A DNA stretch of 43,204 bases from a virus: positions 1 through 43,204 of IMG/VR virus record IMGVR_UViG_3300042691_043479. One strand, given 5' to 3'. This document shows, in pieces, positions 1-43,204 of the stretch. Position numbers and translations under genes: made by a program. Under the pieces are notes generated by a model, which worked only from the letters and a program-made list of their open reading frames with translations, did not search any database and was not told the DNA's origin. How positions within the stretch are numbered: the stretch's first letter is position 1; every line of letters starts with the position of its first letter.

Positions 1-441
1 TCCTTGAGAAGTATTATTGAGAGTCGGGGTATACGTTCTATTTCCGGACGTTGTGTCAAAACCAATAGCAGCATTTGCTCTAAAATTAGTAGTGTTGCGA
101 AGCGTAGTGACTTCCGCATCAGTTACGGCATTATACACAGCTAATGTGGCATTTGGCGCAACTGCAAATCTTCCATTTGTATTGAATCCAGGCAAAGCTC
201 CTGTATTAATAATCGACATTACTCCACTACTAATTGTAGCGTTTCCTGTATAGGTATTAGTTGCAGAGAGAGTCAAAACTCCAGGACCATTTTTTAATAT
301 ACCTATACCGCTACCCGAAACCACACGAGAAAGAGTTGTATCAGCATAAGTCATGAAGTGATATAAATTAGAACCAAAACTGGCTATAGTTCTAACCTGA
401 TTAGAACCAGCATATGCTGAACTGGAATCTATTAAAATCAT
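1..441 (-). CDS. Autotransporter-type beta-strand repeat protein, partial (3' end outside window)
   Basis: The minus-strand frame is open from an ATG at 441 to the window edge, giving 147 codons with no stop. It begins MILIDSSSAYAGSNQ. Around residues 58-75 it carries the pattern ILKNGPGVLTLSATNTYTG, the signature of autotransporter-associated beta-strand repeats (the LxKxGxGTLTLxGxNTYTG family), which form right-handed beta-helix passenger structures. The ATG overlaps the stop of the preceding fibre gene as ATGA, so the two are probably translationally coupled. The same arrangement, a Trp-repeat fibre followed by a beta-repeat protein, occurs at 18371-21684. Likely a virion surface or fibre-tip adhesin. 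The repeat family is clear; the role in the virion is inferred. Confidence 0.75.
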   Translation of the reverse strand, partial: MILIDSSSAYAGSNQVRTIASFGSNLYHFMTYADTTLSRVVSGSGIGILKNGPGVLTLSATNTYTGNATISSGVMSIINTGALPGFNTNGRFAVAPNATLAVYNAVTDAEVTTLRNTTNFRANAAIGFDTTSGNRTYTPTLNNTSQG

Positions 442-1928
442 CCTACAATAATGTAAAGGGTGTCAGAAGCTGGCGTTATAGAATTGTAACCAGCTTGAGT
501 AATTTGAATTAATTTAGTTAATGCGCTAGCACCTGTTATGCCTGTTGGATTAGAACTGACATAAGCTGAACTTGCTGCAAATGTCGTTTGCCAGTTTGAG
601 GAAAGAGAAGTAACAGTAGAATAAGTGCTCTCCCAATTGGCTGAATTAGTTCTTACTAAGGTGGTTGCAACTATGTCACCTGCAACAATACCTGTTAAAT
701 TACTACCATCACCATAATATGAACCAGTAGCAGAAACATTCCCAATGACTGTTAATTCCTCATTTGGAGAAGATGTTCCTATACCAACCAATCCATCAGA
801 ATTAATGATAAATGGGGTCAAATCAGGATTATCAGAATCTTCAACCCGTATTACGTCACCAAAACCTCTTTGAGTTATTCTAAGAGCTGTTTCTGAAGAA
901 GAGGTATCAATATACATTGCACTCGTTACTGCAACAGCGGTATCAATGTATGTGATATCACCAAGAACAGAAAGATTACCAGTTAATGTACCTCCTGTTA
1001 AAGGAACAAAATTATTATTGACATAAGACGTAACTGAAGTGTTGTCCCAATTTGATGCACTGTTGTTTTGGACTGTTGTATAAACACTTTCCCAATTGCC
1101 TGAATTGGTTCTTACTAAGGTAGTAGCTTCTGTATCTCCAGCCACAATACCTGTTAAATTACTCCCATCACCATAAAGGTTTCCACCTACACTTAAATTT
1201 CCAGTAATGGTACCACCACTTAATTTTAAATATAATGAATCGCCACCAGAACCAAATGAACTTAAAGAAACAGTATTTCCATATGTTAAAGAGAGGTCTT
1301 TGGTGATCTCATTGAATGATAAATTTTGAGGTTGGCCTCCTACTCCCCAATTAGCAGATTGAGCCCTTACTAAAGTAGTAGCTTCGGTATCACCGGCAAC
1401 AATACCGGTTAATTCAGACCCATCCCCATAAATTTTTCCTATACTTGAAAGATTATTAACATAGGTAAATCCTGAAAGATGGGATGTTATATTGGAACCA
1501 ATAATAAAAGATTCTTGGTGGTTTATTGTGTTATTTTTACCCCCAAGAATAATAGAATAATCCCCATTAACCTCTATAGTATTGTTTAAACCATTTCCTA
1601 TTAAAGCAAAATCTCCGCTGATATCATTGTTTTCACCATTGATTACAGTGGATCCAGATCCAGAGACATCATTATTATATCCACCGAATACTTCAGAATA
1701 AACCCCAGTAACTGTATTATTTCCTACTTTTAAAACAATACTACTTAAATTTTCTAAAAATGTAAAAGGTGAATCCTCTATTGAAGATATATTGTTTTGT
1801 GTATTTTTAAAAAATATTTTTTTATCTGCTAAATTAAGAGCCAATTCTCCTGGTTCTAATTGGAGAGCAGTCGGAACAGAACCAGGAGTAGATGACCTTT
1901 TAATAAAAATTTTAGAAGCAGATAACAT
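438..1928 (-). CDS. Tail-fibre-like structural protein (496 aa)
   Basis: The N-terminus (SKIFIKRSSTPG, then LEPGELALNLADKKIFFKN) is the short beta module that starts many T4-like fibre and adaptor proteins; the 738-residue protein encoded at 3281-5497 starts with a related IKRR...GGELAFNE. Residues about 80-140 hold Gly/Asn-rich turns (FGGYNN, INGENN, IGNGLNN, LGGKNN), suggesting a beta-roll. The decapeptide YGDGSxLTGI occurs three times (about 167, 252 and 405). Trp repeats of the NWESxYTTV type and a VGIGTSSPNEELTV-x-GN-x-SATG module are also present. It ends SDTLYIIVG, close to the end of the paralogous fibre at 20263-21684 (PNTLYIVI). A trimeric fibre or adaptor shaft is likely; receptor and position on the particle are unknown. 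Confidence 0.75.
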   Translation of the reverse strand: MLSASKIFIKRSSTPGSVPTALQLEPGELALNLADKKIFFKNTQNNISSIEDSPFTFLENLSSIVLKVGNNTVTGVYSEVFGGYNNDVSGSGSTVINGENNDISGDFALIGNGLNNTIEVNGDYSIILGGKNNTINHQESFIIGSNITSHLSGFTYVNNLSSIGKIYGDGSELTGIVAGDTEATTLVRAQSANWGVGGQPQNLSFNEITKDLSLTYGNTVSLSSFGSGGDSLYLKLSGGTITGNLSVGGNLYGDGSNLTGIVAGDTEATTLVRTNSGNWESVYTTVQNNSASNWDNTSVTSYVNNNFVPLTGGTLTGNLSVLGDITYIDTAVAVTSAMYIDTSSSETALRITQRGFGDVIRVEDSDNPDLTPFIINSDGLVGIGTSSPNEELTVIGNVSATGSYYGDGSNLTGIVAGDIVATTLVRTNSANWESTYSTVTSLSSNWQTTFAASSAYVSSNPTGITGASALTKLIQITQAGYNSITPASDTLYIIVG

Positions 1929-1939
1929 GATTAATAATT

Positions 1940-2125
1940 TTAATTATTATTTTTTTGCTTTAAAGAACGTTTAGTTTTTTTTATAACGGGTTCCTGTTCA
2001 ATTTCAATTTGTGAAGATTCAAAATTATTCTCTTTCAATTGAGTTTGATCTAAAACCACTTCAGCTTTTTGAAATTCTTCATTTGTGTTCTTTTTAAAGA
2101 AATTTTTAATTTTTTGAAAAAACAT
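1940..2125 (-). CDS. Small charged protein (61 aa), unknown function
   Basis: This Lys/Glu/Asn-rich protein starts MFFQKIKNFFKKNTNEEF, so the N-terminus is a short amphipathic basic/aromatic helix and the rest is polar and probably disordered, ending KRSLKQKNNN. No family is recognised. Reality is supported by a late-type box (CTTAAATAAT) 8 nt before the ATG, by a terminator just upstream that isolates it from the lectin-like gene, and by its 11-bp spacing to the following fibre gene. It could be a small structural or assembly factor. Confidence 0.5.
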   Translation of the reverse strand: MFFQKIKNFFKKNTNEEFQKAEVVLDQTQLKENNFESSQIEIEQEPVIKKTKRSLKQKNNN

Positions 2126-2133
2126 AAGACTAT

Positions 2134-2143
2134 ATTATTTAAG
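2134..2143 (-). promoter_or_regulatory. Late-type box CTTAAATAAT before 61-aa gene
   Basis: Resembles the T4 late promoter TATAAATA. It lies 8 nt before the ATG at 2125. Confidence 0.55.
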
Positions 2144-2154
2144 GATGTTTGAAT

Positions 2155-2182
2155 AAAAAAAGAGCCTCTTTCGAGGCTCTTT
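2155..2182 (-). terminator. Rho-independent terminator after FnIII-LamG gene
   Basis: On the minus strand a 10-bp stem (AAAGAGCCTC / GAGGCTCTTT) with a GAAA tetraloop is followed by a T run. It lies 21 bp after the stop at 2204 and before the 61-aa gene. The GAAA loop closes a stable hairpin. Confidence 0.9.
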
Positions 2183-2203
2183 AAAAATAGTTTTATTTTT
2201 ATA

Positions 2204-3190
2204 TTATTCTAAACCAGATCCAGAATTATAAAGTTCTCCAATTTCTGTTTCTGTTAATGCACGGTTCCAGATACCAACTGCATCGATTTCCCCATTAAAA
2301 GGAACGGTTGGATATGATTCTTGAGCAGATCCACCAATTACAAAAGATGCGCTAGAATTCGATATGGTTCCGACTGCTGCTTGTGTCCCTTGTACTTGTC
2401 CATCAACATACATTTTCATATTTTGACCGTCGAAGTTAAGAGTTACAAAATGCCAGTTACCATCAAATACGTTGTGATTTGAAGTTTCTAAGGTGCAGAA
2501 ACTGCCATTTACGTTCAAAATTGCTCTAAGTGAGCTGCTGTTTCCACCATTATTTCCAAAAAACAACTGACCGCCATTATAATCACTAAATCTCGAAATA
2601 AAGCACCAAGAACCTGAATTGTTATTATTCACTTTAACCCAAGCGGAAACGCTTAAACCACCAAGTCCGTTAAAATCCAACGAATTGTTGGAAAGAGTTC
2701 CGTTCGTTAACACAGCAGCATTTCCAATCTTTCCAGAAGAGAAAGTCACACTACCAACGTTGGTAAGAGTGTTTCCGTTTCCAGAAGCATCGGTTGTATC
2801 ATCTAGCTTGTAAAAGGCTTGGAGGCCATTTCTAAGACCAGCATTTAATGGCAATGTTGCGGTTTCAGTTGTATCAGAAACAGAACCAGAATTTGATCCA
2901 GCAGCTACTGCTCTTACACGTGTATAATATGTTGTGTTTTGAGTAAGTCCAGTTACAGCTTGAGAAGTTCCAGCTACATCTTTTCCGTTATATCCAGAAA
3001 CGAATGAAGTGAAACCAGAATCAGTCGCAACGTCTAGCTTGTATCCTAGAGCACTAGCAACAGCATTCCATGATACTGTGAATCCGCTTGCTGATTTGTT
3101 TGAGATTGCTACGTTGGAAGGAGCGGAAATTCCTCCGCCGCCCGCGTTTGTTCTTACGATGAATTTGTCTTGTATATTTACGAGAGGCAT
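2204..3190 (-). CDS. Fibronectin type III + LamG/ConA-like lectin domain protein (328 aa)
   Basis: From the ATG at 3190 the protein starts MPLVNIQDKFIVRTNAGGGG. Residues about 22-115 form a fibronectin type III domain (APSNVAISNKSASGFTVSW, later YYTRVRAVAAGSNSG). Residues about 120-325 form a LamG-like jellyroll (LQAFYKLDDTTDASGNGNTL, GLSVSAWVKVNN, GNWHFVTLNFDGQNMKMYVDG, FNGEIDAVGIWNRALTETEI). LamG domains bind glycans, so a host-surface or decoration adhesin is likely. An in-frame TTG start at 3232 is rejected because it lies in the terminator hairpin of the upstream gene, while the ATG at 3190 has TATAAATA 5 nt before it. It sits between two terminators, so it is probably its own late transcript. 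Confidence 0.85.
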   Translation of the reverse strand: MPLVNIQDKFIVRTNAGGGGISAPSNVAISNKSASGFTVSWNAVASALGYKLDVATDSGFTSFVSGYNGKDVAGTSQAVTGLTQNTTYYTRVRAVAAGSNSGSVSDTTETATLPLNAGLRNGLQAFYKLDDTTDASGNGNTLTNVGSVTFSSGKIGNAAVLTNGTLSNNSLDFNGLGGLSVSAWVKVNNNNSGSWCFISRFSDYNGGQLFFGNNGGNSSSLRAILNVNGSFCTLETSNHNVFDGNWHFVTLNFDGQNMKMYVDGQVQGTQAAVGTISNSSASFVIGGSAQESYPTVPFNGEIDAVGIWNRALTETEIGELYNSGSGLE

Positions 3191-3195
3191 AATTT

Positions 3196-3203
3196 TATTT
3201 ATA
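3196..3203 (-). promoter_or_regulatory. Late promoter TATAAATA before FnIII-LamG gene
   Basis: An exact T4 late octamer, 5 nt before the ATG at 3190 and just after a terminator, so a promoter is needed here. Confidence 0.7.
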
Positions 3204-3224
3204 GGATTGTTTTTATTGTAAAAA

Positions 3225-3259
3225 AAACCCAATATAAGGATTGGACTTATATTGGGTTT
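3225..3259 (-). terminator. Rho-independent terminator after long fibre gene
   Basis: A perfect 14-bp stem (AAACCCAATATAAG / CTTATATTGGGTTT) with a 7-nt loop lies 22 bp past the stop at 3281; the minus strand continues into a T run. It also rules out the longer start at 3232 for the next gene. Confidence 0.88.
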
Positions 3260-3280
3260 CTAATTTTATATCAACTTATC

Positions 3281-5497
3281 TTAGAAGCTTCCTCCGTCAA
3301 TAATGAAATCAACGAGGTATGAATTTCCAGAAGAACCGGAAATGCTTCCTGTAGTAGTTGTGCTGTTGTTAATGGTTACTAACCCATCAACGGTCAATGT
3401 TGAGTCAAACTCTGCAGCTCCTTGTGTGGAGAGAGTTGAAGCAAAGGTAGTAGCACCAATAACGTCTAATGTATCATCAATAGTTACAGCACCGTTTAAG
3501 GTAGAAGCACCATCAATTGTTAATGCCCCTTGAGCGGAAACAGAAGAAGCAAAGGTTGAAGCGCCAATTACATCAAGAGTAGATCCTAATGTCGTAGCAC
3601 CACCAACGCCCAATGTCCCGGTTAAATCACCATTAACTACATTAACGTTACCTGTAGCAGAGATATTACCGACAACGGTTAATTTCTCGTTAGGAGTTAA
3701 AGTACCAATACCAACATTACCACCATCGACAATTGCTAATGCAATATTAGTATCATCATAGAATTCGGCAACGTTTTGAGCTCCTGTTTGTGTGGCAGTA
3801 AAGGCTGTCTGAGAACCTGTATTAGTAATACTGAAAGCACTAGTAACTGTAGTTGTAGTTTCGAGGCTTGTTACAGCACCAAGAACTTGAAGATCACCAG
3901 TAACTGTTAAATTACCACCGATGGTAGCGTTGCTATCAACGTTTAATGTAGAATCGATATCTACAGCACCAGTAACATTTAATGTATTGTTAATGGTAGT
4001 AGCACCATCGATTGTTACTGCTCCTTGAGCAGAAAGGCTTGAAGCAAATGTAGCAGCTCCATCAACGTTTAAGGTTGAATCGAGATCAGTTGCTCCAGTA
4101 ACATTCAACGTATCATCAACAGTAACTGAACCATTTAAGGTAGAAGCACCATCAACTGTTAAAGCACCTTGTGCAGAAACAGAAGAAGCAAATGTAGCCG
4201 CGCCGTCAACGTTTAAGGTTGAATCGAGGTCGGTAGCACCTGTAACGTTTAATGTGTCATCAACTGTGACTGAACCATTTAAGGTAGAAGCACCATCAAC
4301 TGTTAAAGCACCTTGTGCAGAAACAGAAGAAGCAAAGGTCGAAGCACCTGTAACGTCGAGAGTAGATCCCAATGTTGTAGCACCATCAACGCTTAGTGTT
4401 GAATTAAGATCCGCAGAACCATTAACTGTTAAAGCACCTTGTGCAGAAACAGAAGAAGCAAATGTAGCGGCGCCGGTAACACCGAGGGTGGAACCTAAGG
4501 TAGCAGCACCATCAATTGTAGCAGTACCGTCAACATTTAAATTACCGGTCAATGTACCATTAACTGCAAAGATGTCTTCTGAAGCAGAAATAGAACCAAC
4601 GACTGTTAATTCTTCATTTGGTGCGTCTGTATTAACACCTACTTTGCCGTTTTCGACATAGAGGGTGGTAGAACCACCACCACCACCAATTTCAAAACCA
4701 CCATCAGCATAAACTGAACCAGTAGCAGAAATGTTACCAGTAACTGTTAACTTTTCATTGGGGTTTAAAGTACCGACGCCGACATTACCACCATCAACAA
4801 TTGCTAATGCAATATTAGCATCATCGTAGAATTCAGCAACGTTTTGAGCGCCTGTTTGGGTAGCAGTAAATGCTGTTTGAGAACCAGCGTTCGTAATACT
4901 GAAAGCACTAGTAACGGTGGTTGTTGTCTCAAGGCTAGTTACAGCACCAAGAACTTGAAGGTCACCAGTAACTGTTAAATTACCACCAACAGTAGCATTA
5001 CCAGTTGTATCAATACTGTCGACTTGAACACCACCAGTTACGTCTAAACCGCCAGTAAGATTGACGGCTCTGTCATCTGTAAGTTTTACGAAAGTGTTGT
5101 AAACTTCAGTAGAAAGAGAAGTAGTAGCAGAACCACCGCTGCTGGCTAGATTAGTAATTTCTGTATCAATGTAATTTTTCGTAGCAGCATCAGAGCTTGA
5201 AGTTGGTTCGGCAAGATTTGTAATCTTGTTAGCACCAGCATCAATTAATGATCCAGCTGAGAATGTAGTTGAAGAGAGAGTTGTTAGCCCACTGAAGGTT
5301 TTATCACCAGCAATGGTTTGATTGGAAGTGCGATCAACAAAAGCACCAGAACCTGCGATGGCGATTACGCCAGCGTTAGATCCATAGTACAATGTAGAAT
5401 TAACTTCGTTGAATGCGAGTTCACCACCGGACAAAGAGGACGGAGCTGTAGCTGATCCTGATGTACGGCGTTTAATAAGAATAGTATTGTATGCCAT
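3281..5497 (-). CDS. Long repeat tail fibre protein (738 aa)
   Basis: It starts MAYNTILIKRRTSG, followed by SSLSGGELAFNEVNSTLYYG, the conserved start of many T4-like marine-type fibre proteins. The body is a regular beta-repeat shaft of units such as ATFASSVSAQGALTVDGAS and TLNVTGATDLDSTLNVDGAA. A block of over 90 residues (GNLTVTGDLQVLGAVTS... through VGTLNPNEKLTV-x-GNISATG) occurs twice, 356 codons apart, and a 48-codon unit is tandemly duplicated at 4062-4349. It ends IIDGGSF. Such regular repeats suggest an elongated trimeric beta-helical fibre. The ATG at 5497 is preferred over an upstream in-frame start at 5533 because TTTAAATAC lies 7 nt before it and the conserved N-terminus begins there. 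Codons 13 onward of the longer frame are all that resemble relatives. Confidence 0.85.
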   Translation of the reverse strand: MAYNTILIKRRTSGSATAPSSLSGGELAFNEVNSTLYYGSNAGVIAIAGSGAFVDRTSNQTIAGDKTFSGLTTLSSTTFSAGSLIDAGANKITNLAEPTSSSDAATKNYIDTEITNLASSGGSATTSLSTEVYNTFVKLTDDRAVNLTGGLDVTGGVQVDSIDTTGNATVGGNLTVTGDLQVLGAVTSLETTTTVTSAFSITNAGSQTAFTATQTGAQNVAEFYDDANIALAIVDGGNVGVGTLNPNEKLTVTGNISATGSVYADGGFEIGGGGGSTTLYVENGKVGVNTDAPNEELTVVGSISASEDIFAVNGTLTGNLNVDGTATIDGAATLGSTLGVTGAATFASSVSAQGALTVNGSADLNSTLSVDGATTLGSTLDVTGASTFASSVSAQGALTVDGASTLNGSVTVDDTLNVTGATDLDSTLNVDGAATFASSVSAQGALTVDGASTLNGSVTVDDTLNVTGATDLDSTLNVDGAATFASSLSAQGAVTIDGATTINNTLNVTGAVDIDSTLNVDSNATIGGNLTVTGDLQVLGAVTSLETTTTVTSAFSITNTGSQTAFTATQTGAQNVAEFYDDTNIALAIVDGGNVGIGTLTPNEKLTVVGNISATGNVNVVNGDLTGTLGVGGATTLGSTLDVIGASTFASSVSAQGALTIDGASTLNGAVTIDDTLDVIGATTFASTLSTQGAAEFDSTLTVDGLVTINNSTTTTGSISGSSGNSYLVDFIIDGGSF
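3655..5000 (-). repeat. Dispersed duplicated block in long fibre gene
   Basis: A block of about 280 bp occurs near 3655-3930 and again near 4725-5000, offset by 1068 bp (356 codons). It encodes GNLTVTGDLQVLGAVTS, the TVTSAFSITN-x-GSQTAF segment and VGTLNPNEKLTV. The copies differ mostly at third codon positions. Confidence 0.75.
4062..4349 (-). repeat. Tandem 144-bp repeat in long fibre gene
   Basis: Two near-identical 144-bp units (4062-4205 and 4206-4349) encode a 48-residue shaft repeat. The last roughly 70 bp of each are almost the same base for base, so the duplication is recent or maintained by conversion. Confidence 0.8.
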
Positions 5498-5504
5498 AGT
5501 TTTT

Positions 5505-5513
5505 GTATTTAAA
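5505..5513 (-). promoter_or_regulatory. Late-type box TTTAAATAC before long fibre
   Basis: It lies 7 nt before the ATG at 5497 and next to a hairpin. Confidence 0.5.
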
Positions 5514-5533
5514 TTGTTGCAAAATAGCAACAA
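5514..5533 (-). other. Hairpin abutting late box of long fibre gene
   Basis: An inverted repeat TTGTTGC-N6-GCAACAA sits directly next to TTTAAATAC, 16 nt upstream of the fibre ATG on the minus strand. No T run follows, so it may be a weak terminator for the gp14-like gene or a promoter-associated or leader structure. Confidence 0.45.
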
Positions 5534-5576
5534 TAATACTTATCTAAAAATGTCTTTTTTTTTTGATTTCGTCTCT

Positions 5577-6650
5577 CTAGAAAGTCCCGCCATCTAGAGG
5601 TCTTTCTGTTGGCTCTCCTACTAAACCGGTTCCTGCTATGTTGTCTAATGTTACTTGATCTTCATCTGAAGTATATGTAATAATGTCTTCTGGGCGACCA
5701 GAAGTACTAATTACAAAGGAGTCTATATTACCCGGTTCACTACCAGTGAGAGTTCTAATCATGAGGTTTGGTGCATTAGAAGCCAAGAATGAAGCTACAG
5801 ACGGACTCATGACAGAATTTGTCGAAGATATAGTTGGATATTGGGTTTGGACCTGTTTAATAAAGTCTAATAGTTGGTTGAATTCTGTGGAGTTAACTTT
5901 AATCATATCGGGGTTAAGGTTGGCTGTCGGTGAAGTGTCGAATATCGGAGTTCCGTCATATCCACCATAATATCCATAATCTTTAGATATATTAGTAGCA
6001 TCGTGATCGAAAATACATTTTTGGGTACCATCAACACTATCAGGATATGGCATAACAGACTCATTTGGATTAGTACTTCCTTCCATTCTGCCGTATTCTT
6101 CGGAATCATTGATTTGTATGTTGAGGGGTTCAGCGAGAACACCAGGTTCTGAAGAGTATTCCCAACGTTTGCATTTAATGACCCAAATATAATGACCCAT
6201 TAAACCATTGGCGTTAAATTGTAAGTTTTGATCATCTCTTTCTGTAATTTCATATATAGGAGCGCCTCTCCCACCTGGACGATCTCCAAACCCACCATAT
6301 TCTTTCAATTCAATTAAGTCACCAGATTTAGGTTCTCTTCCTTGACCGAATGTTTCATAATAAGAAGAAATGTGAATAACTGCTGTCATGTCACAATCTG
6401 CCATGATACCGAACTTGGAAAGCATGATAGCATCATTGGTGATGTCTGTTAACATAACCACAGGACCTGAACTTAAAAATGTAGAGGTCGGATCTTCTCC
6501 ATAAAGGAAATTATGAGATGTTAAAGAATAACCATGAGTATAATAAGTGGTTTCTACGCCATAGTGATTGATTTGTTCTTTCCAATAACGAGAGAACAAT
6601 TCTCGTTCATTATCATTAATAGATTTGTTAAGATAACGAACCTTTTCCAC
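5577..6650 (-). CDS. Neck protein, gp14-like (357 aa)
   Basis: T4 gp14 joins the head-tail connector to the tail. The first 170 residues match that family's layout: an N-terminal helical NERELFSRYWKEQINHYGVE, then FLYGEDPTSTF (49-59), LSKFGIMADCDMTAVIHISS (77-96), REPKSGDLIEL (105-115), PIYEITERD (131-139) and HYIWVIKCKRWEYSSE (153-168). T4-like homologues are about 260 residues. The extra roughly 190 residues hold a variable segment and end in RPLDGGTF. The start is GTG at 6650, one base after the stop of the upstream gene (TAAAGTG), so translation is probably coupled. The family match is from memory of motif order. The C-terminal extension resembles fibre C-termini and is unusual for a neck protein. 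Confidence 0.65.
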   Translation of the reverse strand: MEKVRYLNKSINDNERELFSRYWKEQINHYGVETTYYTHGYSLTSHNFLYGEDPTSTFLSSGPVVMLTDITNDAIMLSKFGIMADCDMTAVIHISSYYETFGQGREPKSGDLIELKEYGGFGDRPGGRGAPIYEITERDDQNLQFNANGLMGHYIWVIKCKRWEYSSEPGVLAEPLNIQINDSEEYGRMEGSTNPNESVMPYPDSVDGTQKCIFDHDATNISKDYGYYGGYDGTPIFDTSPTANLNPDMIKVNSTEFNQLLDFIKQVQTQYPTISSTNSVMSPSVASFLASNAPNLMIRTLTGSEPGNIDSFVISTSGRPEDIITYTSDEDQVTLDNIAGTGLVGEPTERPLDGGTF

Positions 6651-6651
6651 T

Positions 6652-7221
6652 TTAAGCCCTTTCTAACTTTCTTAATCCTTTAATTAAACTATGTTTAGGT
6701 TTATTTTTAATTTTAGAAATTTCTCCTGCTGTTTTTTTCGATTCTTCTAAGAAGGAAGGTTTCTTGATCCACTTTTGTCTAAAAATATCATAAGCTGCAT
6801 TTAATTTTTCTATGTCAATTTTGCGAATAGTTGGAATGTAAATTATAGGATGTTTAGTCCCAGTAGCTAATTTGTCATTTACTTCTTTAATTTTTTGTAA
6901 AATTCTCTCTTTAGTAACATCATCCAAATTAGCAGTATTGAGTTGAAGTCTAATAACAATAGGGCATCTTTCAGAACTATCTTTGTCTAAGATGGGGCCT
7001 GTTAAGACATAATTCCAAATTCGAGTTTGCATAAAAGCAGACTCAGCATGGTTGATGTCTTCTATGTCTTTTCTAATTTGTTCTGCAACTCCTGGTAGTA
7101 AAATAGGATCATAGCCCTCATCTGTAAAATAAAAAACTTGAGGATCTAAAGAATTTGGCGGAAATTCTTTTTTATTCAGATTTGCATAAGCATCTCTATA
7201 TGCATTTTCAAACAACAACAT
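6652..7221 (-). CDS. Nucleotidyltransferase-fold-like protein, catalytic motif apparently lost (189 aa)
   Basis: The order of motifs resembles small nucleotidyltransferase-like proteins of T4-like marine phages: FYFTDEGYDPILLPGV (about 31-46), then a beta-strand NYVLTGPIL where active enzymes have a GS motif, then CPIVIRLQL where active enzymes have a DxD-type strand, followed by a helix, GTKHPIIYI (121-129) and a C-terminal AAYDIFRQKWIKKPSFL. Here the GS is GP (75-76) and the acidic pair is Cys-Pro-Ile (86-88), so catalysis looks lost and a structural or binding role is more likely. Two in-frame ATGs lie at 7227 and 7221. The second is preferred because the first overlaps the late-type box CATAAATA. 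It lies one base upstream of the gp14-like gene. Confidence 0.45.
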   Translation of the reverse strand: MLLFENAYRDAYANLNKKEFPPNSLDPQVFYFTDEGYDPILLPGVAEQIRKDIEDINHAESAFMQTRIWNYVLTGPILDKDSSERCPIVIRLQLNTANLDDVTKERILQKIKEVNDKLATGTKHPIIYIPTIRKIDIEKLNAAYDIFRQKWIKKPSFLEESKKTAGEISKIKNKPKHSLIKGLRKLERA

Positions 7222-7226
7222 AATCA

Positions 7227-7234
7227 TATTTATG
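7227..7234 (-). promoter_or_regulatory. Late-type box CATAAATA before NTase-like gene
   Basis: Seven of eight bases match the T4 late octamer. It lies 5 nt before the ATG at 7221 and overlaps the alternative ATG at 7227, and it follows a terminator. Confidence 0.65.
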
Positions 7235-7248
7235 GGGTTTATAAAACG

Positions 7249-7275
7249 AAAAAAGCCCCATTAAGGGGCTTAGTT
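7249..7275 (-). terminator. Rho-independent terminator after acidic protein gene
   Basis: The minus strand has AAGCCCC, a TTAAT loop, GGGGCTT and then a T run ending TTTTTTCG. It lies 24 bp after the stop at 7299 and before the late box of the next gene. Confidence 0.88.
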
Positions 7276-7298
7276 CGAAAAAATATGAAATTATTTTT

Positions 7299-8054
7299 TT
7301 ATTTAAAGAAATCTCCAGTTTTAACTGTAGAGTTAACTTGCATTCCTTTTTTGGATTGAAGAGATCCTTTTTTATCGCCTAATTCTTTAGGTTCGGGGGA
7401 ATCTTTGAGTTCGCCTTTGTGAACAGAACCACCTTTAGGTTTAACAGAACCAGCTTTCATGTGTCCTTTAGACATCATTTCAGTACCGGCTTTCATACCA
7501 TGAAGGGCGTGGCCTTTGTCTTCCATACTAACAGATTCTTCATAGGGTTCTTCGTTTTCGGTGTCTTCTTCTTCAGATTCTTCAACTTCTTCTGTCTCTT
7601 CAGAACCTTCTTCTTCGGAAAGTTTACTCATGATGTCTTGAAGTTTATCCATGATAGAACGAAGATCAGAAATAAGGTCGCCAGAATCTTCATCTTCTAA
7701 TTCGTCTACCATGTCTTCAGTTTCTGTGGGAACTTCGACAGAAGTTTCAGTAGCAGCTTCTTCGCCACCAAACTCCATTTTTTCTTCTTCTGTGATAGTG
7801 GCTTTGAAAAGTTTTTCAAAGGCGCCTTCGTAGGATTTAATTGATTCTTTTGTCATATCTTTAGCTTTAGCACCATCTGAGTATTTTTTATTTTCTTCTG
7901 GAGTCTCAACATCTTTTTTAGCTTTATCAGAACCTTGACCTTTAATGAGAGGAGCTTTGCCAATTTCCATTTTGGAAGTCACAACAGCTGATTTAACTTT
8001 TTCTTCACTGAGAAGAACTTTATTTGAATAGATTTCAGATAGTGGGTTTTTCAT
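7299..8054 (-). CDS. Acidic/basic low-complexity protein, possible head-core or structural protein (251 aa)
   Basis: It starts MKNPLSEIYSNKVLLSEEK. The middle (about 95-180) is extremely acidic, with a predicted helix at 128-148 (LISDLRSIMDKLQDIMSKLS) followed by runs of Glu/Asp/Ser. The last 70 residues are Gly/Lys/Met-rich and basic (HALHGMKAGTEMMSKGHMK and onwards), ending KTGDFFK. This charge separation resembles prohead core or scaffolding proteins, but no specific family is recognised. It is expressed from its own late-type box (GATAAATAAAT) and ends at a strong terminator (7249-7275), so it is probably monocistronic and perhaps abundant. Confidence 0.55.
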   Translation of the reverse strand: MKNPLSEIYSNKVLLSEEKVKSAVVTSKMEIGKAPLIKGQGSDKAKKDVETPEENKKYSDGAKAKDMTKESIKSYEGAFEKLFKATITEEEKMEFGGEEAATETSVEVPTETEDMVDELEDEDSGDLISDLRSIMDKLQDIMSKLSEEEGSEETEEVEESEEEDTENEEPYEESVSMEDKGHALHGMKAGTEMMSKGHMKAGSVKPKGGSVHKGELKDSPEPKELGDKKGSLQSKKGMQVNSTVKTGDFFK

Positions 8055-8060
8055 TATTAT

Positions 8061-8071
8061 ATTTATTTATC
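8061..8071 (-). promoter_or_regulatory. Late-type box GATAAATAAAT before acidic protein gene
   Basis: It contains ATAAATA, which ends 9 nt before the ATG at 8054 (the box itself ends 6 nt before it). Confidence 0.6.
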
Positions 8072-8088
8072 CTAATTGGTTTCTTTTT

Positions 8089-8580
8089 TTAGGAAAAAAA
8101 TAGTAAATTGATAAAATATGGATCAGTTAAAGATCCAAAAATATCCCGCGTTTCTATGTCTACATAGGTAGTAGTTTCATTAACCACAAATAAAAAACAA
8201 GCACTTTCAGGAACATTTGTTTCAGGAATAGTGGATCCAATAGTCAAATATTTTGTATTTGTGAAAGAATTAGAAAAAAATACTCTGTAAATACCAGTAG
8301 AACTTTTAACTACATTATTTATACCTTGGGATTTTACAATAGTAGCTGCTTTATTAAAATTCACCAAACACTTAGGTAAAGTGTTTAATTGAGAAGATAA
8401 AGTCGACACATAACTTGATAATAATTCTTTTTCAGATTCTAAAGTGTTTATATTTTTATCTTGTAAACAAATTTCGTCTTTTAATGTAGTAAAATTAGCA
8501 TTAATAGTTACCAAAGAATTACCCAAACATTCATTGATATCTATAGTAGCGATAGAGTTCTGGTCGTTGCAAAAAGTCAT
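8089..8580 (-). CDS. Structural protein, tandem paralogue A (163 aa)
   Basis: No named family. The N-terminal half has a coiled-coil-like helix with a GNSLVTINANFTTLKDEIC motif (about 20-38), followed by a helical LESEKELLSSYVSTLSSQL. The C-terminal half is beta-rich (GIYRVFFSNSFTNTKYLTIG, then TTYVDIETRD and PYFINLLFFS). The adjacent upstream gene has the same order of motifs, so the two arose by tandem duplication. The ATG directly follows the upstream stop (TAAATG), indicating coupled translation. The helix plus small beta head suggests a short trimeric fibre or collar-like piece; that role is inferred. Confidence 0.65.
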   Translation of the reverse strand: MTFCNDQNSIATIDINECLGNSLVTINANFTTLKDEICLQDKNINTLESEKELLSSYVSTLSSQLNTLPKCLVNFNKAATIVKSQGINNVVKSSTGIYRVFFSNSFTNTKYLTIGSTIPETNVPESACFLFVVNETTTYVDIETRDIFGSLTDPYFINLLFFS

Positions 8581-9099
8581 TTAAATAATAGTAAGAGAAA
8601 CAAAATCAGGATCGGCTGTAATCGCATCTAAAGATTGTATTTTAATTTCTAGATATTCTTTAGTGACAGTATAGGGTTGACTCCACACATAATTACCACT
8701 TGAGGAAGCTTTTAAACTATTGGTAGCTAAAACCAAATAATCAGGAGATGGGAGAGGCACAGTAAAATAAATTCGATAATCGCCTGTATTTTTTCTGTAA
8801 ACAGAAGAAACATTAAAGGAATTAAAAAGATATCTGTTAGGGGTAGAAGTAGAGATATTCCCGTCGACATCTTTAATTCCTGAAAATTTAATTAAAGCTT
8901 TAGAAACACTAACTGAATTAGAAGCAGATAAACTTACAACAAGACCATCCAAATTTTGAATATCTTGTTGAACGCTTGTTATATCTGCGTCATTATAACA
9001 AATACCATCTTTTAAATTTAAAAAATTGTCATTGATAGTTTCTAATGAATTTCCGATATATTCATTTCTACCAATTAATGTAATAGAAGGACAAGACAT
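8581..9099 (-). CDS. Structural protein, tandem paralogue B (172 aa)
   Basis: From the ATG at 9099 it starts MSCPSITLIGRNEYIGN. The motif GNSLETINDNFLNLKDGIC (16-34) matches GNSLVTINANFTTLKDEIC of the downstream gene, and the C-terminal DYRIYFTVPLPSPDYLVLAT, YLEIKIQSLDA and DPDFVSLTII line up with that gene's end. A longer in-frame start at 9138 is rejected: it would overlap the end of the 1507-residue gene, and the shorter form aligns with the paralogue and has CTAAATAAT 3 nt before it. Between helix and beta domain it carries an insertion (IKDVDGNISTSTPNRYLFNS) absent from paralogue A. Probably a small fibre or baseplate-attached structural protein. Confidence 0.65.
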   Translation of the reverse strand: MSCPSITLIGRNEYIGNSLETINDNFLNLKDGICYNDADITSVQQDIQNLDGLVVSLSASNSVSVSKALIKFSGIKDVDGNISTSTPNRYLFNSFNVSSVYRKNTGDYRIYFTVPLPSPDYLVLATNSLKASSSGNYVWSQPYTVTKEYLEIKIQSLDAITADPDFVSLTII

Positions 9100-9102
9100 G
9101 AG

Positions 9103-9111
9103 ATTATTTAG
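9103..9111 (-). promoter_or_regulatory. Late-type box CTAAATAAT before paralogue B
   Basis: It lies 3 nt before the ATG at 9099. The stop of the 1507-residue gene (AAATAA) is inside the box. Confidence 0.5.
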
Positions 9112-12100
9112 AGCAAGTAGGATCAAAGAAATCCACAATAGTTAAGAAATTTTCCCAAAGATACCCCAAAACGCGATTAATAACCGTAGAAGTCACAATT
9201 TCATTTTGACCGATAATCATTTTATCTTTTCCGTAAATTGGAGCTTTATATTTTTTGCAGGTTGAATTCGTGTTGTTTTCGTCTGAATAATATAAAGTAT
9301 TTCTAAAAAATTCAATGTTATCCCAAAGGCGTTGGAAAGACTTAGTATAAACCCAGTTTTGAACGTATTCATTTTTATCAATGTAAAGATCTTCTAGGTT
9401 CCAAAATTCTTTTGGAATTGAACCTTTGATTTTAATTCTTTCCATCAAATCAACATATTTCAAGATTCTGTTATTAGTAGTTACTAGTAAATTTCTGAAT
9501 TCATCATGGAAAACACTAGTAATATTATCTATACCATCTTCTGTAGATATAATCGTGCCACAAAATACCCCATTCCTAAAGAATTTTAAAATACTATTTT
9601 CAAAAACAACATATACAATTTCTTTATTATAAGAAGAAACAATTCTTCTTGCTTCGGTTGAAGAGGTATAAGAAGAATATTCATATGTGAATAAAAACTC
9701 CCCTTTGTAAGAATAAACTTCTATATTATTATCTGTAAGAATATGAACATTATCTTGACCATCAACACAAAGAGATAAAGGTTTGTTAATTGTTTTTACA
9801 GTCACTAATAACCAAGTGCCTGTATTTGAATAGTGTTTAACACATTGATTCCCTGTATCTACCACCCAAAGAGTGTCGTATTTATCTATGTGAATGTCAT
9901 TAGGATACGAATATTTGTTTTTGGAATTTTCTGTACCATAACCACCCCAATTGGTAAGCAAATACCACGTATCGCCAATAGCGTCTGGAATATATTTGTA
10001 AACAGCTACTTGCGAAAGAATACCATCTAAAACAAATATTTTTCCTTCAGAATCCCTGCAAACATTTTTAATGTCTGAAAAATTCAAAACATCATCAAAT
10101 TTTGATCTACTATCATAAAAATCAGTAGCTTTAGAATCTGGAATATATCTAATTTCAGTTTTTGTTACTGTAAATAAGTCATTATCATAAGAAGTTATCC
10201 CTTGATATACACACTTTTCTCTATTTCTTACATTTTTATAAAGATCGTAATATTCATTGATTTTGGGTATATTGACATTCCAATTTATGTCTCCGCAAAC
10301 ATCTTCCGCTGAAAGTGACCCAATTTCTTCAGGTTCATCTGCCCAAAGACTTTCATCATCCCAACTACCCCCGTCTTTCCATATTGCATTTTTAAAATTG
10401 TTTCCTGTAGATTTATATTGGTCTACCCATTTACCATAAGCACTTAATTCTCCTGTGTCTAAAACATTGTCCGCTGTTAAAAGAGATTTCCAAGTAACAC
10501 TATAATCTAAAGGAGTATTAAAACAATCAGCATCAGCCCAAGTCCAAAGTGGAGCAAAAATGGTATCTTGTTCTGTAACTTCTGGATCTGGTCCGAGATA
10601 ACCATAATATTCTTTAAAGGAACTTCTATACAATTTTCCTAAAGTGTCTAAATAATTTAAATTTTCGTAAAATTGTTCAAAACATGAGTTGATGTTATCA
10701 CTAACAACCCAATCATTAGAACCTACAGTAGGTTGTTTAGTCCAAGGTAATTGAATTGGTGTTGATATTGAACGATATTCTAAGGGCTCAATTGTTTCGT
10801 ATTCTGGTAAAACTTTTATAATATTAGGAAAAGTAGTTACTATAGGGTACGGCCATCTTCCTGTGTGAGCAGACACTGAAATAGTTTTTGATCCCAATAT
10901 ATCATAAGAAATACTGAACCCGCCATTTACAGAATCTCCCGTTAAGAAAACTGTTAATCCGTCATCAAACCCCACACCCAATCCAGTGATTAAATGAGTT
11001 TTAGATATAAGATTTTCAAAACTAACATTAACTCCAGTAAGAACATATTTATTGGGTGTGTAAATTTTAATATCAGGTGGTGCCCAAGTTACAAAATTTA
11101 AACCTTCGCCTATTGGATAGGTTGTATATTTAAAGGGTAATATGGAAGTATCTATGTAAGTTACCGACAAATAAGAATTAAGAGTAAGGTCGGTATTATC
11201 CCAATAACTAACCGTCGAATATTCTTCACCATCATTGTTTATACGCAAATTGTAAAAAAATTCTTCTGAAACGGAAGGATGTATAACAGCGGTGTTATAG
11301 AAAGGCCATTTTAAAGTGGATAAAGTCCAATTAATAGAAGTAACTCTAAATGGATTGAAAAAAGGACTAAACAAATCAAAATATAAAGCTGGTTCTTTTT
11401 TCCATTTTTTAGGGTAAGTCGCACTTAATGGACTTCCCATGGTATTCCACGAAGAAGGGTATACTGTTTGTGTTAATCCCAATTTTTTAACATTAGTAGA
11501 AGTAAAAGTATTCCAATTCCAAACTATGCCGTATTTTCCGAAACAATCAGATAATTCAATTTCTGCTGGACTGTTTGGGTTGTAATTTGGACCAAATAAT
11601 TCATAATTAATAGGTCCTTCTTTTTTCCATTTTTTAGGATAAGTGGCTGTTAATGAGCTCCCCAACGTATCCCAAGAAAGGGGATATGGTGTTTCATCAG
11701 CACATGACAGATCACCACACACAAAATTACCCCAAGACCAAATTACTCCGTATTTATCAAAACAAATTGGTGTTTGTGTGGTTCCTTTATAGTACGCAAT
11801 AAACTCCTCAGGTTCTCCTTCGGGTGGTAAATAAACGTCTAAAGTAATACCAGGATTAAACAAATAAACTTTTACTACTCGTGTAAAAACCTGTATAATG
11901 GGATCCCAATAAGGAGTAAAAGCAGTCAATGTAATGCTCTTGGTTCCAGGACTTTGAAAATTTAAAGTGAAATCTTGCCCAATATCAGAACCAGTTAATT
12001 CTGTTGTGGTTCCGTCAAATTCAACCTTGAGAGAAGTAATAAAATGAGTGTTGGTTGTATAATTTTTAAAATTTACTGAACTAACAGAAGGGATAATTTT

Positions 12101-13627
12101 AATGAGGTGAGTTTCAGGAACTACAGAGAGAGCAGGGGGTGCTATAGATGTAAAATCAACAGTTTCACTGATGATACTTGTTCTGTGTTGTGGTGGGTAG
12201 AAAGAAACGTCTGTGTGTGTGACAGATAAAATAGCATTTAAAGTAATGTCAGTATCTTCAAAATAACTGACATTAAAGCTTTCTTTACCTTCATCAAAAA
12301 GTCTAAACCCGTAATTATAAATTCCATGGTCTAATTTAGTAGTATCATGGGTGGTAGTCCAATTTTTAGTCGATAAGGTCCAAGTCAATGGAGAAGCAGA
12401 TACCACATTAATTTTACTTCCAAACGTGTCAAAGTTTCTCCATTTTTTCAATACAAAATCATATGGAGTAAGTTCTGTATCATTTATCAATTCCCATCTT
12501 TTAGGAAATGAACCACTAGTAACACATGCTAAAGTATTCCATGATGATGGATAAATAGACCCGGTATTTAAAGCGGTTAAATTGGGAATATTTTCATTTT
12601 TAAACGTATTCCATTTCCAATTTATTCCATATTTTCCTATACACTCGGGATAATCAGAAAGAACAGAAAGAGTGGAAAGAAAAGAAGAAATATAATAAGC
12701 AGGGGCTCCTGAATTTCTGGCAGCAGGAAGATAAATTTTATCAGCCGTTATTCCCGGATAATAAGAATAAACCTGTATTATATTATAAAAATCCATCACT
12801 ATAGGAATATTCCATTTCGTACTAAAAGCAGTGATAGAAATAGTTTTTGTTCCTATTGTGTCATAAGAAACAACAAAATTATTTGAAACATCAGATCCTG
12901 AAAGATTTAAAATAGTCCCGTTTCCTAAATTTATTACAAGTGCACTAATTAAATCCGTACGAGTAGTAGAATTGTTTACTAATACTGATGCATTAACTGG
13001 AATAAATTGTTTTGGGGTGGTAATTGCTATTCTAGGAGGAGCTACTGAAGTAAAATTAAAAATCTCATTAATTGATACATTTTCTCCAGTAGCTGGATCT
13101 ATTGACGTATCATAAACATGAGCAGTAATTACGGCATTGAGTGTAAAATTAGTATCGTCAGTAAAACTTGCAGTTCCGTATTCAGAACCATAATTTTTAA
13201 ATTTAAGAGCGTAATTAAAACTCTCACTAATAAATGGTTTTACCGATATGACATTTTGGGTATCCCACGTTTCCGAAGAAAGTGTCCATGTAATAGGGGT
13301 CACAAAAACCGAACTGAGATTGGGTTTAAATAAACTAAAAGCAGATAAACCTTCTTTGGTCCATTTTTTGGGATATGTTCCTATTGGAGAATGTTTTAAT
13401 GTATCCCAAGAAGAGGGATAAACAGTTTGAGATGAACTTAAATTTTGAACACTACCTGCAGATAAAATATTCCATCTCCAATCTAATCCATATTTGTCTA
13501 AACACGGATTAAATTCTTCATGAGGTAACCCTGTAAAAAAAGATGTATAATGATTATAAGCTTCATCAAGAGGCAAATAAATATTGGCAGATACACCAGG
13601 GTTAAATGTATATGTCAGGTTCGGCAT
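9104..13627 (-). CDS. Giant repeat virion protein with PKD-like repeats and NHL-like propeller (1507 aa)
   Basis: Residues 1-910 contain three long repeats. Each has a PGxxxxxYLP start, a C-x-x-KYG-x-x-W-x-W motif (about 42, 326, 622 and a fourth copy at 693), a YPxSWxT segment, a PKKW/PKRW segment and a PKD-like immunoglobulin fold ending GTKTISITAF, GTKSITLTAF or GSKTISVSAH. Residues about 950-1190 are Trp-rich (SWDDESLWADEPEE near 1087). Residues about 1195-1395 look like an NHL-type beta-propeller (KIFVLDGILSQVAVYKYIP, YPNDIHIDKYDTLWVVDTGN, PLSLCVDGQDNVHIL). The C-terminal 110 residues are helical. PKD and NHL folds are typical of extracellular adhesion. It is probably a large tail-associated or baseplate-associated adhesin. 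It starts MPNLTYTF, like the MPNVTY protein encoded at 16164-17057. Confidence 0.8.
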   Translation of the reverse strand: MPNLTYTFNPGVSANIYLPLDEAYNHYTSFFTGLPHEEFNPCLDKYGLDWRWNILSAGSVQNLSSSQTVYPSSWDTLKHSPIGTYPKKWTKEGLSAFSLFKPNLSSVFVTPITWTLSSETWDTQNVISVKPFISESFNYALKFKNYGSEYGTASFTDDTNFTLNAVITAHVYDTSIDPATGENVSINEIFNFTSVAPPRIAITTPKQFIPVNASVLVNNSTTRTDLISALVINLGNGTILNLSGSDVSNNFVVSYDTIGTKTISITAFSTKWNIPIVMDFYNIIQVYSYYPGITADKIYLPAARNSGAPAYYISSFLSTLSVLSDYPECIGKYGINWKWNTFKNENIPNLTALNTGSIYPSSWNTLACVTSGSFPKRWELINDTELTPYDFVLKKWRNFDTFGSKINVVSASPLTWTLSTKNWTTTHDTTKLDHGIYNYGFRLFDEGKESFNVSYFEDTDITLNAILSVTHTDVSFYPPQHRTSIISETVDFTSIAPPALSVVPETHLIKIIPSVSSVNFKNYTTNTHFITSLKVEFDGTTTELTGSDIGQDFTLNFQSPGTKSITLTAFTPYWDPIIQVFTRVVKVYLFNPGITLDVYLPPEGEPEEFIAYYKGTTQTPICFDKYGVIWSWGNFVCGDLSCADETPYPLSWDTLGSSLTATYPKKWKKEGPINYELFGPNYNPNSPAEIELSDCFGKYGIVWNWNTFTSTNVKKLGLTQTVYPSSWNTMGSPLSATYPKKWKKEPALYFDLFSPFFNPFRVTSINWTLSTLKWPFYNTAVIHPSVSEEFFYNLRINNDGEEYSTVSYWDNTDLTLNSYLSVTYIDTSILPFKYTTYPIGEGLNFVTWAPPDIKIYTPNKYVLTGVNVSFENLISKTHLITGLGVGFDDGLTVFLTGDSVNGGFSISYDILGSKTISVSAHTGRWPYPIVTTFPNIIKVLPEYETIEPLEYRSISTPIQLPWTKQPTVGSNDWVVSDNINSCFEQFYENLNYLDTLGKLYRSSFKEYYGYLGPDPEVTEQDTIFAPLWTWADADCFNTPLDYSVTWKSLLTADNVLDTGELSAYGKWVDQYKSTGNNFKNAIWKDGGSWDDESLWADEPEEIGSLSAEDVCGDINWNVNIPKINEYYDLYKNVRNREKCVYQGITSYDNDLFTVTKTEIRYIPDSKATDFYDSRSKFDDVLNFSDIKNVCRDSEGKIFVLDGILSQVAVYKYIPDAIGDTWYLLTNWGGYGTENSKNKYSYPNDIHIDKYDTLWVVDTGNQCVKHYSNTGTWLLVTVKTINKPLSLCVDGQDNVHILTDNNIEVYSYKGEFLFTYEYSSYTSSTEARRIVSSYNKEIVYVVFENSILKFFRNGVFCGTIISTEDGIDNITSVFHDEFRNLLVTTNNRILKYVDLMERIKIKGSIPKEFWNLEDLYIDKNEYVQNWVYTKSFQRLWDNIEFFRNTLYYSDENNTNSTCKKYKAPIYGKDKMIIGQNEIVTSTVINRVLGYLWENFLTIVDFFDPTCSK

Positions 13628-13632
13628 TATAT

Positions 13633-13642
13633 ATTATTTAAT
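13633..13642 (-). promoter_or_regulatory. Late-type box ATTAAATAAT before 1507-aa gene
   Basis: It lies 5 nt before the ATG at 13627 in a 33-bp intergenic gap. Confidence 0.55.
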
Positions 13643-13660
13643 AAGTCAAGAAGACGACAA

Positions 13661-16126
13661 TCAATTAATCCATTCAATTTTTAAAAATTCAGTATATGCA
13701 GGTTTAATTTTTTGAATGGTTTTTTTAATTTCATTTTCTACTTTTTTCTTTAATTCTGTGTTTTGTATTTGAGTTCCTGCCAATCTTATATTAAAAAATA
13801 TACTCTTAGAACCTGGCATTTTGTGTTTAAAAAATCTCTCTATTAATTCAATATATTGTAAAGAACTAGTTTTGATATTCCATATTATATCGATACCTTT
13901 TATTTTTTCTTTTATAAAATAAGGAATTAAATTAGAATTTAATTCATAATCGTAAATTTTAATACCATCTATATACCCGTTCCAAATAACATTATTAGAT
14001 TCAATTTCTTTATTTAAATTGTATATTTTGCCGGTTTCACCGCCAATAAACAAAGAATTTTTAAATTCATAATTTAAATCTACGTTTTGGGGCATTTGTA
14101 AAGTGTTTTTAAGTTCACCATTAATATAAATTTTTAAAACATTATTTTTAATAGAGCAAGTTATTAAATACCAATTATCATTAACGAACTTGTCTGTTGG
14201 AGCGGATAAGGTAAAAATAGAAGGAGGTAAATTTAAATTTGGGTATTTAGTGGCGATTTTAAAGTGAATTTGTGGTTTGTCGTCGTATTTAACTTTATTA
14301 AAAATTCTTCTTGTGTCATACCCTGTAAAATCAGAACGGCATGTAAAATTTAATTTTTCTTGATCCTGATCAGCAATTACTGGATTATTAATATTAAGTT
14401 TTTCTGGTAAAAATACGTTTTTAACAATTTTGCCGCCTAAAGTAACAAAGTACATAGTTTTATCAAAATTGTGTACTATTACTGCATACCAAGTAAATGC
14501 ATTCTTTTTTCGACTGTATTGTTTTATAAAACTTATAGTTTTATTTTCGGCTGTTTGATCTCTAATACCGACATTAAATGTGTCTAAAAGTGTTTGTGAT
14601 ATATAATCTATTTTATATATTACGTTTGTATTTGTTAATACCCAAATATTATTTTCTGGATCTATAGCTAAATTAGTATTACTCCCTATTTCATTTAAAT
14701 TATTTGTGGGTAAAGAAGTTAACCCTACATTATTACAATATAAATTTTTGTCATTTTTAATAACCCATTTTTGATTATTAGAATCTATTTTTAAATCTAA
14801 ACAAGACAACTCTTTAATTAAATTACCATTAAAGTCAAAAGATATTTGGCTTTCTTCTTCGTAAGTTTCTGATGTATTTATTGATTTTAAAATCAAATCT
14901 TTGTCAAAAATATAAGTTGCTGAGGTAGTTATGACTATTGAATCATTTTCTCCATTTAAAAGAAATAATTTAGGAATACCCGACATTTTAACATCAGCTC
15001 CTGATATGTTTTTTGATATGGTTAAAACATCACCAATTTGATTATATTTGATTATAACATTTTCAGTTGAATCCACAGATACAATTTCAGAATTAGAATT
15101 TATACTAACTAAACTAGGATTAGCTGGAATGTCTAAAATTAATTGTGTGTTTTTATCATTATAAACATTCCCTTCTTGATTTACATAAAATAAATGACCA
15201 TAATTGTTTTCGGGTATTACAAAATATGGGTTATGGTTTAAATTATTATAAAAAATACCATATCCCCCTTTTTCTAAATTACCCATTAATTGTACTGAAG
15301 TAGCTTCGTTCCAATTTTTATGATTAATCCAAAAATTTAAAGTAAATTCATTTTTAACATTATATGAATTATCGTAAATAACTTTACAATCTATAAAATC
15401 AGTATTGTCAAAAGATAAAACATTTCTATCTTGATAATTGGGTATTTGAATATTTTTAATCCAATTATTGTTAAATTTTTCAAAAACAATACTATTTTTG
15501 TAAATAGACTCATCTACGGTCAAAGCTGACCAATTTTCTATATTTAAACGTAAATTTTTTTGTTCGTTTCCCGCGAAAGAACTAACAAGGTTTTTAGCAG
15601 TTTCTTCTCCTATATGGAAATATTGATAAAGGCCTCCAGGTTCGAGTGTTAAACTGGAAGAAACGTCATAATACAAAACAGAATTTTGATATTCTGTTTT
15701 ATTTAAAATATTTGGCGTGGCTGTTAATAATTGAGAATATGTAAAATGTTGAGGGTTGTAATATCTATCCACCCAAATAGGATGGCTACCTGATATACTA
15801 TATAACCAGGTACAAAACCAAGTTCCGTCTGTTTCGTCTGATGTGGCACCCCAAGGAGAAGAGTTGCTATAATTAGCTTGTTTTTTTGAAATTCGATCAG
15901 ATAAAGCGGGGATAGGACCGGCGATAGCACCGTTTTCAATGAGTGTCGAATTTGATATTAATTGCGACTCTGCAAAATAAGGTACATGGAAATAAGTAGT
16001 TTCGTCTTTTTTTAAGATTAATTCTGAATTAGTAGATTCATACCCTAGATGAATTTTATCATATCCTTGTTCTTGATTAGTCCCTGTGAAAATTTTATAA
16101 TAATTTCTTTGTATAGAATCAAGCAT
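13661..16126 (-). CDS. LamG-like jellyroll protein with inserted propeller-like segment (821 aa)
   Basis: The first half of a LamG/ConA-like jellyroll appears at about 234-320 (RNVLSFDNTDFIDCKVIYDN, NEFTLNFWINHKNWNE, NLEKGGYGIFYNN). The second half appears at about 645-730 (NDNWYLITCSIKNNVLKIYI, SLFIGGETGKIY, WNGYIDGIKIYDYELN). Between them lie about 300 residues of repeats such as NSEIVSVDSTENVIIKYNQI, DSNNQKWVIKNDKNLYCNN and DPENNIWVLTNTNVIYKIDY, resembling a six- to seven-bladed propeller. The last 80 residues form a separate helical domain (KKKVENEIKKTIQKIKPAYT). Presumably a glycan-binding virion protein. The interrupted-domain reading is inference from motif order. Confidence 0.75.
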   Translation of the reverse strand: MLDSIQRNYYKIFTGTNQEQGYDKIHLGYESTNSELILKKDETTYFHVPYFAESQLISNSTLIENGAIAGPIPALSDRISKKQANYSNSSPWGATSDETDGTWFCTWLYSISGSHPIWVDRYYNPQHFTYSQLLTATPNILNKTEYQNSVLYYDVSSSLTLEPGGLYQYFHIGEETAKNLVSSFAGNEQKNLRLNIENWSALTVDESIYKNSIVFEKFNNNWIKNIQIPNYQDRNVLSFDNTDFIDCKVIYDNSYNVKNEFTLNFWINHKNWNEATSVQLMGNLEKGGYGIFYNNLNHNPYFVIPENNYGHLFYVNQEGNVYNDKNTQLILDIPANPSLVSINSNSEIVSVDSTENVIIKYNQIGDVLTISKNISGADVKMSGIPKLFLLNGENDSIVITTSATYIFDKDLILKSINTSETYEEESQISFDFNGNLIKELSCLDLKIDSNNQKWVIKNDKNLYCNNVGLTSLPTNNLNEIGSNTNLAIDPENNIWVLTNTNVIYKIDYISQTLLDTFNVGIRDQTAENKTISFIKQYSRKKNAFTWYAVIVHNFDKTMYFVTLGGKIVKNVFLPEKLNINNPVIADQDQEKLNFTCRSDFTGYDTRRIFNKVKYDDKPQIHFKIATKYPNLNLPPSIFTLSAPTDKFVNDNWYLITCSIKNNVLKIYINGELKNTLQMPQNVDLNYEFKNSLFIGGETGKIYNLNKEIESNNVIWNGYIDGIKIYDYELNSNLIPYFIKEKIKGIDIIWNIKTSSLQYIELIERFFKHKMPGSKSIFFNIRLAGTQIQNTELKKKVENEIKKTIQKIKPAYTEFLKIEWIN

Positions 16127-16130
16127 AATA

Positions 16131-16140
16131 GTATTTATTA
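16131..16140 (-). promoter_or_regulatory. Late-type box TAATAAATAC before 821-aa gene
   Basis: It contains AATAAATA and ends 4 nt before the ATG at 16126. Confidence 0.55.
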
Positions 16141-16163
16141 GCTAATCACTACTGTTATGTATT

Positions 16164-17057
16164 TTAAATGAGTGATGTAGGATGGCCTTGTGGTGTAACG
16201 TGTGTTTTAAGATTGGCGACATTTATGTAACAAGCGCCCTCTGTTACGGTTTTTTCTACAGGAAAATCTAAAAGAAAATTTGTTAATATGTCTGATTTAT
16301 CTTTATTAATATTGACTGTTTTATTTTCTATAATTTGTGTGTCGTGATAATAACTTACCCAATTATTGGTTGGTAAGAATCCTAAAGACGCGTTATTGTC
16401 TGTGACACTAATGCAGTTAAAAATGTAGTCATTAACTACAACGTTATTTAAAACGCAACCAACCGCTCTTAAAATATTATCACTCGTCAAACACAAATAT
16501 CGATATCCTGATGTAGTTAATGTTTTAAATGATATAAAATTATCTTGATAATTTATAAAAAATCTTTGTCTTTCAATCTCTTCTGGGTCTAAGGTATCTT
16601 CTTGTAAATAAACATCAAATGGATAATTTTGTTTAACCTGAACGTATTTTCCTTCAATAAAAATTTCTACTTGTTTGGTATTAGAAACAGGGCTTAAATA
16701 AAAAGTGGAAGGGTTGTTTTCATCGCTTTTTAATATATTTTTTCCCGAATCAAAAGAAATGAATTTAGAAGAATCATTTCTCCGTGATAATTTAATCGTG
16801 GTTGGGTAACGATTAATAGTATTGTTTAAATCTGGCGTTTTAAATATAGAACTTAAATAAGTGGTATTAGTTAATGCTAAACATGTGTTTCTATTAATAG
16901 AAACATCTTGAAATACATTCAAACCTTCAATAGTATTGACTGCTAATCCTTCTCTAAAACAAAAAGTTTTAGTGTTTAACTCTTCTTCTCTCGAATAATC
17001 ATATTTTAATTGGATTGGAGAAAGACTAGAAAGTGGTTTATATGTAACATTAGGCAT
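16164..17057 (-). CDS. Beta-rich structural protein (297 aa), unknown function
   Basis: It starts MPNVTYKPLSSLSPIQLKYD. No family is recognised. The middle (about 95-205) has repeating units KFISFDSGKNILKSD, FIEGKYVQVKQNYPFDVYL and FISFKTLTTSGYRYLCLTSD, compatible with a beta-trefoil, a fold often used for sugar binding; this is only a pattern guess. Six or more Cys residues are spread along it. The gene has CTTAAATAAT 5 nt before its ATG, and the first TAA of this box is the stop of the preceding PKD gene. It sits between two large adhesin-type genes, which suggests a virion role. Confidence 0.55.
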   Translation of the reverse strand: MPNVTYKPLSSLSPIQLKYDYSREEELNTKTFCFREGLAVNTIEGLNVFQDVSINRNTCLALTNTTYLSSIFKTPDLNNTINRYPTTIKLSRRNDSSKFISFDSGKNILKSDENNPSTFYLSPVSNTKQVEIFIEGKYVQVKQNYPFDVYLQEDTLDPEEIERQRFFINYQDNFISFKTLTTSGYRYLCLTSDNILRAVGCVLNNVVVNDYIFNCISVTDNNASLGFLPTNNWVSYYHDTQIIENKTVNINKDKSDILTNFLLDFPVEKTVTEGACYINVANLKTHVTPQGHPTSLI

Positions 17058-17062
17058 TATTG

Positions 17063-17072
17063 ATTATTTAAG
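17063..17072 (-). promoter_or_regulatory. Late-type box CTTAAATAAT before 297-aa gene
   Basis: It lies 5 nt before the ATG at 17057. The TAA stop of the PKD gene is the first TAA of the box. Confidence 0.5.
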
Positions 17073-18066
17073 TAAAAAAATTTGTCCCTGAATTTCCGAA
17101 ATATTCTGTATTTTCTGTTTTTGTTGCATTTCTAATTTTGTTAGGGGGAATTTTAATCTGTATGTTTACTTCTGATGATAAATTAGTTTGAAATGATAAA
17201 GTTTGATCGACATCAAAAATGTATAAATTACCATCAACATTATTTCTTGTTTTAATTAAGTTAAGTGTTTGTGGACTCGCGGACAAAAATAAAGGTCCTA
17301 TTGTTGTGCTACAAGAATCTCGTGTATCGGTGTTAGAAGTATAACAACTTAGAGAAGGATAAAAAACAGGGTAATCATTATTATGTTTAACAAAAGTATG
17401 AATTATATCATAATTTCTTACATCCAACAGATCTTGCGAAAACCGATTTGTGAATATTAAATCAGGGTTACTAGTAATTTGTGAATATCTGGTTATGCTT
17501 TTAATTTCTGTTTCATCGTTAAAATCCCAATCTATGCGTTCAATTGGAAAGGAACCAGATATGCAATATTTGGGGGAAAATCTTATGGTGAGGGGAGAAA
17601 CCCCATATACTGGTTGTGTTTCGCAATTTATTTTAGCAATTGGTGGTATTTCTTTAAGTTCTATAAACTCATTTTTTATGATGGAACCACTTATACTTTT
17701 TGTAATAGATGTTTGTTTAACGTATTTAGTGGTTAATTTAACATTGTATTTACCTGGTATCGTGTAGGTATGATTGACTGGTAAAAAATTATCAGAAAAG
17801 CAATCCGATTTAAAACCACTTTGAGTTAATGTTAAAGTGGTATTGTAATAGTCTCCGAAATCCCATTCGTGCACGATTATGTCATAATCGTCGGTAAGAT
17901 CAGAAGTATTTTGAAAATAAACTTTTAAGGAAGGCGAATATCCTGAAATATAATTTGTTGATGTGTAAGCTGTTGTTTTAAGTCCATCTGTTAAGGGGGT
18001 TCCTTTATCCCAACTATAATTGGGAGGAACTGTAAAAGCAGACAATACTGTAAAATTAACATCCAT
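17068..18066 (-). CDS. Protein with two PKD-like domains (332 aa)
   Basis: PKD domains are extracellular Ig-like folds. The first spans about 45-130: SPSLKVYFQNTSD, then HEWDFGDYYNTTLTL, then NHTYTIPGKYNVKLTTKYV. The second spans about 140-250: PPIAKINCETQPVYGVSPLT, RIDWDFNDETEI, then HTFVKHNNDYPVFYPSLS. The WDFGD and WDFND cores are hallmark PKD sequences. The last 80 residues have no recognised fold. There is no signal peptide, as expected for a virion component. It probably acts as a rigid spacer or adhesin on the tail. A late-type box (ATTAAATAAT) lies 10 nt upstream. Confidence 0.8.
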   Translation of the reverse strand: MDVNFTVLSAFTVPPNYSWDKGTPLTDGLKTTAYTSTNYISGYSPSLKVYFQNTSDLTDDYDIIVHEWDFGDYYNTTLTLTQSGFKSDCFSDNFLPVNHTYTIPGKYNVKLTTKYVKQTSITKSISGSIIKNEFIELKEIPPIAKINCETQPVYGVSPLTIRFSPKYCISGSFPIERIDWDFNDETEIKSITRYSQITSNPDLIFTNRFSQDLLDVRNYDIIHTFVKHNNDYPVFYPSLSCYTSNTDTRDSCSTTIGPLFLSASPQTLNLIKTRNNVDGNLYIFDVDQTLSFQTNLSSEVNIQIKIPPNKIRNATKTENTEYFGNSGTNFFT

Positions 18067-18076
18067 TGTTGGTTTT

Positions 18077-18086
18077 ATTATTTAAT
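18077..18086 (-). promoter_or_regulatory. Late-type box ATTAAATAAT before PKD gene
   Basis: It lies 10 nt before the ATG at 18066 in a 48-bp gap. Confidence 0.55.
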
Positions 18087-18114
18087 GTAAAATTTAAAGT
18101 ATAGTTTTATTAAA

Positions 18115-18369
18115 TTAATCTTCTAATGAAAGAGGCGATGTAAACAATTCCTCCTCAATGGGTCCGAGAGAATCATGTGAAGCAAGAGGCAAAGCAAGTT
18201 CAGCAATTTTAGCTTCGCATTCTTCTTTTGTACCTACAAATAGCTTTTCTTGTGTAGACGTACCGATGTTTGTTTCAAACAATTTAATAATATACTGATC
18301 GTTGAAAAGTAATTGCCACGGTCCTTCTGTACTCGTTGACCATCCTTGTTCGTTTGGTTCTATTAACAT
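18115..18369 (-). CDS. Small protein downstream of beta-repeat adhesin (84 aa)
   Basis: It starts MLIEPNEQGWSTSTEGPWQL and contains LFVGTKEECEAKIAELAL, a strand-helix pattern seen in small phage fibre-associated proteins; function is unknown. The ATG at 18369 lies one base after the stop of the beta-repeat gene (TAATATG), so coupling is likely. A GTG at 18384 in the same frame is possible but would extend into the upstream gene by 14 bp. It could be a chaperone or accessory factor of the adjacent adhesin, by position only. Confidence 0.6.
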   Translation of the reverse strand: MLIEPNEQGWSTSTEGPWQLLFNDQYIIKLFETNIGTSTQEKLFVGTKEECEAKIAELALPLASHDSLGPIEEELFTSPLSLED

Positions 18370-18370
18370 A

Positions 18371-20263
18371 TTATGAAATAACACTCAAAGTTGAAGTTAA
18401 AGAACTGTAATTAGCAGTTCTGCCTGGTGCTCCTATTAAAGACACAGAAGCATACGTTTGTGTAGTTGATCCTGGAAAGAATTTGAACGCGTCTCCTATA
18501 CTAGGAGGAGTGTTGAATGAAACTGTTAGAGTAGTATTTGTAAATGTTGCAGTTGCTGTCACAGCTCCTGTAGTTTTAGCAACAGTGACGGTGCCAGCTG
18601 AAATGTCTGTTGTTCCTGTATATGTATGAGCAAAACTTCCCAATGCAAGTGTGCCAGGACCTAGTTTGGTAAGTCCTCCACTTCCTCCATCATTACTAAA
18701 AGGAACAGCCATAGCTAGAGTTCTTCCAGAATAAACTGAAATTTTTGCTCCGCCGTTTTTGATTATTAAATTCCACGTAACGCCAGCAGGTGTTACAGCA
18801 GGCAAGTTTCTGTCTGTTCCTTTATCATAATCAAACGTTCCTCCGTTAAAATTAATTGTATTTGTATGAGTATTTCCTATAGCTGGAGTGTTACCAGTTA
18901 CTTGATTAAGTTTTAAAGATCCTCCATTTAAATTAATTGTTGATGTTGACGAAATTCCAACAGTTGAAGATCCAAACAGTAAAAGGGCTTGGTTTGTATT
19001 ATAAGCAGACCCGGTCCAAGGACCTGTTATATCTACAACACCATTGTTTAGTGTAAAAACAGAAACAGGAGTTGGGTTGTCTGTTGCGTGACCTCCTCCT
19101 GAAATATACATTTGCGCAAATGCATGTGTGCCACCATCAACAATGATTGAGGCGGTTGGCCCAGAGAACCACACAGACCCGTTTGCACTAAGAGCGCCGC
19201 TGTTCAAAATAATTGTACCATTTGAACCCGTCGATCGATTATCTCCGATCATTAAACCGCCATACAAAGTCACATTAGCACCAGAAATTGTTAATGTTCC
19301 TACGTTATTAGCATTTTGAGCCACGGTAAAACTTCTCGGTGCCGCTTGTGGTCCTTGATTGGTTTGAGTAATAGTTCCTGTAAAATTTGCATTCGCTGGA
19401 GCAGCAGCCGTTCCCTGACATAATGTAAAGTCTTTACTTGTAGTGAAATTCCCAGAAATGTTTAGAGTTCCTCCAGTGTGAGTAAGTACTCCACCAAGAT
19501 TACCAGTAGAAAGTGTTTGTGTTCCAGTTCCGCTTTTTGTGAAGGTTCCTGTTGTACTTGATAACAAACCAACAAACGTAGCAGTATTTGCTGACGAAAC
19601 TGTTAAATTGTTTCCTCCAATAGAGATTGTTCCTGCTCCTTCTAATGAAGCAACTGTTTCCGATCCATCAATAGAAAACATTGCTCCAGACAGCACTTCT
19701 ATTGCGGATGCATCCGAAATCCGATTTGCAGTGCTTGTATTAAGAGTTCCCTGGGAGACAATTGTTTTACCGGTATAAGTATTAGCTCCCCGTAAAGTAA
19801 CAGTCCCATTTCCGCTTTTTGTAATAGATCCAACTCCAGACAGAACCCCGTTAAAACTCATATCCCCTACTGCTTTAATAATATTGCCGCTAGGATTTAA
19901 TTTAATGTCGTTATTAATTGTTTGTAAAGTCGAAGAATTATTTATAAATCCTCCAGTTCCAATAGTCAATCTATTACCAGATAATTGGAACTGGCCAGCT
20001 GTGGAATCAAACCCAATGCTGCCGAATAGAGTATCTGTAGTAAAATTATTAAAAGCAGTCAAACGGTTAGTGCCAGCAAAGGTTAAAAGAGAATTTGATG
20101 TTGGGATTTTTGATCCACTCCAATTGTTGGCTGTACTCCAATTATTGTCTGCTCCTAAACCAACCCAATAAAACCCTCTATTCCAAACAAGGTTGGATCC
20201 TCTCCAGATCTGTAAAGCAGGAAAAGTTCCAAATTGTATGTCTGTCGCACTTAATAATTCCAT
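18371..20263 (-). CDS. Autotransporter-associated beta-strand repeat adhesin (630 aa)
   Basis: It starts MELLSATDIQFGTFPALQIW followed by RGSNLVWNRGFYWVGLGADN, an N-terminal module seen on phage tip proteins. Beta-strand repeats are clear: ITKSGNGTVTLRGANTYTG near 140, FTKSGTGTQTLSTGN near 250 and LTKLGPGTLALGSFAHTYTG near 545, each with a following GTL/GTV strand. The rest is Gly/Thr/Ser/Asn-rich parallel beta-helix-like sequence. In bacteria these repeats are found in type V secreted adhesins; here no signal peptide or outer-membrane barrel exists, so it is a virion protein. The ATG overlaps the upstream fibre stop as TAATG. It is paralogous in design to the partial gene at 1-441. Confidence 0.85.
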   Translation of the reverse strand: MELLSATDIQFGTFPALQIWRGSNLVWNRGFYWVGLGADNNWSTANNWSGSKIPTSNSLLTFAGTNRLTAFNNFTTDTLFGSIGFDSTAGQFQLSGNRLTIGTGGFINNSSTLQTINNDIKLNPSGNIIKAVGDMSFNGVLSGVGSITKSGNGTVTLRGANTYTGKTIVSQGTLNTSTANRISDASAIEVLSGAMFSIDGSETVASLEGAGTISIGGNNLTVSSANTATFVGLLSSTTGTFTKSGTGTQTLSTGNLGGVLTHTGGTLNISGNFTTSKDFTLCQGTAAAPANANFTGTITQTNQGPQAAPRSFTVAQNANNVGTLTISGANVTLYGGLMIGDNRSTGSNGTIILNSGALSANGSVWFSGPTASIIVDGGTHAFAQMYISGGGHATDNPTPVSVFTLNNGVVDITGPWTGSAYNTNQALLLFGSSTVGISSTSTINLNGGSLKLNQVTGNTPAIGNTHTNTINFNGGTFDYDKGTDRNLPAVTPAGVTWNLIIKNGGAKISVYSGRTLAMAVPFSNDGGSGGLTKLGPGTLALGSFAHTYTGTTDISAGTVTVAKTTGAVTATATFTNTTLTVSFNTPPSIGDAFKFFPGSTTQTYASVSLIGAPGRTANYSSLTSTLSVIS

Positions 20264-21684
20264 TAAATTACAATATAAAGAGTGTTAGGATCTGGAGAAA
20301 CAGGTAAAGCTGAAACAGCTACAATAGTTGAAACTGCACTTGTTCCTGGGGTAGTGGTTACAACTGTTTTTACATAAATCGAAGAATTACCAGAATATGT
20401 TGTATATGCACTTTGCCAATTAGAGCTTAAAGCTCTGACTTCAGTATCAACATTAGACGCCCATTGCGCTGAGTTGCTTTGGACTGTCGTGTATGTGGAT
20501 TCCCAATTAGAAGTTAAAGACCTGACTTCGGTATCAACATTAGATGCCCATTGAGCTGAGTTACTTTGAACCGTGGTGTATGTGGATTCCCAATTAGAAG
20601 TTAAAGACCTGACTTCGGTATCAACAGAAGTCAAATCTGTTAAAGCACTTAAAGAAATCGTATTACCATTAGAGATAGAAAGTTGTTTATTTAATTCATT
20701 AAATGAAAGGGTTTGAGAATCTGTTTCAGAAGTAAGGAATGTAGAGGAAATTAAAGAATAAGCACTAGACATTTCATAGGCTTTATCCCAATTACCCGTT
20801 AAAGCCCTGACTCCAGTATCAATGTTTGATGCCCATTGAGCTGAGTTACTTTGAACCGTGGTGTATGTGGATTCCCAATTACCTGTTAAAGTTCTAACCT
20901 CAGTATCGATACCAGTACTGCCCACATCAATTAGTGCACTTAAAGAAACTGTATTGCCATTAGATATGGAAAGATCTTTAGTGCCTTCATTAAATGAAAG
21001 GGTTTGAGAATCTGTTTCAGAAGTAAGAAATGTAGAACTAAGGGTTTTAAATGTATTGTAGGTTGATTCCCAATTACCCGTTAAAGCCCTGACTCCAGTA
21101 TCAATGTTTGATGCCCAAAAAGCTGAATTAGTTTGAACTACTGTAGAAGCATTTTGCCAATTACCCGTTAAAGCCCTGACTCCAGTATCAATGTTTGATG
21201 CCCAAAAAGCTGAATTGCTTCGGACTGTGGTATAGGTTGATTGCCAATCGCCAGATGCACTTCTATAAATGGTAGTGGGAAGAAGAGTTGCGGTAGTTGA
21301 AGCAACATTTGTTTTGTAATTATTAAAATCAGACGTTAAAACTAATTGAGAAGAAATGCTATTTACTGTAGAGTTAGTAGTATAAGAAGAAGAATTCGAT
21401 GTGTAATTTGTATAGGTACTTTGCCAATTAGAAGTTAAAGCTCTGACTTCAGTGTCAATTCCTGTATTATTTGCACTTAGTAAAATTATTTTAAGTGTAT
21501 TATCATTTACATCTGATAACCATTCGCTTATGTGTTTAGTCGAACCTGTTACATTTTTTGCTGATAATGAAAGTGCATTATAAAAATTAGTTTTTTTTGT
21601 TTGGCCAGATCCATGTACAATTAAAAGATCAGAAGGTTCTAATTGTAATTTTTCTGTTAATTCTGGGATGGTTTTATTTGCCAT
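20263..21684 (-). CDS. Trp-repeat tail-fibre-like protein (473 aa)
   Basis: It starts MANKTIPELTEKLQLEPSDL, a common phage fibre N-terminus. The body repeats a 29-residue unit (NWESTYTTVQSNSAQWASNV followed by DTEVRSLTS) many times, with interleaved FLTSETDSQTLSFNE and ISNGNTISLSAL modules. The first part of the unit and the NLSFNEITKDLSL module also appear in the fibre at 438-1928. It ends SPDPNTLYIVI, matching SDTLYIIVG of that fibre. A regular 29-residue period with one Asn-Trp pair suggests a trimeric coiled or beta-spiral shaft. It is immediately followed by an overlapping beta-repeat adhesin, so the pair may assemble as shaft plus tip. CGATAAATAAT lies 10 nt upstream. Confidence 0.75.
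   Translation of the reverse strand: MANKTIPELTEKLQLEPSDLLIVHGSGQTKKTNFYNALSLSAKNVTGSTKHISEWLSDVNDNTLKIILLSANNTGIDTEVRALTSNWQSTYTNYTSNSSSYTTNSTVNSISSQLVLTSDFNNYKTNVASTTATLLPTTIYRSASGDWQSTYTTVRSNSAFWASNIDTGVRALTGNWQNASTVVQTNSAFWASNIDTGVRALTGNWESTYNTFKTLSSTFLTSETDSQTLSFNEGTKDLSISNGNTVSLSALIDVGSTGIDTEVRTLTGNWESTYTTVQSNSAQWASNIDTGVRALTGNWDKAYEMSSAYSLISSTFLTSETDSQTLSFNELNKQLSISNGNTISLSALTDLTSVDTEVRSLTSNWESTYTTVQSNSAQWASNVDTEVRSLTSNWESTYTTVQSNSAQWASNVDTEVRALSSNWQSAYTTYSGNSSIYVKTVVTTTPGTSAVSTIVAVSALPVSPDPNTLYIVI
20436..20622 (-). repeat. 87-bp tandem repeats in Trp-repeat fibre
   Basis: The segment starting near 20436 recurs at 20523 and, in part, at 20610, a period of 87 bp (29 codons), encoding NWESTYTTVQSNSAQWASNV plus DTEVRSLTS. 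More diverged copies continue to about 21480. Confidence 0.8.
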
Positions 21685-21694
21685 GGATTTGTAA

Positions 21695-21704
21695 ATTATT
21701 TATC
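21695..21704 (-). promoter_or_regulatory. Late-type box GATAAATAAT before Trp-repeat fibre
   Basis: It lies 10 nt before the ATG at 21684 in a 40-bp gap and has ATAAATA. Confidence 0.6.
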
Positions 21705-21724
21705 GTTGTTTGTTTGTTGAAAAT

Positions 21725-24700
21725 TTAAGGAATTACTATAATTTTTTGTTCTATTGGGGGTATTTCAGGTTCTGTAGTAATGTAACCATTATTTGGATAT
21801 CCTGCAGTATAAAGATAATAAATTGCCGGTGCCGTATTAATGGTTAATGAATAATGAATGGGCCCGAAATCATTAAGAATCATAAAAGAAGCATCATATA
21901 TACCCTCAGTTGGTACTATGCCTGTGATCAATCCGTTTGTTGTTAAAGTTAACCAATCAGGGAAATCAACTGCTTGATAAATTGCTGGTCCATTTTCCGC
22001 GCTGCATTGAAAATTAAAAGTTTCTAAAGCCACAGCACTTAAAATTAAGCTATGTTTAATATAAGAGGGTTCTGTTAATGCTTCAGGGGGGGTTGCATTG
22101 TAAATCGTTATTTGTTTTAATGATAATGGTGAAACGTCTTTAATATTAAAATCTATTAATAAATCATTATAATTTTCATCTTTGCAAAGTAATGTAAGTA
22201 AATATTCTTTGTTTAAAGAATTATACGATAAAGAAGGTCTACCTACTTCTGTGATATTTAAAGAAGATAAACCAATTATTGATAAAATGTCTTCTGTTAT
22301 TAATGGAAATACCTTTTTAAATTTATTTTTATTTAAATCTAATTGATATAATTCAGGAGCTATTATAGAGGGTACGGAACTGTAATCTTCTATTGAAGAA
22401 GAAGAAAGACTACAAACTGAAATTGTTACCAATTTCTGTTCAGGAAAAAACCAAGTGTCTCCTGGCTTAGCTATAGCACCATAATTTTTTAATTCCAAAA
22501 GAATTTTAAACTCGTCTTCTTTCAAAAGAAATTCACTAGAAGACTCTAAAACCAAAGAAGGATAAGGCGCATATTCTCTTAATAGGTTAGTAAAAGTAGG
22601 AACCACTAAAGAAAGATATCTAGAATCATCTGCAATAGAAAAAATTTCATCTTTTTCAAAATCATAGTTAATTTTTTCAAACAATAAAACTCCAGGAGTT
22701 TCAATCATTAAAGTGTCAAAAAATAAATCTATTTTTTTGATGTTTAACCCAGACAGATCTGTAATATAGTTTAAAACATAAGATCCTGTTAAATCATTTA
22801 TTATAGTAGTTCCTTTATATGTATCGAACACTGCAGATAGTGCGACTGCTCCGGGCGACACGAATTGAGAATTTTTCCTAACCCAAATTTCACCCGGGGT
22901 GTTAATTCTTTCTGAATAAGGAACATTTTCAAGATCTTTATATAAACCATATTGATTACCAAAAATGTCTGTGACCCAATTATCTAATAAAAATCCAGAT
23001 TTTTTTAAAATTTGATCTTCTGTCCATTGTTTAATATCTAATTCACCTGTGTAAGAAACTGGATAATTTGCTAAGTCTTTCCATTCTGAATCTTCTTTAC
23101 CAGTCCAAGGAGATTGCATCGACTTGGGTGTTATTAATCCTAAATTTATATTAGAATTGGTATCATATCCTGATTGATATGGGATAAATTTTTGGTGTGT
23201 TTTAAAAACCTCTTTATTTATATTTCCAGCTAATTCTCCTGTAATAAATGATTCTTTAAGCCATTCATTGTTTTCAGAATCAATAATATATGGTGTTTCT
23301 TGAAATTCTTTAGTTAATCCACGACCATTTATTATGCCATTTTGATTAGAAAAATTATTCGATAAAGTTGCACTAAAAGAACCATAACTAACATTATAAT
23401 TTTTATTGATATATTGTGAAGCTCCTAAATTATTAGGAATAAAATAACCACCAACCTCACTCACGCTATACAAATCTTCAAAAGCAGGAAACGCTGCTAC
23501 GGTAGGATAAAATTGATTAGATAAATTAGCAAAAGGCTGTAAAGCTTCTATTGTTAATGTTTCTGATATTGTGGGATAAATGGTTTCTGCAATTTCTGGA
23601 GTAGCTGTAATATTCCAGGTAAAAGAATTTATTGCGTTGTAATAAACTTCTACTGGTTCGTTTTCAATTATATTTTGAAATAAAAGATTTGAAGCTGAAG
23701 TTGTTGCGTTAACATTTAATGATGTTTTAATGTTTTGTAATTGAAAAGATAAATTTGAATCAGAAGAAGTGGTAAATTCTAAAGTACACCACTGATTTTC
23801 ATCCACAGTTATTTGCATCTCGAACGGTTGAGACCAAACCATTTTTTGAGGATAGAGACGATCGTACTCAACTTTAATGCCCGAAGAAAAAGAAATATCA
23901 GAAAATCGAGGTTGTGATATTAGGTTGTGGTCGTCAACTAATCTTATATAATTTCCAACAACATCAATACCACCATACTTAGTATATTGATTTTTTCCAG
24001 AATAAGATTTTGCCCAAAAAGGTTTAGCGCCTATATTTTCTATTCTGGTGTATTTATTGCTTGAAGATGAGTTATAATCCCACCCATTAAGTTTAGTGTT
24101 TAAAACAAATCCGGGAATTGGTGTACTAATAGAAGTAAAAGAGGGAACTAAAGTTATAGGGGATACTGCGGTAACTGGTGGAATATTATTAAAAACATAA
24201 TATCCAGAAATAGAAGGATTATTTGCATTTGCGGTTAAAGCAATGACGGATATGTTATAAATTCCACTCAAAGTGGGAAGGAAAGTAAAGCTTTGAGAGT
24301 TTTTAAATGTTTTTGAAATTTGGTGGGGTGATGTAATTGTCCAGGATTCAACATTTACTATAGCATCAAAAAATAATTCTGGGTATTGTGGGTCTTGATT
24401 TAAATTTAAAGTGGTAACAGGATAACTTACTACTATCGGTCTAATGTCAGAAATAGTAGTATAATCTGCGTTAGTCCAAATAGAGCCCCGATTTTCCAAA
24501 ACATCTGTTATTTCTTCAACTACACCAGAAAGAGTATAATAAGAAGATAGTAACCGGGAATATGAAATGATATCTCCCGGATTTAAAATCATTTGAGACG
24601 GTTCTGATGTATTAATCCATTGTCCTTCACTGTTCTTTTTTGCTTTAATCCATACATTTTTATTTTGTGTTGGATATGAATGTCGAACAACATAACTTGG

Positions 24701-27019
24701 TAATTTTACCGATTCCAAGTCTTGTTTTACTACATTGGCTCTATAGTAAATATATTTTTTATTTTTTCTCAAATAAAAACTATTACCTGATCTGTTAAGA
24801 TTGTCTACATCTGTCCAGAGATCTTCACTCGCCCAATTTTCTTTATCGCTCCAAATACCGTCATCTGGAAGTTCCCCGGGTTTTACAAAAGTATTATTAG
24901 AATACCAAATACCATCACCCCACCCGATATTTAAATTTGTTTTGTACCAAGCAAAAGTGTCTTTAAATAAATCTTCGTTAGTTAAACTTAATTCTTCGGG
25001 TGTGGAGTTGTCTTCCACAATAAAATCGGCTAAAGAACTGTAATCTGTGTATTTTTGGCCGGGATGCCCAAAAGGTGCAAATAAAACCTGATTACAATCA
25101 CATAAATCATAATCAAGATAAGAAACATTTTTTGTTGTGGCATATTTGCAACTGGATTGATGTTTTATAGTTTTAAATACATCATTAACATTTGTATAAT
25201 CGGGTCCAGTCCAAACAAATTTTGTATAAACACCTGCACTCAAATGTAATTGTAAAGAATTTTGAGTGGGCATTATTAAATTCTGTTCAGGAATAAAATA
25301 ATCACTTGCAGACAACCAACAGCATTCTATAGCAGACTCAATAGGGTCTTTGTAATTTTTAAGTTTATAAATTACATCTGATGTAGATAATGAATTAGAA
25401 CCACAAGAAAAATTAAAATTAATAGATGAAAGGGGTAAAGGATTACAGACGTCACTGACATCTTCAGGATAATAAACAGGAAATTCTTGAGTAGTGTCTA
25501 AATTTTCATACGGCCAATAAATGACGGAGTTACCTCCGGCTTTAATCGATAAATCTGTGGTGTCAAAACGATACAGCCAGCCTTCTACCGGAATAAAATT
25601 AAAAGAAGGTTGGTTGTATCCTGGTGGAATAAACCAAACTTTAATTTTATCGGCTTGAGAATAACTCTTACTAGCATACGCTTTATTTTCAATAAGAGAT
25701 GAATTGTTAATTGAAATGGGATTAACTGAAGATAAACTTAAATCTGTGTTCCAATAAACCTTTTCAACTTCTTGTTTAAATTCGTCATTTAAATATTGGT
25801 ACCTAACATCACTTTTAAATCCGAAACCAGTCCAAGACAAATCATCGCCAGACAAACCAAAACCAGGATAAGGAAATCGAAAAGAAGTTTTAGAAGAAGG
25901 AGCTATAGTACATTCTAATGTATCTTTTTTATATTCATAAAAATTATTTCTCAGCCAAGCTCCTTGTGTGCCTAAAACAGTTTTAATAAAAACAGTATCT
26001 GCGATTTCTATACTTGATCCTGCTGTGGCAATAGTCTCTAAGTTTAAATCTTGAATCGAGACAGGATTATACCGAGGCAATTCTGAAATTTTTGTAGGAT
26101 AAACATAAGAAGGCCAATAAAAAAAGTTATTGCCTGGTGTTATGTCTATTGCATAAAAATCTTTTTTAGAGCTTGGAGAGGGTGCTGTAGTAGTATATTT
26201 GTCTCTTCCTAAATATTTTTTAACAAGAAGTTCATTTAGTGTTTGTCTGTTTTCTTCAGAAAAATCAGAAAAATCATCCGATAATGAAAATGTTCCTGTT
26301 TTGTAAATCCATTCGGTAGATGTTAATGCTAAATTCCTGCTTTGTAAAAAATCTTGAAGTTCTTTGTTGTTTAAATCAAAATATGCAGAAACTGGTAATG
26401 TAGGTGATTGGTCAAAATAAGAGTGGTCGTCATACAATTCGTCTATTTGAATAGTAATAGAATCTTTGATAGCGCTTAATTCTGGTAGAGTCTGCCAGAT
26501 TGCTGCGGGTACTGTTATCGGGGAATTACTTTTTTTGCTGTACTCAGAAAGTATAAATTTTTGAACCTGATCAGTAATTCCTATATTTGTTCCTATTTGA
26601 TTGTATCTTAATTTAGATTCTTTAACGGTGTCTCTTAGTTTAAGATAATGTAAAGAAATATCTTTTAATTTTCTGGCGAAATATGGTATCGCTAAAAGTA
26701 ATTCTTTATCATTATTAATATCTACGTTATTGTACCAATTTTCTAATTCTTCTTGAGATAGAAAAATTTGTAATTGTTTTAAAAAGGTAAGATAATTTAA
26801 TTTTATTTTTAAATTATTATCGGTTGTTTTATTAGATTGGTTTTTATACCAATTTATCAAATATTGATTATATTGGCTAAATTCTTGAGATGGTATGATT
26901 CCTCTGTATGATTTATACCATTCCTTATAAGAGAGAGGTGAATTTATATCTGTAGAATTTGAAGATACAGATACTGGTTGTGCGTATTTTTCTAAAGTTT
27001 GTGGATTGCTAATATTCAC
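21725..27019 (-). CDS. Giant virion protein with Trp-rich and He_PIG Ig-like C-terminal domain (1764 aa)
   Basis: The largest gene of the window. It uses GTG at 27019 (MNISNPQTLEKYAQPVSVSS). The first 170 residues are helical; much of the rest is beta-rich with many Trp/Tyr/Pro. A Trp-rich stretch near 715-735 (DDGIWSDKENWASEDLWTDV) matches the segment at 1087 of the 1507-residue protein. Residues about 870-950 have a PKD-like strand pattern. Near the C-terminus (about 1655-1735) a putative Ig domain of the He_PIG type is seen: DFPDWLTLTTNGLITGIVPT followed by EGIYDASFMILNDFGPIHYS. It lies next to the baseplate wedge genes, so a baseplate-attached arm or adhesin is likely. The start lies 5 nt after CTTAAATAAT, whose AAATAA contains the upstream stop. 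Confidence 0.75.
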   Translation of the reverse strand: MNISNPQTLEKYAQPVSVSSNSTDINSPLSYKEWYKSYRGIIPSQEFSQYNQYLINWYKNQSNKTTDNNLKIKLNYLTFLKQLQIFLSQEELENWYNNVDINNDKELLLAIPYFARKLKDISLHYLKLRDTVKESKLRYNQIGTNIGITDQVQKFILSEYSKKSNSPITVPAAIWQTLPELSAIKDSITIQIDELYDDHSYFDQSPTLPVSAYFDLNNKELQDFLQSRNLALTSTEWIYKTGTFSLSDDFSDFSEENRQTLNELLVKKYLGRDKYTTTAPSPSSKKDFYAIDITPGNNFFYWPSYVYPTKISELPRYNPVSIQDLNLETIATAGSSIEIADTVFIKTVLGTQGAWLRNNFYEYKKDTLECTIAPSSKTSFRFPYPGFGLSGDDLSWTGFGFKSDVRYQYLNDEFKQEVEKVYWNTDLSLSSVNPISINNSSLIENKAYASKSYSQADKIKVWFIPPGYNQPSFNFIPVEGWLYRFDTTDLSIKAGGNSVIYWPYENLDTTQEFPVYYPEDVSDVCNPLPLSSINFNFSCGSNSLSTSDVIYKLKNYKDPIESAIECCWLSASDYFIPEQNLIMPTQNSLQLHLSAGVYTKFVWTGPDYTNVNDVFKTIKHQSSCKYATTKNVSYLDYDLCDCNQVLFAPFGHPGQKYTDYSSLADFIVEDNSTPEELSLTNEDLFKDTFAWYKTNLNIGWGDGIWYSNNTFVKPGELPDDGIWSDKENWASEDLWTDVDNLNRSGNSFYLRKNKKYIYYRANVVKQDLESVKLPSYVVRHSYPTQNKNVWIKAKKNSEGQWINTSEPSQMILNPGDIISYSRLLSSYYTLSGVVEEITDVLENRGSIWTNADYTTISDIRPIVVSYPVTTLNLNQDPQYPELFFDAIVNVESWTITSPHQISKTFKNSQSFTFLPTLSGIYNISVIALTANANNPSISGYYVFNNIPPVTAVSPITLVPSFTSISTPIPGFVLNTKLNGWDYNSSSSNKYTRIENIGAKPFWAKSYSGKNQYTKYGGIDVVGNYIRLVDDHNLISQPRFSDISFSSGIKVEYDRLYPQKMVWSQPFEMQITVDENQWCTLEFTTSSDSNLSFQLQNIKTSLNVNATTSASNLLFQNIIENEPVEVYYNAINSFTWNITATPEIAETIYPTISETLTIEALQPFANLSNQFYPTVAAFPAFEDLYSVSEVGGYFIPNNLGASQYINKNYNVSYGSFSATLSNNFSNQNGIINGRGLTKEFQETPYIIDSENNEWLKESFITGELAGNINKEVFKTHQKFIPYQSGYDTNSNINLGLITPKSMQSPWTGKEDSEWKDLANYPVSYTGELDIKQWTEDQILKKSGFLLDNWVTDIFGNQYGLYKDLENVPYSERINTPGEIWVRKNSQFVSPGAVALSAVFDTYKGTTIINDLTGSYVLNYITDLSGLNIKKIDLFFDTLMIETPGVLLFEKINYDFEKDEIFSIADDSRYLSLVVPTFTNLLREYAPYPSLVLESSSEFLLKEDEFKILLELKNYGAIAKPGDTWFFPEQKLVTISVCSLSSSSIEDYSSVPSIIAPELYQLDLNKNKFKKVFPLITEDILSIIGLSSLNITEVGRPSLSYNSLNKEYLLTLLCKDENYNDLLIDFNIKDVSPLSLKQITIYNATPPEALTEPSYIKHSLILSAVALETFNFQCSAENGPAIYQAVDFPDWLTLTTNGLITGIVPTEGIYDASFMILNDFGPIHYSLTINTAPAIYYLYTAGYPNNGYITTEPEIPPIEQKIIVIP

Positions 27020-27024
27020 CGTAA

Positions 27025-27034
27025 ATTATTTAAG
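27025..27034 (-). promoter_or_regulatory. Late-type box CTTAAATAAT before 1764-aa gene
   Basis: It lies 5 nt before the GTG at 27019 and supports that start. It includes the stop of the upstream gene. Confidence 0.55.
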
Positions 27035-28891
27035 GAATATATTTTTGGTTAGAAAGTATCTAAAAGATTGTTCTATAATTCCTTCATCACCATACCAATC
27101 TATTGCGGCAGACAAATTAGGAGACAATGTTGTAGATTCCGAATCCCAATCAATCACATTTTCAATATAATTGCCCGAATACACAGGATCAAAATTATAA
27201 AATAAATAATTGATTAAAACTGGTTGTAAAAATCCATAACCTAAAAAAGAAGACAAAGGATACACCACACTATTTTCTTGCATAGGAACCATATAAAGAT
27301 CTATAGATCCGTCAAATTTATTTTTTAAAACTATTTTAGTTCCTGCTGTTAAAAAATCATAACGAGTATTTAATTCAGTACCAATACTTTGAGGGAAAAG
27401 AGGAGTATTATCAGGAATGCCCCATAATTTTGATTTGGGTGTGGAAGCAATATCAAGCATTCTTTTAATTTCTGAAGGAAAATTTATACCGTAGTTATCT
27501 GCGGCGACGTTAGTTTGCTCCGCTAAAGATATTAATTGTTCAATATTGCAAGTATCGATGTCACTGTGATTGCTGGTAAAATTTGCTATTCTTTCATATA
27601 CAGTTTGTCCCAAATCTTCATTAGCACTTAAATAACCGGTACCTACAGCAGCAGCAAAAAATTGATCAAATAAAATTGTGTTGTTATTGAGATTTTCTGG
27701 TAAGGCCAAATCTTTAAAATATTTAGAATTGTTAAAAGATTCATTTAGTCTTTTAATTTGATTTTTATTTTCAAAATCCATTACACTAAAATTATTAGAT
27801 TCTCCAGAAAAACTTAAAACAGTAGTTCCACTTAAAGCAGAAGTTTGTGCTACTATACTAGTTTGTTCAATGGACGTTAAAACAGTAACTGACGTGAAAA
27901 TATATCCTCCGGTTTTAAATCCCCTTTCATCTGTAGTTTGAAAATAAAGAGGGTTTGTTTCAACCTCGTATTGACCTGGAATTAAATTGGTTAAAGAAAT
28001 ATTAACAGGAAAACTCTTTCCTAGTGTGTTAGTTTCGGGGTAAGAAGATATAATACCACCAGTCAAAAAATCGTGACAGGTAATTAAAAAGGGTATTTTA
28101 ATTCCTTTCCATTGAAGTTTATTAATATTGTCTAGATAATTTCCTGTTATTTTTAGGGTTGTTGGAAATTTTTGTTTAACATACCAGTCTATATTTTTTT
28201 TAACAATTTTATTGTTGGAATAAGAAGGATATTGGTAAACAAAAGAATCATAGTAATTATTAAATCCTGATGTTTGTAAAGTAGCGGTAATAGTAACAGG
28301 ATTATTTTTATTCCCTAAAGCATCTATATAATAAAATTCGCCAATACCGGATACGCCCACTATTGTATTGTCGTTATAAATTGGTGTGGGTTCTACTGAT
28401 AAAGTAGTAATAAAATTAGAATTAAGATCTGTAAATTTCCAAGTAGGTGTTAAAAAGTTCCATTTATTATTAACAAATTGGTAAGGAACAGACAAAGAAT
28501 TGGAAGAAAAAAGATCTACATTAAGTGAATTTTCAGGATTGGAACTTATTACTGAAATTTTAAAGGGGATAGTTGTTTTTGAATTGGGTTCGGAATAATC
28601 AGGTGGTATACTAATGAAAGATAAAGAATCTTTTAATGTTAAATCTGCTGTTATTGTTTGAGTAAAGGTATCTATATTACCTTCTACGTCGACAGCAGAT
28701 AAAGTGACGTTAAAAATTCCTGGAACTTTAAAAATAAAAATTGGATTTTTTTCTTCGTAAATTAAATTTTCAAAGCCATAATTCCAAATATATTTGTCTA
28801 TTACTGCTCCTGATGTTAAATTGGTAACAGTAAATTTAGTAGACAAAACATTGCCTATGTTAGGGGTTATGGAAAATTTAGCATCCAACAT
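27026..28891 (-). CDS. PKD-bearing baseplate wedge candidate in gp7 position (621 aa)
   Basis: The N-terminus is PKD-like (residues 1-90: NVLSTKFTVTNLTSGAVIDK, YIWNYGFENLIYEEKNPIF, FKVPGIFNVTLSAVDVEGN). Residues about 90-370 are beta-rich. Residues about 385-500 form a helical domain (NQIKRLNESFNNSKYFKDLA through EIKRMLDIASTPKSKLWGIP). The last 100 residues end IIEQSFRYFLTKNIFLK. It begins 3 bp after the stop of the gp6-like gene, exactly where T4 encodes gp7, so a wedge role is suggested by position. Sequence similarity to T4 gp7 is not evident. The PKD fold on a wedge protein is unusual. Confidence 0.6.
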   Translation of the reverse strand: MLDAKFSITPNIGNVLSTKFTVTNLTSGAVIDKYIWNYGFENLIYEEKNPIFIFKVPGIFNVTLSAVDVEGNIDTFTQTITADLTLKDSLSFISIPPDYSEPNSKTTIPFKISVISSNPENSLNVDLFSSNSLSVPYQFVNNKWNFLTPTWKFTDLNSNFITTLSVEPTPIYNDNTIVGVSGIGEFYYIDALGNKNNPVTITATLQTSGFNNYYDSFVYQYPSYSNNKIVKKNIDWYVKQKFPTTLKITGNYLDNINKLQWKGIKIPFLITCHDFLTGGIISSYPETNTLGKSFPVNISLTNLIPGQYEVETNPLYFQTTDERGFKTGGYIFTSVTVLTSIEQTSIVAQTSALSGTTVLSFSGESNNFSVMDFENKNQIKRLNESFNNSKYFKDLALPENLNNNTILFDQFFAAAVGTGYLSANEDLGQTVYERIANFTSNHSDIDTCNIEQLISLAEQTNVAADNYGINFPSEIKRMLDIASTPKSKLWGIPDNTPLFPQSIGTELNTRYDFLTAGTKIVLKNKFDGSIDLYMVPMQENSVVYPLSSFLGYGFLQPVLINYLFYNFDPVYSGNYIENVIDWDSESTTLSPNLSAAIDWYGDEGIIEQSFRYFLTKNIFLK

Positions 28892-28894
28892 ATT

Positions 28895-30715
28895 TTAATA
28901 TTCTATATTTTCAAAAGAAGAAGAAGGGGTGGTAATAACAATTTTAGAAGAAATTGTTTGCAAATTATTAAAGAATGAATATTCAAAAAACTTCAAAGAA
29001 ATGTTATTGGTCGAGACTATAGTATCTTCAAAATAAACAGGGTTCCAAAAGAAAAGAGAAAGACCTTCTATTTTTATAGAGGGGTCATCTGTTCTTTTAG
29101 TATAAAAAGTTTGCACTCCATCTACTGCTAGAATTTGTTGAGTGAGATATCTAATATCTAATGTTTTGCCGAAATATAAATTATCGCTACTAAAGTAGTT
29201 AGTAATAATATTAATAATATCATTAATAATAGATTGATTATCTCTTCTCGAATTTTCTTTTTTAATGACTTCTAATTGACAAAAGTTTTCTTCAACAAAA
29301 GCATCGAATGTACTTACATTTGGTGTAATTCCGAAACAAACTGCTTTATAAATAGGATCTAAAAATACAGGTTCTATAGTAGCCAATTTACTAGATTGTA
29401 GAGAAGAATTAATTAATTCTTTTTGAGACGGCAAAAGATAATTTAAACTACGAGAAGCTGACCTTGGTACTACTAGTAAATAAATATTATTAAAATTGCA
29501 AGAATCTGCATAAAAAATTTGATTAAAAATTGCTCTTTCAGTTTTACCTGGTTCTTTTAATCCTAAATCATAAAAGTATTTTTGATACCCAGAAACATAA
29601 TTCCAATTATTAACACATTTAACGTCTGTTATAAGATTGGAAAAATTAGTTTTTACAAAGGTTTCAAAATCACTTGTCGTCACCAAACGATATTGAGATC
29701 TGTAAGTTGCTGGTGCTGTTTGTCTTATTTCTTCTGGTGTTTCTCCTTCTTTAATTGGAGTAGAAGCGTTTGAATTGGTAAAGTTAAGATTCAACATCTC
29801 TATATTACTAAGATATCGATAATCATTTTCAAAAATATCGGTTAAAATTTCATTAAATTGAATTGTATTATAACGGTATAAACGAGAATTGTTGTTTAAT
29901 GCACCTGCACCAATTTCTCCATCAGCTCCCTTGGAGGAAAGATAATAAATAGCTACTTTATCACCGGTTTGTAATTTAAGACCATTAACGTCATTGCCGA
30001 ATTTAATTTCGTATCTTTTGTTTTGATTTAATCTAATTTCGTATTTTTTTTCACTTCCATTTTCTAAAAACAAATTAGGTGTTTTGGAATATTGAATCCA
30101 TTTGTTAGTTAAAATAGGTTTAACAAAAACATCAATATTAAAATGATCTACTAATGCATTTCCTGCATTTAAAATTATTGTTTCGTTGTCCTCGCCGATA
30201 GCAGTGTAAAGAGGATATTCTTGATATTGCCCTTGAAACAATAATTTTTGTCTCGCCATTTCATCTAAAGACTCTATTGTGATATTTTCCGTTTTAGAAA
30301 AAGTTATATCTTCATTGAAGCTGTAATTTATGTTATTTATTAAAAGATAAGAATAACGAGGAATAGTGTAAAGTCCTTGTATTAAATTCGATGCAGAACA
30401 ATTAAAAGATAAAGTAGAGGTTTGAAATCCGATCGGAGAATAGTCTATAAGTTTTACAATTCGATTAATGTTTTCGTAGAGTTGTGACTCTGTAAACATC
30501 GACTCCGAAGAGGTTTTATTGAGATAATAAATGAGAGTGTGATAAGAATAAGCAATGATATCAATAATACATGCCAAATTAGACCCCAGAAAGTTTTGAT
30601 CTGTAAATATTTTTTGTTCATTTAATCTGTTGATAATGAGTTCTCTTAAAGAGAGAGCGTCAAAAGCTACATAACCTCCTTTTGGGATATCAAAATTATT
30701 TGTTGTGTTTGCCAT
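28895..30715 (-). CDS. 6: Baseplate wedge protein, gp6-like (606 aa)
   Basis: T4 gp6 (660 aa) forms the inner ring of the baseplate as intertwined dimers. The N-terminal region matches the family strongly: ALSLRELIINRLNEQKIFTD followed by QNFLGSNLACIIDIIAYSYH and YYLNKTSSESMFTESQLYEN, then IVKLIDYSPIGFQTSTLSF. The middle has the conserved RYEIKFGNDVNGLKLQTGD. Further on come EGETPEEIRQTAPATYRSQY and RLVTTSDFETFVKTNFSN, typical of the gp6/J-type assembly domain. It lies directly after the gp25-like gene, as in T4. Its upstream box is a variant (ACAAATAAT) only 2 nt from the ATG, and it may instead be coupled to gp25. Confidence 0.92.
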   Translation of the reverse strand: MANTTNNFDIPKGGYVAFDALSLRELIINRLNEQKIFTDQNFLGSNLACIIDIIAYSYHTLIYYLNKTSSESMFTESQLYENINRIVKLIDYSPIGFQTSTLSFNCSASNLIQGLYTIPRYSYLLINNINYSFNEDITFSKTENITIESLDEMARQKLLFQGQYQEYPLYTAIGEDNETIILNAGNALVDHFNIDVFVKPILTNKWIQYSKTPNLFLENGSEKKYEIRLNQNKRYEIKFGNDVNGLKLQTGDKVAIYYLSSKGADGEIGAGALNNNSRLYRYNTIQFNEILTDIFENDYRYLSNIEMLNLNFTNSNASTPIKEGETPEEIRQTAPATYRSQYRLVTTSDFETFVKTNFSNLITDVKCVNNWNYVSGYQKYFYDLGLKEPGKTERAIFNQIFYADSCNFNNIYLLVVPRSASRSLNYLLPSQKELINSSLQSSKLATIEPVFLDPIYKAVCFGITPNVSTFDAFVEENFCQLEVIKKENSRRDNQSIINDIINIITNYFSSDNLYFGKTLDIRYLTQQILAVDGVQTFYTKRTDDPSIKIEGLSLFFWNPVYFEDTIVSTNNISLKFFEYSFFNNLQTISSKIVITTPSSSFENIEY

Positions 30716-30718
30716 ATA

Positions 30719-31231
30719 TTATTTGTTTGTAAAATTTGGATTTTGATTGGGTACTTGAGTAAATTGTTGTTTTTTAATATCTAAAATAAATTGAGTTTCT
30801 GTAGAAGTATTTAAAACGGGTATTTCTAATATAACAGTTATGTTATATTGATTGTTATCTTCGTCTGCTTCTACTTTTACTTTTAACGGATTTACTCTAG
30901 GTTCATAAATTTTAATACCGTTATATATTTTTCTACCTATAAGTTCACCATTTCCTACTGTTATTGGTGAAAATAAAAATTGACGAAAATCTAAACCGTA
31001 TTCGGGAAAAAGAAATCTTTGACCTGGTAATGTATTAAAAAGATTAACTAAAGAATTTCCAATAGCAGTTAAATCAAAAGAAGCTTTAATATCCCCGCCT
31101 GGAGCAGGTAATTTAAATCCAGGTGCTGAAATTTTTGTTAATCCTAAATCTAACGATAGATCTTTATAAACATACTGCTTAGAAGTATATTCACTGGATA
31201 TCTGTTCTAAATTTTTAATTTTAATTGCCAT
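30719..31231 (-). CDS. 25: Baseplate wedge protein, gp25-like (170 aa)
   Basis: gp25 nucleates sheath polymerisation at the baseplate and has a lysozyme-like name but no lytic activity. Family features are DIKASFDLTAIGNSLVNLFN (47-66), then LPGQRFLFPEYGLDFRQFLF (68-87), and the conserved EPR motif at 110-112 (KIYEPRVNPLKVKVE). It is slightly longer than T4 gp25 (132 aa) because of an N-terminal extension of about 45 residues. The ATG has both an SD-like AGAAGGA and CTTAAATAAT at 7 nt, one of the few starts with a clear SD. It diverges from the plus-strand gene at 31279. Confidence 0.93.
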   Translation of the reverse strand: MAIKIKNLEQISSEYTSKQYVYKDLSLDLGLTKISAPGFKLPAPGGDIKASFDLTAIGNSLVNLFNTLPGQRFLFPEYGLDFRQFLFSPITVGNGELIGRKIYNGIKIYEPRVNPLKVKVEADEDNNQYNITVILEIPVLNTSTETQFILDIKKQQFTQVPNQNPNFTNK

Positions 31232-31238
31232 TCCTTCT

Positions 31239-31248
31239 ATTATTTAAG
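31239..31248 (-). promoter_or_regulatory. Late-type box CTTAAATAAT before gp25-like gene
   Basis: It lies 7 nt before the ATG at 31231; an SD-like AGAAGGA fills the gap. It is one half of a divergent pair with the box at 31258. Confidence 0.6.
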
Positions 31249-31257
31249 AGCAAACAC

Positions 31258-31267
31258 CATAAATAAT
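31258..31267 (+). promoter_or_regulatory. Late-type box CATAAATAAT before 182-aa gene
   Basis: The plus-strand copy, 11 nt before the ATG at 31279 and 9 bp from the opposing minus-strand box. The same motif on the opposite strand argues for a strand-specific signal. Confidence 0.6.
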
Positions 31268-31278
31268 AATACAAAATT

Positions 31279-31827
31279 ATGGAAATGAAGTTCAATACAC
31301 TATATGAAGGTATGTTAGAACGCTACCAACAAGGAGGTTTTATTGTTGGAGATCGTGTTCGTTATCGTAAGGATTGTTTAAGATTAGAATTTTTTAAACA
31401 CAAAACCACCCAATTCATCGATTTGATCAAATCTTGTATGGATGAAAAATTTGACCTTAATTTAAGAGTCTCTGCGGTTAAATCCATTTATCCTACCACG
31501 TCACAAAATTATAGAGGAGGAACTGAATCACCTGACGCCATTTACGTCGATGTTATTGTAGAATATGCTCCCGGTCTTTATAGAACACCAATGACCGTCC
31601 CCATCGAGTCTTTAGAGCTTATGGATGATGGAATTAATACAGGTCCTGTTCCTGATAGTCTTAAAAGAAAATCTAAAATTAATATCAAACCCGAAGAGGT
31701 AGAAGCAATTTCTGATGTTAAATTTGATATCAATCTTCAAAATAAAAACGTAGTAATTCCGAATAGTTCGGCTAAACACGATCTATCTAAGCCTTATACT
31801 GGTTGGGAACCTTTGCCAACTAGATAA
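31279..31827 (+). CDS. Conserved phage hypothetical protein, possible SH3-like barrel (182 aa)
   Basis: It starts MEMKFNTLYEGMLERYQQGG; a second ATG at 31285 gives MKFNTLYEG, the kind of start common to small T4-like virion-associated proteins. Residues about 20-115 have a KOW/SH3-like layout (FIVGDRVRYRKDCLRLEFF, LNLRVSAVKSIYPTTSQNY, AIYVDVIVEYAPGLYRTPMT, VPIESLELMDDG). The tail is polar, ending SKPYTGWEPLPTR. Function is unknown. CATAAATAAT lies 11 nt before the ATG, so it is probably late-expressed although it points into the nucleotide-metabolism island. Confidence 0.7.
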   Translation: MEMKFNTLYEGMLERYQQGGFIVGDRVRYRKDCLRLEFFKHKTTQFIDLIKSCMDEKFDLNLRVSAVKSIYPTTSQNYRGGTESPDAIYVDVIVEYAPGLYRTPMTVPIESLELMDDGINTGPVPDSLKRKSKINIKPEEVEAISDVKFDINLQNKNVVIPNSSAKHDLSKPYTGWEPLPTR

Positions 31828-31883
31828 AATTAGTAGAAAAAACACAAAAATAACCTATACTAGCACTATGCTCAAAAATAATT

Positions 31884-32858
31884 ATGAAAATATTTGACGA
31901 ACAACTTTCTCGTAAACCTAATCATTATCCTTGGACTGAACAATTTATTGAATCTATGCATAATGGTTTTTGGACTGATAAAGAATTCAATTTTAAATCT
32001 GATGTACAACAATTTAAAGTAGAATTGTCGGATCAAGAAAGAGAAATCATTATTCGTACTTTGTCTGCTATCGGGCAAATTGAAGTGGCTGTCAAAACAT
32101 TTTGGGCTAAATTGGGAGAAAATCTTCCACATCCTTCTTTACAAGATTTAGGTTATGTTATGGCTAATACCGAAGTAATACACAACAACGCTTACGAAAG
32201 ACTTTTGTCTGTATTGGGATTAGAAGATATTTTCGAAAAGAATTTAAAATTAGAATGGATTGAAGGAAGAGTCAAATACCTTAAAAAGTACACTCACCGA
32301 TTTTATAAAGATTCAAAAAAACAATATCTTTATGCTTTGATTCTTTTCACTCTTTTTGTAGAAAACGTTTCTTTATTCTCTCAATTTTATATCATTAATT
32401 GGTTTGCCAGATATAAAAATGTTCTTAAAGACACAGACCAACAAGTCAAATATACTCGTAACGAAGAAAATATTCATGCTATGGTAGGTGCTAAGATTAT
32501 TAATACCATTCGCCAAGAGTATCCTGAATTGTTTGATAAAGAATTAGAAGATAGAATTTTACATGAAGCAGATGAAGCTTATAGAGCTGAAGCTAAAATT
32601 ATTGATTGGATGGTCAATGGTATTCAAGAAGATGGTTTAAGTGCTAATGTTCTAAAAGAATTTGTTAAAAATAGAATCAATCAATCATTGGAAATGATAA
32701 AATTTTCTAAAGCTTTTGAAACAGATAAAAAATTATTGAGTTCTACAATGTGGTTTGAGGAGGAACTTTTGGGCAATAACATGACTGACTTTTTCCATTC
32801 TAAAGACACTGGTTACGCGAAGAAAAATCAATCTTTCTCAGAAGACGATTTATTTTAA
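31884..32858 (+). CDS. nrdB: Class I ribonucleotide reductase small (beta) subunit (324 aa)
   Basis: NrdB houses the di-metal centre and tyrosyl radical that starts reduction of ribonucleotides to deoxyribonucleotides. Conserved residues are visible: E97-x-x-H100 and the radical Tyr Y104 (NTEVIHNNAYERL), E160 (FVENVSLFSQF) and E195-x-x-H198 (NEENIHAM). The first metal ligand, usually Asp, appears to be Glu67 (GQIEVAV) by spacing, 30 residues before E97. The C-terminus EDDLF is the kind of acidic/aromatic tail that docks on NrdA. It precedes nrdA by 40 bp, the reverse of the E. coli order. No late box is present; a weak TATACT at 31856 could be a promoter -10 element. Confidence 0.95.
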   Translation: MKIFDEQLSRKPNHYPWTEQFIESMHNGFWTDKEFNFKSDVQQFKVELSDQEREIIIRTLSAIGQIEVAVKTFWAKLGENLPHPSLQDLGYVMANTEVIHNNAYERLLSVLGLEDIFEKNLKLEWIEGRVKYLKKYTHRFYKDSKKQYLYALILFTLFVENVSLFSQFYIINWFARYKNVLKDTDQQVKYTRNEENIHAMVGAKIINTIRQEYPELFDKELEDRILHEADEAYRAEAKIIDWMVNGIQEDGLSANVLKEFVKNRINQSLEMIKFSKAFETDKKLLSSTMWFEEELLGNNMTDFFHSKDTGYAKKNQSFSEDDLF

Positions 32859-32898
32859 CCTAGAAGATTTTTTAAAAAAGGTTAAGATATAGAATTAC

Positions 32899-34554
32899 AT
32901 GAATAAAGACATTTATTGGCTTAACAAAGATAGTAGAAGTTTTTTAAATAGAGGATATCTTTTAGAAGGAGAGTCTGCAGAACAAAGAATTAAAGACATA
33001 TCAGAAGCTGCGGAAAAATATCTTCAAATAAAAGGTTTTGCCGATAAGTTTGAAGGTTATGTTCATAAGGGGTTTTTTAGTCTCAGTTCGCCAATTTGGG
33101 CGAATTTTGGTCGTAAAAGAGGTTTACCCATTTCTTGCTTCGGTTCTTATATACCAGACACCATGCCTGGTATTTTAAATAAAGTAGCCGAAGTTGGTAT
33201 TATGACCGCTCAAGGTGGTGGTACTTCGGCTTACTTTGGAGATGTAAGAGGTCGAGGAGCCTCTATTAATTCTGGTGGTACTTCTACTGGTTCTGTTCAT
33301 TTTATGGAACTCTACGATAAACTCATGAACGTAGTTTCTCAAGGAAATGTTCGTAGAGGATCTTTTGCTGGATATCTTCCAATTGACCATAAAGATATTG
33401 AGGAGTTTTTACAAATTCGTTCAGAAGGACATGATATTCAAGATATGTCTATTGGAGTTTGTGTTTCTGATGAATGGATGAAAAAAATGATTGACGGTGA
33501 CAAAGAGTGTCGTCGGATTTGGGCTTTAGTTATTAAGAAAAGATTTGAATCTGGATATCCTTATATTTTCTTTTCAGATAATGCTAATAATCAAGCTCCA
33601 CAAATTTATAAAGATAAAGGTTTAAAGATTAATAACAGTAATCTTTGTTCAGAAATCTTTTTGTCTAATTCAGAAGATGAATCATTTGTCTGTGATCTTT
33701 CTTCGTTGAATCTAGAAAAGTGGGATGAAATAAAAGACACAGATGCGGTAGAAACCCTTGTTTTCTTTTTAGATGCAGTGATGACTGAATTTATTGAAAA
33801 GACAGAAGACATGCAATTCATGGAAGCTCCTAGAAAGTTTGCTGAAAACCAAAGAGCATTGGGCGTTGGTGTTCTTGGTTGGCATTCTTTATTGCAATCT
33901 AAAATGATTGGTTTTGAATCCATGGAAGCCAAGATGCTTAACAATCAAATTTGGAAAACTATTAGAGACAAAGCTGATTTAGCTACTAAAGAATTAGCTG
34001 AAATTTTCGGGGAAGCCCCTATATACGGAGATTCTAAAGACAAAAGAAGGAATACTACAACTCTTGCTGTAGCACCTACGACTTCATCCGCTTTTATTTT
34101 AGGACAAGTGTCTCCGAGTATAGAACCTCTTAATTCTAATTATTTTGTTAAAGATTTGGCTAAAGGCAAGTTTACCTATAAAAACCCTTATCTCAAAAAA
34201 CTTCTTAAAGAAAAGGATCAAGACACAGACGAGGTTTGGAAATCCATCTTAGTTCACGGAGGATCTGTTCAACATTTAAAATTTCTTACTCAAGAAGAAA
34301 AAGACGTCTTTAAGACTTTTGGTGAGATTTCACAAAAAGAGATTATTATTCAAGCAGCGCAAAGGCAAAAATATATCGATCAGGGTCAGTCATTAAATCT
34401 TATGATTCCCCCTAACACTAAACCCAAAGATGTCAATGAACTTATGATTTTTGCTTGGGAACAAGGTATTAAAAGTCTCTATTATCAACGTTCCGCTAAC
34501 CCAGCTCAAGAACTCGCTAGATCTATTCTTAAATGCCAATCCTGCGAAGGATAA
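32899..34554 (+). CDS. nrdA: Class I ribonucleotide reductase large (alpha) subunit, short form (551 aa)
   Basis: NrdA carries the active site. All catalytic elements are present: the redox Cys C80 (PISCFGS), N248-x-C250-x-E252 (NSNLCSEIF), the second redox Cys C265 (FVCDLSSLN), the radical-transfer pair Y528-Y529 (SLYYQRSANPAQE) and the C-terminal shuttle pair C546-x-x-C549 (KCQSCEG). At 551 residues it is about 200 shorter than the E. coli protein (761). The N-terminal ATP-cone that mediates dATP feedback inhibition is absent, so overall activity is probably not dATP-inhibited. The specificity region GGGTSAYFGDVRGRGASINS is retained. It is expressed with nrdB. Confidence 0.95.
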   Translation: MNKDIYWLNKDSRSFLNRGYLLEGESAEQRIKDISEAAEKYLQIKGFADKFEGYVHKGFFSLSSPIWANFGRKRGLPISCFGSYIPDTMPGILNKVAEVGIMTAQGGGTSAYFGDVRGRGASINSGGTSTGSVHFMELYDKLMNVVSQGNVRRGSFAGYLPIDHKDIEEFLQIRSEGHDIQDMSIGVCVSDEWMKKMIDGDKECRRIWALVIKKRFESGYPYIFFSDNANNQAPQIYKDKGLKINNSNLCSEIFLSNSEDESFVCDLSSLNLEKWDEIKDTDAVETLVFFLDAVMTEFIEKTEDMQFMEAPRKFAENQRALGVGVLGWHSLLQSKMIGFESMEAKMLNNQIWKTIRDKADLATKELAEIFGEAPIYGDSKDKRRNTTTLAVAPTTSSAFILGQVSPSIEPLNSNYFVKDLAKGKFTYKNPYLKKLLKEKDQDTDEVWKSILVHGGSVQHLKFLTQEEKDVFKTFGEISQKEIIIQAAQRQKYIDQGQSLNLMIPPNTKPKDVNELMIFAWEQGIKSLYYQRSANPAQELARSILKCQSCEG

Positions 34555-34569
34555 ACAATAAGTAATAGT

Positions 34570-35496
34570 ATGTCTTATGCTGCTGGTGTCATTGACGGAT
34601 ATAAACAAGTCTCTGACAAGAGTGATGAATTAATCAATAAAGAACAGGTTGTTATTGAAGAAAAACAACAATCTACAAATCTGTCCTCAGAACCTTTCGA
34701 ATCGTTCGTAGTCACTTTAGCAGAAACTTTAAAGAAACAAAAGCAGTCAAAACAAGTAGAGGTTTCTACAGAAGAATCACCTTTACCTACTGTTAATGTA
34801 CAAGAAGAAATAAAACCAGAAGAGCCCTTTCAAACTTTTATTTCTAAATTAGGTAATGCTTTAGAAAAAGAAAAAAAGAAAAAAACAGGTTCTATAGTAA
34901 AAGAATTAAAATCTACTAACAAACAAGTAGTTAAAGATACGTCAATAGAAGAAAACAAAGAAGAAAAACAAATAGATTTGGTGGAACCTAAACCCAATTC
35001 TTCTGTTTCTAAATATGCAGAAGAATTGGCTAAAGATAGTAAAAATGAAATAAAGGAATCTGACGAAGAAATTAAAATCAAGTCAATCGTCTCTGAGCAA
35101 ATAAATAGAGTTCGTCAACTATACCCTAATACAGGGGTAAGTGCTGGTGGGGGTGGCACTAATGCCGTTCAGTATGCTAATGGTGGTACCATGAACGGTG
35201 ACCTTAATGTTTTGGGGCGTTATTTGTCTGGCGGGGTAGACTTAGCTCAGGTTTTTAGTGGTTCTGTTAGTGGGTTCGGTGATCGTTTGATTTCAGGATC
35301 TCAAGTTTTACGTTTGAGTTCTGACGGTTCTTTAATATTTCAAACCACTAATGGGGAAGCTATTTTAAGTAATTTCAATAATATTTTTAATGTAGAAAAT
35401 CTCAACACCACAGAAACTTTACTTTCTGGTGGTATTAATCTTTCTGAATTATTTTTACCCAAAGAACAATTTATTATTGACGGTGGTGATTATTGA
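34570..35496 (+). CDS. Fibre-like virion protein with disordered charged N-terminus (308 aa)
   Basis: Residues 1-180 are highly charged and probably disordered, with short repeated helices: EPFESFVVTLAETLKKQK (41-58) and EPFQTFISKLGNALEKEKKK (85-104), plus a divergent SVSKYAEELAKDSK near 145. After a Gly-rich hinge (SAGGGGTNAVQYANGG) the C-terminal 115 residues are fibre-type beta repeats (GTMNGDLNVLGRYLSGGVDL, SSDGSLIFQTTNGEAILSN). It ends FIIDGGDY, like FIIDGGSF of the long fibre at 3281-5497. It lies 15 bp after nrdA but is probably a structural protein. Its last 7 bp overlap the convergent terminase gene. Confidence 0.7.
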   Translation: MSYAAGVIDGYKQVSDKSDELINKEQVVIEEKQQSTNLSSEPFESFVVTLAETLKKQKQSKQVEVSTEESPLPTVNVQEEIKPEEPFQTFISKLGNALEKEKKKKTGSIVKELKSTNKQVVKDTSIEENKEEKQIDLVEPKPNSSVSKYAEELAKDSKNEIKESDEEIKIKSIVSEQINRVRQLYPNTGVSAGGGGTNAVQYANGGTMNGDLNVLGRYLSGGVDLAQVFSGSVSGFGDRLISGSQVLRLSSDGSLIFQTTNGEAILSNFNNIFNVENLNTTETLLSGGINLSELFLPKEQFIIDGGDY

Positions 35497-35990
35497 TTTT
35501 CTATCAGTTTAGTTGAATCTAAATTAACATCTACCATTTGAAATTCTGGTTGATCTACTGTAGCAAATAATCTTTGAAGCATTTCTTCTCTTGAAGCTAC
35601 AACTACGTTGTTGTTAATAGTGACATCACTGGTTGTCAAAGAAGCAATTTCTTTTTTACCGTCAATATCCATCTTTTTAAGTTCTTTGGTGTCTTTAGCT
35701 TTTTTGTTGTGTAAATTAATTCTATTTAAAGCCTCAATAGCTTTGGTAGTCGAAGAAATTAATTCTGAAAGAGCCGCGATCTCGTCTGGATTTTGCCCTT
35801 GAACAATATATTCTTTTAAATCTTCTACAGCACCTAAACCAGCATCAATAAGATTCCCAGTTTTCTTTAAAATGTATTCATTGATATTATTTTCATCAAT
35901 CTCTGTTTCTTCGTGGCGTTTATTGGGTTTAACTGTAGAATAATCAAAAGAAGAAAGTTCTTCTAATAGAGTGTCTAAATCTTCATTCAT
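35490..35990 (-). CDS. 16: Terminase small subunit, gp16-like (166 aa)
   Basis: T4 gp16 (164 aa) forms rings that regulate the packaging motor. Size and motif order fit: an acidic N-terminus MNEDLDTLLEELSSFDYS, a helical pair ILKKTGNLIDAGLGAVEDLK and IAALSELISSTTKAIEALNR, then a basic segment and the C-terminal TINNNVVVASREEMLQRLF (124-142), which resembles the NNAxFVGSTxELQK(M/L)L segment of marine T4-like homologues. The large terminase gene is not adjacent. It is oriented opposite to its neighbours and has CTAAATAT 4 nt before its ATG, consistent with late expression. Confidence 0.68.
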   Translation of the reverse strand: MNEDLDTLLEELSSFDYSTVKPNKRHEETEIDENNINEYILKKTGNLIDAGLGAVEDLKEYIVQGQNPDEIAALSELISSTTKAIEALNRINLHNKKAKDTKELKKMDIDGKKEIASLTTSDVTINNNVVVASREEMLQRLFATVDQPEFQMVDVNLDSTKLIENQ

Positions 35991-35994
35991 AAAG

Positions 35995-36002
35995 ATATTT
36001 AG
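35995..36002 (-). promoter_or_regulatory. Late-type box CTAAATAT before small terminase
   Basis: It lies 4 nt before the ATG at 35990. Confidence 0.45.
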
Positions 36003-36009
36003 TCACCCC

Positions 36010-36037
36010 TTGAAAAAAAGAAATGATCTATTATTAT
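36010..36037 (+). promoter_or_regulatory. Sigma70-like early promoter for small gene-dut-clamp loader
   Basis: TTGAAA at 36010-36015, a 16-bp spacer and TATTAT at 36032-36037 lie 11 bp before the ATG at 36049. Each hexamer matches consensus at five of six positions. No late-type box is present here, which fits early expression of replication genes. TATATT further on (19-bp spacer) is an alternative. Confidence 0.5.
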
Positions 36038-36048
36038 ATTAATTTGAT

Positions 36049-36219
36049 ATGGAAATTACAGTAAACACTATTTACGGGACATTTATTGTTCCTCGAGAAA
36101 AGGCAGATCAGCTCTTAGCTTGGCTTCAACAAAATGCTGTCAAAGCAGGACAGCAACCTATTCGTGAAACTACTAACGACAATCAAGGATTTACAGGAAG
36201 GCAATTGATCAATGAATAA
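36049..36219 (+). CDS. Small conserved protein upstream of dut (56 aa)
   Basis: The reading frame encodes MEITVNTIYGTFIVPREKAD, then LLAWLQQNAVKAGQQPIRE and ends FTGRQLINE. It has a strand-turn-strand start followed by an amphipathic helix; function is unknown. Codon 53 onward overlaps the dUTPase start by 8 bp, so the two are probably coupled. A sigma70-like promoter (TTGAAA, 16-bp gap, TATTAT) lies just upstream, which makes this the first gene of an early operon with dut and the clamp loader. The compact fold pattern, operon position and intact frame support a real gene. Confidence 0.7.
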   Translation: MEITVNTIYGTFIVPREKADQLLAWLQQNAVKAGQQPIRETTNDNQGFTGRQLINE

Positions 36220-36661
36220 TACAGTGGAAATTAAATTTGTTAAGACACATGAAGATGCTGTTCTTCCAGAACGCAAACATAATGATCCATTGACTGGAGA
36301 TTCTGGTTATGATCTAACTGCTGTTGAAGATTGTGTTATTCCTGCTCGTGGGGGTTGTGTTGTTCCTGTTGGTCTTAAATTGGGTTATATTACTCCAGGA
36401 AACTGGATTCGTATTGAGTCGAGGTCGGGAATGCAGTTCAAACATAACCTCTCTGCCTTTAATGGAATTATCGATTGTTCTTATAGGGGGGATCTAGGAG
36501 CTAAGATTAACAACAATTCTGATACTGATTATCAGGTTAAGAAAGGTGACCGTATTGCTCAATTGGTTGTATATCCTTTGATTCATAGTTCTTCTTCTTG
36601 GACAGAATCTGCTGAAGAAACAACGCGCGGAGAAAATGGATTTGGTAGTACTGGACGATAA
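36212..36661 (+). CDS. dut: dUTP diphosphatase (dUTPase), trimeric type (149 aa)
   Basis: It hydrolyses dUTP to dUMP and diphosphate, keeping uracil out of DNA and feeding dTMP synthesis. All five motifs of the trimeric family are present: SGYDL (31-35), ESRSGMQFK (69-77), GIIDCSYRG (85-93) with the catalytic Asp D88 and the uracil-contacting Tyr Y91, GDRIAQLV (112-119) and the P-loop-like RGENGFGSTG (139-148). The length is normal for the family. It overlaps the preceding small gene by 8 bp, and its TAA shares a base with the next ATG (TAATG). Confidence 0.96.
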   Translation: MNNTVEIKFVKTHEDAVLPERKHNDPLTGDSGYDLTAVEDCVIPARGGCVVPVGLKLGYITPGNWIRIESRSGMQFKHNLSAFNGIIDCSYRGDLGAKINNNSDTDYQVKKGDRIAQLVVYPLIHSSSSWTESAEETTRGENGFGSTGR

Positions 36662-37575
36662 TGTTCGAAAATCTTTTAGTCGAAAAATATCGCCCTAAAA
36701 CATTAGAAGATGTTGTTCTTTCACCAGAACATAGGGATTTCTTTAATTCTTTAAAAGAGAAAGAAGAAATCCCTAATCTTCTTTTTACTGGATCTCCAGG
36801 AACCGGTAAAACCACTGTTAGTAAAATTCTTATTAAGGATACACTTAATTGTCAGTATCTTTACATCAATGCATCTGACGAGAACGGAATTGATACTATT
36901 CGTTCTAAAATCATTGGCTTCGCTTCTACTAAATCTTTAGATGGTAAGTTGAAAGTTGTTTTATGTGATGAGGCAGACTCTATCTCGATGGAAGCACAGA
37001 AAGCTCTTCGCAATGTGATAGAAGAGTATTCCGACAATACAAGGTTTATCTTTACTTGCAATTATCTTTTTAAGATTATTCCTCCTCTTCAATCTAGATG
37101 TCAGATTTTTAATTTAGTTCCTCCTTTAGAAGGGGTTATTAATAGAATAGTTCACATTCTTAAACAAGAAGGAATTAATGTACCAAACGAAGAAAAACCT
37201 AAATTAGTAGAGTTGGTTCGTTCTGGTTATCCTGATCTTAGAAGAGTCATTAATGATATTCAAAAATTTTCTCATAACGGAACTCTTCACATTAAAGAAA
37301 ATAATGCTAGGGGTTTAGCTGAAAAGATTATTAACAAAATCTTTAATAAAGAAGATCCTACTGAATTAAGAAGATTTGTGATTGAAAGAGAATCTGAATT
37401 TTCTAATGATTACCAACAACTTTTCAAAGAAATGTTTGAAGTAGTTTTTAAAACCAATTTAGATCAAAATAAAAAGTCTTCTATTCTTCTATCTCTCTCT
37501 GACGGAATGTACAAAGACGCTATTGTGGTTGATAAAGAAATTAATTGGTTTAGTACTTGTCTTCGTTTATATTAA
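36661..37575 (+). CDS. 44: Sliding-clamp loader ATPase subunit, gp44/RFC-small-like (304 aa)
   Basis: It loads the sliding clamp on primed DNA for replication (and in T4 also serves late transcription through the clamp). It starts MFENLLVEKYRPKTLEDVVL, the RFC-box start. Walker A is GSPGTGKT (44-51), Walker B VVLCDEAD (99-106), sensor 1 is N134 in FTCNY and the arginine finger lies in SRC (145-147). The length is close to T4 gp44 (319). Its partner gp62 and the clamp gp45 are not in this window. It overlaps dut by one base and converges with the gene at 37572 with a 4-bp overlap. Confidence 0.94.
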   Translation: MFENLLVEKYRPKTLEDVVLSPEHRDFFNSLKEKEEIPNLLFTGSPGTGKTTVSKILIKDTLNCQYLYINASDENGIDTIRSKIIGFASTKSLDGKLKVVLCDEADSISMEAQKALRNVIEEYSDNTRFIFTCNYLFKIIPPLQSRCQIFNLVPPLEGVINRIVHILKQEGINVPNEEKPKLVELVRSGYPDLRRVINDIQKFSHNGTLHIKENNARGLAEKIINKIFNKEDPTELRRFVIERESEFSNDYQQLFKEMFEVVFKTNLDQNKKSSILLSLSDGMYKDAIVVDKEINWFSTCLRLY

Positions 37576-37832
37576 GCTCCACAACAAGTTCTTTTTTTAA
37601 AAGCGGGTTGTGATTTTTGTTGGTGTATCTGTGGAGGAGAAGAAGGGGCTGTCATGGTGAGTGTCGGTGCATGAAGTTTAGGATTAGAAATAAATTCATT
37701 AATTTCTGATGTAACCGCTCCTTGATTAGAATGTAATTTGGTAGTGTACAAAATTTGATTTGTATTAGAATCATAGACGGTTCCTTTAAATTTTCCTTCT
37801 TCTGTTTCTATTGTGGTAAAGTATTTTTTCAT
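37572..37832 (-). CDS. Small protein with Cys-Cys C-terminus (86 aa), unknown function
   Basis: It starts MKKYFTTIETEEGKFKGTVY, with about 50 residues of strand-strand-helix sequence, then a Pro/Gln/Ser-rich linker (TAPSSPPQIHQQKSQPAF) and a basic KKRTCCGA tail. No family is recognised. It lies 3 bp after the hub gene, so it is probably a baseplate accessory protein or an assembly factor. The adjacent Cys pair at the extreme C-terminus suggests metal or disulfide chemistry, or a membrane or lipid anchor; none is shown. A late box is only weakly present. Confidence 0.55.
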   Translation of the reverse strand: MKKYFTTIETEEGKFKGTVYDSNTNQILYTTKLHSNQGAVTSEINEFISNPKLHAPTLTMTAPSSPPQIHQQKSQPAFKKRTCCGA

Positions 37833-37835
37833 AAA

Positions 37836-39461
37836 TTAAAATGTGTTTGGGAATTTAATTTGAGGCACATCAAATCGATGAACCTTGACAGCAGTAATTT
37901 CATTATAAAAAACTTCGGTTTCAAAAACATGTTTTACATTTATAACAAACCACTGACCATAAAATTTATCTTGGAAGTCTCCGGGATCTACCCCGTCAGT
38001 TTTATCAATAGCAATGAAGCTTCCTGGTCTTCTTGTAGTCAATCCTAATGTTCTAAAATGAATACAAGTGTTTTGAAAGACACCCAAATAAATTAATTTT
38101 TGTATACCATCTGCTTGACGGATTATAGGATCATCACCATATAAAGAAAAAGTAGGTTTTAAATTTTTATTTTTTTGTTTATCTGTGTGTAAATTTATTA
38201 AAAACAATTTTTCTGGATCCGCTCCTGCTTTATAAAGTTGGTCAATATATTGTTTAGAAATAAATTGCCTGGCTGTTTGAACCGAAGGCGTTTTAAATTC
38301 TACTTGATAAAGTCTAGTAGCAAAATCAAAAGAATAAACAGGAGTGTTAACAAACTCTGTTGAATTGGTTAAAGCCGATATATCTACAAATCTGTAACTA
38401 GTTATGGCACCATATTTGAGAGAGTTGAAATCTACCTTACCACTTTTATCTCCTCCTCCCATAGGCGCTCTGTATGCTTTAGGTCGTTTACTAGAATCTG
38501 CATAAGATTGTAGAAAAAAATGTTCAAATTGATATTCACCAGGGCTATCTGCTGATTTACCTGCTCTTTCAAAATAATGACTTAAAGGTTTTAATGTTAA
38601 ATATCCTACATCCTTTGCTTCTCTTCCTCTTTCTTTAACTAATAAGCTAAAATCAAAAACCTCTGTAGCACCTGAACCAGGTAAACTGCGATCACTTAAA
38701 TGTTTATCATAAACATACATTAAACACTCATAAGCATTAGTTTGAGCTGGAGCAGTAAAGAAAATTTCAGCAGCTCCCCTTTCCCAATCACCGCTAGCTA
38801 CAGAACCAGTAGGCATGCCCAATGTTGAAGGAACATCCAGTAAAGCCTTTTCTATAATTTCTTGCATGGCATCCCCTGTTGGTTTTTTTTGTTGGGTGTT
38901 GGAAACTGCTGTAGAATACTCAATGATATTGGTAATCATTTTTTGATACCATTCATCCCAAAAATAAATTTTTAAACATTTAAGAACAGACGATCCTTGA
39001 TTTTGTGCTCCTGGCAATTCGTCTATATCTTCCATGTCGTATATAGAAAAAAGATAAGATAAACACCAATGTTTATCATCTTGAGAAATTGAAATACTAT
39101 TATTTTGTGAATTAGTAACATCAGGAACGATTCTTAACCTTAATTTATCATTTCCATCCCCTCGAAATTGATAAAAAGATTTTCCATCAGATGATCCAAT
39201 ATTAGGTGCCGCAGACCCTACTTGTCCTAAATTTGAATTCATATATCCACCTGCTAATTCAGGACTATAAAAAAAAGTAAGACTTCCTTTTGTAACCCAA
39301 TTAGCTAAGGTTTCTTCTATAGAAAAATTAACAACTGCGTTAGGGTTAATAGGAAAAATATTAGAAGAAGAAGCTCCATCACCACTATCTAAATACAATT
39401 CAACAGTATGTTTTACCTGATTGAATTTAGTATCAAATGTGGCTTCTTCAATAATATCCAT
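37836..39461 (-). CDS. 27: Baseplate hub protein, gp27-like (541 aa)
   Basis: gp27 forms the trimeric ring between spike and tail tube. It starts MDIIEEATFDTKFNQVKHTV. The C-terminal part carries the family's late strand pattern, IHFRTLGLTTRRPGSFIAID followed by FYGQWFVINVKHVFETEVFY and NEITAVKVHRFDVP. It is longer than T4 gp27 (391 aa) mainly through a central region (KPTGDAMQEIIEKALLDVPS and onwards). It sits between the gp53-like and small Cys-tailed genes on the minus strand. No gp5 spike-lysozyme gene is found next to it. The call rests on motif pattern and context. Confidence 0.68.
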   Translation of the reverse strand: MDIIEEATFDTKFNQVKHTVELYLDSGDGASSSNIFPINPNAVVNFSIEETLANWVTKGSLTFFYSPELAGGYMNSNLGQVGSAAPNIGSSDGKSFYQFRGDGNDKLRLRIVPDVTNSQNNSISISQDDKHWCLSYLFSIYDMEDIDELPGAQNQGSSVLKCLKIYFWDEWYQKMITNIIEYSTAVSNTQQKKPTGDAMQEIIEKALLDVPSTLGMPTGSVASGDWERGAAEIFFTAPAQTNAYECLMYVYDKHLSDRSLPGSGATEVFDFSLLVKERGREAKDVGYLTLKPLSHYFERAGKSADSPGEYQFEHFFLQSYADSSKRPKAYRAPMGGGDKSGKVDFNSLKYGAITSYRFVDISALTNSTEFVNTPVYSFDFATRLYQVEFKTPSVQTARQFISKQYIDQLYKAGADPEKLFLINLHTDKQKNKNLKPTFSLYGDDPIIRQADGIQKLIYLGVFQNTCIHFRTLGLTTRRPGSFIAIDKTDGVDPGDFQDKFYGQWFVINVKHVFETEVFYNEITAVKVHRFDVPQIKFPNTF

Positions 39462-39462
39462 T

Positions 39463-39816
39463 TTATGTTTTTTGTGTAGTTAATTGATTTAAAATTAAAC
39501 TGACTGCTTTTGTTTTTAAAACTTTAATAGTAGTTCCTGGTTCTGGTAACTTAGTAGCATCTAAGATATTATTCACCGATGTTATGACCCACCAAAGATT
39601 AGGAGTTTCATAATTTTTATAAGATATAAGAGGCCATGTATCTCCATAAGAAACATTATAAGGTTGATAATAACCATTCGGGAGGTTGTCGGGTATTACT
39701 ATAGTTTGCAAAAGATTATAAAAATATCTATTGTCTTCATCAGTATAAACATTAAAAATATTTTCATAATTTTCTTGTTTTAGTCTAGGTAATTGTTCTA
39801 TGGAGTTTTGTAGCAT
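39463..39816 (-). CDS. 53: Baseplate wedge protein, gp53/LysM-like (117 aa)
   Basis: The segment YYQPYNVSYGDTWPLISYKN followed by NLWWVITSVNNILDATKLPE and PGTTIKVLK is the LysM-like pattern of gp53-type baseplate proteins, which join wedges to the hub. It is shorter than T4 gp53 (196 aa), lacking most of the N-terminal domain. The stop TAA is one base from the hub ATG (TAAAATG). Order tape measure - 311-aa protein - gp53-like - hub fits a baseplate block. Confidence 0.65.
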   Translation of the reverse strand: MLQNSIEQLPRLKQENYENIFNVYTDEDNRYFYNLLQTIVIPDNLPNGYYQPYNVSYGDTWPLISYKNYETPNLWWVITSVNNILDATKLPEPGTTIKVLKTKAVSLILNQLTTQKT

Positions 39817-39821
39817 ATGTT

Positions 39822-40757
39822 TTATTTTTTAGTTGCGCTTACTACGTCATCTTTAGTGTTTTGAAACAAATTTCTACTAGGCATAACCATATCAGTTAAT
39901 GTCATTACTACTTCAAACGCATCTGGTACAATAGCTTTACTACCACCTTCGTCGAGCATTCTCATATTTCCTCTATTGTAAATTTTAAGATTAGTTACAC
40001 AAGAGGCATAACTATAATGTTGACCTGGAATTTTAACTTCGTAATACACAGGAGGCACACCAGTAATAAAACTGCTTTTTTGAAATAAATTAGAATTTAT
40101 TAATGTCCAACACAAACCTCTATTTTTTTTCCAATCATCTTCATGGTATGTATTAAAAAGAGGAAATTTAATTTCTATAGTACGAAAATCATGACTTTGC
40201 CAAAGTCGTGGACGATCCATAATACCTACTTGAGGGTATAAAGCACCCATAGCAAGACCTCCCATTTTAGCTGCGCCACTTATAACTGCACCAACAGCCT
40301 CAGCCGCTTTTTCCCCTCCTAAAAATCCTGCTATTCCTTCTACTCCTTTTGCCATCTGGGGGAGAGTGTCTAGAGTTCCCCAAACCGGAGTAGTAACTTC
40401 AAAGTTCACTTCTGAAAAATAAGGAAACACGTAATAATTTCCTGTCGATTTTCTTGGATACAAATTTTCATACACCGCTAAAGGGTTACTTGAATCAGTA
40501 ATAACATTTTTAGCTTGAGATAAATAAAATTCTAATTGAGTTTGTATAGTAGATTCATCAACTTCGTACTCGATCAATATAACTCGGGGAACCTCATCTT
40601 TATTAAAATTTTCTGATAATGTCCACCTATAACTATCTATAACATTCATTTCCCCGTAACCTCTTCCGAGATATAGAGGATCAATAGCTGCGTCAGTTTT
40701 TGCAGTGGATGCATCGGGTGGTAATGCATTGCTAGTTGTTAAATCAAAACCAGGCAT
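39822..40757 (-). CDS. Tail tube/baseplate initiator candidate, gp48/gp54-like position (311 aa)
   Basis: It starts MPGFDLTTSNALPPDASTAK. The middle has a Gly/Ala-rich helical hydrophobic stretch (GIAGFLGGEKAAEAVGAVIS). The C-terminal half is beta-rich and conserved-looking: RLWQSHDFRTIEIKFPLFNT, then YYEVKIPGQHYSYASCVTN, LKIYNRGNMRML and VPDAFEVVMTLTDMVMPSRN. It follows the tape measure gene, where T4 encodes gp48 and gp54, the proteins that start tube polymerisation on the baseplate; the role is inferred mainly from position. Alternative: another hub-associated structural protein. Confidence 0.5.
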   Translation of the reverse strand: MPGFDLTTSNALPPDASTAKTDAAIDPLYLGRGYGEMNVIDSYRWTLSENFNKDEVPRVILIEYEVDESTIQTQLEFYLSQAKNVITDSSNPLAVYENLYPRKSTGNYYVFPYFSEVNFEVTTPVWGTLDTLPQMAKGVEGIAGFLGGEKAAEAVGAVISGAAKMGGLAMGALYPQVGIMDRPRLWQSHDFRTIEIKFPLFNTYHEDDWKKNRGLCWTLINSNLFQKSSFITGVPPVYYEVKIPGQHYSYASCVTNLKIYNRGNMRMLDEGGSKAIVPDAFEVVMTLTDMVMPSRNLFQNTKDDVVSATKK

Positions 40758-40773
40758 ATAATGTACTTAATCT

Positions 40774-43204
40774 TTAAACCGCAAATTGCGCTCTAATGGC
40801 TCTAATAGGATCTACATTAGATGCAGCTACTTGAGAAGCAGTTGGGTATTGTTGTTTGGGTTGATTACCACCTGCAATAACAATATTATTATTGTTAGAA
40901 TTTTGTTTTTTATCAAAAATACTAGCTAATTTAAAAATAGCTTGACTGAGGTTGTCTAAAGTATCATTGGTATTAGCGGTATTAGAAGCAACATCTTTAA
41001 GAATATTATTACTGATTTCAATTCCTTTGGAATCTACCTTTAATCCTTCTGGTAATATTTGACTTAACTTGTTGAAAATTGTTGTATCGGAATCTTCTGT
41101 TTTCGATCCTTCTGGTAATATTTGATCTAATTTACTAAGGGGTGCTACAACTTCGTGTTCCCCACCTTCAGCTACGGTAACTTTTCTTCCCCCTGGTGTT
41201 GGTGATACAATACCACCTTCAGCTAATCCAATATCATTAGGATCTAGTTTTGGTTGTTCGGGTGCCATACCAACCCAAGAACGAGGATCCAAAGACAAAT
41301 TGTCTACGTAATTGCTTATGGCTCCTTTGATACTATCTGTTATATTTCCAAAGAAATTAGTAACCTTATCCCAAACACTAGTTTTCATCCAAGACATTAA
41401 ATCACTAATGACATTAGAAGAACTTTGTTCGACATCTGCAGGAGCTTCTACTTTATCATTACCCCACCAATCCGTAATTTTGCTCCACCAACCTTTAATA
41501 CTTTCCCATGTTTTAGAAGCAAATCCTGTAACCCTATCCCAAACTTTGTTTTTCATCCAAGACATTAATGCTGAAAATTGTTTTCCTAAATACGAATTGG
41601 AGACTTCTTCTTTAACTTCGCTCCACCAATTTTTAGTATTACTCCACCAATTTTTAACGCCATCTTTAATTTTAGAAGCATAATCAGAAATAGTATTTGT
41701 GATTTTATCTTTTAAATTAACAGCAAAATCTTTAATATCAGAACCAATTTTTCCAAAGAAATCTCCAACAGCTTGAGTCTTTTCGTTCCACCAATTTTTA
41801 GCATTATTCCACCACTCTTTAGCTGCATTCCATGTTCTGGAAGCAAAACCAAAAACCTTATCCCAAATTATTGTTTTAATATAACTTGTTAAGTCTTCCA
41901 TTACTTTAAGTTGACCGCCAACTACTTGTTCTTGTTTCTCTTCAGTATATCCGAAGAGATCCATAACCCAACCAGTACCTGGAATAATTCTTGATAATTG
42001 TGTTAAACCTTTCGCCCAATCTTTATTATAAAATGCTTCGCCTGCTTTTATTAATCTACCAATGACTGGTAGATATTTTGATTTTTCATAAATCCAACCA
42101 GCTAAACCTTTAAAGAAATCACCAATCAATCCACCTTTCTTTTTACTAGCTTCAGCAGAAGATCCACCAGCCTTATAGTCTAAAAATGCATTAAGAACAT
42201 CTAATCCTAAAGCAATACCCGAACCAATCAAACCAAAACCAGGAACAACAGCAAATGCGTTAGCTATACCCGATAAAACATCTATAACACCTCCTATAAT
42301 ATCTCCTTTTTTAAATCGGGTGTAAGCAAACCCTAAACTAATTACAGTACCAACTAAAGGTATCCTTCTTAAAAGAGGTGCAAGAAACTTTAATAAACCA
42401 GAAGCCATCTTTGTAAAAAGACCGGCAGATTTACCAATAGCGGTAGTAATAGTTTTTGCTATTCCTTTTCCGAAGATACTTCTCAACCCCTTATAAGCGG
42501 TCTTTAATAGATTAACAGGAGCATTAACTAAAGACTTCATATTTTTTATAAAGGTGAGTGCTCCTTTTTCTAAAAGTTTTAATCCGCCCATTATACCAAC
42601 TTTACTAAAAATTTTAAGTAATCCTTTAAATGGCCCATCTGTTTGAAGACCCGTTACTAAAGCTGCTACCCCACCTAAAAGTAAAGCAATACCACCACCA
42701 GCCATTAATGCCCCCTTCAATACACCCAATAAACCAGGGCCTAAAAGACTTAAAAGACCACCTTCTCCCCATTTCTTTTTTTCTTCTTTATCTTTTGGTT
42801 TTTCTCCTTTTCCTAAAATACCCTTTAAAAGATCTGGCAATCTTCTTTCTAAACTTTTAAACCCATCATCAGTAATTCCGTGTAATAATACTTTTTGTGG
42901 TACTTCTTCGTCTTTAATAAGATCTGCTTGAGATTTAGATTCTTTCTTTTCTTTGGGACCAAATAAACCAAATAAACCTCCTTTTTTAAATCTCTCTAAA
43001 AAACCATCTTTAGGTGCAGATTCTTTCTTTTCTTTGGGTGTTAATAAATTTCCAAACCATTTTTTATTTTTTAATTCATTTAATGAATTTTTAATGGGTT
43101 TAAAAATATCATACCTTGGTAATAAATTTTCTAAAGATTTTTTAAATTTACTAAAGTCGGGTAATTTAAAATCTGGAATCTTAGGTAATCTAAGGTTCTT
43201 AAAG
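40774..43204 (-). CDS. 29: Tape measure protein, N-terminus outside window (about 809 codons visible)
   Basis: The frame is open from the right edge to the stop at 40774. A TTG at 42840 is internal, because upstream codons read on without a stop (for example LRLPKIPDFKLPDFSKFKKS at the edge). The visible start is Lys/Phe-rich, followed by a long hydrophobic stretch (LLSLLGPGLLGVLKGALMAG, GGIALLLGGVAALVTG). Repeated Trp-rich units follow (WDKVFGFASRTWNAAKEWWN, VWDRVTGFASKTWESIKGWW, SVWDKVTNFFGNITDSIKGA). Near the C-terminus GGIVSPTPGGRKVTVAEGGE with HEVVAPLSKL is the typical end region of phage tape measures. It sets tail length and may exit into the host membrane. The gene number is by analogy with T4. 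Confidence 0.82.
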   Translation of the reverse strand, partial: FKNLRLPKIPDFKLPDFSKFKKSLENLLPRYDIFKPIKNSLNELKNKKWFGNLLTPKEKKESAPKDGFLERFKKGGLFGLFGPKEKKESKSQADLIKDEEVPQKVLLHGITDDGFKSLERRLPDLLKGILGKGEKPKDKEEKKKWGEGGLLSLLGPGLLGVLKGALMAGGGIALLLGGVAALVTGLQTDGPFKGLLKIFSKVGIMGGLKLLEKGALTFIKNMKSLVNAPVNLLKTAYKGLRSIFGKGIAKTITTAIGKSAGLFTKMASGLLKFLAPLLRRIPLVGTVISLGFAYTRFKKGDIIGGVIDVLSGIANAFAVVPGFGLIGSGIALGLDVLNAFLDYKAGGSSAEASKKKGGLIGDFFKGLAGWIYEKSKYLPVIGRLIKAGEAFYNKDWAKGLTQLSRIIPGTGWVMDLFGYTEEKQEQVVGGQLKVMEDLTSYIKTIIWDKVFGFASRTWNAAKEWWNNAKNWWNEKTQAVGDFFGKIGSDIKDFAVNLKDKITNTISDYASKIKDGVKNWWSNTKNWWSEVKEEVSNSYLGKQFSALMSWMKNKVWDRVTGFASKTWESIKGWWSKITDWWGNDKVEAPADVEQSSSNVISDLMSWMKTSVWDKVTNFFGNITDSIKGAISNYVDNLSLDPRSWVGMAPEQPKLDPNDIGLAEGGIVSPTPGGRKVTVAEGGEHEVVAPLSKLDQILPEGSKTEDSDTTIFNKLSQILPEGLKVDSKGIEISNNILKDVASNTANTNDTLDNLSQAIFKLASIFDKKQNSNNNNIVIAGGNQPKQQYPTASQVAASNVDPIRAIRAQFAV

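Follow-up and report, generated by a model that had tools for sequence, protein, structure and literature searches.

A conserved backbone with variable fibre slots between gp6 and gp14 homologues in an uncultured T4-superfamily phage lineage: a probable host-recognition cluster

In phage T4, the interval between genes 6 and 14 holds gp7-gp12, wac and gp13, and gp8 is counted as a core gene among T4 relatives (PMC2993671). Between VrlC and gp14, pelagi- and cyanomyophages have an extensive host recognition cluster (HRC) that encodes concanavalin, collagen and YadA-type proteins, and gp7 is absent (PMC7029224). For Pseudomonas phage pf16, in which no gp8-gp12 is annotated between gp6 and gp14 and one giant protein follows gp6, a VrlC-like protein has been reported (PMC5587285). 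Far-T4 phages have retained only a small part of the T4 core genes, and the core genes for host interaction are among those missing (PMC4360716).

The window analyzed here is an entire IMG/VR fragment of 43,204 bases, in which genes are named by a letter and their length in residues. It contains homologues of gp6, gp25, gp53 and gp14, as expected of a contractile tail of the T4 superfamily, and its relatives carry the superfamily markers gp17, gp18, gp20 and gp23. At the minus-strand start of the window, a tape-measure-like protein is followed by a 311-aa protein, a gp53-like protein and a 541-aa protein (D541) with weak gp27-like similarity, and then by a mostly plus-strand nucleotide-metabolism island. 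The minus strand continues with a gp25-like baseplate wedge protein (30719-31231; phrog_261, 4e-25), the gp6-like wedge protein that anchors the module (28895-30715; phrog_219, 2.5e-39), G621 at the gp7 position (27026-28891), Z1764, R473, P630, K332, C297, L821, N1507, T185 and T163. The acidic protein A251 (7299-8054), B191 (6652-7227), a gp14-like neck protein (5577-6650; phrog_679, 1e-11; PF11649, 1.9e-5) and a further fibre/adhesin cluster complete the order. The interval under study, 6652-27019, is bounded exactly by ORFs and spans Z1764 to B191.

Like its T4 counterpart, this interval is flanked by gp25/gp6 and gp14 homologues and presumably encodes the baseplate periphery; unlike it, it is filled with about 18 kb of lineage-specific genes, and gp13 lies outside. 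The HRC also resembles it: there too, a large variable island rich in fibre and concanavalin-type proteins extends from gp6-side baseplate genes to gp14, and gp7 is missing (PMC7029224), and here the island contains slots with variable fibres. However, the HRC has VrlC at its 5' border, whereas no VrlC or gp8 relative was found here, a conserved PKD/LamG/propeller set spans the interval, and gp13 is on the far side of gp14. Phage pf16, likewise short of annotated gp8-gp12, differs in having the VrlC-like protein within the gp6-gp14 interval (PMC5587285), none of this backbone, and a protein, gp120, that matches the gp13 of the present lineage and precedes gp14. Giant proteins occur in the same interval of Syn9, S-WAM1, HTVC008M and pf16, and the arrangement is not unique, since cyanophages, pelagiphages and pf16 also carry large non-T4 proteins between gp6 and gp14.

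A preliminary description, made from the sequence alone, had reported large adhesion-domain proteins between gp6 and gp14, and most of its domain calls were borne out by profile searches. K332 (17068-18066) is a PKD protein (PF18911, 2.6e-6, over the cut-off), L821 (13661-16126) contains a LamG-like domain (PF13385, 1.4e-11), and P630 (18371-20263) is an autotransporter beta-repeat (PATR) protein (PF12951, 1.1e-14). N1507 (9104-13627) consists of repeats, an NHL propeller at residues of about 1180-1400 and a conserved helical C-terminus; the propeller reached only 0.018 in single-sequence Pfam searches, and the family profile matched the TRIM3 NHL domain in the PDB at 1.4e-21. An AF2 model of L821 (mean pLDDT 65.5) showed a confident central propeller at about 300-580, which matched NHL/WD40 folds in Foldseek. 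The He_PIG call in Z1764 (21725-27019) was not supported, as neither the window protein nor nine relatives gave a Pfam match; the fold of Z1764 stands without a Pfam, PHROG or PDB relative, and C297 (16164-17057) had no PDB or Pfam match. PHROG scans with whole alignments returned almost exclusively isolated, single-member matches.

Gene order was compared across about 150 related IMG/VR loci obtained from scans with gp6, L821, gp14 and Z1764; most of these contigs are fragments, their gene calls are mechanical ORFs, and adjacency was counted over distinct, non-redundant pairs on the same strand. Three runs proved practically invariant. In the first, gp25 adjoined gp6 in 55/55 cases and gp6 adjoined G621 in 57/57, while G621 and Z1764 followed each other without an intervening ORF in 47 of 51; Z1764 was found at 74 loci, with G621 no more than 6 ORFs upstream in 69 of the 72 informative ones. 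The second comprises C297-L821 (35/35) and L821-N1507 (38/38), and the third A251-B191 (45/46) and B191-gp14 (46/46), with 45 distinct homologues of A251 conserved together with gp14. K332 lies between the first two runs. Z1764, K332, C297, L821 and N1507, with G621 upstream, thus form an almost invariant backbone together with gp25-gp6 and A251-B191-gp14. Extra ORFs, on the other hand, appeared at three sites, between Z1764 and K332 (Z/K, 10/33), K332 and C297 (K/C, 10/29) and N1507 and A251 (N/A, 33/36).

This distinction bears on the proposal in the preliminary description that every large protein is a receptor-binding arm, with many specificities on one particle. LamG, PKD, NHL and PATR domains are indeed common in adhesins. 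However, diverse relatives keep the same kinds of backbone genes in the same order, which is not true of the slot genes, and tips that bind receptors should show the variation seen in the slot tips; we consider that reading improbable. What survives of it concerns the slots: several receptor specificities may reside in the slot fibres, whose tips differ freely while the adaptor is shared. The interval is mostly conserved backbone, to which these specificities do not extend, and includes two non-adhesion genes (A251 and B191).

We favor, as the probable explanation, that the interval is the host-recognition cluster of this lineage, consisting of a conserved, lineage-specific baseplate or tail-tip scaffold with plug-in fibre slots. 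G621 and Z1764 would be a direct extension of the gp25-gp6 wedge, and K332, C297, L821 and N1507 would constitute a second co-linear scaffold set linked to A251-B191-gp14. Most scaffold proteins would consist of Ig/PKD, LamG and beta-propeller modules, and exchangeable fibre genes would occupy the Z/K, K/C and N/A sites. We infer that the products belong to the virion and form the baseplate. Against a scaffold stand the lack of a recognizable domain in Z1764 and C297 and the absence of the block at this site in two close relatives (G001 and G002). Such a reading separates constant from exchanged parts in a widespread group of uncultured phages, in which the scaffold genes may serve as lineage markers.

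The preliminary description had also held that gp8-gp13 were replaced. T4, S13, Aeh1, KVP40, Syn9, S-WAM1, HTVC008M, pf16 and phiM12 supplied the sequences for profiles of gp7-gp13, wac and further tail proteins. The window's gp6 and gp14 families, as positive controls, matched their T4-superfamily counterparts in hhalign at 99.6% and 98.3%, respectively, while no interval protein matched gp7-gp13 or wac, deeper alignments included. Two related contigs of 217 kb and 218 kb gave no profile match to gp7-gp12, wac or gp5 but did contain gp3, 4, 13, 14, 15, 17-21, 23, 25 and 53; the 217-kb contig is probably complete because it has an exact 127-base terminal repeat. VrlC had no profile match among the window proteins or in these two contigs. 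Moreover, in seven related contigs, the 217-kb contig among them, we detected neither the gp8 family (PF09215; positive in T4, Syn9, HTVC008M and phiM12) nor the gp9/gp10 family (PF07880; positive in T4 and Syn9) nor the gp11 family (PF08677; positive in T4). Absence from profile searches leaves room for structural homology with T4 proteins, and replacement is historically unproven for gp8-gp12.

G621, in the gp7 position, has Ig/PKD domains at residues 1-370 followed by a conserved helical C-terminal part, and its AF2 model (mean pLDDT 83.3) showed the same succession; in most relatives an NHL propeller segment about 400-700 residues long is also present, which the clade of the window does not have. 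G621 had no profile match to gp7. Identity with gp7 by fold was not supported by the model, which may not be decisive on this point: the PDB matches listed included no T4 gp7 but only generic multi-domain Ig-type proteins, with a PKD protein of an uncultured phage as the sole strong viral match. A weak alignment (3-5%) of G621 with HTVC008M gp055 was inspected and judged to be chance. Its position next to gp6 suggests a role in the wedge.

These data have to be weighed against the possibility that the backbone is a very diverged T4-type wedge and periphery (gp7, gp8, gp10) that has lost recognizable similarity, in which case nothing was replaced and adhesion domains were added. The order after gp25-gp6 is the same, G621 starts with Ig-like domains and most of its relatives have the large propeller insert, deep homology can escape pairwise profile methods, and the core set described for T4 relatives includes gp8 (PMC2993671). 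Nevertheless, deep alignments gave no profile signal to gp7-gp12, compared with 98-99% for gp6 and gp14, PF09215 finds a match in Syn9, HTVC008M and phiM12 and none in the seven related contigs, and no T4 baseplate protein was among the PDB fold matches listed for the G621 and L821 models. Neither model points to an ordinary gp8-gp13 fold, in a comparison that covers these two of the six backbone proteins. We regard such divergence as unlikely, though worth keeping in mind. A further step, that the periphery of this lineage is non-homologous to T4 gp7-gp12 and comprises six large proteins, mostly of Ig, LamG and propeller type, on a gp25-gp6 core, with a constant scaffold and three fibre sockets, is put forward tentatively, as a possibility about which we are doubtful.

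For gp13, replacement is wrong. In T4, gp13 lies between wac and gp14; here, relatives place it directly after gp14, or one opposite-strand gene later, in 41 loci, a count in which some loci overlap as fragments of a single contig; in G007 and G009 it neighbours gp4 or gp20. No gp13 was seen in the window itself, and the gene of this virus is past the window edge or moved; the lineage has not lost it. B191 was rejected as a candidate, given that gp13 sits elsewhere in relatives and that B191 had no profile match to gp13, gp15 or gp3. Thus, gp13 and gp14 need not hold the T4 order.

The preliminary description left open whether the rebuilt periphery belonged to the baseplate or the collar, and the evidence points to the baseplate: the linkage to gp25-gp6 is strict, and seven related contigs gave no match to the gp8-gp11 families. 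Components of the head-neck or whiskers (collar) might be suspected because the block adjoins gp14 on one side. Yet gp13, gp15, gp3 and gp4 were found elsewhere, wac was undetected, and the conserved genes proximal to gp14, A251 and B191, are not of adhesion type, which makes a collar assignment extremely unlikely.

The position of the block varies among relatives. In G001 and G002, whose gp6 is 90% and 83% identical to that of the window and whose genomes are incomplete, G621 is followed directly by A251-B191-gp14. The metagenome that yielded one of these two also yielded a 55-kb contig (G003) in which the block adjoins the portal gene and has Z1764 at its far end, and the block is split or inverted in five others (G007, G013, G028, L175 and L198). 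Therefore, the T4-like position of the block is common but not obligatory. These rearrangements are also what would be expected if an adhesin cassette with no relation to the baseplate had moved by chance into the site between G621 and A251. We consider this very improbable: across the 72 informative loci the order gp25-gp6-G621-Z1764 hardly changes, most long contigs contain the backbone as a single set, and the block showed no recombinase gene.

The proposed host-recognition cluster is of a known kind; what appears to be new is a lineage of the T4 superfamily without a detected VrlC or gp8, the latter regarded as a core gene, and with a backbone that seems to have no relatives in cultured phages. 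Single-protein tblastn searches with Z1764, N1507 and D541 against 50,697 phage records gave no match, and on this basis the two scaffold proteins among them (Z1764 and N1507) would lack detectable cultured relatives. A search of GTDB genomes for the L821 family, in which a host or prophage was sought, found none. Far-T4 phages, too, are T4 relatives from aquatic sources, known without culture, in which few of the core genes of T4 are present and those for host interaction were not detected (PMC4360716), but the backbone profiles had no match in the 120 kb searched of the cultured far-T4 phage RM378. Trees of gp17 and gp20, made with markers from relatives, gave no placement of the lineage relative to RM378, which in the gp17 tree was on a very long branch with support of 32/13.

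Fibres anchored by an adaptor and equipped with exchanged tips usually show a conserved start and a variable end, and this pattern was read from the sequences of the N/A fibres. The motif G[ND]SL..IN.NF was present within the first 60 residues of 43 of 70 distinct N/A ORFs but only 15 of 780 others, several of which clearly belong to this type of fibre and lie at other sites. When 40 N/A proteins were aligned on the motif, the 40 N-terminal residues were 0.41 identical, a value that in part reflects the choice of members by this motif, and the last 90 residues 0.13, compared with 0.10 after shuffling. Outside the motif, the 8 preceding residues were 0.46 identical, whereas a control region at +60 to +100 reached only 0.08. 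N/A fibres therefore share an N-terminal adaptor (..ECIGNSL.TIN.NF..L..) and have unrelated C-terminal ends. The fibres would attach via this adaptor and the variable tips would bind receptors; because the adaptor is constant and the C-terminal ends have no detectable similarity, host range would change by fibre swaps on a constant scaffold. Slot genes with the common adaptor are likely host-range determinants.

Most K/C slot proteins begin differently from the N/A adaptor, with a KISQL..GG....D..PVARG-type sequence. The Z/K slot of the window holds R473 (20263-21684) and P630. R473 is fibre-like, with a KTIPEL..D fibre-type N-terminus that resembles those of K/C slot genes and a Phage_tail_C-like end (PF24243 at 0.024, below the cut-off), and had few relatives among the first 79 loci; P630 had one among 79. 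Their GC contents, 0.352 and 0.396, are both above that of the backbone (0.26-0.32), and the second cluster downstream of gp14 (1-5533, minus strand; tail-fibre, fn3+LamG and PATR proteins) has a GC of 0.35-0.42. The N/A slot holds two small paralogous fibres, T185 (8581-9099; phrog_11355, 2.5e-7), with an ECIGNSL-type adaptor, and T163 (8089-8580; phrog_11355, 5.9e-7). T185 likely starts at the internal ATG at 9099 rather than at the TTG at 9138, since the N-termini of its relatives begin accordingly.

Two close relatives carry A251-B191-gp14 directly after G621 (L083 on contig G001 and L085 on G002), and these loci are natural "empty" versions of the interval. On the G003 contig (L080-L082), which comes from the same metagenome source as G001, the 18-kb block adjoins the portal gene gp20 and Z1764 lies at the opposite end of the block.

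Alignments A2 and A7 revealed that G621 (27026-28891), at the gp7 position, contains a long NHL-propeller segment of approximately 400-700 residues in most relatives, and that this segment is missing from G621 of the window and of its two closest relatives, L002 and L004. At the other side of the interval, A251 (7299-8054) is an acidic, low-complexity protein that is strictly linked to B191-gp14. The TTG start listed for the small fibre gene T185 (8581-9138) runs into N1507, creating an overlap; comparison with relatives suggests that translation really begins at 9099, at an internal ATG.

In L091 (G012), L129 (G015) and many further loci, gp13 follows gp14 rather than preceding it, and downstream of gp13 are a small gene and then gp4. 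Downstream of gp14 in the window is a second adhesin cluster (1-5533; GC 0.35-0.42), composed of tail fibre, fn3+LamG and PATR genes.

A mostly plus-strand island (31279-37575) encoding nrdB, a short nrdA (551 aa), a dUTPase and a clamp loader is located between tail genes. The 541-aa protein (37836-39461), whose gene adjoins a gp53-like gene, weakly resembles gp27 hub proteins in its C-terminal part; a profile search of the lineage for gp5 lysozyme returned no match. The 217-kb relative G009 (L112-L122) has an exact terminal repeat of 127 bases, is probably a complete genome and is useful as a reference for the lineage.
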